64,000 nt of DNA from a virus. The first letter of the stretch is position 1; the number at the start of each line of letters is the position of its first letter. Both the position numbers and the translations under genes were made by a program. Below, in pieces: positions 1-64,000 of this stretch. The notes under the pieces were generated by a model, which ran no database searches, was not told the DNA's origin, and saw nothing but the letters and a program-made list of their open reading frames with translations. The stretch covers positions 1 to 64,000 of the IMG/VR virus record IMGVR_UViG_3300030108_004854. The stretch is one strand, 5' to 3'.

Positions 1-167
1 TTATCAGCAACTGTCCCTTCATAGCCTTTCTTACCTTCTAAAGCTTTGTTAAGAAACTTTTGTGCATCTGATTGACTGCCACCGCTAGATTGAAAATCTT
101 TAAGATCTTTTTTAGTGATTTTGTCATCACTTCCATATTGCTGGATAAAGTCTGTGTATGCGCCCAT
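1..167 (-). CDS. Partial hypothetical virion-block protein, C-terminus off window
   Basis: Open reading frame on the minus strand starting with ATG at 167 (MGAYTDFIQQYG...) and still open at base 1, so at least 55 residues and truncated by the window edge. It is hydrophilic and Lys/Asp/Gly-rich. It lies 6 nt downstream of the next gene in the same tightly packed minus-strand block, so it is probably a further virion-associated protein. No family recognised. Confidence 0.55.
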   Translation of the reverse strand, partial: MGAYTDFIQQYGSDDKITKKDLKDFQSSGGSQSDAQKFLNKALEGKKGYEGTVAD

Positions 168-173
168 GATTAA

Positions 174-938
174 TTATGCAATTGAGTCTGAAAAATTCAT
201 TGCTGGCCTATCGAATCCCCATATATTATAAGTTCCTGTTTTAGTGCCATCGGGTAATCTAACAGCCCTACCATAATAAGCCTGTGTAGCTCTTTCAGCC
301 GCGCTGAGCGGCCCTTTGCTTGCTCCTTCCAGAGAATTAGCCAAACGACTATTTACAAAGCTATTAAACTGAGCAGGACTTTTATTCATTCCCATACTAT
401 CTGCTAAGTTTCGTAAATATCTGCTTTCTTTATTGCTAGGAGCACGATAAAAATTAGTAGCAAATGCATCATCAACAATATTTTTTTGTGTACCTTTTTT
501 TACTTCTGCATTTAATAATGAAGCATAGTCGTCTGATCCAAAATATCCACTTGTTGGTGATAACTTACTTTCCATAAATTGATTTGCTGTGAATGGATCT
601 AAATTACCAGCTTGTACAGCATCACTTATATTGCCAAAAGCACTTTTTGCTAAATCACTATCTTCATAATCATCCATTGCATCAAAAAAAACTTTTTGAG
701 TATAGTCCTCTAAAAATCGACTGCCGGGAGTTTCATACCCCAACAACATATTAAGCATTTCATTATTAGCAGCCTGACCTGAATTTTGACTACGACTACT
801 TCCGCCCGAAATTAAATTACCAATTGCATTTCCACCGCCAGCAATAAAAGGTGCAAAAGGAGCCGTAACCGGATTTGTTAATGCAAGTGCACCGCCAACA
901 GGGCCAATTATATCGCCAATAAAATCAGAAAAACCCAT
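174..938 (-). CDS. Probable virion protein, 254 aa
   Basis: Starts with a hydrophobic Gly/Ala-rich N-terminus (MGFSDFIGDIIGPVGGALAL), a pattern common at the start of internal virion or tail proteins of tailed phages, followed by a polar helical body. No catalytic motif is visible. Part of the 1-9142 minus-strand gene train with spacings of only a few nucleotides. Structural role is inferred from position and composition only. Confidence 0.7.
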   Translation of the reverse strand: MGFSDFIGDIIGPVGGALALTNPVTAPFAPFIAGGGNAIGNLISGGSSRSQNSGQAANNEMLNMLLGYETPGSRFLEDYTQKVFFDAMDDYEDSDLAKSAFGNISDAVQAGNLDPFTANQFMESKLSPTSGYFGSDDYASLLNAEVKKGTQKNIVDDAFATNFYRAPSNKESRYLRNLADSMGMNKSPAQFNSFVNSRLANSLEGASKGPLSAAERATQAYYGRAVRLPDGTKTGTYNIWGFDRPAMNFSDSIA

Positions 939-977
939 TACCTGCCTCCTAGTTCTTCTATCATCGCATCCCTTAAA

Positions 978-1556
978 TTAAACTCCATAGATCATGTTGC
1001 TATATCTAGCAATTGACATGGGACTTAATTTACCCGCTAAACCACTTTTAAAGTTTTGTGCTTTGTTTTGTTTAGCAAGATTAGTTTGATTTAACTGTTG
1101 TGATCGAAGTATTGCGTTTGTTTCTCTATTGAGCTGTGAATCTTCACCAACTAGCGAAGCACCAGTACCCAATAACTGGCCTCTGATGCCGAGTGCTTGG
1201 CCTGCAAAAGCAGCTTCTGTAGCACCTGCTCTAAGATTATTTGCAAGCTGTTCGCCAGCATTTCTCGCAGTACGAAGAGGATTGTTAAATAAATTATTTC
1301 CTAAATTTTGTAGAAACTTTTCAAATGTAGATCCTGTATCACTTGATTCACTTATATTACCAAAAAGAGATCCTGAAAAATCGTACGAACCTGGTATGCC
1401 ATATGTTCCAAAATCATACTTTTCAGGAGAAAATAATCCACCTGAATAATCTAGTAAAGGAACATTGTCTAATTTATAATAATCAGTACCAAAAGTAAGT
1501 GGTTGATTATATAAATTATCAAAACCACCGATAGAAGACATTCCTGTAGCACCCAT
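978..1556 (-). CDS. Probable virion protein, 192 aa
   Basis: Tyr/Gly/Phe-rich N-terminal half and a helical Ala/Asn/Gln-rich C-terminal half containing a QALGIRGQLLGTG segment and a long run rich in Arg/Gln/Leu. It abuts the stop of the upstream gene (next base). No database family recognised; structural role inferred from the gene train. Confidence 0.65.
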   Translation of the reverse strand: MGATGMSSIGGFDNLYNQPLTFGTDYYKLDNVPLLDYSGGLFSPEKYDFGTYGIPGSYDFSGSLFGNISESSDTGSTFEKFLQNLGNNLFNNPLRTARNAGEQLANNLRAGATEAAFAGQALGIRGQLLGTGASLVGEDSQLNRETNAILRSQQLNQTNLAKQNKAQNFKSGLAGKLSPMSIARYSNMIYGV

Positions 1557-2186
1557 TTATATAAGCCCCCTGTAATATCCACTCATTCTAGGTTTCATTG
1601 CACTTGCTAAATTTAAACCAGTAACTGAATTACTAGCAGCACTAACTAGTTCAGGATAATAAGCAGCCCTGGAAGCAGCCGCAGTCATCATCATTTGTGG
1701 TCCAGTTTTATATTTAAAAGAAGCTTTACCAGCTGCTTCTAAATTCTCAAGTCCCATTTTTTGATTCAATTGTGCACGACGAACATAAATAGGTTCTGTA
1801 ATGTCGAATTTTTCTTTCATTCGATCTGGATCGCTTTCATATCTTTGCTGTTCTAAAATCTTTTCAAGCAATTCTGCATAAAGATCTCTATCTCCATCCC
1901 TTTGGTCTCTGGGAACAGGTTTAGTCGAAGTGTCTTCTTCTTTAAACGCCCCTGAAGGATCTCCAGGGCCTTGTGTTCCTTTTTCTCTAAAATCATAATC
2001 TTGTCCAGTTCTATTTCCTATTGGTCCTGTCCCTTTTTGTGCAGCACTTTTATCTGAATTTAATCCGCCAGGTAGATTGCCTAAAGCTGCAAACAAAGTC
2101 CCGTCAGAAAAATAAGTTCTCATTTCGGGATTATTATATGGATTTTGGAATCCAAAATATTGACTAGCTGGGTAAAATCTTGACAT
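1557..2186 (-). CDS. Probable virion protein, 209 aa
   Basis: A polar, Gly/Asp/Lys-rich central linker (residues about 40-110) separates a Tyr/Phe/Asn-rich N-terminus from a helical C-terminal region containing the RRAQLNQKMGLENLEAAGKA segment. Stop and start are nearly contiguous with the neighbours (1 and 2 nt), indicating co-translation in the virion operon. Function unknown. Confidence 0.65.
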   Translation of the reverse strand: MSRFYPASQYFGFQNPYNNPEMRTYFSDGTLFAALGNLPGGLNSDKSAAQKGTGPIGNRTGQDYDFREKGTQGPGDPSGAFKEEDTSTKPVPRDQRDGDRDLYAELLEKILEQQRYESDPDRMKEKFDITEPIYVRRAQLNQKMGLENLEAAGKASFKYKTGPQMMMTAAASRAAYYPELVSAASNSVTGLNLASAMKPRMSGYYRGLI

Positions 2187-2188
2187 AA

Positions 2189-3307
2189 TCAGAAACTAAT
2201 AGAAGGTGCGGCAACAGCACTAGCTGCATAAGGATTAGCAGTTAAAGCAGTACGGAAGTTAGCGCCTGCTTCACGCTGTCCTTGCTGTGCCATTTTTGCT
2301 TGAGCAGATAATGTACCAAGCATTGCATAACTATTTGTTAGGCTAGCATTCATTGCTTGCTGACGTACTAATTGACCATCAAGCAAGCGATTAAGAATAG
2401 GCTCTTGTGCTTTCATTCTTAAAATATCATTTTCCATTGCTGTTTGTTGAATAGCATTCATCGTTTGGACAAGTGGTTTTAAATTAGCATTTGTTTGATA
2501 GCGATTTTTTTCTTGATTATATTCATCTGATCCTTGTCCTGTTTTTTCAGCAATCATACGATCACCAGCTGCACCTAATCCACCAACTCCAATAGCGCCT
2601 AAACCTGCAGCACCAAGACGAATTAAAGGATGCATGTTTCGTGTAGCCGCAAGAGCAGCAGCACCACCAGATAGATTGCCTACACCTTCAAGAGTTTTAC
2701 CTTCTTGAAGATTTCCAACACCCATCATTACTGGTGCAATCATTCCAGCAACATTTGTAGCGCCACCTAACATCCCGCTACGGCTAAAATTCATGCCTCC
2801 AACAGGCGTACTGCCCCCACCACGAGGAACTCTATTTCCACCGCCGCCTCCTCCTGATCTACCGCCTCCACCGCCTCCACGGTTCCCTCCTCCGCCTCCT
2901 TCTGTCACACGCGCATTTCCACCGCCTCCTGCACCTTGAGTTACACGTGGATTACCTGGACCATCTGCACTTGGAGTTACATCACCTGTTACAGGACCAG
3001 GGCCTTGTGCTCGTCTACCACCTGTTCCCTGAGTAACATTGCCACCTGTCGGATCAAGTCCCACATAATCACCACTGATATTAAAAGGTGCATTAGGGTC
3101 CATTCTTCCTGCACCAGAAGGGCTGCCTCCCATAGGACCTGCATATCCTCTACGTTGTTGCTGTACTGCAGCCATTTTTTGACCTTGATTACTCAACATA
3201 TTTCCCATACTTTGCAGGTGAGAACCTATCACGTCTTGGAAGTCACGACCTATTATTCCCATGCCTTCCATCATAGTTTGTAATCCACCCTGGTTGCCAA
3301 CTTGCAT
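2189..3307 (-). CDS. Glycine-rich virion protein, 372 aa
   Basis: Three parts are visible: a Gln/Met-rich N-terminus (residues 1-55), a glycine-rich flexible region (about 90-170) with runs such as GGGGGNRGGGGGGRSGGGGG, and a C-terminal half with Gly/Ala hydrophobic stretches followed by a Gln/Ala/Met-rich helix. The glycine tract makes the plus strand locally C-rich. Low-complexity linkers of this kind suit an extended virion protein; no known family recognised. Confidence 0.7.
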   Translation of the reverse strand: MQVGNQGGLQTMMEGMGIIGRDFQDVIGSHLQSMGNMLSNQGQKMAAVQQQRRGYAGPMGGSPSGAGRMDPNAPFNISGDYVGLDPTGGNVTQGTGGRRAQGPGPVTGDVTPSADGPGNPRVTQGAGGGGNARVTEGGGGGNRGGGGGGRSGGGGGGNRVPRGGGSTPVGGMNFSRSGMLGGATNVAGMIAPVMMGVGNLQEGKTLEGVGNLSGGAAALAATRNMHPLIRLGAAGLGAIGVGGLGAAGDRMIAEKTGQGSDEYNQEKNRYQTNANLKPLVQTMNAIQQTAMENDILRMKAQEPILNRLLDGQLVRQQAMNASLTNSYAMLGTLSAQAKMAQQGQREAGANFRTALTANPYAASAVAAPSISF

Positions 3308-3358
3308 GGTATTACTCTCTAACAGTTAATACTTAAGATACTTAAATTCTATCTCGTC

Positions 3359-4516
3359 TTAATAAATCCCATACTCATCTGTACTAGGTAAATCTTTTCT
3401 TGCTCCTGCTGCAATCAATGCATTAGCCATCTTGCCTGCAATAACTCCTGCACCTGCACCAAGTACGCCATAACCAAAAACTTTACGCGCACTATTGGGC
3501 ATAACTTCATAAGTCATGCCACCAGGAACTTTTTTCTTGGTGCCACGTACAGCGTTTTTTGGTGGATCTACACCTATAGGAGTTTTAACTGTTTGTGGAT
3601 TTTGAGTTGCTAAACGCACAGCACCGGCTCCTCCAACTAACCCTCCTACCGATTCAAGTCCAACAGGAAAGCCTGCAATAAATGCTTCTGGCTTTCCTTC
3701 TAAATTTTCAGTTGTTGCTTTAAAAGCACCTGTTGCACCCAATCCTGCACCAATGCCTGAACCTAGTGCTGCACTACCGATAACATTTCTAAGACTACCT
3801 TTGCCTAAAGCAGCCGCCATGCCTCCAGCTAAACCTAAACCAATAGACCCTGGAATAACCCCTGAAGTTCTGTCGTTATAAAGAGTATTCATATAATTTG
3901 AATACCTTTGTTTTGTCAAATCAGGAATATCTTGTTGAGCTGTTTCATATTTTAAAGGACGGCCACGACGACCTAAAGCATACCGATCAAAAAGTTCTGC
4001 AGCTGGATTAGCTGTTTCACGTCTATCTTCTGAACCTATTTCTGCATAGCTTTGTGCAAAACCTTTTGGTCGACCTAATTGTTCAGGATTTGTAATATCA
4101 AAAACACCTAAATGAGAAGCAACGGGTACACCAATAGCTCCTAATTCAATAGCAGCTCTTTGTGCTGAATTAAAATTATAAATATTATCACCAATGATTT
4201 GTTCTGCAAGAACATCTCCTATTGCCATTGGATGGTTATAACGCCAATACGTATGACGACTGGCATCATCTGCTACGTCTGTTAAAAGACGCGCACCAAC
4301 AGCACCGGCCATTTCAGCCGGTGTTTGCATATTAATTCCTTGTCGATTTAATTCTTTATAATAACCTCCGTCTAAGCCAGGGATAACACTATGGCTATAA
4401 CGTTTTTTTACATTTTTATTAGCTGATTTCTCTCTTGCAAGTCGATCTTGAAGTTGAACTCCTCTATCAAAACCTGATTGAACTGAACGTCCTAAATTTC
4501 GTAATTGTTGAAACAT
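3359..4516 (-). CDS. Probable virion protein with Gly/Ala hydrophobic segments, 385 aa
   Basis: The N-terminal half is polar with many Arg/Tyr; residues about 220-270 and 345-370 are Gly/Ala-rich hydrophobic stretches (GLGLAGGMAAALGKG, FGYGVLGAGAGVIAGK) that could be buried or membrane-active helices of an internal virion (ejection) protein. It is 2 nt from the next gene. The same composition recurs in the 188-aa, 1029-aa and 729-aa proteins of this window. Confidence 0.7.
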   Translation of the reverse strand: MFQQLRNLGRSVQSGFDRGVQLQDRLAREKSANKNVKKRYSHSVIPGLDGGYYKELNRQGINMQTPAEMAGAVGARLLTDVADDASRHTYWRYNHPMAIGDVLAEQIIGDNIYNFNSAQRAAIELGAIGVPVASHLGVFDITNPEQLGRPKGFAQSYAEIGSEDRRETANPAAELFDRYALGRRGRPLKYETAQQDIPDLTKQRYSNYMNTLYNDRTSGVIPGSIGLGLAGGMAAALGKGSLRNVIGSAALGSGIGAGLGATGAFKATTENLEGKPEAFIAGFPVGLESVGGLVGGAGAVRLATQNPQTVKTPIGVDPPKNAVRGTKKKVPGGMTYEVMPNSARKVFGYGVLGAGAGVIAGKMANALIAAGARKDLPSTDEYGIY

Positions 4517-4518
4517 AA

Positions 4519-5085
4519 TTACACGCCCATGATGGAAGCCATATTAGCTCTAGCGCTATTCATATCATATGTTGGACCCATTGAATTCATCATGCGAATT
4601 AAATCTCCTTCTTTTTGACCTCCCTGCATTGCTCCTTGTAGTTGTTGAAACATTGTGTCTTCCATATATTTACCAGCCAACTCATCCATTGTCATTCCAT
4701 TTACATTTCCACGCTGCGCTTGTTGTTGTGCATTAGTAACAGCTTGGCCACCCTGCCCTTGCAAAGCTTGTTGTGAATAACGATCTTTAAACAAAGTATC
4801 TGTTAATGCGCGTGATGTTACTGCACCTGTAATAATATTTCCTCCAGCTCGTACAAGAGGATTTTGAATACCTGCTTTGCTTAATAAACCTAAAGTTGCG
4901 GCTGAGCCTAGGGTATCTGCAAGTCCATAAGCAAGTGCTTCATCTGGTTTACCGCCCATAATGTAATGTGCGCCTCCAGTTAATAAACCACCACCCAATG
5001 CTTCAGGCAATGCCTGAACAAACATATCACGAAAACGTGGCAGTACTTTTTTCCCTACTGTTCCTGCTAATTTTGCAACTGCCAT
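4519..5085 (-). CDS. Probable virion protein, 188 aa
   Basis: The first 100 residues are Gly/Ala/Leu-rich and amphipathic (QALPEALGGGLLTGGAHYIMGG), the rest is Gln/Met-rich and polar. Shares the Gly/Ala hydrophobic character of its downstream neighbour. No enzymatic motif. Role inferred from operon position. Confidence 0.65.
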   Translation of the reverse strand: MAVAKLAGTVGKKVLPRFRDMFVQALPEALGGGLLTGGAHYIMGGKPDEALAYGLADTLGSAATLGLLSKAGIQNPLVRAGGNIITGAVTSRALTDTLFKDRYSQQALQGQGGQAVTNAQQQAQRGNVNGMTMDELAGKYMEDTMFQQLQGAMQGGQKEGDLIRMMNSMGPTYDMNSARANMASIMGV

Positions 5086-5109
5086 TTATTTATATACAAG
5101 CATATTTAT

Positions 5110-5697
5110 TTATTTTACAGGGCCTTTGTCTTCCGCTTCTTTAATTTCATCCGGTGATGCTTTAAGTAACTGAGCAACATTCATCTTGCCTTCTACTTCT
5201 GCTTCTGCTTTAGCTTCCATTGTTTTGTACAGGAAGTCTCTTGGATCAGGATTATCTGCTCTAGGCATAGGATTCTTAGCACGTTTATCTGGATTCACAG
5301 TTGGACTTAATTCATATGTTTCTTTCCACTTCTCTCCTTTTAATTGAAATTCAATTGAATCTAAAAATGTAGGCTTTTGAAATACAGGTCTACCTAAATC
5401 AAAATTATAAAGTTCTTTTCTAGCTTTATCGAAACGACTTGGTAGTCCTTGAAATAAATTAAAATTATCTGGATTAGCGTCAATAAAATTAAGTCTTGGA
5501 TTAATCGTAGGCTTGCGACTAGTAATACGGCTTCTTAATTCAGCAGCCCCAAACCGGTTTATTTGAAACGGTGGTTTTGTAGAATCCGCACGATTCTGTT
5601 GTTCATATTTTGTTTTAACATATGCACCCTTATCGAAAAATTTCGCTACATCATCCATGTAATCCGAAGGATTTACTAGTCGCTTGTCGTATGGCAT
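5110..5697 (-). CDS. Probable virion protein, 195 aa
   Basis: Hydrophilic protein rich in Lys, Asp, Pro and Phe with a helical acidic C-terminus (TMEAKAEAEVEGKMNVAQLL). Clean ATG start (MPYDKRLVNPSDYMDD). Directly downstream of the two tiny basic genes. No recognised family. Confidence 0.65.
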   Translation of the reverse strand: MPYDKRLVNPSDYMDDVAKFFDKGAYVKTKYEQQNRADSTKPPFQINRFGAAELRSRITSRKPTINPRLNFIDANPDNFNLFQGLPSRFDKARKELYNFDLGRPVFQKPTFLDSIEFQLKGEKWKETYELSPTVNPDKRAKNPMPRADNPDPRDFLYKTMEAKAEAEVEGKMNVAQLLKASPDEIKEAEDKGPVK

Positions 5698-5699
5698 AA

Positions 5700-5825
5700 T
5701 TACTTCTTGGCGCGTTTTTTAACAGGTACGCAGTTAGCAACTTTTTTACCTGTTTTTTTAGAAATTTTCATACCGTCTTTTTTATATCCTTTCCAGCAAG
5801 GATTACTTTTTTTCTTTGCTGGCAT
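5700..5825 (-). CDS. Tiny basic cyanophage protein with CWKGY motif, 41 aa
   Basis: Short minus-strand frame encoding a Lys-rich peptide with the pattern NPCWKGYKKDGMK...TGKKVANCVP. Very short proteins with a CWKGY...K...G.K..NCVP pattern are, to my knowledge, widespread in cyanophage and other marine phage genomes, which argues that this is a real gene. Its start overlaps the stop of the upstream Lys-rich gene by 23 nt. Likely DNA- or capsid-associated because of its charge; that is inference. Confidence 0.8.
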   Translation of the reverse strand: MPAKKKSNPCWKGYKKDGMKISKKTGKKVANCVPVKKRAKK

Positions 5826-6051
5826 TTTTGTTTTTCTTGTCTTTATTAATCCTAACAAGAGTTTCACGCAATTTAGCTTGTTTCTGAGTTTTCTCGTCGT
5901 ACTTATCAGGATTTTTTTCTACATTAGCTTGTAGTTGTGCAGTCGTAATTCCTTTCTTTTTTGCTTTGGCAGTAAACGTGCCTTTCCGCTTGGTAGCTTT
6001 TTGAATCCACTTTTTATCTTTTTCTTTAGTTGTTTTTTTCTTTTGTGTCAT
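5803..6051 (-). CDS. Lysine-rich basic protein, 82 aa
   Basis: About one third of residues are Lys; the core KKWIQKATKRKGTFTAKAKKKG resembles a small basic protein family found in many phages (WIxKAxKxxG pattern). No hydrophobic core is evident, so it is probably a nucleic-acid-associated or packaged peptide. Lies between the 1029-aa virion gene and the 41-aa basic gene. Confidence 0.75.
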   Translation of the reverse strand: MTQKKKTTKEKDKKWIQKATKRKGTFTAKAKKKGITTAQLQANVEKNPDKYDEKTQKQAKLRETLVRINKDKKNKNASKEKK

Positions 6052-6052
6052 T

Positions 6053-9000
6053 TCAACCTCTGCGAATAATGGGGAAGCGTTCCATAGTATTGCCTCTACC
6101 TAGTCTCTCACTAATAGGACGTACATATTCATTTTCACGGCGTTCACGTCCTTCAAATTTAACAGGGCCACCACGTTTTTCTGGATCATTTATTAATGTA
6201 CCAGTGGGGAATAAAGAATTACCACGCATCCGAGGATAGCTGCGTTGAGGAATTCTGCCTGCTAAAGCTTGTGGTGCATAGTTACCTTGAGGATCTTGAC
6301 CGACAGAAAGCCTGACAGGACCTGCATCAGGTGCAATAGGAGCTGGACCTTTTAGTTCAAAAGGTTTAGGTGGATCCAAAGGAGCAAAAGTTGCACCTGT
6401 ATTTGGATCACGATAGACAGTACGGGTTGGTGTTTCTGGTACAGGATATTTTTCTACTCGCGCACCAGCTGTTTTGTAGCGAGGATCATAAGCAGGAGGT
6501 TGAATAGAGATCGTAGTCCGGCCATCTCCACGGTCAGGCAAGATTGACATTGGCCTTGCAGTACCACCTGTTGCTAATGCTAAACGTTCTGCAGATGTTT
6601 GAACAGGACCGGTATAACGAACCCTTCCAATATCTCGGCTGGAATCAATGTCACCTCCAGCAATTAATCTACTTGCTGCAGGGTCAAGACTAATAGTCAT
6701 TGCACCAGTGGATGGTGTTCCTACTGAGGCACTACCTGGGATTGCATAACCTGTATCGACCAGTGCAACGCGTGGCGGAGAAGCCGCACTACGAGATAAA
6801 GGTACACGAGCTGGACCCACTTCTGCAGGGCCAACAAGGCGTGGTGTTTTGAAAACTTCAACGGCTTGTGGTTGCTTCTGAGCCATGCCGCCACTAATAG
6901 CACGCTGTAAGAAGCCTTGTGCCATGCGCTCGTTGTAAGCAGCTACTTCAGGATCAAACACAACACCGCCTAGGCTGCCAGTTATGTTTTCTCCTTTTTC
7001 ACCTTGTAATCTACTTACTGGTCCAGCTGCATCTGCTGCTGCTCCTGTAAATGCAGTACCAACAGGAACTTCTACTGCTAGCTGATCATTTTCAAAACCT
7101 GTGTCATAAACACGTGGAACAGAAAGAGAAGGAAGTGGTTCACGCGGTTCAACTTCCATTCCTGCTCTCATTACCTTCATTGAGTTTGCAACATCTTGCT
7201 CAGGACCTCTTGTAGGTACAACAACAGTTTCTCTAGTAATATTTCCATCACCATCATCCACTGTTGTTGTTTTAGTCTTGAGAGGACTTGCACGTCCAGC
7301 ATCTACAGCAGCTTGTGCTTTACGAATTTCTTCAGACGCCATAATTGACGCCATTTGTTCAGGTGTTCCAGGTACTGAAGCGCGTTCACGAATATCAGTG
7401 CGAATACCTGTATCAGCACTGTAATACTCTGATGGGCTTTCGCGTAAACGATTAGAAATACGTTTTCCTCTAAATACACGACCAGGTGTTGTGCTTGGTC
7501 CGCCAGCTGGTGGATATGTAATATTTCCAGCTTTAGTGTAATAATTCCCTTCTTCATTAATCTTGCCACCACGTAAAGCTCTCCCTCTTATATTTGAATC
7601 GACAGTTTGTGCTTCACCTGTAAGAAGCTGAGTTATATCTTCTCCAGTTACTTCTTGACTTTTTCCAAGACCTTCACGCTGTCTTGCATTGTCAATAGCT
7701 TTTACACCAGGGAGTTCAGGGTTTTCTTTTTTAAGTCGGGCAAAATCACGTTCAGCTCTACCGGCTGCTTGCAACTCACTAATAATATTTTCTGCTGCTA
7801 CGCGCTTTGGATCGTTTTGAATTCTTTCTAATGCAGCACCAACATCCGCAGCCTGTCTATTTTCTTCTGCACTGTAATTAAAATTCAGATCAACTTCACT
7901 TTGTATTTGCTTATTACGCAAGAAGTCTTGTGCATCAGCAACACGCTTGTCTAAAATGTCCTCATTAAACTTTGTAAGATCTATATCTTCATTACGTTGA
8001 ATATATTGAATGATTTCAATGTCTTTTTGGTCGTTGGCTGTTTGAACGGCTTCATTACGCGCAGTACGCATAATTGGCCTTCCAGAATTTCTTACTTCAA
8101 CTAATGTTTGCGGCTTATCTTGTCTTGCAGCATTAATAGCCACTCGATCTGCTTTATCAATCGGTCCTTCTGAATAACCAGATAATTTAGGACCAGCGCC
8201 AGGTGGTCTAGCTGTTGGTTCTTGTTTTGGAGCTTGTGCAAATCTTTCTGCAGCAAAATCACGCAATATACCTTTTGCTTGTTGCTCTTCTTGTTTTTCT
8301 AAACGTTTAACAACAGCAGATTGACGACTGGACTCTACTCCACTCATCTGGCCTGCTTCTCTTTTTACATCTGATTGAAGATCTTTAAGCAAACGATTAA
8401 TTCTGCCCATATCAGAATCAACAGAACTTGCTGGAGGCAACTGACGCAGTTCAACACCGGCACCAACGTTTCCAACAGGTGCTTCTAGGGATTTTGCAAT
8501 TCTTCCTCTTACATAATCAACATCAGACCTTGTTTTAGGTTGTCCAAACGACATCATCTGTTCTGTCGTTAATACACCAGGTCCTGAAAGGTTTTGTTTG
8601 CTTAAATTAATTCCACCGCCTTGATTTCTAGGTGTGCTAATAATTTGATTGACTGATTGACTTCCACCACGGCGATATATTTCACCAGTACGAGGATCAG
8701 TAAGTAAATCAAGTCCTTCTTGCTGTGCTTGGTAATAATCCCTATTCATTTGCCAGGTCTTGCCTACATTCTCTCCAACAACTGGACCTGATGTTGGTCG
8801 ATAGTCTGCTCCTAGACTTCCACCTTCAATATCTTGCGTAAATTTCTTTAAAGCTGCGTCAGATGATTCATATCTAGATTTTCTTGGAGATTGATAGGAT
8901 GTTCCACCCTGTCCGGGTAATCTAGGTAGATCAACTACCTGTATTCCACCTTGTCCACTTCTTCTTGCTTGGTTATTAGTTGTTGATCCTGTTGGAGTAG

Positions 9001-9142
9001 GCGGATCAACTGAGATATTTGCTTTTCGTATCCGATTTTTTAGTAATGATCGGGCTCCAAGGCCTCCTGCAAGTAATCCTGCACCCAAAACAACGCCACC
9101 AAGCAAATTATTGCCTTGATTCTCTCGCTGTTCTTCGTACAT
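6053..9142 (-). CDS. Large low-complexity virion protein, 1029 aa
   Basis: A single N-terminal hydrophobic Gly/Leu segment (about residues 11-30, GNNLLGGVVLGAGLLAGGLG) is followed by roughly 1000 residues rich in Arg, Pro, Gln, Gly and Ala with no clear globular motif. It is the first gene of the minus-strand virion block and sits opposite a divergent plus-strand gene across an 80-nt gap that must hold its promoter. Possible ejection or tail-associated protein; function unproven. Confidence 0.75.
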   Translation of the reverse strand: MYEEQRENQGNNLLGGVVLGAGLLAGGLGARSLLKNRIRKANISVDPPTPTGSTTNNQARRSGQGGIQVVDLPRLPGQGGTSYQSPRKSRYESSDAALKKFTQDIEGGSLGADYRPTSGPVVGENVGKTWQMNRDYYQAQQEGLDLLTDPRTGEIYRRGGSQSVNQIISTPRNQGGGINLSKQNLSGPGVLTTEQMMSFGQPKTRSDVDYVRGRIAKSLEAPVGNVGAGVELRQLPPASSVDSDMGRINRLLKDLQSDVKREAGQMSGVESSRQSAVVKRLEKQEEQQAKGILRDFAAERFAQAPKQEPTARPPGAGPKLSGYSEGPIDKADRVAINAARQDKPQTLVEVRNSGRPIMRTARNEAVQTANDQKDIEIIQYIQRNEDIDLTKFNEDILDKRVADAQDFLRNKQIQSEVDLNFNYSAEENRQAADVGAALERIQNDPKRVAAENIISELQAAGRAERDFARLKKENPELPGVKAIDNARQREGLGKSQEVTGEDITQLLTGEAQTVDSNIRGRALRGGKINEEGNYYTKAGNITYPPAGGPSTTPGRVFRGKRISNRLRESPSEYYSADTGIRTDIRERASVPGTPEQMASIMASEEIRKAQAAVDAGRASPLKTKTTTVDDGDGNITRETVVVPTRGPEQDVANSMKVMRAGMEVEPREPLPSLSVPRVYDTGFENDQLAVEVPVGTAFTGAAADAAGPVSRLQGEKGENITGSLGGVVFDPEVAAYNERMAQGFLQRAISGGMAQKQPQAVEVFKTPRLVGPAEVGPARVPLSRSAASPPRVALVDTGYAIPGSASVGTPSTGAMTISLDPAASRLIAGGDIDSSRDIGRVRYTGPVQTSAERLALATGGTARPMSILPDRGDGRTTISIQPPAYDPRYKTAGARVEKYPVPETPTRTVYRDPNTGATFAPLDPPKPFELKGPAPIAPDAGPVRLSVGQDPQGNYAPQALAGRIPQRSYPRMRGNSLFPTGTLINDPEKRGGPVKFEGRERRENEYVRPISERLGRGNTMERFPIIRRG

Positions 9143-9200
9143 CGTGTATATTTTCCAATATTAATAGTTTAATCCTTTATATTCTGATGATTTAGACTTA

Positions 9201-9220
9201 TTGCACGTGAGTTAGTGCAA
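9201..9220. promoter_or_regulatory. Inverted repeat in divergent promoter gap
   Basis: TTGCAC (9201-9206) and GTGCAA (9215-9220) form a perfect 6-bp inverted repeat with an 8-nt loop, just before the ATG at 9224 and in the only gap between the divergent virion block and early block. Candidate operator; no more can be said from sequence. Confidence 0.35.
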
Positions 9221-9223
9221 GAA

Positions 9224-9499
9224 ATGGAATTGCAAGCACCTAATAGTAATTTTGGTGTAAAAAACAGTGGAATGACTGATGAAGATAAGTTAGGCAGGGC
9301 CATTGCACTACGTGCTATTGCAGAAAAGACACAAGAGCTAGAAGCAAAGGGTGCTACACCCATGGAACAGCAAACATTTGTTCAGGGTGCTCGCCGCGAG
9401 TTAGCCAGGCAGAGACCTGATGCACGAAAACACGAACTTGCATCGGACGCTGCACGGCGATTCAAGGAGTACAACTCCGGAGGAACCTCAATCTTCTAG
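9224..9499 (+). CDS. Hypothetical helical protein, 91 aa
   Basis: Highly charged, Ala/Glu/Arg-rich and probably all-helical (KLGRAIALRAIAEKTQELEAKG). Start chosen at ATG 9224; an in-frame GTG at 9215 would add MQE but lies inside the inverted repeat. It is the first rightward gene after the virion block and is followed by a hairpin terminator at 9527. Confidence 0.6.
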   Translation: MELQAPNSNFGVKNSGMTDEDKLGRAIALRAIAEKTQELEAKGATPMEQQTFVQGARRELARQRPDARKHELASDAARRFKEYNSGGTSIF

Positions 9500-9526
9500 T
9501 AAGTTTGGGATAAAAACTTGGGGTAA

Positions 9527-9548
9527 ACCCGACTTTTCGGGTCATTTT
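9527..9548 (+). terminator. Hairpin terminator after the 91-aa gene
   Basis: ACCCGA (9527-9532) and TCGGGT (9537-9542) form a stem with a 4-nt loop followed by CATTTTG. The U-tract is short, so termination may be partial. Confidence 0.5.
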
Positions 9549-9560
9549 GTGCTATAAAAT
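9544..9560 (+). promoter_or_regulatory. Putative extended -10 promoter
   Basis: TTTTGTGC-TATAAAAT contains TGC directly before TATAAA, the extended -10 pattern. The GTGCT-T/A run resembles the 3' half of the CTGTACATTGTGTGCT elements at 14068, 14136 and 42341. It precedes about 100 nt without a convincing gene that ends in a strong terminator. Confidence 0.35.
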
Positions 9561-9630
9561 TATATTTAAAAACCTATTATTAGTAATCCTTAACAATCGC
9601 TAGGAATAACTTGACATGCCTAAATCTTCC

Positions 9631-9664
9631 CCAGGGGCCTTACGTACTTTGGCCTGGTTTTTTT
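9631..9664 (+). terminator. Strong rho-independent terminator
   Basis: CCAGGGGCC pairs with GGCCTGG across a loop at 9640-9650 and is followed by a run of seven T (9658-9664). No gene ends immediately upstream, so it may terminate a short non-coding transcript from the promoter-like site at 9544-9560. Confidence 0.65.
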
Positions 9665-9738
9665 GGGTAAATCCAACTTTTTAACCCATTTTGGTTAATA
9701 ATTACCTGACCTATCTAACATACGTCTTCCGATTGGGA

Positions 9739-9969
9739 ATGCGTATAGAAAAAAAAGAAACAGCCAACGGCCCCTCGACGATTGAAGAGTGGGACAAACC
9801 CACGAAGCAATCGGCGTATCACCCAATGGGTAGTACAACGGCCCGTAGCTGTAAGTTACTCCACAATTTCCACAGGAATTCTGGTGAACTTCTCGCTGCT
9901 ATCTCACATAAGGCTGTGAGATTAGAAGCAGAAGGTTTAACGAACAGCCAACAGCCGGTTAATGCGTAG
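9739..9969 (+). CDS. Hypothetical protein, 76 aa
   Basis: ATG at 9739 gives MRIEKKETANGPSTIEEW...; a TTG at 9691 would extend it but lies right after the terminator. It ends with NSQQPVNA, encoded by one of the doubled AACAGCC repeats; another degenerate copy lies near its start (9759). A perfect 8-bp hairpin (ATCTCACA/TGTGAGAT, 9901-9922) sits inside. Coding status is moderate; the stretch could also be a structured RNA. Confidence 0.4.
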   Translation: MRIEKKETANGPSTIEEWDKPTKQSAYHPMGSTTARSCKLLHNFHRNSGELLAAISHKAVRLEAEGLTNSQQPVNA

Positions 9970-10007
9970 AACGAGCGGAGTTACGCCCGCCACACACGGA
10001 GAATCCC

Positions 10008-10298
10008 GTGGCCAACATCCAAACCGCTCCCGCTCCTACCGCCAAGGAAGAGCAGCAAGCTTCCATTCCTCAGGTGTGGAAGATCAAGGAGCACCACATC
10101 GTCGAGCCCATCGTTGATGACGCAGGCAAGACGTGGGTCAAGATCGAGTGGAGCGAGAAGCTTCACCTGTTCTTCGACGTACCTAACGGCGTCAAGGTCG
10201 ACAAGCTCATCGAACAGATGGAGCGCGTCGGTTACATCAACGTCGACAAGAAGGGGTGGTACAAGCGCTACCCCATGGCAGAAGAGATCATCTTCTGA
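10008..10298 (+). CDS. GC-rich hypothetical protein, 96 aa
   Basis: Start is GTG at 10008 with GGAG about 7 nt upstream. The protein is a compact alpha/beta polypeptide with KTWVKIEWSEKLHLFFDVPNG and a C-terminal GYINVDKKGWYKRYPMAEEIIF-type ending. Codon third positions are dominated by G/C, in contrast with the AT-rich rest of the window, and the gene carries its own strong UUCG-loop terminator, both signs of recent acquisition from a GC-richer cyanobacterium or phage. Function unknown. Confidence 0.7.
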   Translation: MANIQTAPAPTAKEEQQASIPQVWKIKEHHIVEPIVDDAGKTWVKIEWSEKLHLFFDVPNGVKVDKLIEQMERVGYINVDKKGWYKRYPMAEEIIF

Positions 10299-10312
10299 TC
10301 CAACACTCACCC

Positions 10313-10337
10313 CCCCCGCTTCGGCGGGGGATTTTTT
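10313..10337 (+). terminator. UUCG-tetraloop terminator
   Basis: CCCCCGC (10313-10319), TTCG loop, GCGGGGG (10324-10330), then ATTTTTTA. A perfect 7-bp GC stem with a tetraloop and U-tract directly after the 96-aa gene. Confidence 0.9.
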
Positions 10338-10370
10338 ATTGAATACAACAGCCCTTACACAGCCATCACC

Positions 10371-10523
10371 ATGACCAGACTCAATGCCTTCCTGTTTACT
10401 ATCACTGCAGCAGCAATGATGATCACACTTGGTTTCATAACAAGAGAACCATTAGTGGTCACATGCATCACTGAAGGTGATGTAACAACGTGCTCTGCTA
10501 ACAGCCAACAGCCTCTTGATTGA
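10371..10523 (+). CDS. Small membrane-anchored peptide, 50 aa
   Basis: ATG at 10371; residues about 5-24 (NAFLFTITAAAMMITLGFIT) form one hydrophobic segment, then a short polar tail. The C-terminus SANSQQPLD is encoded by a doubled AACAGCC repeat. The 24-aa frame at 12777 ends in the same residues. Could be a signal-anchored peptide that acts on the host envelope; no family recognised. Confidence 0.45.
   Translation: MTRLNAFLFTITAAAMMITLGFITREPLVVTCITEGDVTTCSANSQQPLD
10500..10513 (+). repeat. Doubled heptamer AACAGCC, copy 1 of the intergenic set
   Basis: AACAGCCAACAGCC followed by TCTTGATTGAT; the next hairpin (10528-10558) starts 14 nt later. Other exact copies: 9943-9956, 12828-12841, 14296-14309, 16127-16140; variants at 9759-9772 and inside the polymerase gene at 25456-25469. 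Confidence 0.85.
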
Positions 10524-10527
10524 TTAA

Positions 10528-10558
10528 CCTGGGCATGGCTTAGCCAGTAAGTCCCAGG
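10528..10558 (+). promoter_or_regulatory. Covarying GTAAG hairpin, copy at 10528
   Basis: CCTGGG (10528-10533) pairs with CCCAGG (10553-10558); inside, GGCT-T-AGCC forms a second helix and CAGTAAGT lies on the 3' side. One of seven hairpins with the plan CTRGGCA...GTAAG.CCYAG located in front of genes. Confidence 0.7.
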
Positions 10559-10572
10559 CTATCCACAGACCA

Positions 10573-10656
10573 GAGCGAAAGCTCGAACTGCAGGTTGGTT
10601 CACCTGCTCACTCAAACACCGGAGCGAAAGCTCGAACTGCAGGTTGGTTCACCTGC
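10573..10656 (+). repeat. Tandem 35-nt double-hairpin repeat
   Basis: Two identical 35-nt units (10573-10607 and 10622-10656, period 49). Each unit folds as GAGC-GAAA-GCTC, a GNRA-loop hairpin, then GCAGGT-TGGTTC-ACCTGC, a 6-bp stem. The array ends 29 nt before the ATG at 10686, so it would form the structured leader of that mRNA. No riboswitch class known to me matches. Confidence 0.8.
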
Positions 10657-10685
10657 ATTCACAGTACACTTCATCACACTTAACG

Positions 10686-11078
10686 ATGAACATTTTCAAA
10701 GCCGCAACACTCCTTGTACCACAGATCGTCGCTAACTACGACGACGAGACAAGGCACAACAAGGTAGCTGCCACCTGGACCGACCAGGAAGGTTACCGCA
10801 CAACGTACGGCGTGGAGTTCCGCGCAGTACACAACTCAGAACGCATCGCTATCGAGCGAGGCACCAGACAAGAAGACGGTAGCTTTGTCTACGTTGCACC
10901 CAATGGCAACGTTCATACCTGCACCTACGAACGCTTCATGGCCATTGCCAAAGCGCAAGGTGAGCAGGCAATGCACGCACAGTACCGTCGCAATCCACAC
11001 CAGGCTCACTACCAACAAGACACACAATCGCAGGCTTACGAGCGTGTGAATGTGTGGGTACATGAGCCTGCCAACTAA
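10686..11078 (+). CDS. GC-rich hypothetical protein, 130 aa
   Basis: ATG at 10686 is chosen over upstream non-ATG starts because the preceding bases are the structured leader and the CA-rich ATCACAC sequence. The protein has an N-terminal hydrophobic patch (KAATLLVPQIVANY), then a beta-rich middle (YRTTYGVEFRAVHNSERIAIERG) and a His/Gln-rich tail. G/C-biased codons as in the 96-aa gene. No family recognised. Confidence 0.65.
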   Translation: MNIFKAATLLVPQIVANYDDETRHNKVAATWTDQEGYRTTYGVEFRAVHNSERIAIERGTRQEDGSFVYVAPNGNVHTCTYERFMAIAKAQGEQAMHAQYRRNPHQAHYQQDTQSQAYERVNVWVHEPAN

Positions 11079-11123
11079 TAACAATGGGTTGCTACGGCGG
11101 CCCTTTCTTTTTATCTATCCACA

Positions 11124-11348
11124 ATGACTATGGACCTTTACCTAGTAATCCAGTCAACCGATTTCAACGGTGACGGATACTTCCAAGAATTTATTCTTGG
11201 TATCTACGAAGACGGCGATGCAGCTAAACAGGTGCTACATAAACTCATTAAAGAACATGAGGCTGAAGAACCTCATTGCCAAGCTGACATAGATACAGAG
11301 TACTTTATCAAAGAGATGCCACTAATCCCTGCAAAGGTAATCCAATGA
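11124..11348 (+). CDS. Hypothetical acidic protein, 74 aa
   Basis: Two possible ATGs (11124, 11130). Acidic alpha/beta peptide with DLYLVIQSTDFNGDGYFQEF and a helical middle; its stop overlaps the ATG of the next gene (ATGA), showing translational coupling in the accessory operon. Function unknown. Confidence 0.65.
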   Translation: MTMDLYLVIQSTDFNGDGYFQEFILGIYEDGDAAKQVLHKLIKEHEAEEPHCQADIDTEYFIKEMPLIPAKVIQ

Positions 11349-11683
11349 TTACTACTATCAAGACCTACAAAGACAATGGTCCGTACTTACATCAAGAAAG
11401 GTTTGACTACACAGTCGATAACCTATCTGACTTTATCAAACAAGTACGCACCATCATGGAGAGCCAAGACTCTGATGTCATTGGCGTCTATCACGACGAC
11501 ACATTCATAGGCGGATGGACACAGGAATGTGACTATGAACCCGACTATGAAAATGGCGGATACTACTGCGTATCAGCTGAATACGTCAGACCACAACCAA
11601 ACAGCTTTGACTGGGAGTGCATCAAGAAGTATTGCTTCCATTCAGGCACCCCTGTCAAAACCACCATCGATTCAATCACATGA
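11345..11683 (+). CDS. Hypothetical protein, 112 aa
   Basis: Starts by ATGA overlap with the upstream gene and ends by ATGA overlap with the downstream gene. Acidic, Tyr/Asp-rich (FIGGWTQECDYEPDYENGGYYC). No recognised motif; probably a small single-domain accessory protein. Confidence 0.65.
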   Translation: MITTIKTYKDNGPYLHQERFDYTVDNLSDFIKQVRTIMESQDSDVIGVYHDDTFIGGWTQECDYEPDYENGGYYCVSAEYVRPQPNSFDWECIKKYCFHSGTPVKTTIDSIT

Positions 11684-11871
11684 CAACTAACAACATAGAC
11701 AACAAAGTCATCAAGATCACCTGCCGAGATGCCTACGAATATGTAGACATCTTGGAATCAGAGATCAAGATGCTGATCAAGAAAGATATTGTTGGTCCAT
11801 CATTAATCAAACATTATCAAGATCTTCGTGATCGCATAAACATTGCTATCCACACCTATCATCATTCCTAA
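11680..11871 (+). CDS. Hypothetical helical protein, 63 aa
   Basis: ATG at 11680 overlaps the previous stop. The sequence MTTNNIDNKVIKITCRDAYE then a long amphipathic helix (ILESEIKMLIKKDIVGPSLIKH) suggests a two-element fold. Followed by TAATG overlap with the next gene. Confidence 0.6.
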   Translation: MTTNNIDNKVIKITCRDAYEYVDILESEIKMLIKKDIVGPSLIKHYQDLRDRINIAIHTYHHS

Positions 11872-12035
11872 TGACTACCTACAAAATCATTCGCTTCTAT
11901 CACCCATCACAGGGTAAATACAATGAGACAGTTGAGACTGGCCTCACACTAGAAGAAGCCCAAGCATGGTGCAAAGACCCATCCACACGCAAAGACAACA
12001 CGTTCTTTGACGGCTACGAGGAGGAGTACAAATGA
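11871..12035 (+). CDS. Small conserved phage protein (GLTLEEAQAWC...FDGYEEE), 54 aa
   Basis: Starts in a TAATG overlap at 11871. The order YKIIRFYHPSQ, GLTLEEAQAWCKDP and a C-terminal FFDGYEEE matches a very common small phage family that I know from many cyanophages and actinophages (unknown function; beta-strand, helix, then WFDGYEEE-like tail). Well supported as a gene by that pattern. Confidence 0.8.
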   Translation: MTTYKIIRFYHPSQGKYNETVETGLTLEEAQAWCKDPSTRKDNTFFDGYEEEYK

Positions 12036-12208
12036 ACATCTACAACAATGACGACACAACCAAACGTGACTGCGATATTGTTTACGGTGCATTAACCGTA
12101 AGCACTGCAGTATTATTTCCACCGTTAGCAATTATATCCCTCGGGATGTGGTTTGCCGACAGACAACACTATCCATCACACAATACCAAAGATGACAACA
12201 ACAACTAA
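12032..12208 (+). CDS. Small single-pass membrane protein, 58 aa
   Basis: ATGA overlap with the previous stop. Residues about 20-43 (GALTVSTAVLFPPLAIISLG) form a single transmembrane helix flanked by an Asp/Thr-rich N-terminus and a His/Asp/Asn-rich tail. Overlaps the next gene by 17 nt. Likely inner- or thylakoid-membrane peptide of unknown role. Confidence 0.55.
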   Translation: MNIYNNDDTTKRDCDIVYGALTVSTAVLFPPLAIISLGMWFADRQHYPSHNTKDDNNN

Positions 12209-12452
12209 ACAAATCAGAGAAGAAGCTATTAATAGTGCCATCGAGAAAGATTGGCACGTTGCATCAGAAGGCACTGACTTCACTGCATGTGTTATCGCAT
12301 GGCACAAAGACCCAGCTACTAATTGGTGCCGCGTACTTACTGTTGTTGACGGTCAGTACCAAACAGAAACTATACGTTGCACACCAACAGTTGTTGGTTC
12401 AGGTTATGTAACTGACCATCTCAATGATTTTAAACTTACAACTCAATCATGA
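12192..12452 (+). CDS. Hypothetical protein, 86 aa
   Basis: ATG at 12192 preceded by a CA-rich leader (CCATCACACAATACC). Sequence contains an N-terminal helix (TKQIREEAINSAIEK) and beta segments with FTACVIAWHKDP. Alternative upstream starts are less likely because they read through the membrane-protein gene. Function unknown. Confidence 0.6.
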   Translation: MTTTTKQIREEAINSAIEKDWHVASEGTDFTACVIAWHKDPATNWCRVLTVVDGQYQTETIRCTPTVVGSGYVTDHLNDFKLTTQS

Positions 12453-12565
12453 CAATTCAAATAGTACGTGGTAACAACCTAAAGTACGTTACTGTTGACA
12501 GCTACAAAGCACCGGGCATACGTAATAGTATTGCCCGCTTTATCTTTCACTTATTACACAAATGA
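12449..12565 (+). CDS. Short basic peptide, 38 aa
   Basis: Starts in ATGA overlap at 12449 and its stop overlaps the next ATG. Encodes MTIQIVRGNNLKYVTVDSYK and a basic/aromatic C-terminus (ARFIFHLLHK). Coupled spacing on both sides supports translation; too short for function prediction. Confidence 0.5.
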   Translation: MTIQIVRGNNLKYVTVDSYKAPGIRNSIARFIFHLLHK

Positions 12566-12780
12566 CTGAACGCAGAACCCAACAACAAGAGCATTTAGTT
12601 CAACCATTGACACAAACTGATGTTCACATGGTTGAACTACTAGCTCAATTACAAGGTGTACTTCCACGCACAGTTATTGAAATTGCATTACATGAATGGC
12701 TTGAAGCTAACTTCATGCGCATTAATTCATTGCATCGTAATGCAAAAGAGATCCACAATCAACTTAATTCAAAAACATGA
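12562..12780 (+). CDS. Possible ribbon-helix-helix-like DNA-binding protein, 72 aa
   Basis: A beta-like start (LVQPLTQTDVHMVELLAQLQ) followed by a helix-turn-helix pair (GVLPRTVIEIALHEWLEANF) fits the small MetJ/Arc/CopG-type dimer plan, although no family signature is definite. ATGA-coupled to genes on both sides. If correct it would be a small transcriptional regulator of this operon. Confidence 0.5.
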   Translation: MTERRTQQQEHLVQPLTQTDVHMVELLAQLQGVLPRTVIEIALHEWLEANFMRINSLHRNAKEIHNQLNSKT

Positions 12781-12851
12781 AACAACACAAGCACATCCCT
12801 TCTCCTTTCAACAAACAATCTCTAAGTAACAGCCAACAGCCTCTTGATTGA
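12777..12851 (+). CDS. 24-residue peptide ending in SNSQQPLD
   Basis: ATGA overlap with the preceding stop; MKQHKHIPSPFNKQSL then SNSQQPLD and stop. The last 8 codons are a doubled AACAGCC repeat that ends another small frame at 10523 in the same residues. Whether the peptide or only the DNA/RNA repeat is under selection cannot be told. Confidence 0.35.
   Translation: MKQHKHIPSPFNKQSLSNSQQPLD
12828..12841 (+). repeat. Doubled heptamer AACAGCC at 12828
   Basis: Identical to 10500-10513 and also followed by TCTTGATTGAT, giving 26 identical bases with that copy. A hairpin follows at once (12849-12867). Confidence 0.85.
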
Positions 12852-12867
12852 TAAGTTTTACTTATCA
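12849..12867 (+). promoter_or_regulatory. Hairpin after the heptamer repeat
   Basis: TGATAAG, loop TTTTA, CTTATCA: a perfect 7-bp palindromic stem that occupies the same position relative to the repeat as the GTAAG hairpins do elsewhere, but with a different sequence. Confidence 0.6.
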
Positions 12868-12891
12868 TTGCGTACACTTAATCACACCACA

Positions 12892-13194
12892 ATGGACTCT
12901 TCTAAAGAACAACTATCTCGCAAGTCACAAAAAGCAAGATATATACAATATATACAAGTATTAGAGATGCGCATACATTTAGATAAACGTAAAGATAAAT
13001 ATGATTTTGCTGGATTCATTGATGAGTATCATCAGTTATGTATACAAATTGATGCATTATTAAAAATAGTACTTACAGATTTAACAGCAGAAGAAATCAA
13101 AGATGGCTTAGATGAAGTACCACAGGTACGTAGTCTTATTGTCACTAAAGATCTTCAACCAACTACATCTATACACTACACTTCACTCAACTGA
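12892..13194 (+). CDS. Hypothetical helical protein, 100 aa
   Basis: ATG at 12892 directly after the leader ATCACACCACA. Basic N-terminus and a predicted coiled helix (YIQYIQVLEMRIHLDKRKD), later acidic (LTAEEIKDGLDEVPQ). No Shine-Dalgarno sequence. No known family. Confidence 0.6.
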   Translation: MDSSKEQLSRKSQKARYIQYIQVLEMRIHLDKRKDKYDFAGFIDEYHQLCIQIDALLKIVLTDLTAEEIKDGLDEVPQVRSLIVTKDLQPTTSIHYTSLN

Positions 13195-13198
13195 AACA

Positions 13199-13528
13199 AT
13201 GACAACAATTTCATCACTGCCAATCTGGTATTCAGAACGTAATGCATTTAAGTATCACAACAATTTACATGCATTAGATATGATCTATCTGCATGGTCAG
13301 ATAGAACAAGAAGCAGAATTTGATTTGTTAATGTCACCAAATAATGATGTATCTATCGGTGTTTATCCGGTCATCATTAACATTAACGATACAACTTATG
13401 CTTGTACTGCACATGTTTGGAACAACAGGAGACATGGCAATCGCAAAGGCTTAGTTGTTCTTAACACTGACAAAGAAGCAAGAGAGTATGCACATCTCAA
13501 GTTCATTGAGAAAGCTGATCGTATTTAA
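13199..13528 (+). CDS. Hypothetical protein, 109 aa
   Basis: ATG at 13199 (MTTISSLPIWYSERNAF), 4 nt after the previous stop. Mixed alpha/beta with VYPVIININDTTYACTAHVW and a helical charged C-terminus. Unknown function. Confidence 0.6.
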   Translation: MTTISSLPIWYSERNAFKYHNNLHALDMIYLHGQIEQEAEFDLLMSPNNDVSIGVYPVIININDTTYACTAHVWNNRRHGNRKGLVVLNTDKEAREYAHLKFIEKADRI

Positions 13529-13567
13529 TCACACCACATTAAATCTAATCACATCACATCAAACTCA

Positions 13568-13960
13568 ATGACTGACTCACTACTTGCATGTGTCGGATAT
13601 AACGACGACACCACACAGTTTGAAGAACTAACACTCGATGACAAGATCACTGTCATCTGCAACACAGCAATTAGAAAGATACAAAGAGAATACCCAGATC
13701 AATGCAAAGGATATGTAATTGAACGCCACCAAGGCAAACGGTGGATCAAATTAGTATGCGCGGAAATCTATGAGGATGGTCAACGTCGCAACGGAAGTGT
13801 CTGGGCATTCATTGATCCAGCCACACAAGGGGTCTACAAGCCCGCCAGTTGGAAAGCACCAGCCAAGCATGAGAGATATAACCTAGACGACTTCCAAAGC
13901 TTCTATGACGCCGCACGGATGGCCGATTGGTATGGCTCATGGCTATACCTTAGACACTAA
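13568..13960 (+). CDS. Hypothetical protein, 130 aa
   Basis: ATG at 13568 after a CA-rich leader that contains ATCACACCAC and ATCACATCACATC. Contains VIERHQGKRWIKLVCAEIYE and a Trp-rich C-terminus (MADWYGSWLYLRH). Last gene before the 428-nt non-coding gap. No family recognised. Confidence 0.6.
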   Translation: MTDSLLACVGYNDDTTQFEELTLDDKITVICNTAIRKIQREYPDQCKGYVIERHQGKRWIKLVCAEIYEDGQRRNGSVWAFIDPATQGVYKPASWKAPAKHERYNLDDFQSFYDAARMADWYGSWLYLRH

Positions 13961-13981
13961 GCCGACTAGTACATATGAATT

Positions 13982-14026
13982 ACTACAACATAGTTGTGTA
14001 TCACCATGTACCAGCTATGTTGTAGT
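13982..14026. repeat. 12-bp inverted repeat ACTACAACATAG/CTATGTTGTAGT
   Basis: Perfect arms 13982-13993 and 14015-14026 with a 21-nt loop. No T-run follows on either side, so a simple terminator is unlikely; operator or origin structure is possible. Confidence 0.75.
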
Positions 14027-14067
14027 TGTTGTGCAATAAAGAGTAGATTTTCTTTATCTATAAAGAT

Positions 14068-14083
14068 CTGTACATTGTGTGCT
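14068..14083 (+). promoter_or_regulatory. CTGTACATTGTGTGCT box
   Basis: Sixteen bases identical to 42341-42356. Related boxes lie at 14115 (CTGTACATTTGT) and 14136-14151 (CTGTACACTTTGTGCT). The TGTGCT followed by T/A-rich bases resembles an extended -10 hexamer. Confidence 0.65.
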
Positions 14084-14190
14084 AGTACATAAGACCCACC
14101 ATATTATTTATATTCTGTACATTTGTAAGTAATTTCTGTACACTTTGTGCTTATTAATTCTTTACATAGCAGTCCCTCACTACAACCACT

Positions 14191-14203
14191 CACAAATGTA
14201 CAG
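14191..14203 (-). promoter_or_regulatory. Reversed box CACAAATGTACAG
   Basis: Part of ACTCACAAATGTACAG (14188-14203), 16 bases identical to 38208-38223 upstream of the primase-helicase. The bases that follow (TTTTCTATATAAAT...CCCCCC) resemble those after the copy at 42380 (ATTTCTATACTTAAA...CCCCC), indicating a duplicated module. Confidence 0.65.
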
Positions 14204-14295
14204 TTTTCTATATAAATAAAATATATACCCCCCAACTACTCACAACTACACACAACTCTGTATCAACACGATACATTCATTCTTTAACAAGAAGT

Positions 14296-14309
14296 AACAG
14301 CCAACAGCC
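14296..14309 (+). repeat. Doubled heptamer AACAGCC at 14296
   Basis: Intergenic copy, preceded by GAAGT and followed after 14 nt by the hairpin at 14324-14352. Confidence 0.85.
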
Positions 14310-14323
14310 TAATTATTAAGTAT

Positions 14324-14352
14324 CCTGGCATTGCTTGGCATGTAAGCCCAGG
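14324..14352 (+). promoter_or_regulatory. Covarying GTAAG hairpin, copy at 14324
   Basis: CCTGG (14324-14328) pairs with CCAGG (14348-14352); CATGTAAGC lies on the 3' side. The stem differs from other copies by compensating changes. Confidence 0.7.
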
Positions 14353-14388
14353 TATCCATCACATCACACCACACAACAGGAGACAGTT

Positions 14389-14589
14389 ATGTCCCGCATC
14401 AAAAGCTGGATTCACAACCAACTCGACAAACGAAACATGCTCAGGGAAGACATGTACTACAACGCAGACATCGCTTATGAACTAGAGCAGGCCATGCGTG
14501 AAGAAATGGAAGAACCTCAAAACTCAGAAAATCTAGACATCGACCCTAACACCCAATCAACCAATGAATCAAACAACGTACCATTCTGA
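14389..14589 (+). CDS. Small charged protein, 66 aa
   Basis: ATG at 14389 preceded by the CA-rich leader CATCACATCACACCACACAA and, unusually for this region, by a real Shine-Dalgarno AGGAGA. Charged helical peptide (MSRIKSWIHNQLDKRNMLRED) with an acidic Asn-rich tail. Function unknown. Confidence 0.6.
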   Translation: MSRIKSWIHNQLDKRNMLREDMYYNADIAYELEQAMREEMEEPQNSENLDIDPNTQSTNESNNVPF

Positions 14590-14658
14590 CGAATTCATCA
14601 CGGTAATCATTGCAATCATCGCAACACTATTCACTGTTTTAATCAACAACACAATCAA

Positions 14659-15057
14659 ATGGAAACCATCAACATCCACAACCTACACAACCAAGGACTT
14701 GTTGCCTACATACAACGATACCCTCGTAGTGGAGCAGCAAGATATTTCCTCAACCAATACAAAGTTCACGAAGAATGGGAAGATGAAGAACCAACATCAA
14801 TCAAAATCCACCAGGTCTCGCAAGCCTATGGTGGCCCAGAAGAAGGTGGATGGTGGTACTCGACAGGTGAGGCGCAATCAACTCACTTCATCTTCAGCAA
14901 GAAAGGATGTATCAAGCGATGTATCGAACTCATTGATACCTATAACTTAACGAACCAACCTTCTATTGAAACATCACAAGGTAACTTTGCGTATGAACTT
15001 ACACTAGGCACAGGATACGCAAAAAATTATCCTACAGAACGTCCACATTACGAGTAA
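14659..15057 (+). CDS. Conserved phage hypothetical protein (GGPEEGGWWY), 132 aa
   Basis: Contains YGGPEEGGWWYSTGE and the C-terminal ELTLGTGYAKNYPTERPHYE. This pair of motifs marks a widespread conserved phage family of unknown function, so the gene is well supported. It follows a 69-nt gap and precedes a GTAAG hairpin at 15064. Confidence 0.8.
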   Translation: METINIHNLHNQGLVAYIQRYPRSGAARYFLNQYKVHEEWEDEEPTSIKIHQVSQAYGGPEEGGWWYSTGEAQSTHFIFSKKGCIKRCIELIDTYNLTNQPSIETSQGNFAYELTLGTGYAKNYPTERPHYE

Positions 15058-15063
15058 TCAGTA

Positions 15064-15102
15064 CTGGGCATTGTATTTTCCCCGACTACATGTAAGGCCC
15101 AG
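15064..15102 (+). promoter_or_regulatory. Covarying GTAAG hairpin, copy at 15064
   Basis: CTGGGC (15064-15069) pairs with GCCCAG (15097-15102), with an inner TGTA/TACA helix and TGTAAG on the 3' side. It lies between stop 15057 and ATG 15127, followed by AATCACATCACC. Confidence 0.75.
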
Positions 15103-15126
15103 AGAATCACATCACCTTTAATTACC

Positions 15127-15345
15127 ATGCCTAATCGCTATCGTGTCAAGTACAAACATGATCCACCGCCAAATCCTATCCCCGGTGAAAATTACACTGT
15201 TGGTGCAGGTATCTGGTCTGCCAACATTCGTGCCCATGACATTGATGATGCACGACATCAGATCCTGAAGAACTTTCCTTACAAAAGAGCTGATGGAAAG
15301 ATAGTCAACAGAATCATTGTATCCTGTCGCAAAATCTACTACTGA
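15127..15345 (+). CDS. Hypothetical protein, 72 aa
   Basis: ATG at 15127 after a CA-rich leader. Beta strand, Pro-rich loop (YKHDPPPNPIPGENY), then a helix (HDIDDARHQILKNFPY) and a C-terminal strand; an RRM-size alpha/beta fold is possible but no motif proves it. Confidence 0.6.
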   Translation: MPNRYRVKYKHDPPPNPIPGENYTVGAGIWSANIRAHDIDDARHQILKNFPYKRADGKIVNRIIVSCRKIYY

Positions 15346-15348
15346 CTC

Positions 15349-15675
15349 ATGCCTAAAAACATCGTTCCAGATGAAACTCCGTCACCTGACGACCTACAAG
15401 GACTATATGGACTCGCTCAAGCTACAAAGAAGTTTGTCGAGCAAGGCACACCACCAGCTTTTGCTGTCTTTATTAATCCAAAGACTGGCAAAACTTATTG
15501 CACTACTCCAGCACAACTTGAAGGTGGTACTGCACCAGATCAAAAGACTATTGACGCCTTAATCAAAACCATTAACATCAATGACCCGAATTCAACAGCA
15601 CGTCTTCAACAGGGAAGCAGTGAGCAGGAGGGGAGGAGCCCCGACGTACGGGATAACGGAGACACCAAAACGTAA
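15349..15675 (+). CDS. Hypothetical protein, 108 aa
   Basis: Begins 3 nt after the previous stop (MPKNIVPDETPSPDDLQGLYG). Contains FAVFINPKTGKTYCTTPAQL; the last 25 residues are polar and disordered. Function unknown. Confidence 0.6.
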   Translation: MPKNIVPDETPSPDDLQGLYGLAQATKKFVEQGTPPAFAVFINPKTGKTYCTTPAQLEGGTAPDQKTIDALIKTININDPNSTARLQQGSSEQEGRSPDVRDNGDTKT

Positions 15676-15719
15676 GCGTCCTAAATCTAAAGGAAATCTA
15701 ATGTTACTTAAGGAGTTGA

Positions 15720-15887
15720 ATGAGCGAATCAGTTGACCACTACATCGAGTACAGAGATGACATCATGCGTATCTGCCGTGAGTATCAACTAGAAACTCGT
15801 TGCAGTAATGCATTAGTTGCATCGATGTTAATGGATCTAGCACACCGCATTGAAATTAATGACAAAGCGATCTGCCTTCAACTTTGA
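15720..15887 (+). CDS. Small helical protein, 55 aa
   Basis: ATG at 15720 with Shine-Dalgarno AAGGAG 5 nt upstream. Charged helical peptide (MSESVDHYIEYRDDIMRICREYQLETRC...). Overlaps the next gene by 29 nt. Unknown function. Confidence 0.55.
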   Translation: MSESVDHYIEYRDDIMRICREYQLETRCSNALVASMLMDLAHRIEINDKAICLQL

Positions 15888-16128
15888 CAAAGACATCTTC
15901 GGTTTTAATGTAACCGAGCATGGCATCAAAAGCTACAGTAAATCATTTAAGGTTGGTCCATTTAGACAAACGATCAACCTTAATCTTGGCAATGGTCATG
16001 TAAAAGGTACGACATCGATACCTGGCACAGGCTTAGCCAAACGCTACAATATCAGTGACAAAGACTGGCATGACTGGTTTCCGGAAGAGCCTGACTTTGG
16101 ACACAAGCCTCCCATGTGGGAGGAGTAA
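15859..16128 (+). CDS. DUF4236-like protein, 89 aa
   Basis: ATG at 15859 is preferred to a TTG at 15850. The succession YSKSFKVGPFRQTINLNLGNG then TTSIPGTGLAKRYNIS resembles DUF4236, a small beta-rich domain (KxFKIGPxRxNLS...SIPGTGL) often found in bacterial and phage proteins of unknown role. Ends WEE; the stop lies in the heptamer repeat. Confidence 0.6.
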   Translation: MTKRSAFNFDKDIFGFNVTEHGIKSYSKSFKVGPFRQTINLNLGNGHVKGTTSIPGTGLAKRYNISDKDWHDWFPEEPDFGHKPPMWEE

Positions 16129-16140
16129 CAGCCAACAGCC
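16127..16140 (+). repeat. Doubled heptamer AACAGCC at 16127
   Basis: The TAA stop of the preceding gene (16126-16128) overlaps the first bases of the repeat; the class B hairpin follows at 16149. Confidence 0.85.
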
Positions 16141-16148
16141 TGGTTGTT

Positions 16149-16164
16149 AGACCTAGGCAAGTCT
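16149..16164 (+). promoter_or_regulatory. AGAC/GTCT hairpin, class B copy 1
   Basis: AGAC-CTAGGCAA-GTCT, followed by TTAAACTG. A near-identical element is at 16754-16769. Then GTTGTACACAAC, a small palindrome, and the leader ACACCACATCACAC before the ATG at 16196. Confidence 0.6.
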
Positions 16165-16195
16165 TTAAACTGTTGTACACAACACCACATCACAC

Positions 16196-16465
16196 ATGGC
16201 GTACATCACTGATAGACAACAAGACTTCATCATCACTTTGTACAAAAGAGTAGATGAAATTCACTTGTTAGCTTCCAAGCTAGACATGCATGATCCACAG
16301 CGGCTCAAATATTCTGGTGCTGCTGATGAGCTGCTGCGACTTTCTGATCGACTGAAACTTCAGTGGTTGCAAGAAGCTGAGTTACTGGAATCAGTAAAAC
16401 AACAAATTACTGATGAACCAATCCCATCTATTACACCAGAGGAAGAGTATGCAATCAATGCCTGA
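16196..16465 (+). CDS. Hypothetical helical protein, 89 aa
   Basis: ATG at 16196 immediately after ACCACATCACAC. Two amphipathic helices (QQDFIITLYKRVDEIHLLASK and ELLRLSDRLKLQWLQEAELL) suggest a helical hairpin or coiled coil. Overlaps the next gene. Confidence 0.6.
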   Translation: MAYITDRQQDFIITLYKRVDEIHLLASKLDMHDPQRLKYSGAADELLRLSDRLKLQWLQEAELLESVKQQITDEPIPSITPEEEYAINA

Positions 16466-16748
16466 AGTAATTACTGTACACAACTGCGAGCTTGACATTC
16501 GTGATCTGGATTACGGCACTAGTTCTTGGATCGTGTCTGCAACCGTTGCTGACATGCAATTGGTACGGCCTGCTGTCATGCATCCTGCTGACATAGCTGA
16601 GCCAGAAGAGCGTGGACCTGCACAATGCAGTGCCATCTTTGAACTAGATGAAGTATCAGGTGATGAACAACCACCTAACGATCCAGTTGCCCTTCGTCAA
16701 TACATTCAAGATATGAATCTTGATTGGGACATAGACGAAGAAAACTAA
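16449..16748 (+). CDS. Hypothetical acidic protein, 99 aa
   Basis: ATG at 16449 follows GAGGAAGAGT, a plausible ribosome binding site inside the previous gene; ATG at 16458 is an alternative. Acidic, with a beta-rich first half (VITVHNCELDIRDLDYG) and a C-terminal acidic helix. Function unknown. Confidence 0.6.
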   Translation: MQSMPEVITVHNCELDIRDLDYGTSSWIVSATVADMQLVRPAVMHPADIAEPEERGPAQCSAIFELDEVSGDEQPPNDPVALRQYIQDMNLDWDIDEEN

Positions 16749-16753
16749 CCAAT

Positions 16754-16769
16754 AGACCTGAGCATGTCT
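16754..16769 (+). promoter_or_regulatory. AGAC/GTCT hairpin, class B copy 2
   Basis: AGAC-CTGAGCAT-GTCT followed by TTAAACTGCTC; GAGCA can alternatively pair with TGCTC. Precedes the CA-rich leader and ATG of the PcfJ-like gene. Confidence 0.6.
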
Positions 16770-16805
16770 TTAAACTGCTCTTACTACATCACACCAAACT
16801 ACACA

Positions 16806-18638
16806 ATGAAATTCCAACTGCCTGACCAGATTCAGATGGAGGTCATGAGCTATGACCAGACACGTAAGCGTCTAGCCAAACAACAACGTGACGAAGAAGC
16901 AAGGCGTGGCAATATCAATAGAACCAAAGCTGCTAAATATCCCAAAGGTAATGTCATCTCACTAGGTCTAATCCCTGATGACATTGTTAGTACCAGAGAA
17001 ATGCAAGAAGCCATTGACTTTATCAATGGCACCACAATAAAGAATACAATCAGTCGATTTAGTTACATGGAAGATCCACCAGCTGGACAAACTCGTTTGC
17101 ATGCTGTGTTGTATTGGACAAAACAATATTGGGTCGCAGCATGGATGCCTAAGCGCAAAGATGATGGCTACTTGTATGGCATATCAGTTGCATTTAAAGA
17201 TACAGAAACAGCAAGGAAACAAATGCAGACTAATGAAAGATTATTTGTTAATCGTAAAAGCGGAAGTAAATCATTGATAGATGATCCTGACTTGCAAATG
17301 AGTAAGCGTAAGATTGGTCGAACCAACTGGCTAGTTACAACACAGTTCATTACCCAAGAAGAGATTGAAGCTGGCTATACAACGAATTACATACGTGAAG
17401 TTGATATGAATCACACAATAGAAAGATACAAAGAGCGTACACAACTACATTCAGAAGCAATCATGGAGCTATGGCGTAACATCATGGCTGGTGTACCTCA
17501 ATGGGATCACATTAGGTACAACAATAATGATTTTATACGGATGACAAAGCTAGGTAACAGTATTAAATATGTTGTTAATGATTGTCATATTCCATGTATG
17601 ACACATGAAACCATGTGTAAATTTGAACATACTAATGAGTTCTATCACAAAGTATTCAGTGAATATGGAGAATATGACTGCATTGCACCAGAGTTCTTTA
17701 ACTCACCGTGGTTCCGTAGAAAAGTTAACAAAATGGTTAGTGATATGTCAGTGGCATTTGAGATGGCTGATCCAATCAAAGCATCGATGAAACCTATCGT
17801 TGCACCATTATCCGATATGCATCATTACTTACAAGGAGTTAATGAAATGTATAAAGCTTATCCGTTCTGTGACATTAACCATTTAATTGCTAACGAACAC
17901 CTACTTGAACGTGTTAAGTTTCATATGCCTACTTTAAATATCAGCGAATACGCGCATCGATATCTAACAGAAAATGTGCCGCCAGAACGGTTTATTAATA
18001 TGCTGAAGCAACATCATGATTATTTGATTGCAGAAAGAGCCAAACAAAATCAAGATTCATATAATCATCACTACGATGAAGACGACATTAGTGGTAACCC
18101 ACGGATGTATTGGAGACATTGGGCTGACTCAATGAATATGCTTAATCAAGTGTTAAGACACAATGAAAGAACACCAGAAAATATATTACCTACTGAACCA
18201 AAACGTTATCGCATTAATGAATGGCATGACTTACTAATGAGTCAGACCTGGAAGCTTCGTAACCCTAATGAAAAACTTCCACAGAAACTATTCCCTCAAC
18301 CAGTCAAAGCTGAAAGTGACATGGGCACTTTCACATTCTTCCAGCCCATTGACACGCATCAGGTGGCTGAGTGGGGACAGGCTATGCGGAACTGCGTTGG
18401 TAGTGGTAGCTATGCAGAAGGTGTCAGAAAATTCAGGCACATTATTCTGCTAGCGATGGTTGATAACAAGCCACGATTTACCATGCAACTTACGGTTGAT
18501 AACGGAGAGATCAATATTGATCAATGCACAACGCTACGCAATGGTGGTCAGGATTACAAACTGACAGCAGATGAAAACACTTGTCTCAAGACAGCGTTCG
18601 CTAAAGCGTTGCAGTTCAGAGAGATTCAGCTACGCTGA
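16806..18638 (+). CDS. PcfJ-like protein, 610 aa
   Basis: ATG at 16806 after the leader ACTACATCACACCAAACTAC. The C-terminal 120 residues carry the hallmark of the PcfJ-like family: WGQAMRNCVGSGSYAEGV, then a strand-turn-strand region (PRFTMQLTVDNGEINIDQC) around residues 525-580. PcfJ was named from a conjugative plasmid and homologues occur in many phages, with no established function. The N-terminal 450 residues are helical with no recognised motif. It ends 59 nt before tRNA-Leu. Confidence 0.65.
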   Translation: MKFQLPDQIQMEVMSYDQTRKRLAKQQRDEEARRGNINRTKAAKYPKGNVISLGLIPDDIVSTREMQEAIDFINGTTIKNTISRFSYMEDPPAGQTRLHAVLYWTKQYWVAAWMPKRKDDGYLYGISVAFKDTETARKQMQTNERLFVNRKSGSKSLIDDPDLQMSKRKIGRTNWLVTTQFITQEEIEAGYTTNYIREVDMNHTIERYKERTQLHSEAIMELWRNIMAGVPQWDHIRYNNNDFIRMTKLGNSIKYVVNDCHIPCMTHETMCKFEHTNEFYHKVFSEYGEYDCIAPEFFNSPWFRRKVNKMVSDMSVAFEMADPIKASMKPIVAPLSDMHHYLQGVNEMYKAYPFCDINHLIANEHLLERVKFHMPTLNISEYAHRYLTENVPPERFINMLKQHHDYLIAERAKQNQDSYNHHYDEDDISGNPRMYWRHWADSMNMLNQVLRHNERTPENILPTEPKRYRINEWHDLLMSQTWKLRNPNEKLPQKLFPQPVKAESDMGTFTFFQPIDTHQVAEWGQAMRNCVGSGSYAEGVRKFRHIILLAMVDNKPRFTMQLTVDNGEINIDQCTTLRNGGQDYKLTADENTCLKTAFAKALQFREIQLR

Positions 18639-18640
18639 CT

Positions 18641-18694
18641 GAGATTTAGGCAGCCGAGTAACAATGTTGTTGCGTCAGGCGTAAGCCCTATCTC
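18641..18694 (+). promoter_or_regulatory. GTAAG hairpin in front of tRNA-Leu
   Basis: GAGA (18641-18644) and TAGG (18647-18650) pair with CCTA (18687-18690) and TCTC (18691-18694), with CAGGCGTAAGC on the 3' side. Three nucleotides separate it from the tRNA, so it may be part of pre-tRNA processing. Confidence 0.6.
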
Positions 18695-18697
18695 ATT

Positions 18698-18785
18698 GGG
18701 AGTGTGGCGGAATTGGTAGACGCATCGGACTTAAAATCCGTGGACTGTTATGGTCATGCGAGTTCAAGTCTCGCCACTCCTACCA
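18698..18785 (+). tRNA. tRNA-Leu (UAA anticodon), CCA encoded
   Basis: GGGAGTG acceptor strand pairs with CACTCCT; anticodon loop CTTAAAA reads UAA; T-arm GCGAG-TTCAAGT-CTCGC; long variable arm typical of class II tRNA-Leu; discriminator A and genomic CCA (18783-18785). 88 nt. Phage tRNAs usually help translate codons that are commoner in the phage than in the host; UUA fits an AT-rich phage. Confidence 0.95.
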
Positions 18786-18805
18786 ATCATTTATTACACA
18801 ACACT

Positions 18806-18982
18806 ATGGCAATCATTACTAAGAAAAGTAAAGCATCTAATGCGAAAAGCAACAACCATGAAAACCGCAGAGAGTTTGGAGGCTTAAGCCCCCGTCTCAT
18901 GAGAAGACTTAGGTCTCGTCAAGCAGCTAAGGCAAAGAGGGTGTCCTCTCACAGTGATCAGGCTGCAAGAGGATTCGCTTAA
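18806..18982 (+). CDS. Small basic protein, 58 aa
   Basis: ATG at 18806, 20 nt after the tRNA, behind TTATTACACAACACT. Lys/Arg/Ser-rich (MAIITKKSKASNAKSNNHEN...RLMRRLRSRQAAKAKR). Likely nucleic-acid-binding by charge only. Confidence 0.55.
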   Translation: MAIITKKSKASNAKSNNHENRREFGGLSPRLMRRLRSRQAAKAKRVSSHSDQAARGFA

Positions 18983-19104
18983 CCAGCACCAGGAAACTAC
19001 AAAAACTGATGCTCCCTCAGGACTGACGTAGTTCTTCTGCGTCCCAACACATTCTAAATACATTTGTCTATGCATTGTAAACTCAGCCCGTCGATTTATT
19101 TTCC

Positions 19105-19341
19105 ATGACAAAACCAGGGCCGAGAGCGACGGCACCTCGTTTCAAAGTTGGTGATCGTGTATTACACAAATCCAACCCAATGAATAACGTTGCACGTTGC
19201 AGAGCTGGGGTAGTAACCCAAGTGATGTACAAAAAAAACAGCAGAGGACACAAACAACCCTTTGTTGAAATTAAATTCGATCACTCACAGCGACCAGAAA
19301 TCTTTATGTCTATTCGTGTTATGCACGAAACAAAAGATTGA
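19105..19341 (+). CDS. SH3/KOW-like small basic protein, 78 aa
   Basis: The pattern FKVGDRVLHKSNP...GVVTQVMYKKNSRG..FVEIKFD is a beta-barrel signature of SH3/KOW-type small domains (GDxV start, repeated strands). Stop and next start overlap (TGATG). Possibly binds nucleic acid or a host complex; unproven. Confidence 0.65.
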   Translation: MTKPGPRATAPRFKVGDRVLHKSNPMNNVARCRAGVVTQVMYKKNSRGHKQPFVEIKFDHSQRPEIFMSIRVMHETKD

Positions 19342-19661
19342 TGGCTTACGTACACATCAATCATGTTAAAGAACATGAAGAAATTCTTGTTGGCCCACGT
19401 GGTGGTGTTTATGTCATCCGTAAAGGCAGACAAGTAACTGTTACAGACAAACCAATTACACGCGATAAGCATTACAAACCCAAACGTGGTGCTTACAATC
19501 GTTTCACTCAACATCAAATGAATGCAATCACAGGTTCAACTGAAATGGGTAACACCACAAGCAGAAAACGAAATCGTAGAGATGGCCAGAGTGTCAGCTC
19601 CAAAAAACGCAAAGAACATGGAGACAGGTCCAAAGCTTTTACGTTATCTCATCAAACATAA
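19341..19661 (+). CDS. Basic hypothetical protein overlapping thyX, 106 aa
   Basis: ATG at 19341 overlaps the previous stop. The N-terminal part (EEILVGPRGGVYVIRKGRQVTV) has a conserved-looking GPRGGVYxxRxGRxV turn; the C-terminal 46 residues lie in the 140-nt overlap with thyX and are Arg/Lys/Ser-rich. The long overlap is unusual; either the tail is non-essential or thyX starts later. Confidence 0.55.
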   Translation: MAYVHINHVKEHEEILVGPRGGVYVIRKGRQVTVTDKPITRDKHYKPKRGAYNRFTQHQMNAITGSTEMGNTTSRKRNRRDGQSVSSKKRKEHGDRSKAFTLSHQT

Positions 19662-20187
19662 GCACTGGTCGCCATTTGAAATGGCTAACATGTGCGTTAC
19701 AATATCAACTTCAAGGGGAATTGCACCACAGATACTGAGGCATCGCAGCTTCACGTTCCAGGAATTCTCTTTGAGATACGCCAATACAAATCAAATTGGT
19801 CGTGTTGAAACGCCTGAGTTACGCGCTCAAGATTTTAAAAACAGGCAAAACTCCACTCCTGATCTTAAAAATAAGTTGGGTGTTGAAAGATACGCTGCAT
19901 TACAGCGTCTTGTTTCTATTCATATGGAAGATGCTGAGCATCTATACCAAGAACTGTTGAGTGCTGGTGTTGCAAAAGAGTCTGCACGTTTTGTGTTACC
20001 TCTGGCTGCACCAAGCAAACTTCATATGAATGGAACACTCAGGTCATGGGTGCATTACATCGATCTGCGTACTGACAATGGTACGCAAAAAGAACACAAA
20101 GAGATTGCAGAGCAATGCAAAGCAATCTTCCAACAACAATTTCCTATTATTTCTGAAGCATTATGGCCAGACCAACAGTCCAATTAG
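19522..20187 (+). CDS. thyX: Flavin-dependent thymidylate synthase ThyX
   Basis: Makes dTMP from dUMP with methylene-tetrahydrofolate, FAD and NADPH. The signature RHR-x7-S-x-R is present as RHRSFTFQEFSLR, preceded by HWSPFEMANMCVTI and IAPQIL typical of the family; SARFVLPLAAPSKLHMNGTLRSW is the C-terminal conserved block. 221 residues is normal length. With dCTP deaminase (52595) it forms a dTTP supply route for an AT-rich genome. Its stop overlaps the start of the zinc-ribbon gene. Confidence 0.95.
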   Translation: MQSQVQLKWVTPQAENEIVEMARVSAPKNAKNMETGPKLLRYLIKHKHWSPFEMANMCVTISTSRGIAPQILRHRSFTFQEFSLRYANTNQIGRVETPELRAQDFKNRQNSTPDLKNKLGVERYAALQRLVSIHMEDAEHLYQELLSAGVAKESARFVLPLAAPSKLHMNGTLRSWVHYIDLRTDNGTQKEHKEIAEQCKAIFQQQFPIISEALWPDQQSN

Positions 20188-20498
20188 TTTGTTCCTGTTG
20201 TGGAACAATGTTTAAACGTGAATCAAGACGCGAACAGTATCGTGTTATGCACAGACATGCAGGTCCTTATTGCAGTAGAAGCTGTGCTTCTAAAAGCAAA
20301 AGAACTTATGATCGTGTTGCCGGTAGAGAACATCCAAACTCTATTCTTACTGAGAATGATGTTAGAAGGATACGCAGGCAACTTAAATATGGTGTGCCAG
20401 TTAAGAACATCATGATTCTTACTGGTATGTCTGAGAATTGTATTCGTTCAATTCAATACAGAAAAACTTGGAAGCACGTAAAAGATTATGCAGCTTGA
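20163..20498 (+). CDS. Zinc-ribbon/HTH DNA-binding protein, 111 aa
   Basis: An N-terminal Cys4 site (CSCC at about 10-13, CSRSC at 37-41) is followed by SILTENDVRRIRRQLKYGVP and the turn-helix MSENCIRSIQYRKTWKHV. The latter resembles the HTH module (L-x-V-x-x-I-R ... I-x-x-I-x-x-x-x-x-W-x-x-V) that accompanies phage HNH/intron-type endonucleases. No HNH catalytic motif is present, so a regulator or remnant of a homing enzyme is likely. Confidence 0.65.
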   Translation: MARPTVQLVCSCCGTMFKRESRREQYRVMHRHAGPYCSRSCASKSKRTYDRVAGREHPNSILTENDVRRIRRQLKYGVPVKNIMILTGMSENCIRSIQYRKTWKHVKDYAA

Positions 20499-20670
20499 AG
20501 ATGCACTTGATCTGATCTACAAAGGTCAAACCAACGTAGCTGTCATGGCAAAAAAAGTAGGCGTCTCATTAGATGAAATGAAACGCCTGTTTGGTTATTA
20601 CGTTAGTCAGCGACCTATTGATCCAGATGTATGGCAAGCTGATGTAAAACCAAGCTGGCCCTGGGCTTAA
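20488..20670 (+). CDS. Small HTH-like conserved cyanophage protein, 60 aa
   Basis: Short helix-turn-helix-like N-terminus (VAVMAKKVGVSLDEMKRLFG) and a C-terminus PDVWQADVKPSWPWA; small proteins ending in W...SWPxA are known to me from cyanophages. Overlaps the zinc-ribbon gene by 11 nt. Function unknown. Confidence 0.65.
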   Translation: MQLEDALDLIYKGQTNVAVMAKKVGVSLDEMKRLFGYYVSQRPIDPDVWQADVKPSWPWA

Positions 20671-20823
20671 TTACTTAAGCCGTTTACGATCTAATTTGGC
20701 TTGGAACTTTTCACGTTCCTGTTTAATTTCATCCCTTGATACCCAAACCGAATGGATTGAATTCAATGTCGGGCTGGTACGTTCGTACTTAACGCCTCGA
20801 TAAGTCAGTGTCTTGGTAGACAT
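20671..20823 (-). CDS. DUF4278-like small protein, 50 aa
   Basis: Minus-strand frame with a strong Shine-Dalgarno (GGAGGAC in the sense of the gene) before ATG 20823. LTYRGVKYE at the N-terminus is the core of DUF4278, a short cyanobacterial/cyanophage family; the rest is a Lys/Arg-rich helix. It lies tail to tail with the plus gene ending at 20670. Unknown function. Confidence 0.7.
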   Translation of the reverse strand: MSTKTLTYRGVKYERTSPTLNSIHSVWVSRDEIKQEREKFQAKLDRKRLK

Positions 20824-20841
20824 GATGTCCTCCGCTAAAAC

Positions 20842-20883
20842 CTAGACCCCGTTCCCTGTCTAGTGAATTGCGCCCCAGTGGGG
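20842..20883. promoter_or_regulatory. Two hairpins in a divergent gap
   Basis: CTAGAC (20842-20847)/GTCTAG (20858-20863) and CCCC-AGT-GGGG (20873-20883) lie in the gap between divergent genes at 20823 and 20917. Candidate operators or leader structures. Confidence 0.4.
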
Positions 20884-20916
20884 TGAACGTACTTGTATTT
20901 TATCACTCATCTTAGA

Positions 20917-23106
20917 ATGAACAAAGCACCTGTTTCAAAGATCACAATGTCAATAGAAAGAGATCCGTACACTGGTGAAATAACTTATTACAATGACGCT
21001 ACTGGAGCTGAAATAACTGAAGCTGAGCATAACTTAGAGCGAGACCGCCAGGCACGTTCAGCAGGTTATGAATCATTTTATGATTACGTACGTCAGGTGC
21101 AAAGAGATATGGAGGAAGAAGCATCGGCATTCATGGAAGACGGTATACCAGATACACTGGATGCACAGGATTTTGAAAGAGCTGCTCTTGATCAACAACA
21201 ACTACAACAACAAGCAGATTTTATAGATCGGCTTGGTCTTAATGATCCACCCCGTGTAAATATGCAGGAGTTAACTCCTGATAACGTATACGAAATGCGT
21301 CAGCTTGGTTTTAATAGTGCACAAGTTTCAGATGCTATTGAACGAAGAAGCAGACAATTAGATGAAGCAGGTGTATCAGCTGAGGAAAGAAACTATAGAG
21401 CAAGAGGTTACGTCGGCAATGACAGATATTTATCTGGAACAGGTGAAGGTCAAACCCTACGGTTTCTTGATCCTGAAATGCAAGCACGTTTTGAAGCAGA
21501 TGTAGCAGCCGAAGAACAACGAATAAGACAAGAAAATAAACCTATCAATCGAGCACGTAGAACCTTAGCTGGAGTCAGAAATAATGTTATAGATTTTCCA
21601 CGGCAAACTGGCCTTTTACTTAATCAAGTTACTGATCGCATTGATGATAACATCACTCAAGTTGTTAGAGGCTATAGAAACATTCTTGATTTAGATCGTC
21701 CTGTTTATGATCCAAAATACCTTCCTGAAGGTGCTAACCCTGACTTTAATTACTACACACAACTACTAGAAGATTCACGTATAGGTTATTCACCTAGCAA
21801 TAAAATTAGAACTAATTTAATGTTACAACCTGATGGGCGTGGATATGATTTTAGCTTTCAAGGTCCAGAAGGTTTTGCAGATTCAAAGAAATTAAAAATT
21901 CAAAATCAAAGAACAGAAGACCTTATTGCAGGCAAGAAACAATATATAGCAGACTTGTATCGCAATAATGAAAAGGCTACTCATTCTATGACTCCTTTTA
22001 AAGATAGAATTGATCAAGAAAACCGAAAGATTAGAGATTATAGATATCGTATTAATTACAATAAGGATAAAATTAATACGATGAAATCACCTACCTATCA
22101 ACCCACTTTGGGTTACATGATAGGAACAGAACTAGATAAAGTAAAACCTGGAGAATACTTTAGTCAAAATCCTATAGGTGGACCAGGAGGTCAAAGAGAT
22201 AAATTGTATAGCAGAATGAGCAAAGGAGTATTGAAAGCTCAACCTTTTGGTTATGCAAAAGTACAACGTATAAATCCAACCACTTGGTTGCGTGATGATG
22301 TACCAATGGAATGGGACCCAGGAACTTTAAAAGACCCTGCAATACGAAAAGCATTTGGTGTACCCAAAGAAACCGATGTATCTATCTACCGTGATAGAAC
22401 AATGTTTGAGCAACCTATTTATCAAAAAGGCGGACCTCTTTCTTCAGGAAAAACAGCAGTCGCTCTTGGTTCGCATGAGTTTAGACTGCCACGTGCTCTT
22501 AGTAATGCAACATTAGGTGGCCTGTATGAATCTATACCATCTGCAGAAGTTATTAAAGCAACTGGTGAAGAAGGCATAGGTGCTGGTATTAAAACATATG
22601 CAAGTGAAATTATGGAAGGATTGCCTTACATGGCAGGTTTAGCTGGTGCTACTTATGTAGTTCCTGCATTAGCAAGTGTTGCACCACCAGTTCTTGGTGG
22701 ACTGGGCGTGTATGAAGCTGGTCGTTCTGTCAATGAATTAAGTAGACAAACAACAGGTGAAACTGCATTATCTAAACTTCAGCAAACAGCAGGCAAGGTA
22801 GCGCCAGGTGTCTTAGGTAAACCATCAACTGGTTCTGCTTATAGATATAACGAAGATGCTAGAGCAAAAGAAGAAAGGTTAAGAAAAATTGCAAGTGGTG
22901 AACTTGTTGAGCCAATCCCACAATTAAATGCTTATACCCCCTTACCAATTTCAATGGTTACTAGACCTCAACAAGAACTAGATGCTTATAGAGATCAACA
23001 GCCAACTGCATCTAACCCATTGGTTCAACGCATCCAACTTGCAGGTAAAAGATTCAATCCAGCTAGAGGTGAGTTTGGTTTAACTGAATTGTTTTTTGGA
23101 CAATAA
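20917..23106 (+). CDS. Large virion-like protein encoded among early genes, 729 aa
   Basis: ATG at 20917 (alternative 20947). Acidic/Gln-rich N-terminal half, Tyr/Arg/Lys-rich middle, then a Gly/Ala hydrophobic stretch (GLPYMAGLAGATYVVPALAS, then VAPPVLGGLGVYEAG) around residues 565-605 like those of the virion proteins at 3.4-9.1 kb. No enzyme motif. Its position between ThyX and DNA polymerase, on the opposite strand from the virion block, is odd; it may be an ejected protein. Confidence 0.65.
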   Translation: MNKAPVSKITMSIERDPYTGEITYYNDATGAEITEAEHNLERDRQARSAGYESFYDYVRQVQRDMEEEASAFMEDGIPDTLDAQDFERAALDQQQLQQQADFIDRLGLNDPPRVNMQELTPDNVYEMRQLGFNSAQVSDAIERRSRQLDEAGVSAEERNYRARGYVGNDRYLSGTGEGQTLRFLDPEMQARFEADVAAEEQRIRQENKPINRARRTLAGVRNNVIDFPRQTGLLLNQVTDRIDDNITQVVRGYRNILDLDRPVYDPKYLPEGANPDFNYYTQLLEDSRIGYSPSNKIRTNLMLQPDGRGYDFSFQGPEGFADSKKLKIQNQRTEDLIAGKKQYIADLYRNNEKATHSMTPFKDRIDQENRKIRDYRYRINYNKDKINTMKSPTYQPTLGYMIGTELDKVKPGEYFSQNPIGGPGGQRDKLYSRMSKGVLKAQPFGYAKVQRINPTTWLRDDVPMEWDPGTLKDPAIRKAFGVPKETDVSIYRDRTMFEQPIYQKGGPLSSGKTAVALGSHEFRLPRALSNATLGGLYESIPSAEVIKATGEEGIGAGIKTYASEIMEGLPYMAGLAGATYVVPALASVAPPVLGGLGVYEAGRSVNELSRQTTGETALSKLQQTAGKVAPGVLGKPSTGSAYRYNEDARAKEERLRKIASGELVEPIPQLNAYTPLPISMVTRPQQELDAYRDQQPTASNPLVQRIQLAGKRFNPARGEFGLTELFFGQ

Positions 23107-23109
23107 AAG

Positions 23110-23136
23110 CTAGGCATCTTTATGTGTAAGTCCTAG
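23110..23136 (+). promoter_or_regulatory. Covarying GTAAG hairpin, copy at 23110
   Basis: CTAGG (23110-23114) pairs with CCTAG (23132-23136); TGTGTAAGT on the 3' side. Between stop 23106 and ATG 23156. Confidence 0.75.
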
Positions 23137-23155
23137 ACTACGCTTTATTTTATCC

Positions 23156-23581
23156 ATGCTTCCTGAAAATCAATTTCATTCCAATCAACCAATGCCGAAG
23201 CCTGCACCAGCAACTATTGATGTTGACAGGACTAAATACTATGACACTCAAGGTGTTGTAGACAGAACATTTATGAGTCGTTTTAGCATCATAAAAGCTG
23301 TAAAGAATGGTCGATTCCCTGCTCCAGAATTTAAAAAACAACGTCATTGCTTTTATTGCAAAAAGAAAGTAGATCAATGGATAGCAGATAATCCAAATTT
23401 TACTAACCTTCCTACACCAAGAACAACTACTACGCTTAATGTAACTTTTTCTGCAGCAGAATTAAAAATGATTAGTAATGCAGCTAAAGCATTGGGTTGT
23501 ACAGTAGATTTTTTTGTTGCAGATGCAACACTCTGGAAAGCCCGTGGCGTAAAAAAACGATTAGAATATGAAAATAATTAA
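23156..23581 (+). CDS. DNA-binding protein, excisionase/AlpA-like HTH plus C-terminal helices, 141 aa
   Basis: YYDTQGVVDRTFMSRFSIIK...GRFPAPEF followed by KKKVDQWIADNP fits the winged-helix plan of AlpA/excisionase-type proteins (helix-turn-helix, wing with FPxP, then x-WxxDxx). The C-terminal NVTFSAAELKMISNAAKALG resembles a ribbon-helix-helix or similar small dimerisation domain. It could regulate transcription of the adjacent replication genes. Confidence 0.65.
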   Translation: MLPENQFHSNQPMPKPAPATIDVDRTKYYDTQGVVDRTFMSRFSIIKAVKNGRFPAPEFKKQRHCFYCKKKVDQWIADNPNFTNLPTPRTTTTLNVTFSAAELKMISNAAKALGCTVDFFVADATLWKARGVKKRLEYENN

Positions 23582-23634
23582 GGGGTTGCAATAAATAATA
23601 AATACCGTAGTCTTCTAAAAGATTCAACAAAACA

Positions 23635-23865
23635 TTGAGTTATTTAATTACTACGGTTATAAATGGTATTCCCCATGCTATTTATCCAAATTCAAATGCT
23701 GGTAAGTTTGAACTAATACAGATAGTAAAAGACAGTGAGATTTCAAAAGCTTTCTGTTCTCCAACTAAAACTGGTGCTGTTCAAATTCTTAATTGGATAA
23801 ATAAAAATGACCAACAGCTTTCATTACAAGAACTCTCAGTTCAACCTGAAGCCAAATTCCTTTAA
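23635..23865 (+). CDS. Hypothetical protein, 76 aa, TTG start
   Basis: The frame opens with TTG at 23635 and has no internal ATG. Compact alpha/beta peptide (SYLITTVINGIPHAIYPNS). It overlaps the first 59 nt of the polymerase gene. Unusual start and overlap lower confidence. Confidence 0.4.
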   Translation: MSYLITTVINGIPHAIYPNSNAGKFELIQIVKDSEISKAFCSPTKTGAVQILNWINKNDQQLSLQELSVQPEAKFL

Positions 23866-25666
23866 TGAAAACTATCTCGTTTTTGATATTGAAACAAACG
23901 GATTATACGATGAAGCAACAGAGTTATTTTGCGTGGCAATACACGATGTCGTACGAAACGAAACTATTGGTTATGGGCCTGGGTCTATTGATAGGGCTAT
24001 TGACAGGTTGGCTTCTGCTACTTGTCTTATCGGTCACAATATAATTTTTTATGATTTACCAGTATTAAAAAAGTTACTAGACTTTAACACCACATCTCAT
24101 GTCATTGACACACTCATCTGCACCAGGCTCATTTGGCCCAAAGAAAAATTACAAGAAGTCGATACAGATCACTACCAAAATGTGCCACCTAAGCTCAGAG
24201 GGTCAGCCTCACTTAAGGCTTGGGGCTACAGACTTGGTAACTTCAAAGACAATTTTACCGATTTTTCTGCGTTCACCCCAGAAATGTTGGAGTACTGTAA
24301 ACAAGATTGTAATGTCACAACCTCTTTATACCACCTCATCACCACTGACCCAATCAAAGCTTCGGCTCTTCGGCTGGAACATGATTTCGCTCAAGCAATT
24401 AATAAACAAATTAGATCAGGCTTTCCTTTTGATACTAATCAATGTTTTAATTTTGTGGATGAACTTGAAGCTAGAAAAAAAATAGTTGAAACAGAACTTA
24501 CTACTAAAGCATTTCCTCCAATTCAACATGAAGAAATCGTAACACCAAAAGCATCAAACAAAACAAAAGGAATCATCAAGGGAGTGCCTTACACTAAAGT
24601 TACTGTTGAACATTTCAATCCTGCTTCACGACAACAAACAGTACGTCGTCTCCAAGATAAGTACGGCTGGGTACCAGAGGCAACAACAGAGAAAGGAAAT
24701 CCAATCTTAAATGATGATGTTCTTTCTCAACTTCCATACCCTGAAGCCAAGCTATTGGCTGAGTATCAGCTGCTAAAGAAACGTCTAGGACAGATCAAAG
24801 ATGGAGACAATGCATGGCTCAAACTTGTTGGTGACGATGGCAAAATGCACGGCGATCTTATTACCAATGGTTGTATCACCGGTCGTGCTAGCCATCGAAC
24901 TCCGAACATGGGGCAGATCCCAGCAGTTTATTCACCTTATGGTGATAGATGTCGTTCGTTATTTGGTCCCCCTCCTGGCCGCATTTTATTGGGTGCTGAT
25001 GCTAAGGCATTGGAACTTCGCTGCTTGGCTGGTTACTTAGCACTATGGGACGGCGGCGAGTATGGCGAAGTTGTCACTGATGACAGCCAAGACATTCACA
25101 CTTACAACCAACAACGATTCGGAGTTACTACACGTGACATTTCAAAACGACTACTCTACGCCGTACTTTACGGAGCTGGCTTCATCAAAGCCGGTACAAT
25201 CGTGGACCCAAAAGAAAAAAATCCCGACAAGCTTAAGCAGTTGGGAAGAGAAGCAATCATGGGTTTCATGGAAGGCGTCCCAGCGCTCCAAAAACTTAAA
25301 GCGACGCTCAAATCTAATCTTGAAAAGCGTGGGCACCTTATTGGTCTTGACCGTAGGCCTTTGTACTGTCGCTCTGAATTCAAGGCCTTAAATGTATTGC
25401 TTCAATCTGCTGGCGCAATTATCATGAAACAAGTTGTGGTTAATCTGCATCAGCTAACAGCTAACAGCCAATTAATATATGGATCTGATTGGGAACAACA
25501 CGCCATGATTCATGATGAAGTTCAGTTGTCTGTGCAACCAGATTTAGTACAGACAATTAAACCTCTGGTATTGGAATCATTTTTAAAAGCAGGAACGTTC
25601 TATGATTTCAAGTGTCTCATTGAAGGAGACATTAAAACAGGAGCTAACTGGGCATTGACACATTGA
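23807..25666 (+). CDS. T7-type family A DNA polymerase, 619 aa
   Basis: Replicative polymerase with proofreading. Exo I is FDIETNG (D27, E29), Exo II IGHNIIFYDLPVL, Exo III YCKQDCNVT. Polymerase motif A is DAKALELRCLAGYLA, motif B RDISKRLLYAVLYGAG, motif C MIHDEVQ; all catalytic carboxylates are present. Somewhat shorter than T7 gp5 (704 aa). Near the C-terminus (QLTANSQLIYG) the DNA carries a variant of the AACAGCC doublet. Its stop lies within a GTAAG hairpin that links it to the SSB gene. Confidence 0.95.
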   Translation: MTNSFHYKNSQFNLKPNSFNENYLVFDIETNGLYDEATELFCVAIHDVVRNETIGYGPGSIDRAIDRLASATCLIGHNIIFYDLPVLKKLLDFNTTSHVIDTLICTRLIWPKEKLQEVDTDHYQNVPPKLRGSASLKAWGYRLGNFKDNFTDFSAFTPEMLEYCKQDCNVTTSLYHLITTDPIKASALRLEHDFAQAINKQIRSGFPFDTNQCFNFVDELEARKKIVETELTTKAFPPIQHEEIVTPKASNKTKGIIKGVPYTKVTVEHFNPASRQQTVRRLQDKYGWVPEATTEKGNPILNDDVLSQLPYPEAKLLAEYQLLKKRLGQIKDGDNAWLKLVGDDGKMHGDLITNGCITGRASHRTPNMGQIPAVYSPYGDRCRSLFGPPPGRILLGADAKALELRCLAGYLALWDGGEYGEVVTDDSQDIHTYNQQRFGVTTRDISKRLLYAVLYGAGFIKAGTIVDPKEKNPDKLKQLGREAIMGFMEGVPALQKLKATLKSNLEKRGHLIGLDRRPLYCRSEFKALNVLLQSAGAIIMKQVVVNLHQLTANSQLIYGSDWEQHAMIHDEVQLSVQPDLVQTIKPLVLESFLKAGTFYDFKCLIEGDIKTGANWALTH

Positions 25667-25680
25667 CATGTAAGCCCCAG
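25648..25680 (+). promoter_or_regulatory. Covarying GTAAG hairpin across the polymerase stop
   Basis: CTGGG (25648-25652) pairs with CCCAG (25676-25680), with ACATGTAAGC on the 3' side. The 5' arm is coding (end of polymerase), the 3' arm is not, then AATCACATCACAC and ATG 25712. Confidence 0.7.
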
Positions 25681-25711
25681 ATCCTACAATCACATCACAC
25701 TATTAAAAACA

Positions 25712-26428
25712 ATGCACATTGCATTTCTTGTCGCTGAAGTCGTTGACAATCCACTGACTAAATATCAGGGGATGGACAATCGAATGAATGTTGTATCTCT
25801 TCGTTTACCTGCTGTAGGTAAAAAGAAAGTTGACACATTAATTGAATACAGGTCTTACAAAGAGATTAATCTTAGAGCGGGAGACTGTGTCCAAATTATG
25901 GATGCATCCATTCGCCACGATTACAAAACTAGAGAATGGTGGTTGATGGGAGGCAATCTTGAACGACGTGAAGCACCATGTCCTCCATACAACTATTGCA
26001 TATTTAGTGGTCGTGTGATCAAAGATCTAGATGTATCTGATCCACGCCAGTTTACTAGTACAGAAAGTGGTTTTCTTATTGCTAAAACCACACTCAGTAT
26101 TACAGCTGGTGGAGGTGAATCAGATTTAATTCCAATTACTGCAATCAATTCATCTGATGCTAAATACAAACCAGCTCAATTATTAGCTGATATGGCAGCA
26201 CGTAAAGGAATGGGTTTAACAGTTAGAGGAACATTAGTTACTGATTCTTGGACAGACAAAGAATCTGGAGAGATTAGATATAAAACCGAAATTATGTTAA
26301 AAGGTTTTACCATGGCTCCTAAAGCTAAAGCTCAAGAAATTAAACCACGTGCTGAAGTGCCTGTTGGTGCGGAACCAAAGTCACTTTGGAAACCGTTAGA
26401 CAGTGAGGATGACAACGATCCTTTTTGA
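25712..26428 (+). CDS. ssb: Single-stranded DNA-binding protein, probably two OB folds, 238 aa
   Basis: Residues about 1-85 and 90-200 each look like an OB fold; the second (CIFSGRVIKDLDV...GLTVRGTLVTDSW...RYKTEIMLKGF) is close to bacterial SSB. The C-terminus DSEDDNDPF is the classic acidic tip that recruits replication proteins. Directly downstream of the polymerase, consistent with a replisome operon. Start ATG 25712 follows the CA-rich leader. Confidence 0.8.
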   Translation: MHIAFLVAEVVDNPLTKYQGMDNRMNVVSLRLPAVGKKKVDTLIEYRSYKEINLRAGDCVQIMDASIRHDYKTREWWLMGGNLERREAPCPPYNYCIFSGRVIKDLDVSDPRQFTSTESGFLIAKTTLSITAGGGESDLIPITAINSSDAKYKPAQLLADMAARKGMGLTVRGTLVTDSWTDKESGEIRYKTEIMLKGFTMAPKAKAQEIKPRAEVPVGAEPKSLWKPLDSEDDNDPF

Positions 26429-26443
26429 AGCTATACTTCCAGC

Positions 26444-26476
26444 CTAGGCATTTGCCCTTGTCAATGTAAGCCCTAG
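26444..26476 (+). promoter_or_regulatory. Covarying GTAAG hairpin, copy at 26444
   Basis: CTAGG (26444-26448) pairs with CCTAG (26472-26476); AATGTAAGC on the 3' side. Between stop 26428 and ATG 26499. Confidence 0.75.
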
Positions 26477-26498
26477 ATCCCACGTCCACTAAAGTCGT

Positions 26499-27494
26499 AT
26501 GACCTCCACGATGACCAAACGCACAGCCGCAGATTTTGCAATGTTTAAAAGCCCAGAATTTATTTCTGGCTATAAGAGCATGGCAACACTGCAACCACTA
26601 AATCAAACCGACACTCACGGTCTGTTTCTGCAGAACAAAGACATTGATGTCTGCAAGTGGACAGCCAAACAGTCTGACTTCGAGAAAGGCTCAGTCCTTA
26701 TCGATTACGAACACACGTTCGGAAACAACAAAACTCCTGATCAAGGCATCTTGTTAATCAAACCCAAGATTCAGGTGCTTTGGCGTTCACCTCTGATGGT
26801 GCAGGAACGATTTGGTAAAGGTTCAGGCCTCAACCAGATCATTGGATCATTTAATGATCCATCCACCAAAGAGCTATGGAATACAGACAAGACTAAGGCT
26901 GAAGCTGATCCCAAGTACGAGCGTATGTACCAAAGCCGAACTTTGTATCTGGTAATGGTACTCAAAAAAAATCGTACTCGTGCTCATAAACTACCTATTG
27001 TTCTGACCACAAAAGGATTAGCAGCAGTCCAGATCTCTCAGAACCTCAAGCACTTTGAGGAGATGATGGGATACACCATGGACAAGTTCACTGGTGCAGC
27101 CGTGCCTCAGGTGTGGAACGAACAGTTTTTCAGCACCACGGTGTGGCAGCCAACATTTGTTCGTAAACGGGCAGGTGAACGCAAGAACGAAATCTGTGGT
27201 ATTGAGTGTTGCGAAGCACCAGACTTCAGTGATGAAGATTCAGCATTCGCATCTATTGACGCAATGACAATTCCAACAGAGGATCGAGAATCTACATGGA
27301 AAATGATGACCGATTATGAGGGATTCATTGCCATGCACTCAGCACAAAACGTCAACCAACTTGGTGGTGCGTATGGTCTCAAGCAAGGAGTAGAAATACT
27401 TCCTGCTTCCAGGGGTACAGACAAGTCAGATGAAGCTGTTGATTTAACAGCAACATCAGGACGAGACAGCCTAGGAGCTGACTCTAGCTTGTGA
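26499..27494 (+). CDS. DUF5895-like protein, 331 aa
   Basis: Protein with LQPLNQTDTHGLFLQNKDID near the N-terminus, a beta-rich middle (GSVLIDYEHTFGNNKTPDQG, KIQVLWRSPLMVQERFG) and an acidic Ser/Asp-rich tail. It resembles, from memory, the cyanobacterial/cyanophage DUF5895 group; that assignment is tentative. Its place right after SSB suggests a DNA-replication or recombination accessory. The last 24 nt overlap a convergent gene. Confidence 0.6.
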   Translation: MTSTMTKRTAADFAMFKSPEFISGYKSMATLQPLNQTDTHGLFLQNKDIDVCKWTAKQSDFEKGSVLIDYEHTFGNNKTPDQGILLIKPKIQVLWRSPLMVQERFGKGSGLNQIIGSFNDPSTKELWNTDKTKAEADPKYERMYQSRTLYLVMVLKKNRTRAHKLPIVLTTKGLAAVQISQNLKHFEEMMGYTMDKFTGAAVPQVWNEQFFSTTVWQPTFVRKRAGERKNEICGIECCEAPDFSDEDSAFASIDAMTIPTEDRESTWKMMTDYEGFIAMHSAQNVNQLGGAYGLKQGVEILPASRGTDKSDEAVDLTATSGRDSLGADSSL

Positions 27495-27674
27495 TTCCAT
27501 TTGGTCTAGTGCATCCTTGACTAGGCCATTGATCACTGCCTGACGGGTCGCTGCAACCTTTACAAGGAGTGTGGCGACCTCCTTTAATTCAGACAAGCTG
27601 CTACAATTCTCGATATAACGATTCATTTTCACCTTCCAAAACTCTTCTTCTGGCGAGGTTTCGAAGGTTAACAT
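27471..27674 (-). CDS. Small helical protein, 67 aa
   Basis: Minus-strand frame antisense to the end of the DUF5895-like gene. Two helices (KMNRYIENCSSLSELKEVAT and LLVKVAATRQAVINGLVKDAL) with Ser/Leu heptads. Small helical proteins of this plan occur in cyanobacteria and phages but I cannot assign a family. Confidence 0.55.
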   Translation of the reverse strand: MLTFETSPEEEFWKVKMNRYIENCSSLSELKEVATLLVKVAATRQAVINGLVKDALDQMESQARVSS

Positions 27675-27804
27675 GACGTTATTTCATTTCACTCTATTGT
27701 ATCAATGTTTGAATTTTTCTGTTCAGTACTAACTCAAGTTTTTTATGCTGCTGTTAGCTGTATGGCTGCAGCTGTTCTTAACTACATCACACAACAACAA
27801 AACT

Positions 27805-28455
27805 ATGGCACGCGTTACCAAAGTCAATCTTAAAAAACTTAATACTCTTGAGCTTTTTAAACATCATAATGCGCTTAGTTCTTCCATTAATCTTCTTACA
27901 GATAAAAGTAAACAAGACGCATTAGACGAACTTGAACAATGTGCTGGCCTTCGATCTTCAAAGATCGATGGCTTGCACTATGCAATTGTTAAAAACGAAC
28001 ATTTAGTAGAAATTGGTAAATCAGAAAAACAAACATTAGATGCTTCAATTAAACGTCATCAAAATGAAATCGATTCTATTAAATCATTAATTAAAGAATT
28101 GCGCAGGCGTGGTCATGCTACTGACAATAAACTTGTTGGTAAAGATTATGAATTCACAGTGTCTCCCATTAAAGATTCAATAGAAATAACAAGTGACGTA
28201 AGCGATTGGTCTGATGACGAACAGGAACAATGCGCTATTGTCAAAGAGGTAATTACTACTACGGTTCTTAAGACTGTTAATGGAACAGTCATTGATTCGC
28301 AGGAAAAACTTACTTTCAATAAAATCCCTAATCTTGAAGCCATCCGTGCCTTACACAACAACGGCCAAAAATTACCACAAGGTGTTACCGTCAAAACGAA
28401 CTATGCCATCCGCACGCACCGAATCCTCAACAACTCAGAGTTGGACAGAGGATAA
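27805..28455 (+). CDS. Gp157-like phage protein, 216 aa
   Basis: ATG 27805 behind ACTACATCACACAACAACAA. Coiled-coil segment (about residues 65-105, KSEKQTLDASIKRHQNEIDS) followed by a beta-rich domain with LVGKDYEFTVSPIKDSIEI and the C-terminal LPQGVTVKTNYAIRTHR fits the Siphovirus Gp157 family, phage proteins linked to recombination gene clusters or phage resistance. Overlaps the next gene by 53 nt. Confidence 0.7.
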   Translation: MARVTKVNLKKLNTLELFKHHNALSSSINLLTDKSKQDALDELEQCAGLRSSKIDGLHYAIVKNEHLVEIGKSEKQTLDASIKRHQNEIDSIKSLIKELRRRGHATDNKLVGKDYEFTVSPIKDSIEITSDVSDWSDDEQEQCAIVKEVITTTVLKTVNGTVIDSQEKLTFNKIPNLEAIRALHNNGQKLPQGVTVKTNYAIRTHRILNNSELDRG

Positions 28456-28732
28456 ATATCATCCTTCTCTTCAGCGTAGTTTTTATACAGATCTTCCTTG
28501 TCCTTATGACAAACATGAAGCTGAAATTAAAATGCAATGCCACAGGCATGCAGTAGCTGATATTGAACTTCAGAAAGAAGTTCTAGAAGAGGAGATTAAT
28601 TTAGAAATCGCTCAAGATGTACCATACAATGCAAATAAGTTAGATCGTTTAAAAGAACGTAAGATTAAATTAATTAATGCCAAACGCTTCCATCAAAATG
28701 CGTCTAATGCTTATTGGTATTATCTCCAGTAA
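28403..28732 (+). CDS. Hypothetical helical protein, 109 aa
   Basis: ATG 28403 (MPSARTESSTTQSWTED) lies in the end of the Gp157-like gene. Contains DLPCPYDKHEAEIKMQCHRH and a long helix (LQKEVLEEEINLEIAQDV). Ends YWYYLQ. No family recognised. Confidence 0.55.
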   Translation: MPSARTESSTTQSWTEDKYHPSLQRSFYTDLPCPYDKHEAEIKMQCHRHAVADIELQKEVLEEEINLEIAQDVPYNANKLDRLKERKIKLINAKRFHQNASNAYWYYLQ

Positions 28733-28756
28733 GCTGGTAGTAACTCGGGGTGCCAC

Positions 28757-29062
28757 ATGAATAGTAGAAATTACGAGGAGTTAAACCATTACATCCTCGA
28801 TTCATTTACTAAAGGTGGCACTCCATTACCAACCATGCTTGGTAACAAACAAGAATGGATGACTACAATAATAGTTGCAGGTTTATTAGCAAATGAAAAT
28901 GTATCTGCAGCAATTGATGCTGAAGGTATTGTTGATGCTGCTATTAATTATGTCAACATTATTCAACAACGTTTAGGTCATTATCAAAACAATCAAGTTA
29001 ATTCTTTAAATCATTTATTAAGTAAAACTAGCGGGGAGTTTGATCAAACTGAGGAATCATAA
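28757..29062 (+). CDS. Hypothetical protein, 101 aa
   Basis: Clean ATG (MNSRNYEELNHYILDSFTKGG). Mostly helical with a hydrophobic central helix (MTTIIVAGLLANENVSAAID). Its last 35 nt overlap a convergent minus gene. Confidence 0.6.
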   Translation: MNSRNYEELNHYILDSFTKGGTPLPTMLGNKQEWMTTIIVAGLLANENVSAAIDAEGIVDAAINYVNIIQQRLGHYQNNQVNSLNHLLSKTSGEFDQTEES

Positions 29063-29294
29063 TGCCAGGTCGTAATCCATAAAAGCCTGGATTAATAAAT
29101 GGATTACGTAATTGATTTTGAATATAAGAATCACCAAAAGGATTTTGGGGTTTAATACCCATAATTTCTCCCATGTGTCTACCTGCAATATTTCCAGGTG
29201 CTGGCATGTTTTCAAGAAGACTATAATCATTCAACATTCTCTTGTTACTAAGAGGATCCCTCTTGGCAGGCATGCGATTATACATCTTGTTCAA
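29028..29294 (-). CDS. Probable small virion-like protein, 88 aa
   Basis: Asn/Pro/Met-rich with IAGRHMGEIMGIKPQNPFGD and a C-terminal NPGFYGLRPGIMIPQF; the composition resembles the minus-strand virion proteins. Isolated on the minus strand inside a plus block. Convergent overlap with the 101-aa gene. Confidence 0.5.
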   Translation of the reverse strand: MNKMYNRMPAKRDPLSNKRMLNDYSLLENMPAPGNIAGRHMGEIMGIKPQNPFGDSYIQNQLRNPFINPGFYGLRPGIMIPQFDQTPR

Positions 29295-29358
29295 TGCTCT
29301 TATATAAATTATAATTTAGACACTTCTACAAAAGCTCGTGCCGATTATTGAAATCAAA

Positions 29359-29529
29359 ATGACCATTGACCTTGAGGTTGAATACAATCCTTTCTTAGGA
29401 AAAACTAAAGAAGAATTTGCAGATTCACTTGAAGAAGACTTTCATCTTGCTTTGTCAGAGTTCCGGGAACAAGATGTTCAAGCTTGGTTTACTGATGTAG
29501 TATCTGTCAAAGAAATCTGCGCTAACTGA
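29359..29529 (+). CDS. Hypothetical acidic protein, 56 aa
   Basis: ATG 29359 is preferred over a GTG at 29338. MTIDLEVEYNPFLGKTKEEF then an acidic helix; ends VSVKEICAN. Followed after 1 nt by the next gene. Confidence 0.55.
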   Translation: MTIDLEVEYNPFLGKTKEEFADSLEEDFHLALSEFREQDVQAWFTDVVSVKEICAN

Positions 29530-29530
29530 A

Positions 29531-29806
29531 ATGAACACAGATTATTTAGCTAACTGGGACACCAAAAAAGAACAACAAAAAGCCCAGTTCACGGAGCATA
29601 TGTATCGATGCTCTGGTCGTACAAATGGTTTATTTACTGGACTTTGGCATGAGTTTTGTCTCAATGAAGCTGGTCCTTTAGCGCGTGAACAATTTTTTGA
29701 GAAGCTAGAAGCTATTCGTAAGTTTGAAGAACTACAACGAATACCAGTTGCTCAAAAAGAAGTTAGTATGGCTAAAGAATTGTTTATTACTAATTTTCAC
29801 GATTGA
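29531..29806 (+). CDS. Hypothetical helical protein, 91 aa
   Basis: Charged helical protein with a Cys/Gly centre (FTEHMYRCSGRTNGLFTGLW). Adjacent stop-to-start spacing (1 nt) to both neighbours indicates one operon. Function unknown. Confidence 0.6.
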   Translation: MNTDYLANWDTKKEQQKAQFTEHMYRCSGRTNGLFTGLWHEFCLNEAGPLAREQFFEKLEAIRKFEELQRIPVAQKEVSMAKELFITNFHD

Positions 29807-29807
29807 T

Positions 29808-30155
29808 ATGCCAACACAAAGTTTCGGTAATCCTATTGTCGCTGAGTTAAATGAACCTGGAGTTACTAAAAACTCCAGAGAAAATCTGCATGATACGAGT
29901 CATGCAGTAATCCCTGGACATTCTGATATTAAATATGAAACATATAAAAAATTAGTTTTTGCTTTTGAAGAAATAATCAGTTCTAATCTTGAACCATACG
30001 ATCTTTTAAGTGATGATCGTTTATCTGGTAAAGATATATACAATGCATTGCAAGAAGCAATACAAAGTATTCGAAAATTTCATCAAGCTGAACTTAAAAT
30101 TTTAGATGAACTTGAATCATTAAGTCTCACTACTCGGAAAGTTTACATCGATTAA
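29808..30155 (+). CDS. Hypothetical protein, 115 aa
   Basis: ATG 29808. Disordered N-terminus (MPTQSFGNPIVAELNEPGVT), then helices with KLVFAFEEIISSNLEPYDLL and a C-terminal coiled helix. Convergent overlap of 36 nt with the next minus gene. Confidence 0.6.
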   Translation: MPTQSFGNPIVAELNEPGVTKNSRENLHDTSHAVIPGHSDIKYETYKKLVFAFEEIISSNLEPYDLLSDDRLSGKDIYNALQEAIQSIRKFHQAELKILDELESLSLTTRKVYID

Positions 30156-30299
30156 ACGATAATCAGATGTCTCTACCAACGGATCATTAGAACCTTTGTT
30201 GATAGCAACAGCTCTTCGATAATACATATTGTCAGTTTGTCCGACTGTTTCCAAGTGACTCTGGATCTTTATCCAGTTCTCTTTTGTTTCGTTGTCCAT
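30120..30299 (-). CDS. Small conserved cyanophage protein (ENWIKI...YYRRAVAI), 59 aa
   Basis: Starts at MDNETKENWIKI (30299). The pattern ENWxKIxxxxExVGxTDNxYYxRAxAI..G..DPL is known to me from T4-like cyanophage hypothetical proteins, hence the confident gene call. Overlaps the end of the next upstream gene by 68 nt. Confidence 0.7.
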   Translation of the reverse strand: MDNETKENWIKIQSHLETVGQTDNMYYRRAVAINKGSNDPLVETSDYRLIDVNFPSSET

Positions 30300-30435
30300 A
30301 CCAAGTTGCAAATTCAAGTTTGTAATGAGCTTTGTCTGCTTTACGAATCAGCTCTTGGGCTTCTTCTCTAGATAAACATTGCTCAGCTTTTACATTAAGT
30401 TGCTGTAATTTTTTATGTTGTTTGATTGGATTCAT
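30232..30435 (-). CDS. Small helical protein, 67 aa
   Basis: Lys/Glu-rich helical peptide (MNPIKQHKKLQQLNVKAEQC, then EAQELIRKADKAHYKLEFATWYGQ-type helix). First gene of the short minus operon; ends inside the 59-aa gene. Confidence 0.6.
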   Translation of the reverse strand: MNPIKQHKKLQQLNVKAEQCLSREEAQELIRKADKAHYKLEFATWYGQRNKRELDKDPESLGNSRTN

Positions 30436-30465
30436 TTAACAAATAATTTATTTTTATAAATACTG

Positions 30466-31182
30466 TTAATATTCTAGTTTGTTTGTATTAACAGTATCAA
30501 AAGCCATTAAACTTTTTTCTGTTTTAGTTTCCCAAAAATATTCTTCTGATTCTCCAAGGCGTCCCCATTTTGCATTAGGACTTTCTACTTGAAAGTATCT
30601 GCTGGAAACAAGGAAGTCTGGTTGTTTAAGTTCTTCTGGTGACAAAGAAGGATCAGTAAGACGGCATCTGTTGTTTGGATACGCTGCAATTTGACCGTTT
30701 GGCAATGTAATGATGTTGAAAGATTTGTGTTCGTCTGGTGTTTCTGCAAAAGAAATATCAGTCCTAGAACGATCACCATTAAAGCTGTCAATGGTAAATA
30801 AATATTCACCAGGGATAGACCCGTGGGTTTTTGTTCTAATTTCCCACCCCATTGTGTAGGTAAGATTTTTTTCCAGCGTGGTAATGTCATGACTAAAACA
30901 ATTCCAGAATTGTAATTCTTCTAAAGGAAGATCAGGAGAAGGATCTACAGGAGCTTCAGGACTATCCGAATCCCAAATTAAAAAAGCTGAAATAGGAAGC
31001 TTGTCATATAAAGCACCATAGCTTGGTAAAAAAGTTTCAAAGTAAAAAACTCTGCCGGGTAAAGACTTTATAGATGTCCAGTATCCTAAAACATATTCAC
31101 CGAAGCCATCTCTTAAGTCTCGTAAATATTCTTTACGCACCCATACTTTTACTGGAGGTGCATTAGTAATTAAAGTAGACAC
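30466..31182 (-). CDS. Hypothetical protein, 238 aa
   Basis: Acidic alpha/beta protein with many aromatic residues (WVRKEYLRDLRDGFGEYVLG, FLPSYGALYDKLPISAFLIW). No membrane segment or catalytic motif. It is transcribed toward the small minus genes and is separated from hli by a strong terminator, so it is an independent unit. A cyanophage-specific protein is possible; function unknown. Confidence 0.65.
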   Translation of the reverse strand: MSTLITNAPPVKVWVRKEYLRDLRDGFGEYVLGYWTSIKSLPGRVFYFETFLPSYGALYDKLPISAFLIWDSDSPEAPVDPSPDLPLEELQFWNCFSHDITTLEKNLTYTMGWEIRTKTHGSIPGEYLFTIDSFNGDRSRTDISFAETPDEHKSFNIITLPNGQIAAYPNNRCRLTDPSLSPEELKQPDFLVSSRYFQVESPNAKWGRLGESEEYFWETKTEKSLMAFDTVNTNKLEY

Positions 31183-31230
31183 TTGACAAAAGACTTTTGC
31201 ATACTCTAATACTTTTTTATTGTAAATAAA

Positions 31231-31263
31231 AGAAAAATCCCAAGCAATTTACTGCCTGGGATT
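31231..31263 (-). terminator. Terminator of the hli gene
   Basis: In the minus-strand sense AATCCCAGGCA...TGCTTGGGATT is followed by TTTTCTTTTA. The stem is about 9 bp. It lies 28 nt beyond the hli stop, making hli a one-gene transcript. Confidence 0.8.
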
Positions 31264-31290
31264 GACTCCTTTCACTTCATTTTTACTTTA

Positions 31291-31422
31291 TCACCAAATA
31301 CCAGGAATAACCTGGCCTGTTAAAGCATATGCACCAAGTGCTGCAACAATACCAAGCATGGCAAGGCGTCCATTCCATACTTCTCCTTGATGTGTTTTAC
31401 ATTTTTTAGCTTCACAAGACAT
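31291..31422 (-). CDS. hli: High-light-inducible protein (Hli), 43 aa
   Basis: Single-helix chlorophyll-binding stress protein of the thylakoid membrane. The family motif ExxNGRxAMxG is present as EVWNGRLAMLG, followed by the transmembrane stretch IVAALGAYALTGQVIPGIW. ATG 31422 gives the usual short phage Hli; a longer frame upstream is not supported. Cyanophages carry hli to protect photosystem II during infection. This gene is strong evidence for a cyanobacterial host. Confidence 0.95.
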   Translation of the reverse strand: MSCEAKKCKTHQGEVWNGRLAMLGIVAALGAYALTGQVIPGIW

Positions 31423-31483
31423 GATTTTAAAATATATTTGATCTTTTATTTTAGAATGTAGATAACAAAAGTAATACAGGCTG

Positions 31484-32023
31484 ATGCAAAGCGGAATTGC
31501 AACGGAGTACATTCAAGCTGTACCTGATCAACAGCCACAACCAATAAACAAAGATCCACAACCCAAGAGTAAAAAAGAAGAGATAGGGCCGCTTGTTGAT
31601 ATTATGCTCCAAACATTGGGCTGTCTTAATCAACTGCAAATTCAAGCTCATCTTATTCATTTTAATTATGAGGCTCCTAATTTTCTTGCAGTACATAAAC
31701 AACTCAAAAAACAATATGAGTTACATTTAAAACAGTTTGACAAACTCGGTGAGCAAATTCGCAGTCTTGATTACATGACTGTAATGTGCAATAAAGGATT
31801 GATTAGCTGTTATAAAAAGTTTGAACATTGCAATTCGTATGATCCAATAGATATGCTTTGTATTTATATTAAAAATTTAGAGAATGCTGGAATGCTAGCT
31901 AAAAAAATGAATGATGTAGCTTGCAGGCATAAAGCACCAGACGTAGGACATTATGCTGCTGAGCTTGTAGGTGAAATGTTTGAGAGTGCATGGTTATTTA
32001 AAGCAACACTGCGTCGTATGTAA
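31484..32023 (+). CDS. Dps-like ferritin, 179 aa
   Basis: Ferritin-like four-helix protein of the Dps type, which oxidises and stores iron with peroxide and protects DNA. The spacing of the ferroxidase ligands is exact for Dps: H59 in HFNYEAPNF, H71 (12 later), D86 and E90 in FDKLGE (15 and 19 after H71), matching H31/H43/D58/E62 of classical Dps. A 35-residue polar N-terminal tail precedes the first helix. Transcribed divergently from hli, so both stress genes share the gap at 31423-31483. The end overlaps the convergent endonuclease gene by 73 nt. Confidence 0.85.
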   Translation: MQSGIATEYIQAVPDQQPQPINKDPQPKSKKEEIGPLVDIMLQTLGCLNQLQIQAHLIHFNYEAPNFLAVHKQLKKQYELHLKQFDKLGEQIRSLDYMTVMCNKGLISCYKKFEHCNSYDPIDMLCIYIKNLENAGMLAKKMNDVACRHKAPDVGHYAAELVGEMFESAWLFKATLRRM

Positions 32024-32349
32024 TGAGCTGCTTTTTCTAAACGTACTGGGTCATCTTTCATATGACCTAAAGCTATATTGCATTGATGACATAAAAGACC
32101 TCTTACAGTTTTTGTTAGATGGCAGTGATCCACATACAAAGGCTTGTCTGGCATTGTCTGGCACTTGTCTGGCATTGTCTGGCATTTGTCTGGCATTGTC
32201 TGGCACTTGTCTGGCATTGTCTGGCACTTGTCTGGCAGTTGTCCACAAATTTTACAAGTATAATTTTGTTCAACCAACATTTGTTTATATTTCTCTTCTG
32301 TAATTCCATAACGATGTTTTAGATTATGTTTACGACTAGCCACTAACAT
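31951..32349 (-). CDS. Endonuclease VII-type HNH nuclease with heptad-repeat insertion, 132 aa
   Basis: Start chosen at ATG 32349 (MLVASRKHNLKHRYG), because a longer frame from 32430 would read through the terminator at 32372-32396. LKHRYGITEEKYKQML, CKICGQ, then DHCHLTKTVRGLLCHQCN is the zinc/catalytic core of T4 endonuclease VII-like enzymes, which resolve DNA junctions. Between CKICGQ and DHCH there are four copies of the heptad PDKCQTM, absent from normal members. Confidence 0.85.
   Translation of the reverse strand: MLVASRKHNLKHRYGITEEKYKQMLVEQNYTCKICGQLPDKCQTMPDKCQTMPDKCQTMPDKCQTMPDKPLYVDHCHLTKTVRGLLCHQCNIALGHMKDDPVRLEKAAHYIRRSVALNNHALSNISPTSSAA
32141..32236. repeat. 21-bp tandem repeat inside the endonuclease gene
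   Basis: About 4.5 units of GGCACTTGTCTGGCATTGTC+T (21 nt), nearly identical; one unit has a C to T change and the first is shortened. In the sense of the gene each unit encodes PDKCQTM. The near identity points to recent slippage expansion. The unit is also open in other frames on both strands. Confidence 0.95.
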
Positions 32350-32371
32350 TAACTCTTTTTTAGATAGTAAC

Positions 32372-32396
32372 AAAAAAAGGAGACCAATTGGCCTCC
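32372..32396 (-). terminator. Terminator between sugar gene cluster and endonuclease gene
   Basis: In the minus-strand sense GGAGGCC-AATT-GGTCTCC (one G-U pair) is followed by TTTTTTTG. It ends the leftward transcript of the glycosyl/methyltransferase cluster and decides the start of the endonuclease gene. Confidence 0.85.
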
Positions 32397-32463
32397 CAAT
32401 AATTCCCTCAACCGTCCCGTTCAAGAACACTTGTAAACAGTATGTAAAGTAGGTTCGACTAAC

Positions 32464-33738
32464 CTACTCTTTGATAATAGCCCAAACCAGGTCATCGTAC
32501 CGACCAGACTCTCGTACATCAAATACACGAATACCTTCCTGTTGTTCAGACGTAAACAAAGCAGTTAATTCTGTAAGGATTTTTTCATCTTGAATATCTT
32601 CAATAATTAACACTCCTTTATTTGCAAGCAGGTCATAGTAGTACTTGGCTACAAATAAAATATCATCTTTTTTGTGACTTCCGTCATCAATAATGACGTG
32701 GTATTTTTTATCAGCAAATGTTCTTAATGCTGTAGCTGAATACGCATTTGTTTCATAAAAATCAAAACGATCAGGGTCCAGTTGGTCCCAAATAATATTG
32801 TTTACTTGATCGTATAAGTCAATTAAATCTAGCCAAGACTGTGGTAAATACTCATGCCATAGTAATGCAGATCCTCCATACTGCACTCCAATCTCTAAAA
32901 GGTTGCATTCTATATCTCGATACTGTTCTAACAAGTAAGCATAGATGCCAGTGTAGTTATGGATCGTTGCTTTATCTGTACCACCTGGATAATCAAAGCC
33001 ATTAATGTTGAGACTTTCTAATATCTCAATCATTTCTTTATCAGGCTCATGCCAACAAGGTTTGTCCATGTGTCTTTGTCCAGTCATATAGTTATCAGTA
33101 TAAATGCTTTTTGGATATGGTTGCAAATAATGATGTGCAATGCTTGAATTGTTGTATTTAGATTCCCATAAGTTTTTTACTTTAGGTTCTCCTGTACCAA
33201 TCCAAAATTTACGATCATATCTAAATGAACTTTCTAAGGCCTCTTCGTCCAAAGTATTGATATAACTTGATTTACCCCACCAGAAACCACCCGAGAAGTG
33301 TGGGTGATAACCCATTGAAGTATTTTCTTGCCAGTTAATACCAGCCAAATCATACCCATTTTGCAATGCTTGATAGCATTCACGCCAATTAGTGATGCAG
33401 AAGTACTGCATAAGTTTTCGCCAGTCTTCTGTATATTTAGTTTTTCTAGACGATCCTTTTGTATGAAAGTAACAAACGTATGCTTCAGGGTTGGCAGCAG
33501 ACCATTTCCGTAAGGCCTGGAGAGTTTCTGTTTCTTCTTGTTGATTCTTATTTCCTCTTGCAATAGCCTTATCTGGAATAGACAAAAGGCACAAGCTGCC
33601 ATTAAATCCAACATGGAAATGTTTAAGTTTGTCATAAAGACCATTGGAAACTAACGCACCTAGTTGTTCGTAATACATGTCTTCCCATCCTTGTCCTGGA
33701 AAGACGTGATAAAAACAACCAATATTAAGCGCGGTCAA
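32464..33738 (-). CDS. Fused glycosyltransferase-like/methyltransferase-like protein, 424 aa
   Basis: Residues about 1-200 resemble a small sugar transferase (YVCYFHTKGSS, HFSGGFWWGKSSYI, AHHYLQPYP); residues about 245-424 are a class I SAM-dependent methyltransferase-like fold with CNLLEIGVQYGGSALLWHEY (motif I), IIDDGSH and NKGVLIIEDI. The latter is like the cephalosporin hydroxylase/Methyltransf_24 group. The first gene to the right overlaps it by 14 nt, so the cluster is one operon. Probable modifier of a surface glycan or of DNA/virion sugars. Confidence 0.75.
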   Translation of the reverse strand: MTALNIGCFYHVFPGQGWEDMYYEQLGALVSNGLYDKLKHFHVGFNGSLCLLSIPDKAIARGNKNQQEETETLQALRKWSAANPEAYVCYFHTKGSSRKTKYTEDWRKLMQYFCITNWRECYQALQNGYDLAGINWQENTSMGYHPHFSGGFWWGKSSYINTLDEEALESSFRYDRKFWIGTGEPKVKNLWESKYNNSSIAHHYLQPYPKSIYTDNYMTGQRHMDKPCWHEPDKEMIEILESLNINGFDYPGGTDKATIHNYTGIYAYLLEQYRDIECNLLEIGVQYGGSALLWHEYLPQSWLDLIDLYDQVNNIIWDQLDPDRFDFYETNAYSATALRTFADKKYHVIIDDGSHKKDDILFVAKYYYDLLANKGVLIIEDIQDEKILTELTALFTSEQQEGIRVFDVRESGRYDDLVWAIIKE

Positions 33739-34960
33739 TTTCGATTTCAGGGAGCATTGTAATTAGTCTACCCTTGTATCCATCGTCAATCAGAGATTGC
33801 TTGATAGCTGGACCAAAATTATGCGCCATGATAATTATATTGTCTGGCCTGTCAAATCTTAAATATTCTCTGTCAACAATTCTAATGCTCGTACCAGGTA
33901 TATATTTACCTTGTTTTTGGACAGTATCATCAACACAATATGTATCATTTAATTGCCAAGAGTTAACTGCATTTAAATAAACACAGCCTTTAGCAGCTGC
34001 TCCAAACAAAGCAATGCTGCCATCTAATTTATTTAAAAATGCTTGGTCTTTAATAATTTTTGTCCACACTAATGACATGTAACGGTTGTAATCAAACCAT
34101 TCTTCTTTTTTAATAAATTCTTCTGCTGCATCTGTATCTCCATACATTTCTTTGTTTGTAATCCATAAACGCATTGAGCCGCCATGAATTGGAATTTTTT
34201 CAGCGTGATAAATATTAAGCCCAAATTTAGATAATAATTTTTTTATAGGTTTTACTAACCAGTAATAATAATGCTCATGATAAAACTGATCAAACTGTAA
34301 GGTTTCTAATGTAGTTAAGGTATAAGGAAACTCAAGAATCCAAGTACCGTCTAACTTTTCAGCAATACCTTCTACAAATTTTTCTGCATCAGGAGTGTGT
34401 TGAAATGCATTGGTTGTAAAAATAAAATCTGCTTTAGGAACTGGTGCTTTTTTACTCCAAAATTCATTAACAAAATGAATTCCTTTTTCTAAATTTTCAC
34501 CAGCAAAAGAATTACTGGCATCTACGTTATACATTTCCAGTGGACGACCTGCTTCTTGCTGCATAGTATGCAAAAGTGTGCCGTCATTACCTCCAATATC
34601 AATTATTCTTTTTGGTTTTAAATGCTTAATTGATTGCCACATTCGTCGACAATGACGAATATATGGTTTGTTCACTCCTGAATGATAAAGATAATCTGCA
34701 TATAGTTCTTCTGGAGGAACAGAAGTGTCTAAATGAATACAAAGATCTTCATTAATTAATGCACGTATTGGGTATTGCGTAGCAGCTAAAGCTTCTTCTG
34801 CTGTGTTTTTAAGGCTATTTACAACAGGTTGTGTACCTAAATCCAATAAAATATTAGATCCATCGAAGTTTTTGTCTTCTGACTGGATCGAATTCCCAAA
34901 ATGAGAGCGGATAATTTTTTCCGAAAGGCTTGGCATATTTTTCTTGGGCAGGACTACCAC
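33725..34960 (-). CDS. SAM-dependent sugar C-methyltransferase-like protein, 411 aa
   Basis: RIIDIGGNDGTLLHTM is SAM motif I; FIFTTNAFQHTPD, WILEFPY, YHEHYYYWLVKPI and the C-terminal ALFGAAAKGCVYLNA...NIIIMAHNFG form the two-domain plan of NDP-hexose C-methyltransferases (C-terminal Methyltransf_14-type). The usual N-terminal Cys zinc motif is not visible. Its start overlaps the GT2 gene by 107 nt. Probably acts in making an unusual deoxysugar. Confidence 0.8.
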   Translation of the reverse strand: MVVLPKKNMPSLSEKIIRSHFGNSIQSEDKNFDGSNILLDLGTQPVVNSLKNTAEEALAATQYPIRALINEDLCIHLDTSVPPEELYADYLYHSGVNKPYIRHCRRMWQSIKHLKPKRIIDIGGNDGTLLHTMQQEAGRPLEMYNVDASNSFAGENLEKGIHFVNEFWSKKAPVPKADFIFTTNAFQHTPDAEKFVEGIAEKLDGTWILEFPYTLTTLETLQFDQFYHEHYYYWLVKPIKKLLSKFGLNIYHAEKIPIHGGSMRLWITNKEMYGDTDAAEEFIKKEEWFDYNRYMSLVWTKIIKDQAFLNKLDGSIALFGAAAKGCVYLNAVNSWQLNDTYCVDDTVQKQGKYIPGTSIRIVDREYLRFDRPDNIIIMAHNFGPAIKQSLIDDGYKGRLITMLPEIEIDRA

Positions 34961-35591
34961 CCCACTTTTCTACATAATACTTGTAATTTTTCCGAAATGT
35001 GTATTGATTTTTTTTCTGAAAATCTGTTGAACTATTTAACGTACTTGATCTATGATGATGAGCTTGTAAAGGAATAGTATCCACACTTGCACCAGACTGT
35101 ATGATGCGATAGCGATAATCGTTGTCTTCAAAATAACCAGGAAAAAAGTTTTCGTCTAAATAACCTACTTTTGCAAGCAGTTGTGGTGTCCATAAAAATC
35201 CACACATACAATCCGTAGGCGTATTTCCCAGGAATGCACCAAAAGGAACAGTCGCTACTTTGTTTAAAACACGTTCCCATTGACCTGGAAGTGGATGCCA
35301 ATCATAGCCACATACAATCCAATGCTTGCAATCTGTATTGTCTCTAATGATTTGATTTACTGAGCCAGGGTATCCTGCATTCAAGTTATTCTGAACGACA
35401 ACAATTTCTTGTATATGGTCAGGTTTGCAATCGCATATAGCATCAATAGCTTTTTCGACTTCTTTATCGCGTTCCATTGAGTTGTCAACAATATAATACC
35501 TTTTCAAAGGAACATCTATTGTTTGAAAATGCTCAAGTAATAACTGTCCTCCTACTAAAACAGGGACACCAATACACTCTAATCTGTTCAT
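34854..35591 (-). CDS. Glycosyltransferase family 2-like protein, 245 aa
   Basis: YYIVDNS near residue 35, NLNAGYPGSVNQII, CGYDWHP, LDENFFPGYFEDNDYRYRI and AHHHRSST mark a GT-A fold sugar transferase (GT2 type), with the FEDNDY acidic block as likely catalytic/metal site. First gene of the three-gene sugar cluster. Likely substrate: a nucleotide sugar, for virion or host-surface decoration. Confidence 0.85.
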   Translation of the reverse strand: MNRLECIGVPVLVGGQLLLEHFQTIDVPLKRYYIVDNSMERDKEVEKAIDAICDCKPDHIQEIVVVQNNLNAGYPGSVNQIIRDNTDCKHWIVCGYDWHPLPGQWERVLNKVATVPFGAFLGNTPTDCMCGFLWTPQLLAKVGYLDENFFPGYFEDNDYRYRIIQSGASVDTIPLQAHHHRSSTLNSSTDFQKKNQYTFRKNYKYYVEKWGGSPAQEKYAKPFGKNYPLSFWEFDPVRRQKLRWI

Positions 35592-35621
35592 TTTACTGTT
35601 AAGCTAAATTTAATATACATA

Positions 35622-36461
35622 ATGATGATGGTTGTCGATAACGAAGGCCAAACTGTTTACGATCTTTTTAACGAAGACCCAGATACTTTTCTTGCTCTCA
35701 ATAGCAAGCCAGCACGAATCGTTATTAATGGTAAACGCCATTACGAAACTCCTTTTCTAACTGGTCCGGCAGCATCCGTTACTACTATTATCTCAGAGAC
35801 TGCTTCTGAAGCAAACAAAAAGAAACTAGAAATGTGGTCAAAAAACAACCCGGGTGTTAAAGAAGCTGCAGCGGAACGAGGTACCGCCATACATTCATGC
35901 ATGGAGCATTACTTGAAGAAAGAAGACGTTGACGTTCCTGAGCAGTATGGAGACTATTGGACTGGGATGCCAAACATTCTGAACCAATTTGACGAAGTAA
36001 TTTGGGCCGAAACACCTTTGTACGATAACCATCAGTTCGCTTTATCCGAAGATGGTATCGGGCGCGTGTGGGGCAGGGACGAAGAGGAGAGACCATGGGT
36101 GGGTAGCCCTGACATTATTGGAATTGCTGGCGGTAAGCTAACGCTTGCCGACTTAAAGACTAGTGCCAAACCTTATTGTAGGTGGTGGCCTAAAGATTAT
36201 CCAAAGGGTTCGCCTGAGTGGCGTGTCAGGCTTGGCGGATATATGAAATTTAAAAAATGTTGTTTGCAATTAGGTGCTTATGCACTAGGTATTGAGCAGA
36301 CACTTAACATGAAAGTGGATCAGGCTGCCATACTTGTTTCGACGCCAGAAGACACCCAGCTGTTTAAAATTTCTAGGCGTCATCTAGATTATTGTCAGCA
36401 AGACTGGTTAAAAGTTGTAGCGGAATACTACGATCAAATCAAATTAGACTACGAATTTTAA
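35622..36461 (+). CDS. PD-(D/E)XK exonuclease, 279 aa
   Basis: VGSPDIIGIAGGKLTLADLKTS holds the catalytic D...DxK pair, followed by CCLQLGAYALGIEQ (QxxxY helix) as in RecB-like phage exonucleases; RGTAIHSCMEHYL is the preceding conserved helix. Such nucleases act in host DNA degradation and recombination in T7-like cyanophages. Three consecutive ATGs at the start. Ends in a 4-nt convergent overlap with the next gene. Confidence 0.8.
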   Translation: MMMVVDNEGQTVYDLFNEDPDTFLALNSKPARIVINGKRHYETPFLTGPAASVTTIISETASEANKKKLEMWSKNNPGVKEAAAERGTAIHSCMEHYLKKEDVDVPEQYGDYWTGMPNILNQFDEVIWAETPLYDNHQFALSEDGIGRVWGRDEEERPWVGSPDIIGIAGGKLTLADLKTSAKPYCRWWPKDYPKGSPEWRVRLGGYMKFKKCCLQLGAYALGIEQTLNMKVDQAAILVSTPEDTQLFKISRRHLDYCQQDWLKVVAEYYDQIKLDYEF

Positions 36462-38164
36462 CGTAAATAAATAAATTGATCTGTAAGCTTAGGTCTAAAA
36501 TCAATGCCTTTTGATTTTAATTCAAGCATGTAATCACCAACTGCTTTTGGATCATTTATTACATTTAAAGCATTGTCATAATCTTTCATTCCAAATTTAC
36601 CTTTAAATTGAGGAAGTCCAGGAGCCGCTTGGAATCGATCATCAATACTATCTCCATCTGAATCTATAAATTCTGTTGTATAAACGACATCTTTAGGCTT
36701 GCCTAACATATTCCCATAGTTTCCTTGGAAATAATTAGAATCAACAGAATCTTGTAGATCATTACTAGGCATTTTATTTTTATCTCCTATTTTGTCTTGT
36801 ACTCTTTTACCTACTCCACCACCTAATTCCATATAGTCTTTCATCCACGAATTAACATCTGAAGCTTTATTATCTTTTAACGCATTTTTATATTCTTTAT
36901 AAGTAATTGTGTTACCAAACATTTTGTCAAGTTTATTCATTTGTTTATTGAAAGCTTTCATGTCTTTTTTATTTGGTTCACCTGCAATTCCTTGCCGCTG
37001 TAATTTTTTACCAAGGAATTCCATTAATTTTTGTGCATCTTCTTCATTATCGTAAGTTTCATAGCCAGCTTTTTTTTGTGCCTTTTTAAGATTTATATTT
37101 TTGAGATCATCTCCTTGGGAATTATACCAATCAATTAAATCTTGTTCGGATTTTAACGATCCATTACCATATTCATCTCCTTCATAAAAACCTTTGTTAT
37201 AAGCATCTATGATTTGATTAAAATCATCCATTCCTTTTTCACCTGTTCTTACATTAGTAAGTCCAGCTGATTGAGCTGCTTTAAGCATGTCATCATCTGA
37301 CAAACCTTCAGCTTGTAATCTTTGATAAAGATCAGCTTTATTTGGATCGTTATAAGTATATTCATTACGTAAACGTTGTTCTGGAGTTAAATCTAAAATA
37401 CTTGCATAACTTGTAGTTCCTCCTTCATCATCATCAGGATCTATATTTGCTTTAATAGACTGTGCACGTTGCAAGAAATAATCAAAATCTCGACCATCAA
37501 AAGATACATCTTTGTTAAACTCAGGTTTATTTGTTGCTGCATTGTATAACTCAGTAGTTAAAGGATCCCCTTCTGGTCTATCTATTAATTCTGGTAAAGC
37601 TGCGTTATTTGCATTACCATTGTCATTATCATTGTTATTATTAGTGTCTTTATCTACTGCTCTAGGGTCTTCTTCTGGCATATAATCTAAAATACTTGCA
37701 TAAGGATTTTTTTCTGATCCATAAGCATTTTCGTTTCGTTTTTGTATCATTTGTTCATACATTCCTCCGTCACCAAATATTTCTTCTTGTCTAGCTGCTC
37801 TACGATCAGCTGCAACTTCATCATTCATTCGAAGAATATTTTCATAAGAAGCATTTCTTTTTGCCATTTCTTCTTCAGAAAAGTAATCTTGAATTGCTAA
37901 ATCACCACTTCTTCGATCTGCATCTTTTTGCGTAGCTGAAACATATCCTTCAGTACCAGGAAGAATTCCTCCTTCTATTAAATCTTGTGTATAATTAGAT
38001 GTCAATATATCACTTGAACTGTCTCGCTCTTCTCGTTGCTTACTAAGTGCTTCTAGCTTTTCAGCCGTTTTGCTTTTAATATTCTCAATATTTGATTTAT
38101 CAAAATCTATTCCATCAACATATCCATTTAAAAAATTTGTCGGAGAAGATACAGGATTAACCAT
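36458..38164 (-). CDS. Large acidic virion-like protein, 568 aa
   Basis: Asp/Asn/Lys-rich, low complexity with a NNNNDNDNGNANN linker near residue 175 and repeated YASILD(YMPEE/LTPEQ) phrases at about 165 and 255. The style matches the minus-strand structural proteins of the window. It lies alone between two plus genes. Function unknown. Confidence 0.65.
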   Translation of the reverse strand: MVNPVSSPTNFLNGYVDGIDFDKSNIENIKSKTAEKLEALSKQREERDSSSDILTSNYTQDLIEGGILPGTEGYVSATQKDADRRSGDLAIQDYFSEEEMAKRNASYENILRMNDEVAADRRAARQEEIFGDGGMYEQMIQKRNENAYGSEKNPYASILDYMPEEDPRAVDKDTNNNNDNDNGNANNAALPELIDRPEGDPLTTELYNAATNKPEFNKDVSFDGRDFDYFLQRAQSIKANIDPDDDEGGTTSYASILDLTPEQRLRNEYTYNDPNKADLYQRLQAEGLSDDDMLKAAQSAGLTNVRTGEKGMDDFNQIIDAYNKGFYEGDEYGNGSLKSEQDLIDWYNSQGDDLKNINLKKAQKKAGYETYDNEEDAQKLMEFLGKKLQRQGIAGEPNKKDMKAFNKQMNKLDKMFGNTITYKEYKNALKDNKASDVNSWMKDYMELGGGVGKRVQDKIGDKNKMPSNDLQDSVDSNYFQGNYGNMLGKPKDVVYTTEFIDSDGDSIDDRFQAAPGLPQFKGKFGMKDYDNALNVINDPKAVGDYMLELKSKGIDFRPKLTDQFIYLR

Positions 38165-38210
38165 TTTTTATTAGTTCTTTTTATTTATTCTAATCCAATC
38201 AGCTCTTACT

Positions 38211-38223
38211 CACAAATGTACAG
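38211..38223 (-). promoter_or_regulatory. CACAAATGTACAG box before the primase-helicase
   Basis: Part of a 16-base identity with 14188-14203. Sits in the 114-nt divergent gap between the acidic virion-like gene and the primase-helicase; a possible -10 (TAGAAT at 38236 region) lies downstream. Confidence 0.6.
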
Positions 38224-38278
38224 AATGGCCTGCGGTCAAGGGAATGCTAGATAGAATACAAAGGCCCATATAATTCAC

Positions 38279-41002
38279 ATGACAACACTACAACCAGGTG
38301 AAATAAATCTTAACTACATTCCTGATGACTGGGCTTTAACCCCTATAGGTGATCACAAAAATCCATACATTAATGCATGGAAAAATCATCCCTATGACAA
38401 GACACAAATTCAAAAAGAACTAGAATCTGGGCAAGCTAAAGCCGTTGGTTTAATTGCAGGCAACCACTACAACAATCCGTTCACTCTCGTTTGGGTCGAT
38501 ATTGATGGTGAGTCTGTTTGGCCTGTTATTGAAGAACTTTCAGGAACTTCTAATATTTCTCTTAGCTTGCCACCTACACTTACCATCCTTTCCGGCAAAC
38601 CAGGGCGCGAACGTAAACTTTATCAAGTACCAAAAAGTGATAAAAAACATTTACTACGCAGTAAATATGCTACTAAGCCTGTTGTTCCTAATGAAAAGCT
38701 TGAAATACTCTGTGGCAATAGTCACCAAGGAGTCCTTATGGGATTCCACCCAGACACTGATGGGTATTTCACAAAAGAAAACGAAGACTTTCGATATGTA
38801 AAAAACCTTCCAGAACTTCCTGTTTGGTTACTTAATTTTATTAAACTAAAAAATTTAAAACAAGGCAAGCCAGAGTCAAATCATCAACGCGTTTACTCTT
38901 CAGAGTTTGCTGTTGAAGTAAAAATGGGAGATCAACGTACTATTTATGAAATGGAACAAGCATTAAAACATATGGCAGACCATGGCTTCATGGATGATTA
39001 CGATATGTGGATTACAATGGGTCAAGCTATTCATGATTTTGATGACAATCTTTATGATTTATGGGATAAATATTCACAGTTTTCTGATAAATATGATCCA
39101 CAAACTACCTTAGATAAATGGAATAGTTTTGGTGGTGGACGTGGCACCAGTATTGGCACTCTTTTTCATCATGCACAAGAAGCTGGTTTTAAGTTTAATG
39201 CAGCAGCTATAGAGGCATTTTTACCTTCTAATCAACTTCTTGATGCACAAGAACAAGCTTACACTAAATTTCAATCAACAGATCCAATGGCACAACTTCT
39301 TCACAACGCAATACACGCAGCAGAACAATACGAAAAAGAAGAACAAGCTGAACAACGTGAAAACACTGGGCGTCGTAGCAAGGCTAATGCACCTGACAAT
39401 CAATTAGTTCTTACTCTAGCTCAAATTTTTAATGGCAATATTGTTTTTTCTACTACTCATAACAACTTTATGGAATATAAAAATGGGTATTGGCGTGTAA
39501 TAGAAAAAGATGAAGCCGAAGCTAAAGTTGAAAATATTTTTTATACATTAGTTGATAGTCATTTACCTAAAGGCTGGGACAATACTCGTGTAGTTTCAGT
39601 CACTAAATCACTATCAAGATATTTAAGAGATGATAATGAATGGAATATTAATTCAAACTTACGCTGCTTTAATAATGTTGTTGTTGACATAACCAGTCGT
39701 GAAACTTTTGAACACCACAAAAAATATCGTTTAACAAATAAAATTCCATACAACTATGATGAAAACGCAAAGTGTCCGCAAATTCAAAAGTGGTTATATG
39801 AAGTACAAGATGGAAACAAAACTATTGTTGAAGTTTTAAGAGCCTGGCTTCGTGCATGCTTAGTTGGTGCATATGACATCCAGCGTTTTTTAGAAGTTGT
39901 TGGTCCAGGTAAAACAGGTAAATCAACTTTTGCTTCATTATGCACTGCATTGGTAGGACTAGAAAATACAGTTGCTACTGATTTTGAAAATTTACGTAGT
40001 CGTTTTGAATCAGCACGATTTATTGATTCACGATTGATTTTATTTAATGATGTAGAACGCTTTGCTGGAGATGTTTCTAAGTTCAAAGCAATGACTGGTG
40101 GAGATCCCCTTAGAGCTGAACATAAAAATAGTGGCACAAAAATACCGCCTTTCATTTTCAAAGGTCTTTGTATTGTTACAGCCAATGAAGTGATTGCAAC
40201 CACTGATTCAACATCAGGATTAAGACGTAGAAGAATTACCATACCTTTCAGCAAAAAATTTAAAGGTACAGCTAACGAACAAGTACAATTAATTTCAAAT
40301 AAATTTAATAAAGAAGGTTCAATTTCTTTTGGCACTTTTGCACCAGAGCTACCAGGATTGATTAATTGGTTACTTGAAATGCCAGAAGGCAGAATGCGTA
40401 GCTTATTGATGGATACAGAAATGCACAGCAATGAACTTAAAATATTTTCAGAAGCTGTTGATTCTGCAACTAATCTTCAAAAAGCTTGGTTAACTGACAA
40501 TGTTGTTTTTAATCCAGCTGGTCGCCATCGTTTTGGACGTAAGATTGAAAACCGTGATTCAGACAGCAAAACTTCTAAAAATTTATATTGTCACTGGGAG
40601 GATCAAATTTTTCCTAATTATTTAGCTTATGCTTATAGCGTTAGTTCCAGTAAAGGCAATGCTATGGGACTACAACGTTTTAGATCTTGGTTGCAAGACG
40701 AGTTGCAAAACGTTCTTGGATTAAATGTCAAATTCTATAAAAATCGTTCTACATGGTGGATAGAAGGCATCAGCCTTAGATCTAGTTGGCCCGAAAAAGA
40801 TTACACTAATTCAGCAACCGTTAATGCTGCTTGGATGATTGGCACCGATAGTGAACAACGACTCATTAAACAACAACCTGGTGCTCATGGATATAATTAT
40901 TTTCCAACAGTACAAGAAGCAGCAGAAGATCCTGATAAATGGAAAGAAATATTTCTTGAATGGGCACCGTCTTTAAATACGGTTAGGGTCATAAATATTT
41001 AA
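38279..41002 (+). CDS. Fused primase-polymerase and SF3 helicase, 907 aa
   Basis: N-terminal AEP-type Prim-Pol: VWVDIDGES (D74, D76), LTILSGKPGRERKLYQVP and the EILCGNSHQGVLMGFHP strand. A middle PriCT-like helical region (MWITMGQAIHDFDDNLYDLW) links to a D5-like superfamily 3 helicase with Walker A GPGKTGKST (about residue 541), Walker B LILFNDVERF and motif C CIVTANEV. It makes primers and unwinds DNA for the family A polymerase. Unlike T7-type phages, no TOPRIM-DnaB primase/helicase is seen. Confidence 0.9.
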   Translation: MTTLQPGEINLNYIPDDWALTPIGDHKNPYINAWKNHPYDKTQIQKELESGQAKAVGLIAGNHYNNPFTLVWVDIDGESVWPVIEELSGTSNISLSLPPTLTILSGKPGRERKLYQVPKSDKKHLLRSKYATKPVVPNEKLEILCGNSHQGVLMGFHPDTDGYFTKENEDFRYVKNLPELPVWLLNFIKLKNLKQGKPESNHQRVYSSEFAVEVKMGDQRTIYEMEQALKHMADHGFMDDYDMWITMGQAIHDFDDNLYDLWDKYSQFSDKYDPQTTLDKWNSFGGGRGTSIGTLFHHAQEAGFKFNAAAIEAFLPSNQLLDAQEQAYTKFQSTDPMAQLLHNAIHAAEQYEKEEQAEQRENTGRRSKANAPDNQLVLTLAQIFNGNIVFSTTHNNFMEYKNGYWRVIEKDEAEAKVENIFYTLVDSHLPKGWDNTRVVSVTKSLSRYLRDDNEWNINSNLRCFNNVVVDITSRETFEHHKKYRLTNKIPYNYDENAKCPQIQKWLYEVQDGNKTIVEVLRAWLRACLVGAYDIQRFLEVVGPGKTGKSTFASLCTALVGLENTVATDFENLRSRFESARFIDSRLILFNDVERFAGDVSKFKAMTGGDPLRAEHKNSGTKIPPFIFKGLCIVTANEVIATTDSTSGLRRRRITIPFSKKFKGTANEQVQLISNKFNKEGSISFGTFAPELPGLINWLLEMPEGRMRSLLMDTEMHSNELKIFSEAVDSATNLQKAWLTDNVVFNPAGRHRFGRKIENRDSDSKTSKNLYCHWEDQIFPNYLAYAYSVSSSKGNAMGLQRFRSWLQDELQNVLGLNVKFYKNRSTWWIEGISLRSSWPEKDYTNSATVNAAWMIGTDSEQRLIKQQPGAHGYNYFPTVQEAAEDPDKWKEIFLEWAPSLNTVRVINI

Positions 41003-41041
41003 AAATAAGTTAATATAAGGACACAATTAGTGTCCTTTTTA

Positions 41042-42292
41042 ATGTCTAAAAGAAAAATTCTTTGGAGTGGTGACATTGTTGCACGTACTGGATTTGCTCG
41101 CGTAACAGAAAATTTAATTACTAGATTAAAAGATAAATATGAAATTGTAGTATTAGGCAATAATTGGTGGGGTGATCCAAGTATCTTTCAAAAAGATTTT
41201 AAAATGTATCCATCATCCAATCGGTTTGCAACAGAACCTTTTGGTGTACAACGCATACGTGAAGTCTGTGATGCGGAAAAACCTGACATTGTTTTTATTA
41301 ACAATGATGCCTGGATTGTTAACCAGCTTTATAGCCAAATTAAAGATTTTCATGCAGAAGGCCGGTTTAAGTTCTGTGCCTACATGCCAATGGACTCATA
41401 TGGCTGGACTGGTGTCCTCAATGACTTTGCTTCTATGTGGGATAGCATCATTACTTATACGGAATTTGGTGCCAAAGAATTTCATGCTGCAGGAGTTAAT
41501 AAGCCTGTTACTGTAATTCCACATGGCATTACAGATAATCAGTTTTATGAATTAGATAAAGCTGAATGTCGTAAACGTCTTAGCTTGCCAGAAGATTCTT
41601 TTATTGTTTTTAATGGCAATCGTAATCAAGCTCGCAAACGCATTGATATTACTATTGATGGTTTTGCTCAATTTGCAGTAGATAAACCAAATACCAAACT
41701 TTATTTACACATGGGATTAAAAGATCAGGGCTGGGATGTTATGAATTTATTTGGTCGTCAAATGCGTAGGTATGGACTTGATCCAAATAATCGAATTATT
41801 ATGACCACTAATAATCCATCTCCTCCTGCTGTCCCAGTTGAATTATTAAACATTATTTATAATGCTTGTGATGTAGGTGTTAATACTTGCAAAGGAGAAG
41901 GCCATGGTTTAGTCAATCATGAACATGCTGCTTGTCATGTTCCTCAAGTTGTTCCTAATCACACATCATGCAAAGAAATTTTTGAAGGAGCAGGTCTTTT
42001 AATTGATAACGCTTTCATGGACGTAGACATGAACTACAACCGTGACATGCCCATCCCTAGTACAAAACACTTTGTCGAGCACCTCAATACTCTGTACAAC
42101 GACGAATCCTGCAGAAAGCAAGTAGCGCAAGCCTGCTATGACCGTGCAACTGACCCTAAATACCAATGGGTTCAGATCGCCCAACAGTTTGAAAACGAGT
42201 TTGATCAGCTTCTAACGCCTGCAGAAGAGCTAGAAGTTCCTGTTTTGAAGCGACCCAAGAAACGTAAAAAGGTTCCTGTTGCTACAAAATAA
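41042..42292 (+). CDS. Glycosyltransferase family 4-like protein, 416 aa
   Basis: ATG 41042 (MSKRKILWSGDIVARTGFAR). Rossmann-type N-terminal domain, then VTVIPHGITDNQFYEL and VFNGNRNQARKRIDI followed by CDVGVNTCKGEGHGLVNHEHAACHVPQV with the GEGxGL...E block of GT-B (GT4) enzymes. Lys-rich tail. Separate from the GT cluster at 32-35 kb; may glycosylate virion or host envelope components. Confidence 0.85.
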   Translation: MSKRKILWSGDIVARTGFARVTENLITRLKDKYEIVVLGNNWWGDPSIFQKDFKMYPSSNRFATEPFGVQRIREVCDAEKPDIVFINNDAWIVNQLYSQIKDFHAEGRFKFCAYMPMDSYGWTGVLNDFASMWDSIITYTEFGAKEFHAAGVNKPVTVIPHGITDNQFYELDKAECRKRLSLPEDSFIVFNGNRNQARKRIDITIDGFAQFAVDKPNTKLYLHMGLKDQGWDVMNLFGRQMRRYGLDPNNRIIMTTNNPSPPAVPVELLNIIYNACDVGVNTCKGEGHGLVNHEHAACHVPQVVPNHTSCKEIFEGAGLLIDNAFMDVDMNYNRDMPIPSTKHFVEHLNTLYNDESCRKQVAQACYDRATDPKYQWVQIAQQFENEFDQLLTPAEELEVPVLKRPKKRKKVPVATK

Positions 42293-42506
42293 ATGTAGTT
42301 GTTGGGTCTTGACCCTTGTTTTCTTTAGATATATAGAAAACTGTACATTGTGTGCTTTATTCCACAGGGTTTCCACAACCACAATGTACAGATTTCTATA
42401 CTTAAAAAGAAAACCCCCTCCAGCTTTAAAAACTACAACAAGAAAAGTCAATTACACAACTGACACACTCGCACCCATGGTAATCTTGATGTGCACCAAA
42501 TGAAAT
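42293..42506. other. Non-coding control region with a large palindrome
   Basis: No convincing gene in 214 nt. CTGTACATTGTG (42341-42352) and CACAATGTACAG (42380-42391) form a perfect 12-bp inverted repeat; extended, AGAAA and TTTCT pair too. The left box continues as TGCT, identical to the one at 14068. It stands between the GT4 gene and the late-type plus genes, so it is probably their promoter/operator. Confidence 0.7.
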
Positions 42507-43166
42507 ATGGCTAACCCAAATTCCAAGTCTTGGTTGACACAACAGAGAATAAAAGAAAGAAAAAATTTTCGTCTCTTAGATTGGTCAAAAGATTTAAAAG
42601 ATCAAGGTTTTTATAGAGGATTACCTTGCCCTTACGAGCATACGATTAGAGACAGCACTCACCACTGGTGTTATCAATGCGTGTTAAAAATACAAACTGG
42701 TTTATGCGGCTTAGATATCAATTATGTACATGAAGATTTTTCTCATTATGCAGTCAAAGCATTAGAAATGATTGATGTTGGCAATCCTAAAGAATGCTGG
42801 CCTGTAACAGCTTTAGATCGACACGGAAAACCAAAACGTTTTGCATTTCCTGACTACAAACAAAATGCAAAAGAAATTGCGCCAAACAAATTGACTTTAA
42901 AAAAAATCATGTACACTTTATTTTGGGGAGATACAGGCAAAGAAGTTGTGACTAATCTACCTGGCTGTACTAATCCAACTTGTTGTAATCCACTTCATCT
43001 CACCACAATTTATAATCGTGATGCAACACCACGGAAGATGTTTAATTATTTAGATTTAAACCGAGATGATCGAAAGATAAACTTATTATTAAATAGACAT
43101 TTAAAAAACTATCGCATTGAAGATTTACTTAAACAAGAATATAGGCCTACGATTTCAGCAATTTAG
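42507..43166 (+). CDS. HNH-like cyanophage protein, 219 aa
   Basis: An N-terminal zinc pattern (RGLPCPYEHTIRDSTHHWCYQC) and a C-terminal CTNPTCCNPLHL resembling the second half of HNH endonucleases (CxNPxHL). I know similar proteins from T4-like cyanophages, annotated as hypothetical. A nuclease or regulatory zinc protein; the full HNH catalytic His is not obvious. Confidence 0.65.
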   Translation: MANPNSKSWLTQQRIKERKNFRLLDWSKDLKDQGFYRGLPCPYEHTIRDSTHHWCYQCVLKIQTGLCGLDINYVHEDFSHYAVKALEMIDVGNPKECWPVTALDRHGKPKRFAFPDYKQNAKEIAPNKLTLKKIMYTLFWGDTGKEVVTNLPGCTNPTCCNPLHLTTIYNRDATPRKMFNYLDLNRDDRKINLLLNRHLKNYRIEDLLKQEYRPTISAI

Positions 43167-43190
43167 AATAGAAGATAAAGCATGGGTTAG

Positions 43191-44111
43191 ATGGCGGTAT
43201 CGCAGAGACAACGTTCTCAACACAATCCATTAAATCTAGGTACTTTTACTCGGACTTCTTTGCGTCTGTTGATTGGAGATCTTGGCGCTAAAAATCAAAT
43301 TATATCAGGTGGTTATGGAGAATATACATACAATCATTGGTTTCAAATTACTATAGATAAACCAGCTTGGCTTATTGTTATTAAGTCTGGAAGTAAGTTA
43401 GGAACAGAAAATATTAACCCCATTAATAATAGATACGATCAAACAAGTGTACGTTTTACTACTTCTATTTATAGCCAAAATCAAACACCTATACAAGGTC
43501 GTTTAATTAACGATAGATCAACTGGATATTGGGATCAAGTGGCTGGTGCTCAATCCGATTTATACAATACATTTAATGCTTCGTTTGCCAGTAAGAACAA
43601 TGAAATGTTCTATCCATTGGCACCAGGTAATTATCTTCTTTGTGTTTCAGCTATACGTAATGAATATTTAACCTATGGTGTGGGACTTGTTATTGAATTC
43701 CCATCAGACGATACTCAATTCATATTAAATGAAGATCCATCAACTTCATTTATGTTGCAAGAAGCTTCAACTGCAACTGATATTGGAACTTTATATCAAC
43801 AAATACCTCAGCTAATTACGTCAGACGTAACACTAGATACTATTAATGGTTTTACAGAAAATATAACACAAATCCAAAATGGTGTAGCTGTACAAGTCAA
43901 TAATCAAAATCCAGAATTACAAGCTTTAACTTGGTATATCGGACCGTTATTTCCTAATATTAATGATCAAGATAACAGAATTTTATTAGATGCTACAGAA
44001 AATTGGGTATTAACAACATTTGATCATGATTTAGGATTATGGCAAGAAGCTTGGGCTAGAGAAAATATAGGTGCTTTTCCTGCATTTTTCATACCTTACG
44101 CAGTAGAATAA
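43191..44111 (+). CDS. Probable virion/tail protein, 306 aa
   Basis: Beta-rich, Asn/Thr/Tyr-rich (QIISGGYGEYTYNHWFQITI, YPLAPGNYLLCVSAIRNEYL), like a phage tail or receptor-facing domain. No enzyme motif. It precedes a small conserved gene and the frameshift gene, then convergent lysis genes. Confidence 0.65.
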   Translation: MAVSQRQRSQHNPLNLGTFTRTSLRLLIGDLGAKNQIISGGYGEYTYNHWFQITIDKPAWLIVIKSGSKLGTENINPINNRYDQTSVRFTTSIYSQNQTPIQGRLINDRSTGYWDQVAGAQSDLYNTFNASFASKNNEMFYPLAPGNYLLCVSAIRNEYLTYGVGLVIEFPSDDTQFILNEDPSTSFMLQEASTATDIGTLYQQIPQLITSDVTLDTINGFTENITQIQNGVAVQVNNQNPELQALTWYIGPLFPNINDQDNRILLDATENWVLTTFDHDLGLWQEAWARENIGAFPAFFIPYAVE

Positions 44112-44130
44112 TTGCAAAACGTGTATTCTC

Positions 44131-44286
44131 GTGTTTAATTTAGTTCCTGATATTATCAGTGAGTATTGGAAACAACAATATCAAGCAGAAGAAAAAATAA
44201 AAAAAACAAATAAACCTGCCGATGAATTTAAAAAATTTTGTGATGATGAGCCATGGGCACCTGAATGTAAAATCTTTGATGTTTAG
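44131..44286 (+). CDS. Small conserved phage protein (FCDDEPWAPECKIFDV), 51 aa
   Basis: GTG start at 44131; ends KFCDDEPWAPECKIFDV. Short marine-phage proteins ending in a CxxNPxAxECRxY-like pattern are known to me, which supports the call. Charged helical N-terminus. Unknown role; perhaps a tail assembly or regulatory peptide. Confidence 0.65.
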   Translation: MFNLVPDIISEYWKQQYQAEEKIKKTNKPADEFKKFCDDEPWAPECKIFDV

Positions 44287-44313
44287 AATAGAAATGTAGG
44301 GTTTTTATTTATT

Positions 44314-44627
44314 ATGCACGATTTACTTGCGAATCCAATTACTTGGATTATTGTTGCAGCTGCATCTGAAATTATTGCCTTATCTCCTCTTAAAGACAAT
44401 AGTGTTGTTCAATTGATTTTACGTGCTTTAGTTCAATTAAAGCCGTCTGTAAAAAAGTAAAAGGGATTACTCCTCCAGACTCTGTGTTTCTTGCGACATG
44501 GAGTTTGAGAAGTAATCGACAAAGAATTAAAGATGAATTAATGCGTCGTAAAAATGAAGCATTAACAGGTTCTCGCATTGATAAAGCTATTAGAGATTAT
44601 AAAGAAAAAACAGGTTGGAAAGACTAA
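44314..44627 (+). CDS. Small membrane protein with predicted -1 frameshift extension (48/104 aa)
   Basis: The 0-frame product (44314-44460) is 48 residues with a hydrophobic helix (ITWIIVAAASEIIALSPLK). The 0-frame ends GTA-AAA-AAG-TAA; A-AAA-AAG at 44451-44457 is an ideal -1 slip site, 7 nt upstream of a long hairpin. The -1 frame is open from about 44403 to 44627, has no usable ATG in its first part, and would add 56 basic residues (VKGITPPDSVFLATWSLRSN...YKEKTGWKD). The short form may be a holin-type or envelope peptide; the long form a membrane-anchored basic domain. Confidence 0.75.
44451..44517 (+). promoter_or_regulatory. Programmed -1 frameshift signal
   Basis: Slippery heptamer A-AAA-AAG (44451-44457) in the correct phase, 7-nt spacer, then GATTACT (44465-44471) pairing with AGTAATC (44511-44517), and inner pairs CTC/GAG and ACTC/GAGT. 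Slip site, spacer length and stem-loop all match known bacterial/phage -1 frameshift sites. Confidence 0.75.
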
Positions 44628-44782
44628 TTATCTAAGGCTTGAAACCAATAACAAAAACCTTGGTTTTTATCTAACCAATTTTTAAGATTGTAAGCTTCTT
44701 CTTTAGACATTGTTTTACATTCACGATGTTTAGCAAGTTCCCAGCAAACATTAACTTGTATATTATAATTTTTATTTTTCAT
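44624..44782 (-). CDS. Small hypothetical protein, 52 aa
   Basis: ATG 44782 directly follows the stop of the membrane-protein gene. Contains VNVCWELAKHRECKTMSKEEAYNLKNWLD...FCYWFQALDN; a small cysteine-containing helical protein. Convergent overlap of 4 nt with the frameshift product. Confidence 0.6.
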   Translation of the reverse strand: MKNKNYNIQVNVCWELAKHRECKTMSKEEAYNLKNWLDKNQGFCYWFQALDN

Positions 44783-44971
44783 TTAATTAATTAATTTATT
44801 TACTAATAAAACTATAGAAGCCGCACCCCAAAATCCTAAACCAATAACTGCAAGGATAATCCCTTCAGACGTTAAAAACTTTCTTGGTGATTTTCCATTT
44901 GTTATCTCTATCTTTTTTTCCGTTCCATCCTCCATTGATTCTGTAACAGCATGCATCGAATCCTTGTCCAA
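44783..44971 (-). CDS. Small membrane protein, possible holin, 62 aa
   Basis: A charged N-terminus (MDKDSMHAVTESMEDGTEKK) and a C-terminal transmembrane helix (IILAVIGLGFWGAASIVLLV). It overlaps the 3' end of the GH19 endolysin gene by 107 nt. Position and topology suit a holin-like pore or lysis regulator, but many small phage membrane proteins are not holins. Confidence 0.55.
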   Translation of the reverse strand: MDKDSMHAVTESMEDGTEKKIEITNGKSPRKFLTSEGIILAVIGLGFWGAASIVLLVNKLIN

Positions 44972-45545
44972 GACAGATACCTAAGAGATCATTATCTTTA
45001 ATCCATGTTAAAGCAGAACGGAAAGGATATTGCTCAGCAACATAGTCACATCCGCGTTCCACAATAAGTGGATCATGTAATTCAGCAGCTAGACGAGTGT
45101 AATTAAATTTTCCTGTCAGCATTAAAACTCCTGATCCTTTATATTTAGGTCCGTCATTTGGACCATTACCCAAATCAGAACGATTATTATACGCAGTCCC
45201 ATCTGCAATTTCTTTCATCCAACGAAAATTCCCTGTTTCATGCGCAAGATTTGCAATTAACATACACATAGCTGGTTTATGTTCTGCAAAACCTGTTATC
45301 ATTAATAATTTATTAAAATCACCACAAAAAGTTGCATCGAATTTACTAGCAGAATAACCAGTAAGTTCTTGCATTATCTGAGGCGTGATAATTTCTTCAG
45401 TTGGATTTGCAGGGCCAGCGCGATAAAGCTCTGCAAATTCATCCAACTGCTCATCCGTCAATACTGATTCAAGCCAATTCCAAGCAGCTAATTGATGTGA
45501 TTCTTCTTTGTAATATTTAGCTGCTTTACTCAGATTGATCGTCAT
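44865..45545 (-). CDS. GH19 chitinase/lysozyme-like endolysin, 226 aa
   Basis: ANLAHETGNFRWMKEIADG with HET catalytic glutamate, then DLGNGPNDGPKYKGSGVLML and TGKFNYTRLAAEL are the GH19 core; NDLLGICLGQGFDACCYRINGGWNG is the C-terminal block. Cleaves the glycan strand of peptidoglycan at lysis. The start overlaps a 57-aa gene by 20 nt. Confidence 0.85.
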   Translation of the reverse strand: MTINLSKAAKYYKEESHQLAAWNWLESVLTDEQLDEFAELYRAGPANPTEEIITPQIMQELTGYSASKFDATFCGDFNKLLMITGFAEHKPAMCMLIANLAHETGNFRWMKEIADGTAYNNRSDLGNGPNDGPKYKGSGVLMLTGKFNYTRLAAELHDPLIVERGCDYVAEQYPFRSALTWIKDNDLLGICLGQGFDACCYRINGGWNGKKDRDNKWKITKKVFNV

Positions 45546-45699
45546 TTAATACCTCTTTTTTTTCAGGTGTAAATTCAAGTGTCTCTAGGCATTCGCTAAT
45601 AAGCTGGCTAGAAAACTGTTGTAGTGTCACATCATTTGTTGTACGTGCTGCTGCATAAGAATTAATAGCAGAAATTAATTCTGATTTTGTACAAGACAT
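45526..45699 (-). CDS. Small acidic helical protein, 57 aa
   Basis: ATG 45699 (MSCTKSELISAINSYAAART), acidic C-terminus (LEFTPEKKEVLNDDQSE). Overlaps the endolysin start. No membrane segment, so not a holin; maybe a lysis regulator or unrelated. Confidence 0.5.
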   Translation of the reverse strand: MSCTKSELISAINSYAAARTTNDVTLQQFSSQLISECLETLEFTPEKKEVLNDDQSE

Positions 45700-45754
45700 A
45701 AAAATAATTTAAAGCAAATTCAGTGTAACAATTATTTTTTAAATGCGCAATAAA

Positions 45755-46090
45755 CTAATTTAATTCAGGAGTAGACCAAGGTAAACCTGAACCGTTAATT
45801 GGAGTTTTCTTTAAAACAAGCTCTGAATCTAAAGAAGCATATAGCTCTGCAATTTTTTCTGTTCCACCAATAGCAGTTTGTGTCCATGAAATACATTGCG
45901 CTTCTGTCACATCTTCATAAGGAATCATGTCTTTTTCATCTGCAGGCTCAAGACCAACAGAACCATACATACCGACAGTGTCTGTTTTATTTTCATCAGT
46001 AGCATTCACTGCATAATGAATTGTTTTAATCATTCCGTTAGATAGAATTCGATTGCATTCATTAATTTTCCAAATGTAAGTGTTTGCCAT
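45755..46090 (-). CDS. Small conserved cyanophage structural protein, 111 aa
   Basis: N-terminus MANTYIWKINECNRILSNGM then VNATDENKTDTVGMYGSVGL. Proteins starting A-x-T-Y-x-W-K-I with TDEN/G are, to my knowledge, common tail-associated proteins in cyanophages (DUF7936-like). Immediately downstream of the tail fibre. Role inferred. Confidence 0.6.
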   Translation of the reverse strand: MANTYIWKINECNRILSNGMIKTIHYAVNATDENKTDTVGMYGSVGLEPADEKDMIPYEDVTEAQCISWTQTAIGGTEKIAELYASLDSELVLKKTPINGSGLPWSTPELN

Positions 46091-46152
46091 GATTAAACAA
46101 ATTTAAGATCTTAATTAATTTTAAACCCTAATTATCGCAGGATTAAATATAC

Positions 46153-48846
46153 TTACCCAGCCTCAAGAGCTGCAACTTTGGCCGAAAGTTCAGCAACAGC
46201 ACCAAGCAGTTTCATGATTAAAACGTCATTACTAATGCCCTTGTAGCTGTCGTCCAGCTCCTCGTAGGTAGCTGGTGTGACGTTACCTTCTTCGTCAGTA
46301 GTTTCAGGAGTTAACTCAGCACCTTGCTTGGTGCGGGCAATGGTTTTAACAATACCAGGGCAGATTATTTCAGCTTCTTGTGCAACGAGACCAAGGAAGC
46401 GTGTGTCTTTATCTGCAACAGGTGCATCAGCAGTCCAATCCCAGTTGCGCAGTTTTTTGCCAAGCGCGGTTATATCGGCAAGTTGAGAGTTTGCATCAGT
46501 AATGTTTTCTTTAAAACGTTGATCAGACGTTAAAACAGAACCTTGAGCTGATACGGTGCCAGCAAATAAGGCGGTTCCGTTTGCAAGTATCTGAGAAGTA
46601 GCTCCAGATGCTCCAGTTGTAAATCCACCAAACACAGCTCCTGTACTAGTAGTCCGGCTTGCTCTGATCCCACCAGCAGGAAATAATTTAACACCATCTG
46701 CATTTCCTGCACTGGGGTCGCCACCGATTGTAACTGCACTAGTAAAGCTGGCGCTGCCATTGTTACTTATGGAAAGAAAGTGAACTGATTGGTCCCCACT
46801 AGAAATGGCAAAATCAGGAGCAGCGTTGTGATTAACAAAACCTACTGTTACACCTCTTTCTCCTTCATTTACAAATTTTATTTTGGCCGGAGTTGAGCTA
46901 CTACTTAGCTCATTTATTTCCAATTTAGCGTCCGGACTACTCGTGCCTATGCCGAGATTGCCGGTTTCGGTAAGACGCATTTTCTCAGCAGTTCCTGTCC
47001 AAAAAAGAAGATCTCCTCCACCACTGTTATCAGCCCGGATGTTTAATCCATTAGAATTTGTATAAATAATTCCAGCTCTTGCATCACTGCCATAAAATTC
47101 AAGGTAAGAAGTCGACGTAGAAGCAGTAGTATTATTATCTGTAATTCTTAATCTAGGACCAGATGAAGACAGCTCTAGCAACTGAGCAGGACTACTAGTT
47201 CCAATGCCAAGGTTTCCTTCGTAGTCTATCGTTATCAATTCAGTATTGCTATTGCCAAAAGTAAATAATTCTGGAGAATCATTACTGAAGCCCCCAAATT
47301 CAATGTAACCGGCAAATACAGCATCAATATGTCTTTGTATTCTATGCCTTGCTGTTTGCCAGTTAGTACCATCTGCATTTCTTCTGCATGTAAAATTTAA
47401 ACGATCCTGATTCGTGGTATCAGATATAAGTCTCAAATTATCTAATTTATCGCCTGCAGTTGTGCCCAAGGCGTTGGTGGTGTTGCCTACGTCTAACAAA
47501 AACGTAGGAGTAGAATTCATAATTCCTACTTTTCCTGTGTCGTTGATTCTCATCCGTTCGGATACAGTACCAGATGAATCTTCACTATTAAATACAATTT
47601 GCCCTGCAGTTGTGTGACGGCTGTTAATTAATAAAGAGCTGCCTGATTTGTAAATCCTTGAAAGCGTATTACTAGAAGCTGTATCTTCAAAATACAAACT
47701 GACGGCAGATCCTGCCAAATGTAGCAAGCCACTTGGCGATATTGTGCCAATTCCAACGTTCCCTGTATAGGGAACAATCCGCATCCGCTCTGAGCCTGTT
47801 TGATTATTGTTTCGAGTATAAAAACTAAGTCCACCTCCAGAGATGCCATCAATCGCACCACCATCACCACTTGAGTTGTCAATTATTACTCGTGTATAAC
47901 CGCTAGTAGTTCTTTGAAAATGAGCAACTGTAAGACCTTCTTCGCCTCCGGGAGTTTTAACGTGCAGTCCAGAATCAGGATTTGTAACTCCAATTCCAAC
48001 ACTTCCTTCCGCGATATAGTTGTCACCGCCATCCGTATCTAATTGTGTTTTGATTGCACCTGCAGAGTCATAAAGCCTTAATAAACCATCGTCAGACGCA
48101 TCAGTTTGAAGAACCATTCCTCCGCCAGAACCATTATTTGCTCGCGCAGAAAAAAGCGATTGTTGAGTCCCAGATGCTTGAACGGTAAGTTTTGAACCAG
48201 GCGAAATAGTTCCAATCCCAATATTTCCGAGTGCATTTATGCGCATCCGTTCGACAGGACCCGCTCCTTCTTCAGTTGAAAACAACAATTCTGAATTGTC
48301 TGTTGACGAACCTAAACTTTGAATCGTGCAATCAGTAAAAGCAGTTCCAGTACGATTTCTGAAGTAAATAGTACTTCCTGTATCGTCACCTGTTCCCAGG
48401 TTTTCTAGAAATAGTAAATTTGGCGAATTTGTTGAATCAGTGGTACTAATATGAACTTTTCCTGAAGTACTCGTAACTCCAATCCCAAGATTACCTTGAA
48501 GATAGCTATCACCACTAACAACAATACCACTTGCAAAAACAACGTCTCCTTGAATGCTTGTATCTCCACTAACAACAATACCACTTGCAAAAACAACGTC
48601 TCCTTGAATGCGTGTATCTCCACTTATAGTTAAAGCACTGTCAACTAAAACATCATCTTCAAAAAAAGATTTTCCACTAACAGTTAAAATATTTTGAACA
48701 CTTAAATTTCCATTAACAGAAATATTTCCATTAAATGTAGGATTATTAACTAAACCAGAAATATACGCAGTTGCATTTCCTTCATTAGGAGCAACTCCAG
48801 TCGTGTAAGTAATATAGTCAACGCGAACTTCACCGTATTGAGCCAT
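46153..48846 (-). CDS. Tail fibre with C-terminal S74 intramolecular chaperone, 897 aa
   Basis: Long beta-helical-type repeats (NLGIGTSSP, RMRINDTGKVGI, KLEINE motifs recur) and a C-terminal DQRFKENITDANSQLADITA...RFLGLVAQEAEIICPGIVKT block, the peptidase S74 domain that trimerises fibres and cleaves itself off. The N-terminus has a 54-bp tandem repeat encoding QGDVVFASGIVVSGD. Receptor-binding candidate. Together with the 434-aa fibre it forms the host-recognition block. Confidence 0.9.
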   Translation of the reverse strand: MAQYGEVRVDYITYTTGVAPNEGNATAYISGLVNNPTFNGNISVNGNLSVQNILTVSGKSFFEDDVLVDSALTISGDTRIQGDVVFASGIVVSGDTSIQGDVVFASGIVVSGDSYLQGNLGIGVTSTSGKVHISTTDSTNSPNLLFLENLGTGDDTGSTIYFRNRTGTAFTDCTIQSLGSSTDNSELLFSTEEGAGPVERMRINALGNIGIGTISPGSKLTVQASGTQQSLFSARANNGSGGGMVLQTDASDDGLLRLYDSAGAIKTQLDTDGGDNYIAEGSVGIGVTNPDSGLHVKTPGGEEGLTVAHFQRTTSGYTRVIIDNSSGDGGAIDGISGGGLSFYTRNNNQTGSERMRIVPYTGNVGIGTISPSGLLHLAGSAVSLYFEDTASSNTLSRIYKSGSSLLINSRHTTAGQIVFNSEDSSGTVSERMRINDTGKVGIMNSTPTFLLDVGNTTNALGTTAGDKLDNLRLISDTTNQDRLNFTCRRNADGTNWQTARHRIQRHIDAVFAGYIEFGGFSNDSPELFTFGNSNTELITIDYEGNLGIGTSSPAQLLELSSSGPRLRITDNNTTASTSTSYLEFYGSDARAGIIYTNSNGLNIRADNSGGGDLLFWTGTAEKMRLTETGNLGIGTSSPDAKLEINELSSSSTPAKIKFVNEGERGVTVGFVNHNAAPDFAISSGDQSVHFLSISNNGSASFTSAVTIGGDPSAGNADGVKLFPAGGIRASRTTSTGAVFGGFTTGASGATSQILANGTALFAGTVSAQGSVLTSDQRFKENITDANSQLADITALGKKLRNWDWTADAPVADKDTRFLGLVAQEAEIICPGIVKTIARTKQGAELTPETTDEEGNVTPATYEELDDSYKGISNDVLIMKLLGAVAELSAKVAALEAG
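48512..48619. repeat. 54-bp tandem duplication in the fibre gene
   Basis: Two copies (48512-48565 and 48566-48619) that differ at one base, encoding an 18-residue fibre unit with QGDVVFASGIVVSG. Recent in-frame duplication. Confidence 0.9.
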
Positions 48847-48886
48847 GGTTCTTTTTAACGCTTAACACATATAGATGTATTCTACT

Positions 48887-50191
48887 TTATGCACTCCAAA
48901 TTGTTAAGACAAAACGGCCTTCACTGTTTCCTGTACCTGATTCAATTGTTATAGCTTTAGTTCCATTACAAGATGCACTAATACGTTCGCTTAAGTTATT
49001 GTAAAATCCTGTATTTTGATCATTTATAAAAGAAATACTAGGTGCATTTGCCGTTCCTGATGAAAATAAACCTTTTCCATTTACACGTAAATCATTTGAA
49101 ATTCTAACGTTATCAGAATAAATAGTATCAAATCCAGTAATCGTACCGCTACTTGTGCCTGAAAGTGTTTGAACTCCAGTTAATGTTCTAATAACTCCTG
49201 TTTGAGCTAAAATTGTTTGCCCAGAAACAGCCCCAGTAATGCTGATACCACTTGCAAAATAAGATTCACCACTAATAAATAAATCACCAATAACTGTTAA
49301 AGTACCGCTGATATTTTGATCACCTGAAAACTGCAGTCCAGATGCATTTAAATTATTAACATTAATTTGATTAAATTCACCCAAGTCGCCTGTTATTGTT
49401 GCTCCAGATATTGTGCCTGTCGCTTCTAAATTATTTGTATAAATATTTTGAAATGTTCCACTCTGTGTAATTAGTTGATTAAATTGACCAAGGTCACCTG
49501 TAATAGTGGCACCTGATATTGTGCCAGTTGCTTCAAGGCTATTGAGTTGTAAATTACCAGTAACATTAATATCACCAGTAATAGTTGCACTGCCTGTAAC
49601 AGTGAAATCATTAACAACAAGACTATCAAAGTTTCCACTTGTTACATCAAGAAATTGAGTAACACTAAGTTGGCTAATAGTACCAGAGCCAATATCAACA
49701 AAATCACCAGTAACATTAGTTCCTGATAAAAAATCAAAATAACCACTAGCAAAATCGGTAGTAGTACCATTAGCTATTACAAAATAACCACTTGCTGCTT
49801 CAATTGTTGTTGTATTAATCTGAGTAATATCAAGTTCTGTGGCAGTAATTCCACTAGCAACATTTAAATTGCCACTGGTATTAAAATTACCTGATGCAAC
49901 TACATTTTTTTGAAAAGCAACATTATTATGAAAATTAACAACGTTTTCAAAATTGCTTTCACCACTGACAGTTAAATAGCCAGAAATAATAACATTTCCA
50001 GGTATAAATGGATCAACTTCATTTACATTTATATAATACTGATCTAAATATGTACGAAAATTTGCAAACGTAATTTTTTTATTACGCAATGCAGGATCAA
50101 TCTCAAAGACGTGTACTAACGTCAGAAGATCTAAATCATTAATATCCGGTGGTAGTATGACCGGAAACTGAGTTATCCTGCGATTCGGCAC
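48887..50191 (-). CDS. Tail fibre protein, 434 aa
   Basis: N-terminal module MPNRRITQFPVILPPDINDL...RNKKITFANFRTYLDQYY resembles the attachment domain of marine phage fibres; the rest is a repeated beta-rich array (NLEATGTISGATITGDLG occurs twice, SGNLNVASGIT). Ends in a short C-terminal domain without S74. 41 nt upstream of the S74 fibre. Confidence 0.8.
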   Translation of the reverse strand: MPNRRITQFPVILPPDINDLDLLTLVHVFEIDPALRNKKITFANFRTYLDQYYINVNEVDPFIPGNVIISGYLTVSGESNFENVVNFHNNVAFQKNVVASGNFNTSGNLNVASGITATELDITQINTTTIEAASGYFVIANGTTTDFASGYFDFLSGTNVTGDFVDIGSGTISQLSVTQFLDVTSGNFDSLVVNDFTVTGSATITGDINVTGNLQLNSLEATGTISGATITGDLGQFNQLITQSGTFQNIYTNNLEATGTISGATITGDLGEFNQINVNNLNASGLQFSGDQNISGTLTVIGDLFISGESYFASGISITGAVSGQTILAQTGVIRTLTGVQTLSGTSSGTITGFDTIYSDNVRISNDLRVNGKGLFSSGTANAPSISFINDQNTGFYNNLSERISASCNGTKAITIESGTGNSEGRFVLTIWSA

Positions 50192-50230
50192 ACCACAACT
50201 TCCAACCTATTCTATTAATTATAGTTGGAG

Positions 50231-50677
50231 TTAATTGGATCTAATTTCAATGCGTGGCAAAATATTTGAAGTAAAATTCCATACTGCTTGTACACTTGTT
50301 ACTGCAATACAAGCCATAACAAAAACAACTAGTAACTCAGCTCTCGTTAGTCTTTGTTTAGTTGTTTTTACTTGAGTAGAAGGAAATTGATTTTGTTGTT
50401 GAGTTACAGGTTGCGCTGGTATATAACTAGATTGTGATGAAGTAGATGGAGTAGAAGGGGCTACTCTTTGTTGTGTTTTAATTTGTTGAATAGCTTGTTG
50501 CATTGCCATTTGTCTCATCGCTTCAAAATTAGGCACTGATGGAGTTGGTGGCTGAACAGAAGGCTGAGGTTGATTTTCAGTGGCAGCAGAAAACTCAACA
50601 GGATTTTCAAATCGTTGTCCGTTGGGATCAATATAATAAGCGCCTGGCTGATTGCTAGCAGTTACTTGCTCTTCCAT
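50231..50677 (-). CDS. Pro/Gln-rich single-pass membrane protein, 148 aa
   Basis: Residues 1-100 are Gln/Pro/Ser-rich and disordered; LTRAELLVVFVMACIAVTSV at about 112-131 is one transmembrane helix followed by a short tail. Type and place (upstream of the fibres) suit a virion-associated or envelope-interacting protein; unknown. Confidence 0.6.
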   Translation of the reverse strand: MEEQVTASNQPGAYYIDPNGQRFENPVEFSAATENQPQPSVQPPTPSVPNFEAMRQMAMQQAIQQIKTQQRVAPSTPSTSSQSSYIPAQPVTQQQNQFPSTQVKTTKQRLTRAELLVVFVMACIAVTSVQAVWNFTSNILPRIEIRSN

Positions 50678-50721
50678 TGTGAAACCGTTAATGTATAGAA
50701 ACTGTAGCAGTTTTAGAAACC

Positions 50722-51159
50722 ATGTCGACAGAATTGTCAGACATTTCTTCTGAATTAAAAGGCATTCGTAACATTCTTGCTTCTATGTGGCATAGTCGCT
50801 ACAAAGATGGAGAAACGGATCAGGTTTCTCCTGAGATTTATGCTGATGAATACATTTCAACAGAAGAGTGTGCTCGTCGATTAGCAGTTAGTGACCAAAC
50901 CATTCGCAACTGGATTCTTCAAGGAAAAAAAGGTACCGGGTATGGTTGGACACAAGGCGTGCATTATATTACAATTCCTGTAGGTCCTCGTAAACAAATT
51001 ATTAGAATTCCTTGGAATCATCTAATACTTTCATTTGCTAAAGGCGAGGAAATAACATTAAGAAGTTTTGATAAAAATGGTTCCAAACTATATAGCCGTA
51101 AAGCTAGACCAGATCTGGACAACGTTCCAAATCCAAATGTTCCTGATGTTGACGACTAA
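50722..51159 (+). CDS. HTH (excisionase/MerR-like) DNA-binding protein, 145 aa
   Basis: YISTEECARRLAVSDQTIRN is a helix-turn-helix of the MerR/excisionase kind, followed by a wing-like HYITIPVGPRKQIIRIPWN. It opens a plus-strand operon with the Dam-like and dCTP deaminase genes (TAATG coupling with the next gene). A regulator is likely. Confidence 0.7.
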   Translation: MSTELSDISSELKGIRNILASMWHSRYKDGETDQVSPEIYADEYISTEECARRLAVSDQTIRNWILQGKKGTGYGWTQGVHYITIPVGPRKQIIRIPWNHLILSFAKGEEITLRSFDKNGSKLYSRKARPDLDNVPNPNVPDVDD

Positions 51160-51650
51160 TGCCCCATCGTTTCGATGGTATCCATATAGATGCCCTTACA
51201 TTTGATAATTATCATGAATTATTACCAGAGGCTTTAGCTAAACAGTTAGATATGTTTGTGCCACCGCAAGGTTCGTTTAATGAACGGATTATGCGAAGAT
51301 ACATTCAATCTATTAAAGAGTTTGAATTAGAAGATCCCAATAGTCATACGACATTAGCAAATCGATTAAGGTTAGCATTTAAAGACATGCAACCAGAAAC
51401 AATTTGTTCTCGTTTTCCTAATGCAGATTTACCTTTAAAGCGGAGGCTTCGTTGTGTTGCTGAGTATTTAATTAGGTCTCAAGAGTTTATTAAAATGAAA
51501 GATAGCAATGGAAATCTAATAAAAAAACGTGGAATTCTTGGCAAAATGGTCGTTATCTATCAACCAATGCCTAAAATGTTAACAGTATTAAAGAAACAAG
51601 GGCTTTTAAAAGATGCAAAGAGAGGAGATGCTGCAGGAAGTCCTGGGTAA
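51159..51650 (+). CDS. Hypothetical helical basic protein, 163 aa
   Basis: ATG overlaps the preceding stop. Helical with YIQSIKEFELEDPNSHTTLAN and RLRLAFKDMQP; ends in a Lys-rich tail. Coupled to the genes on both sides (38-nt overlap with the next). No family recognised. Confidence 0.6.
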   Translation: MPHRFDGIHIDALTFDNYHELLPEALAKQLDMFVPPQGSFNERIMRRYIQSIKEFELEDPNSHTTLANRLRLAFKDMQPETICSRFPNADLPLKRRLRCVAEYLIRSQEFIKMKDSNGNLIKKRGILGKMVVIYQPMPKMLTVLKKQGLLKDAKRGDAAGSPG

Positions 51651-51978
51651 AGATGGCAAAGCTGAGTATTTAGACTCAGTTGTTAAGCTAGTTTTAGGAG
51701 ATATGGGTAAGTTTTTTAAAGACTTTTGGGAAAGAGTAGGACCTGGAGTCATGGTCTTGCAACCAGGAGCAGAAGACAAGGGAATGTTTTGGCTGACATT
51801 GCCTCAACTGAACCAGGCAAAAGAAGATTCTGAATCCAAAGAGTTTCGTGATCACCTAGAGGTTATTCTTTGTGCTGCACAGAAAATTGATCCAATGAAG
51901 AAAGCTGGTTACATGATCTGGGATGAACGTGGCACCCGTTATTTTGAAGTAGATTACGAGAAAGAGAAACAAGAATAA
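51613..51978 (+). CDS. Hypothetical acidic protein, 121 aa
   Basis: ATG 51613 lies in the tail of the previous gene; ATG 51628 is an alternative. Contains LGDMGKFFKDFWERVGPGVM and a beta-rich MIWDERGTRYFEVDYEK ending; stop overlaps the next ATG (TAATG). Confidence 0.6.
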   Translation: MQREEMLQEVLGKDGKAEYLDSVVKLVLGDMGKFFKDFWERVGPGVMVLQPGAEDKGMFWLTLPQLNQAKEDSESKEFRDHLEVILCAAQKIDPMKKAGYMIWDERGTRYFEVDYEKEKQE

Positions 51979-52571
51979 TGGGACTACAACGCGGCAATCA
52001 ACGTGTTGAAGATTTTGAATGGATCACTAATCGTGATTTAGTTGATTCAGCTCATTATGTACTAGGTGGTATTGACTTAGATCCAGCTAGTTCTAAGGTT
52101 GCTAATGAGTATGTCAACGCAAAGAACTTCTATACAATTACTGATGATGGCTTGAATGAGCAGGAGTGGCATGGGAATGTTTACCTATTCCCTCCTGCTA
52201 AATCTTATTTCTGGCATAAAAAGTCACAACGTTGGAAGACAACAAGGGGCCTATCGCCTACATTGATTTCAGGTCAGGCAATCTGGTGGAAAGCCTTAAA
52301 GCGTAAGTGGTTGTCTGGTGAAATTGAATCCGGTATTTATTTTACAAACTACATGGACATGGCTATGTATTGTCAAGATATTTTTGATCATCCTGTTTGC
52401 ATTATGGCTAGCAGGCCTACTTTAATTAGGCATTATTTTCATGAAGATAAGTTTACTCGTCAGAACACTGCAACATCAATGATTGTTTATTTGCAGCCAC
52501 GCAATAACGTGGAAGAATCAACCCAATGTTTTGTAGAAACCTATCAACCAAAGGGCAGAGTTTTACTGTAG
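51978..52571 (+). CDS. Dam-like (N6-adenine MTase family) protein with degenerate catalytic motif, 197 aa
   Basis: GGIDLDPASSKVANEYVNAK followed by DDGLNEQEWHGNVYLFPPAK has the order of phage Dam-like methyltransferases (DLDPAS, then FT..DGL...W.G.V..NPPY). The usual catalytic NPPY/DPPY is replaced by FPPA, so the Asn/Asp that contacts the adenine amino group and the aromatic Tyr are both missing. It may be an inactive decoy or bind DNA without methylating it. Confidence 0.75.
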   Translation: MGLQRGNQRVEDFEWITNRDLVDSAHYVLGGIDLDPASSKVANEYVNAKNFYTITDDGLNEQEWHGNVYLFPPAKSYFWHKKSQRWKTTRGLSPTLISGQAIWWKALKRKWLSGEIESGIYFTNYMDMAMYCQDIFDHPVCIMASRPTLIRHYFHEDKFTRQNTATSMIVYLQPRNNVEESTQCFVETYQPKGRVLL

Positions 52572-52594
52572 AGTTATAAAACTGCTTATGAAAT

Positions 52595-53179
52595 ATGAGC
52601 GTTTTAAGCGACCAAGAGATTAAAAATCTAGCTTTAGATGGCATGATCTCACCCTTCTCAGATCGTCTTATAAATGAGCAAAATGGTATTAGGTTGCTAA
52701 GCTATGGACTTAGCTCATATGGTTATGACATTCGTTTGTCACCTAGTCAGTGTCTTTTATTCGGCGGTGTCCAGCACGGAATGTGTGACGCTAAAAACTT
52801 TGATCCAAATATTTTAAAGGAGACAGAGCTTCATAAAGATGAGCGAGGGCACTATTTTATTCTTCCTCCTTTTGGCTATTGTCTGGGCGTTGCTGTTGAA
52901 CGCTTGGCTTTACCCCGCGACGTTACCGTTGTCGCAGTGGGCAAAAGTACATACGCAAGGGCAGGAATTATGGCAAACATTACACCTGCTGAGGCTGGCT
53001 GGGAAGGTCATTTAACTTTAGAAATCAGTAATTGCACGCCTTTATTCAATCGTATTTATGCAAACGAAGGAATATGTCAGCTATTGTTTTATCGTGGTAA
53101 ACCATGCAGTACCAGTTACCAGGAGCGTAAAGGAAAGTATCAGAAACAGCCGGCTGAAGTAGTATTTAGCAAGGTTTAA
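52595..53179 (+). CDS. dcd: dCTP deaminase, 194 aa
   Basis: Converts dCTP to dUTP, feeding dTMP synthesis by ThyX. GYDIRLSPSQ, then GKSTYARAGIMANITPAEAGWEG and LTLEISNCTPLF hold the Ser/Arg substrate motif and the catalytic Glu of the LEISN strand. Normal length (E. coli Dcd 193 aa). Last gene of the plus operon; 4-nt convergent overlap with the next gene. Confidence 0.93.
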   Translation: MSVLSDQEIKNLALDGMISPFSDRLINEQNGIRLLSYGLSSYGYDIRLSPSQCLLFGGVQHGMCDAKNFDPNILKETELHKDERGHYFILPPFGYCLGVAVERLALPRDVTVVAVGKSTYARAGIMANITPAEAGWEGHLTLEISNCTPLFNRIYANEGICQLLFYRGKPCSTSYQERKGKYQKQPAEVVFSKV

Positions 53180-53526
53180 AACTTACCAAATGTGGCTTGA
53201 GGTTTATCTGCATAATTCGTAGAGCCTGCATAAGGAAAATCATCGCCTTGTGTAAAACCCGTCAATGCTCCTGATCTATCTGTATATGGCTGATCATACA
53301 TCCGTTTTTTCCGGAACTTACCAGCACTACGAGCTGCTTTCAGCGACTTTTCAACACGATTCTGTTTTGCTTCACCCGCCGCATCACCTAGACGTGCGGT
53401 CCTGCGTTCCACTGGATCTAAAGAACGTAGGTCAACATCATACGAATCTTCAGGATTAAGATCAGAATTAAACTTTACTGACGTTCCAGAATCTTTAGAT
53501 GCGTCGTAAGTAGGTGAGTAAGCCAT
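53176..53526 (-). CDS. Hypothetical basic protein, 116 aa
   Basis: Polar, disordered, with an Arg/Lys helix (EAKQNRVEKSLKAARSAGKF). Ends ADKPQATFGKF. Alone on the minus strand between dcd and the next plus genes. Structural or packaged protein possible. Confidence 0.55.
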   Translation of the reverse strand: MAYSPTYDASKDSGTSVKFNSDLNPEDSYDVDLRSLDPVERRTARLGDAAGEAKQNRVEKSLKAARSAGKFRKKRMYDQPYTDRSGALTGFTQGDDFPYAGSTNYADKPQATFGKF

Positions 53527-53562
53527 ATGTCAATTATAATTAGGGTAAACCGTGGCTTAAAG

Positions 53563-53928
53563 ATGGGCTTTTTAAATAGTTTTATGGGTAACAATAATAC
53601 CCTTAAAGAGCGTATGACTACGCTTGATACCTTTGGTCAACCTTTAGACAATAAGGCTAATGATGTACCTATGTACGATCAATACAATACTGGTTTAGCA
53701 GTAACGCAAGAAAATATGTCAGATCGTGTTAACTTAGCAGTAGATCCACGAGCACAACCAAGATGCGGGTTAACGGGAATGATTCCATCGATGGAGGAAG
53801 GAATAATGCACGGAGCAATGCCACAGCCAAGGCAATTAGTGGTGGACATGGGACAACTTTCACCGGAGGAAATGGAGTTAGCAAAGGAGAATCAACGCCG
53901 GATGGTGTCTGGTTTCAACCGGTCGTAG
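53563..53928 (+). CDS. Hypothetical protein, 121 aa
   Basis: ATG 53563 (MGFLNSFMGNNNTLKERMTT) is favoured; an ATG at 53527 would add 12 residues. Met/Asn-rich, with a C-terminal helix (LSPEEMELAKENQRRMVSGF). No family known. Confidence 0.55.
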   Translation: MGFLNSFMGNNNTLKERMTTLDTFGQPLDNKANDVPMYDQYNTGLAVTQENMSDRVNLAVDPRAQPRCGLTGMIPSMEEGIMHGAMPQPRQLVVDMGQLSPEEMELAKENQRRMVSGFNRS

Positions 53929-53939
53929 ATAATGAAATA

Positions 53940-54194
53940 ATGGATTGCCCTGGGGGTGTATGCCCAGTCCCCTGGGCAACTAAAGAAGTAGATAATGTCA
54001 ACCATCCTCCGCATTACACGGAGGGTGGGATTGAGTGTATTGAAGCCATCGAAGCACAGCTAACGCCAGAAGAATATAAAGGGTACCTAAAAGGTAACGT
54101 TGCCAAGTATATCTGGAGAGAAAAACATAAAGGGGGTATTGAGTCACTTAAAAAAGCCCAATGGTATTTAACTAAGTTAATTGTTTTAGACTAA
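53940..54194 (+). CDS. DUF3310-family (SaV-like) protein, 84 aa
   Basis: ATG 53940 is chosen because an earlier start would overlap the previous gene completely. VNHPPHYTEGGIECIEAIEA then KGYLKGNVAKYIWREKHKGG and a LKKAQWYL helix are the DUF3310/SaV-like family, small phage proteins of unknown function, sometimes proposed to be nucleotide kinases. Full-length for the family. Confidence 0.85.
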   Translation: MDCPGGVCPVPWATKEVDNVNHPPHYTEGGIECIEAIEAQLTPEEYKGYLKGNVAKYIWREKHKGGIESLKKAQWYLTKLIVLD

Positions 54195-54214
54195 TTATTA
54201 GTTATTTTAAAACT

Positions 54215-54499
54215 ATGCCTGGTCGTTCTGCTGGTTACGATTCTGAACCTAGATACGATAAAAAAACAATTAACATGTTGGCAAACATGTCAACTAGGGA
54301 TCGTAACAAATTTGTTCGTGATAATGCTAGTGCTGCCTCTGGCGGAGGTGGAATGAAAGGTCTTGCTAAAGGTGCAAAAACGACTGCTAAAGAAGCACGA
54401 GCAGCAGGTGATAGAGACACTGCCAAAGCAGCACGTAAATTAGCTCGTAAAGCTGATCGTACTGTTGCTCGTCGTAAAGCACGTCGCGCTGCAAAATAA
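54215..54499 (+). CDS. Highly basic Ala/Lys/Arg protein, 94 aa
   Basis: C-terminal half is an Ala/Lys/Arg-rich, histone H1-like tail (KEARAAGDRDTAKAARKLAR, then KADRTVARRKARRAAK). Likely binds DNA, either in the virion or the host nucleoid; inference from composition. Confidence 0.65.
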   Translation: MPGRSAGYDSEPRYDKKTINMLANMSTRDRNKFVRDNASAASGGGGMKGLAKGAKTTAKEARAAGDRDTAKAARKLARKADRTVARRKARRAAK

Positions 54500-54817
54500 C
54501 TAATCCCGCTGACGCCAATCATCAGTTTTATCTTGGCTAAACCATTGAGCAATATCATCAGGGCCGCTAAATGTGGTCCGATGGTTTGCTGGATCTGGAT
54601 CACCAAGGTCCAGAGTGTTCATAAAATCATCTAAACCGCCTTCTGCCATATCAGGATTATGGGCTTTACGGCGAGCTTGATTCAACATAGAAAGGGCTGA
54701 TTTGTTAGCTTTTGCTAACTTCTCGGCCCAAATCATATCATCTAGTTTTACTTCTTCAGATTTAGCAATTCGATTACAGATAAACTGCAGACGCAGACGG
54801 TAATTATTTGACAGCAT
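54500..54817 (-). CDS. Conserved cyanophage hypothetical protein, 105 aa
   Basis: Helical N-terminal half (NNYRLRLQFICNRIAKSEEV...WAEKLAKANKS) and a polar Gly/Asp C-terminus ending WFSQDKTDDW. Similar small proteins are known to me in marine phages. The stop is adjacent to the stop of the basic gene (tail to tail). Confidence 0.6.
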   Translation of the reverse strand: MLSNNYRLRLQFICNRIAKSEEVKLDDMIWAEKLAKANKSALSMLNQARRKAHNPDMAEGGLDDFMNTLDLGDPDPANHRTTFSGPDDIAQWFSQDKTDDWRQRD

Positions 54818-54840
54818 AAACTTATTGCTATCACTAAATT

Positions 54841-55158
54841 CTAACTGAAAACTGTAGGTGGCTCTTCATCGTCTTCTAATTCATTTTTTAATTCGTCTGG
54901 ATCAACTTCCATCATGAATTTAGCAATAGCCAGTTCTTGCAGCTCGATATCAGATGGAATATTAAACTCAACTTCTACACCTTCATTAGTTAAAATATCG
55001 CGTACAGCTTGAATTTCTAGTAATCTCCGACTGTATAAATTCAATAGGGCAATACGCATTTGATCCCAAGTCATCTCTTCAGAGGCTAATTCTGCTTTAC
55101 GCATTGCAAGCTGAAGATGTAATGGCATCTGATATTGCTTTAGGCTACTGTCTTCCAT
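54841..55158 (-). CDS. Helical acidic protein, 105 aa
   Basis: ATG 55158 is chosen (MEDSSLKQYQMPLHLQLAMR); a longer frame would overlap the lysozyme gene. Amphipathic helices (MRIALLNLYSRRLLEIQAV) and an acidic C-terminus (DPDELKNELEDDEEPP). Possibly a scaffolding or assembly chaperone; unproven. Confidence 0.6.
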   Translation of the reverse strand: MEDSSLKQYQMPLHLQLAMRKAELASEEMTWDQMRIALLNLYSRRLLEIQAVRDILTNEGVEVEFNIPSDIELQELAIAKFMMEVDPDELKNELEDDEEPPTVFS

Positions 55159-55183
55159 ATCGAAGATTATTGCTTTAGATATT

Positions 55184-55846
55184 CTACTTCCAGTGTTGGT
55201 AGATTGTTTGTAATTCGGCAAGAGAAAAATCTAGTAATTCTGTATCTTTTTCATAATTATTAGCAAAATTAGAAAGGGCATAGGGGCTGATATGTTGTTG
55301 AAGTTCTCTGATAGCATCAACTTGCCCTTTAGAAGCTGTATATTCTCTAAAGGCTTTTAGCAAAATATCTTTAGACAAAATAGTCATTTCGTCTTGTTCT
55401 TTCATAAATAAACGAACTTCATGGCGTCTTCGATCGATTAACCCACCGACTACTTTGTGATCGTTATCAAAAATCCAACAAGATATTTCTTTAATTGTTT
55501 CGCTATAGTCTTCATCATCTAATGTGTCAATAATATTGGAATATAAAAAGGTATCCCAGCCAACTGAGTGTGCAAATGATGCTAAAGCACAGACTTGATT
55601 TTCATCAAGGCCAAGATTTAATTCTTCAATTTGAGTACCAATAACTTCTATTTCATGTTTTAAAAATTCTAAAGCCTTTGTTGGTGTTATATACTGTCCT
55701 TTTTTAACAGGGCTCCCATCAGGATAAAACTGTGTGCCATAACCAATAGTATAAGGATCACTACCTGTATCTGGATCAAAGTATGCTTTTTCGCTAAAAC
55801 CTTCAAAAGTTTTAATGATTAATAAAGCCTCCGTGTATGGATACAT
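55184..55846 (-). CDS. GH24 phage-type lysozyme, 220 aa
   Basis: IIKTFEGFSEKAYFDPDTG gives catalytic E15 and D24 with T4-lysozyme spacing, followed by YTIGYGT and NQVCALASFAHSVG; a WIFDNDHKVVGGLIDRRRHE segment closes the fold, and about 70 extra residues follow. A second muramidase beside the GH19 enzyme at 44.9 kb. Possibly a virion-associated entry lysozyme rather than the lysis enzyme. Confidence 0.85.
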   Translation of the reverse strand: MYPYTEALLIIKTFEGFSEKAYFDPDTGSDPYTIGYGTQFYPDGSPVKKGQYITPTKALEFLKHEIEVIGTQIEELNLGLDENQVCALASFAHSVGWDTFLYSNIIDTLDDEDYSETIKEISCWIFDNDHKVVGGLIDRRRHEVRLFMKEQDEMTILSKDILLKAFREYTASKGQVDAIRELQQHISPYALSNFANNYEKDTELLDFSLAELQTIYQHWK

Positions 55847-55875
55847 TAATAGTCTGCATATGCCATTAGTTTACA

Positions 55876-55989
55876 TTATTTTCCTTGTCCTCGTCGTAAT
55901 TTTTTATCTCCTTTAGGAGTAGAATGTTTTCCTTGCCCTTGTTTAGTTTTTTTAGGTTTTGCAGGGATAAAGTTGCTTTCTTTAGTCAT
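55876..55989 (-). CDS. Tiny basic protein, 37 aa
   Basis: ATG 55989; MTKESNFIPAKPKKTKQGQG then KHSTPKGDKKLRRGQGK. The Lys/Gly/Gln repeat KTKQGQGK..TPKG...RRGQGK resembles small basic cyanophage virion peptides. Overlaps the start of the next upstream gene by 8 nt. Confidence 0.65.
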   Translation of the reverse strand: MTKESNFIPAKPKKTKQGQGKHSTPKGDKKLRRGQGK

Positions 55990-56158
55990 CTTCATAAGAT
56001 ATTTCACACACTATACTAAATAAAAAAATCTTTAAATGTCGATAATATTCTTGTTGTTCTGGGTCTCCACCAGGCCAATACTTTAATGCATCACAAACCG
56101 CTTGGTACAAGTGGCTTACATCTTCAGTTGATAACTCTATTTGAACGCTATTTACCAT
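55982..56158 (-). CDS. Hypothetical acidic protein, 58 aa
   Basis: ATG 56158 (MVNSVQIELSTEDVSHLYQA), adjacent to the stop of the upstream gene. Contains YWPGGDPEQQEYYRHLKIFL and an acidic end. Small helical protein; unknown function. Confidence 0.6.
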   Translation of the reverse strand: MVNSVQIELSTEDVSHLYQAVCDALKYWPGGDPEQQEYYRHLKIFLFSIVCEISYEDD

Positions 56159-56344
56159 TTAGCTTTGCCCCATGGGTCTTTCGTCCATGTCATACTTTAA
56201 ATGAAATTCGCCTAGTGCAAACATTGCTTGTTCTTTTTGCAAATCCGTTGTATTAGGGTTTGCAATAACTTCCATGTATCTACCAGCAATTCTATTGTAT
56301 TCATCCTGAGGAAGTCTTTTCCTGGGTAAGCGTCCAATAACCAT
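56159..56344 (-). CDS. Hypothetical helical protein, 61 aa
   Basis: ATG 56344 overlaps the TAA of the upstream gene (TAATG). MVIGRLPRKRLPQDEYNRIA then a helix with QKEQAMFALGEFHLKY. Small accessory virion gene by position. Confidence 0.6.
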   Translation of the reverse strand: MVIGRLPRKRLPQDEYNRIAGRYMEVIANPNTTDLQKEQAMFALGEFHLKYDMDERPMGQS

Positions 56345-56640
56345 TACCACTTCACCTTGTGTGACCAATACCTTGCACTCATTTTACTTGGCTTGCTATC
56401 TTGAGCATTGTGCCGTGCATAGTATGACTTCTTACGTGCTTTGTCTTTGGCTGACTTCGGATTTTTGCCAGCACCTTTTACACCCTGTTGACCAAAACGA
56501 ATTATTTTTTCTTTCCCACCTTCGCAAGCTTTTACGACATGCGATTTAGTTTTATGGCTTGGTGTTTTTTTAGGTTTATTGCAAGCCATTTTGTCTTTAT
56601 TTAATTTAGCTGCTGTTGCTGCTTTTTTATGTTTAGACAT
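56344..56640 (-). CDS. Basic conserved phage protein (KIIRFGQQG...ARHNA...SARYWSHKVKW), 98 aa
   Basis: KEKIIRFGQQGVKGAGKNPK, then KARKKSYYARHNAQ and SARYWSHKVKW. This order (K-x-I-R-F-G, R-x-x-Y/F-x-A-R-H-x, A-R-Y-W-S-x-K) is a family found in many phages and large viruses of unknown function, probably DNA-associated. Basic N-terminus. Good evidence of a real gene. Confidence 0.8.
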   Translation of the reverse strand: MSKHKKAATAAKLNKDKMACNKPKKTPSHKTKSHVVKACEGGKEKIIRFGQQGVKGAGKNPKSAKDKARKKSYYARHNAQDSKPSKMSARYWSHKVKW

Positions 56641-59600
56641 TTACCCAAACAGTCCACCTGTCCATGTATCTATTATCCCACGGCCAGTACTAGACGCATA
56701 ATCTCTTTCATCTGGAAATACATCAAAATAATTATTTGTTCTTTCATTATCATCGTCATCATCTCTTCCGTATAAATCATCCCCTGAATCTCCCAAAAAA
56801 CTATTAAACTGAGACATTGCAGCAAAAGGATCACTCATGTCAATATCGCTCATGCCAAAACCACCTTGCAATGCTCTACCTACAAAATTTAAATCTGCAA
56901 TTTCATCTGATGATGCATCGGGAAAAAATTCATTTAAAAAATCATCTTGACTTCCTGCATATCCATTTGATTTAAAGTATTCAAATAAAGGATTAGTGGT
57001 TTCTTCATCTACTCTTTCAATATCTCTAAGAGCAAGACTAGCTTGGTCATAGCTTAAATTCTCGTCTAAATTATAACTAATCATTAAATCTTTCCATGCT
57101 TCTGAACCAACTTCTATATCACCTCGTTCACCAAGAATTTCTAGTGGATCTCGTTGAATATAATCAACACCTAAATTTTCTTGGCTTGCAGTTTTTCTTC
57201 TTTCATTTAAATATTTAATACCTTCACGAATGTCTTGTGCAGCACCTGTTTCAAATGCTTCTTTAATATATTCTTTAACTTCTTCTAAACTTGCATCTAA
57301 ATTTTCAATGCCGAATGATTCTAAAACTTTCTCCCATTCTTCTTGATTTTCTAAAGGATCAATACCTTCAAGCAGTGCAGTTGCAAATTCATCTGGAGTA
57401 ACAAACTGCATAAAAGCAGCATCTCCTATATCTACTCTTTCGTCTGCAATAGCATCTACTATGACATCACTTATGTAAGCATCAATAGTTCTTACATCAA
57501 AAACATCTTTTGCTGGATCAAATCCAGCTCGTTGTCCAGCTATTTGATAATGTAATTTTGCAAATTGATCTGCATTATTAATATCAACACCATAGTAATA
57601 AGCCCATTGTGACCAACTGTATTCATTAGCGCCTTCTGGTATTCCGCTTTTACTATCTGCATTTGACTTAGCTGCTGCCCAATCTCTTTGTACAGCTGTT
57701 TTCTGTTCTTCATAGTTCCTTCTTGTTGTTTCTACATCTGTATAATCTCTATTTAATTCGTCTTCTGTTAACTCATCAAGTTGCGATAAAGGGTCCATAT
57801 AAAATGCTGTGTCAAAACCTGCTTCAGTACCACTAAGTTGTTCAAAATATTCCCGTGCCTTCAACTCTGCTGTTTGTTTTAATTGATTCATTGCGGTTTG
57901 CGTTTGAAATATATTCTGTTCATCTTCATCTAAAGTATCTAAGTAACTAACAAACTCAGACATTGATTTAGACATATTAAATCTCGGCGTAATATAATCA
58001 GATAAAAATTTTGTAATAAACTCTCTTCCTTCTTCGTTGGTTAATGAATAAGTAATTTTATTTCCGTCTTCATCCACTCTTTCACCTTCTATTTCTTCTA
58101 GCCCTTCGTAATAAGGTTTAAGTGTTTCATCCATCCATTTTTGCCAATTATATTCAGCATTTGCTCCTCTTCCAATACCTGTAATGTTTTCAATTCCTTC
58201 TCTTAAATTTTCTTCTAAACCTCTTGATTGCATACCCCCTAAATTTAAATAACCTCTCATATCACCTAACATATTATCTGCAAGGCTTTGACTAGAACCA
58301 TAAATTTCATTAAATCCTGGTAATCCTCTATATACATCTAGTTCTCTTTCTCTTGCTTGTTGTTTATTTAATTCATTTACTGCTTTTTCTAATACATCTG
58401 TAGCTAAAGCTCTAAATTTATCTTGTTGTTCTATATCTGCTTCACTAAATGCAGAACTTATTCTTCCTTCTAAAAGACTTTGAGTTTGATCTGATGATGG
58501 ATCTAATATATTTTCTGCCCATTCAATAGTATTATTTGCACCCGTAAGTCCAAATAATTGATCTCTAACTCGTTGTTTTTCAGCATCTGTCATGCTGCTA
58601 TAGCTTTCATCATATTCTTCTGCTTCTCGTGCATAGCCTGCTTGAGAACCTCTAAGGCCTTGATTTTTTCCTGTGTATGTATAGTCATACCAAGCCATAT
58701 TGGCTAAACTTCCATAAGCTGCAGTGACATCTAAATCATTATCTGCACTAAGAATATTTCCTTCATCTACAACAGCATTATTCCAATAATCAATTAAATT
58801 TGAGTTTTGAGTATTTAAATAATAGTCAGAATCAAATTGTCCAATTAAATCGTAGGCACCACCATCGGTTTCACCATTCCATTGCTGTCCTATTCGTTGT
58901 TCAGCATAATATGCACCATAGATGTTTTTTGTGCTATCAATAATATTATTTAATTGATCTTCATTCATTAAAGGTTGTAGACCTAATTCTTCAGCCCTAG
59001 TATTTAAATTGTTAACAATATTAGTTAAATTACTTCCTAAATTGTTATAAATATAGCTTCTATTTGAAGTATATACACCTGTTTGACTTGAGCTTGCCCA
59101 GTCTTTGACGCCTCTGCTCCATTCAGTCAAAGAGGATCCATAATCATTTAATAAAGTATTTCTTTCGTTTTCTTCATCTGCAACACTTTGTGCATAGGTT
59201 TCTAGATTTTCATTCCAGTTGTTAGCTTGATTTTCTCTCCAGGTAGCTGCTTCTGATGTTAATGAATTTGCATATGCAGTAGCTGGTTCATAAACATTCT
59301 CATAATTCCATTGATCCATTGCAGCTTGTCTTTGCCCTGCTGCAGCTTCATTGTCTCTTTGATTTTGTTCGTGTCTGTCTCTTTCTTCTCTTAAACCAGA
59401 AAGCACATTTCTGAACCCTGTAATAGGATTACCTCTAGGATCTCTAGCAGCATTTAAAGCTTCTCCAATACCACTACCTGTACCAACAGTAATTTCAATA
59501 ACTTTAATAGAATCTCCTCCTTCTGGTGCTCCTTCTTTTGCTTCGTCTTTAGTTAAGCCATAGCCACCTGTATATTCATCTGTTCTGTTGTTATAGGCAA

Positions 59601-59934
59601 CATAAAATGTTTGTTCTGTTGGTCTATTATCTGGATATTCATCTGCCCATTCATTAGGATTAGTTTTTAATTCCCATTGTTGATAGCTTGATCCGGTTAA
59701 TGGATTGTTAACATTACTTGACCAGTTTGAGTAATCTGGATGATTTGTAATAAACTCTGTTCCAGCATAGTTTTCTTGCATTCCTCCTTCTTCTGAATTT
59801 GTATAATCTGATGCAGTTCTGCTGGTAAAAACATCAGGATTTTGCTCTATAATTTGTTCTGCTGTTAAATTAGTAGCGTAATCACTTGGATATTCTGTAT
59901 ATCCAAGTTCTCCACCCGTATATGTAAGACTCAT
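56641..59934 (-). CDS. Giant acidic virion protein, 1097 aa
   Basis: Very acidic, Asn/Tyr/Glu-rich, helical segments with repeated coiled-coil-like stretches (WGREN..-, QQARERELDVYRGLPG) and a C-terminal Asp-rich GDDLYGRDDDDDNERTN. It has no enzyme motif. Its stop and start adjoin neighbouring genes (the ATG overlaps by 1 nt the HNH gene). Likely a structural/tail protein; function unknown. Confidence 0.7.
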   Translation of the reverse strand: MSLTYTGGELGYTEYPSDYATNLTAEQIIEQNPDVFTSRTASDYTNSEEGGMQENYAGTEFITNHPDYSNWSSNVNNPLTGSSYQQWELKTNPNEWADEYPDNRPTEQTFYVAYNNRTDEYTGGYGLTKDEAKEGAPEGGDSIKVIEITVGTGSGIGEALNAARDPRGNPITGFRNVLSGLREERDRHEQNQRDNEAAAGQRQAAMDQWNYENVYEPATAYANSLTSEAATWRENQANNWNENLETYAQSVADEENERNTLLNDYGSSLTEWSRGVKDWASSSQTGVYTSNRSYIYNNLGSNLTNIVNNLNTRAEELGLQPLMNEDQLNNIIDSTKNIYGAYYAEQRIGQQWNGETDGGAYDLIGQFDSDYYLNTQNSNLIDYWNNAVVDEGNILSADNDLDVTAAYGSLANMAWYDYTYTGKNQGLRGSQAGYAREAEEYDESYSSMTDAEKQRVRDQLFGLTGANNTIEWAENILDPSSDQTQSLLEGRISSAFSEADIEQQDKFRALATDVLEKAVNELNKQQARERELDVYRGLPGFNEIYGSSQSLADNMLGDMRGYLNLGGMQSRGLEENLREGIENITGIGRGANAEYNWQKWMDETLKPYYEGLEEIEGERVDEDGNKITYSLTNEEGREFITKFLSDYITPRFNMSKSMSEFVSYLDTLDEDEQNIFQTQTAMNQLKQTAELKAREYFEQLSGTEAGFDTAFYMDPLSQLDELTEDELNRDYTDVETTRRNYEEQKTAVQRDWAAAKSNADSKSGIPEGANEYSWSQWAYYYGVDINNADQFAKLHYQIAGQRAGFDPAKDVFDVRTIDAYISDVIVDAIADERVDIGDAAFMQFVTPDEFATALLEGIDPLENQEEWEKVLESFGIENLDASLEEVKEYIKEAFETGAAQDIREGIKYLNERRKTASQENLGVDYIQRDPLEILGERGDIEVGSEAWKDLMISYNLDENLSYDQASLALRDIERVDEETTNPLFEYFKSNGYAGSQDDFLNEFFPDASSDEIADLNFVGRALQGGFGMSDIDMSDPFAAMSQFNSFLGDSGDDLYGRDDDDDNERTNNYFDVFPDERDYASSTGRGIIDTWTGGLFG

Positions 59935-60296
59935 TATGCACAGCCTAGATTATCTAGGACAAATTCTGATATTATTTCTATTTTATCGCCTTTCGTCCAT
60001 TTGATAATAGCTTCTAGTCTTTCTTCTACAAAAAAATCTTGTTTGCGATACCACTCTTCCATTTTTGCTGATGCTTTGTGATGATTACAAAAACGACAAC
60101 AAGGCAACAAATTTGTACAGTTAGATGAACCAGAACGGTATTTAGGAATGATGTGATCTAATGATGTTGCTGGATTGCCACAATATCCACATTTATAATT
60201 CCATGCTTCATATATACTTTGTCGAAATCTTTTCTTTGCGAGTCGAGGAGTTAGTTCAATTAAAAGAGCGAGAGGTTCGTTCTCTGTCTTGAACAT
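59934..60296 (-). CDS. HNH endonuclease, 120 aa
   Basis: KCGYCGNPATSLDHIIPKYRSGSSN...LLPCCRFCNHHKAS is a complete HNH/zinc motif with the catalytic DH pair. Stands immediately before a virion gene in the minus train. Possibly a homing or packaging-associated nuclease (HNH genes next to terminase are common, but no terminase is seen here). Confidence 0.85.
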   Translation of the reverse strand: MFKTENEPLALLIELTPRLAKKRFRQSIYEAWNYKCGYCGNPATSLDHIIPKYRSGSSNCTNLLPCCRFCNHHKASAKMEEWYRKQDFFVEERLEAIIKWTKGDKIEIISEFVLDNLGCA

Positions 60297-60303
60297 ATTA
60301 TTC

Positions 60304-60371
60304 TTAATGGCTATTTATAGTCTAAATTTCCCAAACCTGTTTATTCCTTAATATAAATTAACCGCCATTAA
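60304..60371. repeat. Inverted repeat TTAATGGC/GCCATTAA
   Basis: Perfect 8-bp arms at 60304-60311 and 60364-60371, 52 nt apart, in the divergent gap between the HNH gene (60296) and the 74-aa gene (60442). Possible operator pair controlling both directions. Confidence 0.4.
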
Positions 60372-60441
60372 AAAAATGTATAGTTGCTTGACAATACTTC
60401 TTGCAAACCTAACTTAAATCTGTAAGCACACAGCTTTACCA

Positions 60442-60666
60442 ATGACAACTATTAGTAGTTCTTGGGTTCCACTTCATAAAGCAGAACGTGTTCTTGAAGT
60501 TTCTCGCAAAGAACTTCATCAGATGCGTGACAATGGCACCGCAAAACTTGGTCACCACTATGGTGCAGGACCTCTTACTAGGTCAAGAGATACGTATTAT
60601 TGGAATATTCCTCGAATGAAAAAGCTACTTACACAGTCGCAAGCCGCTTCGATTTCTGCTGCTTAA
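60442..60666 (+). CDS. Excisionase-like winged-helix protein, 74 aa
   Basis: VPLHKAERVLEVSRKELHQM is a helix-turn-helix, followed by a wing (KLGHHYGAGPLTRSRDTYYW) similar to the one of the 145-aa HTH protein at 50722. Its last 38 nt overlap a convergent gene with integrase-like features, so it may be a Xis-type partner. Confidence 0.6.
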   Translation: MTTISSSWVPLHKAERVLEVSRKELHQMRDNGTAKLGHHYGAGPLTRSRDTYYWNIPRMKKLLTQSQAASISAA

Positions 60667-61042
60667 CTGGTGTGTAGTAAACCTTGCGGACCTTGTGTGC
60701 CAAAAGGACTTTGTCTATCGATAGTTTAATACGTTCTTCTTGTTGAATTGTTTTTAAACTATGGCAGAGACCGCTCCAGCCTTTCTTCTTGGAAGGCTGT
60801 TTTTCTTTTAGTTGAAAAATAAACACCCATTGAGGATGAACAGGTTGAATCGGTCGTTTTTTGTTTGGAATGTTGATTGAATAGTCGTTGTTCCAGGTGA
60901 ATCCTTTTAATTCTTGTGGAGTTTTTCCATAGGTTGCGACCATGGCCATAAGCCAGCCTTCGTCGCTGTATTTAGTTGTACCTGTAAGGCCAAAAATTTC
61001 GTCAACGATGCGAGCATCGGACGGGAGATGCATGTGCAACAT
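60629..61042 (-). CDS. Possible tyrosine recombinase (integrase) remnant, 137 aa
   Basis: WLMAMVATYGKTPQELKGFT then DYSINIPNKKRPIQPVHPQW resembles the start of the catalytic domain of phage/cyanobacterial integrases (ATYGLRPxE...I.V.KKTR.PLHPxW). The active Arg of the RPxE block is replaced (KTPQE), no HxxR or C-terminal Tyr motif is clear, and the protein is only 137 aa. A decayed or truncated integrase, or unrelated; confidence is low. Confidence 0.4.
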   Translation of the reverse strand: MLHMHLPSDARIVDEIFGLTGTTKYSDEGWLMAMVATYGKTPQELKGFTWNNDYSINIPNKKRPIQPVHPQWVFIFQLKEKQPSKKKGWSGLCHSLKTIQQEERIKLSIDKVLLAHKVRKVYYTPVKQQKSKRLATV

Positions 61043-61156
61043 GGCTACGGTCTGATGTTGAATAAACTATAGACACTGATCTGTCTTTTTAAGGTGGTTT
61101 TAATGCTCAGATTAGATTAACTTATGGTAAATCCAATACAACTATTATACAGCTTA

Positions 61157-62821
61157 TCAAAAATTCTTTTTATTACCTTCACTGGTAGGCATTTCTCCTG
61201 ATCCAGGGAAATATTCTTGGCCATTCTTGTCAATCATAATAAAGTTTTGTAACTGCACAAATTGAGCGGGAAAATTAAAAAGTTTTTGTGTCATAGATAC
61301 CATTATTGGAGATTCAACATTAAATGGTGGTACATCCATATGACTCATTCCATAGTATGTAAAATTTTCAAACGCTTTTTTCTGATCTTTTTCAGTTTTT
61401 TCTATTAAATTATCTTCCCAAGCAACAAGATCTTCTGCTGTTGCAAAAGGATAATCAGAGGGTTCAACAGGAAACTCATTACGCATAAAACGTAGTGCTT
61501 GAATGTGTTTACAAAATCTGTATTGATTTAATGTAAACGTCCAGTCATCACTAAGTTCATAAATAACATTTCCACTTTCTTTGTAGTTTTTGTATGTTGG
61601 CATTCCTTCTGCAATACCACTAGTAAAATTTTCATCATCTCCAAAATTTCTTATATAAACATTACCAAAATCCGCAAAAATACCAGGAAAATCCCTGTAA
61701 AGATTTTCTGGTAATTCTATATTTTTAATTACTTGACCAGATGTAACTTCTTCTAATTCATATCCACTAGGTGCAACTAATTCAAACAAATTATTTTCAA
61801 CAAAATATCTAGTCCATTCAATTTGTGCAGCTTGTGTTAACCTATCAAAATTTTTTAATTGTTCATAACGACCAGGTGCTGTTGCACCAGGTGCAGTAAC
61901 TGGAAAGTTTCTTCCTTTTCTTTGACCTAGTGTAGAAATATAAGCATAGTCTCGTCGTGTGTAATCTTGACAAGTACAACAATAACGTTTTCCTGTTTGT
62001 AAAAAACGACTAGGATGTGGTGGAATACGTGATGGTGTAATTTGTACACCATCAATTGTGCTTTGTATAGAGCCTCTTTTTTCAAATTGTAAGATACCTT
62101 GGTATTCATCAATACCTGTTAATACTGCTTGTACAAAACCAAATCGTTTGTTACTAGCAGGATCTCTACTTTCACTATCAATTGGTTCTCCAGATACAGT
62201 AATAATTTTGTCTTCTAAAATATCACCAACAATAGGCTTAGCTGTATTGCCGCCAGAAAATGTAATTAATAATGGAGAAGGAACTTGTTGGCCACTTATT
62301 GTGCTGAATGTACCGGATAATTGTATATACCAATAATGTTGATTATCTTGCAACAATCCAGAAAATAATGTTTGTGGATTTGCTTCACCAGAAACAGCTA
62401 GGCGAACTCCACTAACATCTTTTAAATTATCAAATCTTAAATTACCAGCTTCAATAAGCCCTGTCCAATGCATTCCTAATTCTTTGTTTGGAGTAGGAAA
62501 ACCTTTAAATGTACCTGATATTACAGGAGATCTAGCACCTATTTCATCAATAGCTCCTGATGTTTCTGGTATTAGGTATTTAAAATCATATGAATAAGCA
62601 GCATGCGCAATATCAGATGTTGCTAATTCCCAGCCTCGTCTCCAACGTACCCATGCTGATTGTCTGTCAACAGTATAAATAGATATTGGCAGCGAACCTC
62701 CAAACTCTGCACGTATTGGTTTTACGGTATAGTTGGAACTTTTGTCAGGTTTAAATCTGTTAAAACTAATATTGTTCTTAGGGTTTTTATTTCCAAATCC
62801 AGAAAACCCTTTTATTCCCAT
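61157..62821 (-). CDS. Probable tail/baseplate protein, 554 aa
   Basis: Beta-rich, Ser/Gly/Tyr-rich protein (SGTFKGFPTP, SGLLQDNQHYWYIQLSGTFS) with a KRYCCTCQDYTRRDY motif near residue 285 that could bind zinc, and an aromatic helical C-terminus (YRFCKHIQALRFMRNEFP). No known catalytic motif. Its stop/start adjoin the next gene by 1 nt. Structural role inferred. Confidence 0.7.
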   Translation of the reverse strand: MGIKGFSGFGNKNPKNNISFNRFKPDKSSNYTVKPIRAEFGGSLPISIYTVDRQSAWVRWRRGWELATSDIAHAAYSYDFKYLIPETSGAIDEIGARSPVISGTFKGFPTPNKELGMHWTGLIEAGNLRFDNLKDVSGVRLAVSGEANPQTLFSGLLQDNQHYWYIQLSGTFSTISGQQVPSPLLITFSGGNTAKPIVGDILEDKIITVSGEPIDSESRDPASNKRFGFVQAVLTGIDEYQGILQFEKRGSIQSTIDGVQITPSRIPPHPSRFLQTGKRYCCTCQDYTRRDYAYISTLGQRKGRNFPVTAPGATAPGRYEQLKNFDRLTQAAQIEWTRYFVENNLFELVAPSGYELEEVTSGQVIKNIELPENLYRDFPGIFADFGNVYIRNFGDDENFTSGIAEGMPTYKNYKESGNVIYELSDDWTFTLNQYRFCKHIQALRFMRNEFPVEPSDYPFATAEDLVAWEDNLIEKTEKDQKKAFENFTYYGMSHMDVPPFNVESPIMVSMTQKLFNFPAQFVQLQNFIMIDKNGQEYFPGSGEMPTSEGNKKNF

Positions 62822-63618
62822 TAGAAATAACCACCTTGTGCAATGGCATGTGCACCTGGAATATATCCAGAAGGTGTATTGAAAACACCATTTTGCAGCA
62901 CACCAATGTATAAACGATCTCCACGTTGCAAATGAATTGCTCTATTTTTTAAAGGCGATGCTTCTCCTAATCCTGTTGTATTACCATCTTCAGGAACAGG
63001 TACTATCATTTCAGGCATTACATCTGAACAGTCAACAAATGTTTCATTTACAGGAATTGTTTTACTAAATAAAATTCCGTAATCACCATTTGCTGGAATT
63101 GGGACTGTTGTTTGCCGAGTGTGGTAACAAACAAAAGTTACTGCAGGCAAAGATGAAGTTGCTACAGAAGAATAAGCAAAACCACTTGTACTAGGTGTTG
63201 TAATACCACTATATTCAATACCTCCTATAGGTCCTTCAATAGAAACTGAGCCTGTATAGGTGTAGTAACCAACACCTCTTTCACCTGATGGATTTGCAAG
63301 AGAATTGTTTTTAATATAAATAGTTTGACCACTTGTAAAACTAACAACTTCTCCTGTAGCAGTATTAGCATCTAATACATAGTCTGTTGTTTGATTCAAT
63401 CCAAAGTTATCTCTGACAATCGTAATACTGTCAATAATTCCACCGCTATTATTGTCTGATGTTAATGTAGCATCCATATCAACTAATAAAGCTGGGTTTT
63501 GTCCACCAAAAACATTTAAATTACCAGCTCCACCAACAACTTGATTAGTAAGACGAGTCCTTTCAATTAAAGGACGGTCTACAAACATAGGTTGTTTATT
63601 TGTATTTGTAGTTGCCAT
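62821..63618 (-). CDS. Probable virion protein, 265 aa
   Basis: Beta-rich, Gly/Thr/Ser/Asn-rich with TTDYVLDANTATGEVVSFTS and YYTYTGSVSIEGPIGGIEYS; a single-domain structural protein is likely. No enzyme motif. Coupled to the 554-aa gene by a 1-nt overlap. Confidence 0.65.
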   Translation of the reverse strand: MATTNTNKQPMFVDRPLIERTRLTNQVVGGAGNLNVFGGQNPALLVDMDATLTSDNNSGGIIDSITIVRDNFGLNQTTDYVLDANTATGEVVSFTSGQTIYIKNNSLANPSGERGVGYYTYTGSVSIEGPIGGIEYSGITTPSTSGFAYSSVATSSLPAVTFVCYHTRQTTVPIPANGDYGILFSKTIPVNETFVDCSDVMPEMIVPVPEDGNTTGLGEASPLKNRAIHLQRGDRLYIGVLQNGVFNTPSGYIPGAHAIAQGGYF

Positions 63619-63651
63619 GAGTTGCTCCTGATTTATCTATTTTAATACAGA

Positions 63652-64000
63652 TTACAATCTATCAAAAAATCTTTGTGCTGTTTTTGCATCTATATAATTG
63701 CTAGGTGGTTCCATTCCTAGAATATCTGTTAATTCATTTTGCTGATTGATAGTTCTTTTTATTTGTTCTTGTAGAAAATCAACAACAAATTTTCTTGGAT
63801 TGTATTCAGGAGCAGTAGTGCCTAAGTTTGTTGAATCTGCTGCGGTTTGTGTAGGAACTTGACTTATCTGTGTACTTACAGGAGTAACCCCCTGGAACAT
63901 ATCCAAACCACGTTGATATGCAGCTGGATTTTGTGTTTTTAATGGATCAAAATAAAAATTACTGCTTCCTTCAATAGGTGTATATTCATCACCACGACGG
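63652..64000 (-). CDS. Partial hypothetical virion-block protein, N-terminus off window
   Basis: The frame stays open to base 64000 (visible C-terminal part starts ...RRGDEYTPIEGSSNFYFDP), so an internal TTG/ATG near 63906 is not its start. At least 115 residues. Pro/Thr/Gln-rich middle, helical C-terminus (PRKFVVDFLQEQIKRTINQQ). No family recognised. Confidence 0.6.
   Translation of the reverse strand, partial: RRGDEYTPIEGSSNFYFDPLKTQNPAAYQRGLDMFQGVTPVSTQISQVPTQTAADSTNLGTTAPEYNPRKFVVDFLQEQIKRTINQQNELTDILGMEPPSNYIDAKTAQRFFDRL

Follow-up and report, generated by a model that had tools for sequence, protein, structure and literature searches.

The window, a 64,000-nucleotide stretch of a 73,064-base cyanophage record, carries seven copies of a hairpin with the conserved strand GUAAG. 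These appear to represent a new structured RNA family, a conclusion that, on comparative sequence evidence, holds. The record is related to Synechococcus phage S-EIV1: the thyX, polA and ssb genes of the window are syntenic with those of S-EIV1, and the two polymerases are 59% identical. All seven hairpins proposed by an earlier sequence-only reading were found on the + strand where that reading had placed them. The refined plan consists of a helix P1 of at least 5 bp ending in GG/CC, one bulged nucleotide (N), a C-G pair, an A/GUAA internal loop and then P2. The features are as follows.

10528..10558, + strand: GUAAG hairpin 1, P1 CCTGGG/CCCAGG, 37.3 bits
10564-10607 and 10613-10656, + strand: two near-identical 44-nt repeats between hairpin 1 and the likely ATG 10686
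14324..14352, + strand: GUAAG hairpin 2, P1 CCTGG/CCAGG, 30.9 bits, ATG about 36 nt downstream
15064..15102, + strand: GUAAG hairpin 3, P1 CTGGG/CCCAG, 26.5 bits, ATG 15127
18641..18694, + strand: GUAAG hairpin 4, TAGG/CCTA with outer GAGA/TCTC, 16.9 bits, directly 5' of tRNA-Leu
18698..18785, + strand: tRNA-Leu(UAA), the one tRNA found in the window by ARAGORN
23110..23136, + strand: GUAAG hairpin 5, P1 CTAGG/CCTAG, 36.8 bits, ATG 23156
25648..25680, + strand: GUAAG hairpin 6, P1 CTGGG/CCCAG, 31.8 bits, overlapping the polA stop, ssb ATG 25712
26444..26476, + strand: GUAAG hairpin 7, P1 CTAGG/CCTAG, 28.3 bits, ATG of a DUF5895 gene at 26499

Covariation and anatomy of the hairpin

GGCA...GTAAG with at least four P1 pairs occurs seven times on the + strand of the window and once on the - strand, and 200 dinucleotide shuffles of the window gave a mean of 0.27 and a maximum of 3. 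The window copies do not stand out in folding energy (z -0.3 to -1.9); the evidence for structure is therefore comparative, lying in covariation and not in thermodynamic stability. A scan with a single polymerase sequence returned no relatives, and an alignment of two polymerases was needed to recover the 80 related contigs, most of which carry the element. A descriptor search found 189 distinct copies on the gene strand versus 1 on the other strand, where distinct means deduplicated by sequence only, the IMG/VR contigs being partly redundant.

We next consider P1, for which copies were chosen on GGCA/GTAAGNCC and P2 only, leaving the remainder of P1 free. Among the related contigs this selection yielded 109 distinct copies on the gene strand, compared with 2 on the opposite strand, while scrambled-core controls gave 0-2 copies. 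All three further P1 pairs are formed in 99 of the 109 copies, and the first of them is G-C in 65, A-U in 30, U-A in 12 and G-U in 2. With the selection reversed and made on P1, each of the 46 short copies has its second P2 pair intact. An alignment of 118 distinct rows, fitted to the model and hence biased towards it, gave a covariation score of 0.380, compared with which shuffles scored 0.131 (sd 0.009) and slid partners reached no more than 0.127. A comparison of matched with mismatched arms is free of any alignment: exact-pattern searches of 2.9 million viral contigs found the matched arms CTAGG/CCTAG and CTTGG/CCAAG in 82 and at least 120 stretches, respectively, but arms with one mismatch, CTAGG/CCCAG, in only 5. 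The claim that paired bases change together is thus borne out in the relatives, where compensatory changes far exceed both the shuffled and the slid controls, as in a genuine structured RNA. Two exact-pattern matches, in L236 (within an 807-aa ORF) and L255, are probably due to chance. The pattern GGGCATN{4,30}TGTAAGCCC, tried on IMG/VR, was dropped in favor of 18-19-base patterns because, from its length, most of its matches would be expected to arise by chance.

When the core was substituted one position at a time, GTAAG gave 189 distinct copies on the gene strand, ATAAG 17 and GAAAG 12; the latter two cores are tolerated, and other single substitutions are near background. The C of CA and the last G of GUAAG were also varied together in all 16 combinations, and on the gene strand only C-G (215) and U-A (4) were found, indicating that these two positions pair with each other. 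The four copies with U-A seem to form a single related group. The first P2 pair is Watson-Crick or, most often, U.U. Beyond it P2 covaries freely and the terminal loop is unconstrained; the P2 region ranges from 8 to 45 nt, and contiguous P2 is only 2-3 bp in 51 of 120 clusters.

Placement, spread and tandem arrays

The copies were held to lie between a stop codon and the next start or directly before tRNA-Leu. This placement stands, except that the 25648 copy overlaps the last polA codons (stop 25664-25666). For the 10528 copy a correction is needed: the two 44-nt repeats come next, and the likely start is the ATG at 10686. The 18641 hairpin begins 2 nt past the stop of a 624-aa PcfJ-like gene and lies 4 nt upstream of the tRNA; it is present, but its core-adjacent helix has only 4 bp, its outer helix is interrupted and its score is the lowest of the seven. 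Relatives have a full copy at that place.

The same pattern is seen beyond the window. Only 3% of copies fall within ORFs, versus 64% of random positions. P1 mostly starts 2-8 nt past a stop codon, and the next ATG, taking start codons as the first ATG of open frames, is mostly 22-32 nt 3' of the hairpin. A possible start occurs within 150 nt of 288 of 291 distinct copies, and for one of the three others a tRNA-like sequence comes next. At 25 of 26 tabulated tRNA-Leu(UAA) loci the distance from the end of the hairpin to the tRNA is 1-4 nt. In two relatives (L124:6229-6303 and L132:6904-6978), a terminator-like hairpin with a T8 run against tRNA-Leu replaces the GUAAG hairpin. TANNNT is not enriched upstream of the hairpin, giving no sign of a promoter directly 5' of it.

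All 24 phage records searched whole contain the element, with 1-9 matches each, nearly all of them in the block of early genes on the polymerase strand. A single late-strand copy is present in several phages, with a second conserved hairpin after it. In L305 and L307-L310 this second conserved stem is GGACACGAATCTTTGATTCACGGGAGCC, and it precedes a gene with a signal-peptide-like start.

The search of related phages suggested by the sequence-only reading showed that the element recurs in many relatives and in other lineages, with similar placement. For uncultured contigs, the hosts given here are those inferred from relatives. Phages related to S-CBS2 (L231 and others) have a single copy before an ArdC-like gene, T7-like cyanophages (L205 and others) have a copy a short distance 5' of the RNA polymerase gene, and two high-G+C groups with unassigned host (L237 and L239) have copies just past stop codons. 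Among cultured phages, S-EIV1 (L121) has two clear copies, at 10787-10827 and 11478-11537, and no convincing copy was found in S-CBP1, KBS-P-1A and 47 kb of S-CBS2. The strict pattern gave no cyanobacterial match in 84,980 genomes; its five matches in Bacteroidota and Treponema bins were judged chance or coding.

About a dozen further contigs (L341, L346, L360, L362, L314, L367, L350 and others) carry the element in tandem arrays, of which two are:

L341:2913-3660, tandem array between two conserved phage genes
L346:6225-6910, tandem array between two conserved phage genes

The noncoding array unit of about 140 nt, present in up to five copies, consists of the GUAAG hairpin, a T-rich variable spacer (51-144 nt) and then a second hairpin with the consensus AAGUYYGSCUGUACUUAACAGSC, whose arms covary (GCC/GGC, GGC/GCC, ACC/GGU). 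Spacers are partly common to different phages, in changed order. In L360, L362, L314, L367 and L350, too, the array is flanked by two conserved phage genes. RecT and exonuclease genes lie near the arrays, and no cas gene was found among ten array-flanking proteins searched. The array is possibly a set of small RNAs.

Several other features of the window deserve mention. The sequence AACAGCCAACAGCCT is repeated at 9759, 9943, 10500, 12828, 14296 and 16127 (+ strand), with 8 matches at no more than two mismatches versus 0.16 expected; two of its copies lie 28 nt upstream of the hairpins at 10528 and 14324. Each of the 44-nt repeats after hairpin 1 contains small inverted repeats (GAGCGAAAGCTC; GCAGGTTGGTTCACCTGC). 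A match to the glutamine-II (downstream-peptide) riboswitch (20841-20892, - strand, 44.3 bits) precedes a 50-aa ORF (20671-20823, - strand), at a site inside the early + strand block. Two large early proteins that adjoin hairpins have no assigned function: the 624-aa PcfJ-like protein (16764-18638, + strand) and a 737-aa protein (20893-23106, + strand) with only a weak DUF2532 match.

Proposed function and its alternatives

Among the functions listed in the sequence-only reading, a processing site or a protein-binding RNA is the likeliest. In our estimate there is an even chance that the element is a protein-read signal that directs RNA processing or defines or stabilises RNA ends. A protein would recognise the intercistronic hairpin as RNA, through P1 and the internal loop, and the hairpin would mark cut sites or stable ends of long co-transcribed RNAs. 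If the cut fell within or next to the GUAAG strand, the upstream RNA would keep P2 as its 3'-terminal hairpin, and the cut would release either a downstream mRNA with a 30-40 nt G-poor open leader or a tRNA with a short 5' leader. The recognising factor is more likely host-encoded, since unrelated cyanophage lineages carry the element and no nuclease gene common to them was noticed. Among the phage proteins there was no RNase candidate, the listed domain matches being DNA nucleases and unknowns only. It also counts against this function that only 7 of the 22 junctions listed in the window carry the hairpin.

Translational control is an unlikely alternative, although several observations speak for it. 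A protein or the ribosome would bind the hairpin and set the expression of early genes that lack a Shine-Dalgarno sequence. The narrow spacing between hairpin and ATG fits such a role, as does the leader: the last 20 nt before the ATGs of hairpin genes contain 4% G, and a Shine-Dalgarno sequence is present in 2% of hairpin genes, compared with 29% of - strand genes. Moreover, where neighbours differ, the hairpin is kept with the downstream gene in 24% of pairs versus 9% with the upstream gene, although related genomes are not independent; this tendency counts against processing and is what translational control would also predict. On the other hand, the + strand genes without a hairpin likewise lack Shine-Dalgarno sequences (4%), and we therefore rejected the idea that the hairpin substitutes for one. 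Translational control also makes little sense directly 5' of a tRNA, where the hairpin lies in nearly all relatives, or in noncoding array units. End definition is favored because it covers mRNA junctions, the tRNA 5' side and the noncoding arrays, the last two of which translational control misses.

Still less likely is a transcriptional element, that is, a nascent-RNA pause or put-/nut-like antitermination or attenuation signal, with host RNA polymerase as its target at every junction. The element does seem to act as RNA, at junctions and on the transcribed strand, and two relatives have the T8 terminator-like hairpin at the tRNA junction instead. Since no phage RNA polymerase was found among the listed domain matches in the window, host RNA polymerase would be used, which also counts for this explanation. 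However, no U-run follows the stem (T makes up 28% of the 15 nt downstream), in agreement with the earlier view that terminators are unlikely, and the element is present in many copies per operon, not in one near a promoter, with array units repeating it every ~140 nt.

A ribozyme that cleaves itself, or a small-molecule aptamer, based on the A/GUAA loop could account for a strict loop sequence with free stems, but it is improbable given the few conserved unpaired bases, the lack of a metabolic theme in the downstream genes and the occurrence of the element before a tRNA and in arrays. Least credible is a DNA element (an ssDNA hairpin for replication, packaging or a virion RNA polymerase promoter, or a mobile palindrome): copies are multiple, dispersed and mostly confined to one strand of the early gene block, but their placement tracks stop codons, start codons and the tRNA 5' end, their strand follows that of the genes, as in the late-strand copies, G.T but not C.A is seen among the first two P2 pairs, and the length of the P2 region varies.

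Returning to processing and end definition, a broader reading is conceivable, which we hold more tentatively. One nuclease or binding protein would read the A/GUAA loop, common to several cyanophage lineages, and parse precursors into single-gene mRNAs, tRNA-Leu and, in one phage group, ~140-nt array RNAs, in effect a processing code of a new kind. The presence of the element in several lineages and its absence from Rfam point to an unrecognised step in cyanophage RNA handling. The strict loop predicts one specific, findable partner, and the arrays of small noncoding units, a separate finding, were unexpected and can themselves be tested.

Comparison with known systems

The view that the hairpin belongs to no known class was upheld: Rfam 15 had no match at the hairpins, even at E-values of up to 1-5, which for covariance models are rough. 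The arrays likewise match no Rfam family, and no paper describing the element was found in a literature search largely without subscription journals. Among the closest known systems are manA, wcaG and PhotoRC-II, structured RNAs in the 5' leaders of cyanophage genes that were also identified by comparative genomics (PMC2864571). However, these families are in Rfam and their models do not match the element, which is present in each genome as several short copies, placed ahead of replication genes, a tRNA and array units. With intrinsic terminators the element shares a short G+C-rich hairpin at gene ends, but it has no U-run, its internal loop is strict and a gene nearly always comes next.

CRISPR repeat hairpins are cut by Cas6. 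They offer an analogy only, in that the arrays too would be precursor RNAs whose variable segments are set apart by a repeated hairpin; unlike CRISPR repeats, the ~140-nt units end in a different second hairpin, and their stems vary while the loop is fixed. The R sites of T7 are RNase III processing sites between the T7 early genes; they need a helix of about 20 bp (about two turns) and have no strict loop sequence. Like them, the element is a hairpin with an asymmetric internal loop between consecutive co-transcribed early genes, and if it were processed, the upstream RNA would end in a 3' hairpin and the downstream RNA would begin with a short leader. Unlike them, it has a nearly invariant loop and a P2 of often only 2-3 bp, a poor fit that makes RNase III itself unlikely. 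Of the known systems, the element would thus work most like the T7 R sites, minus their helix length.
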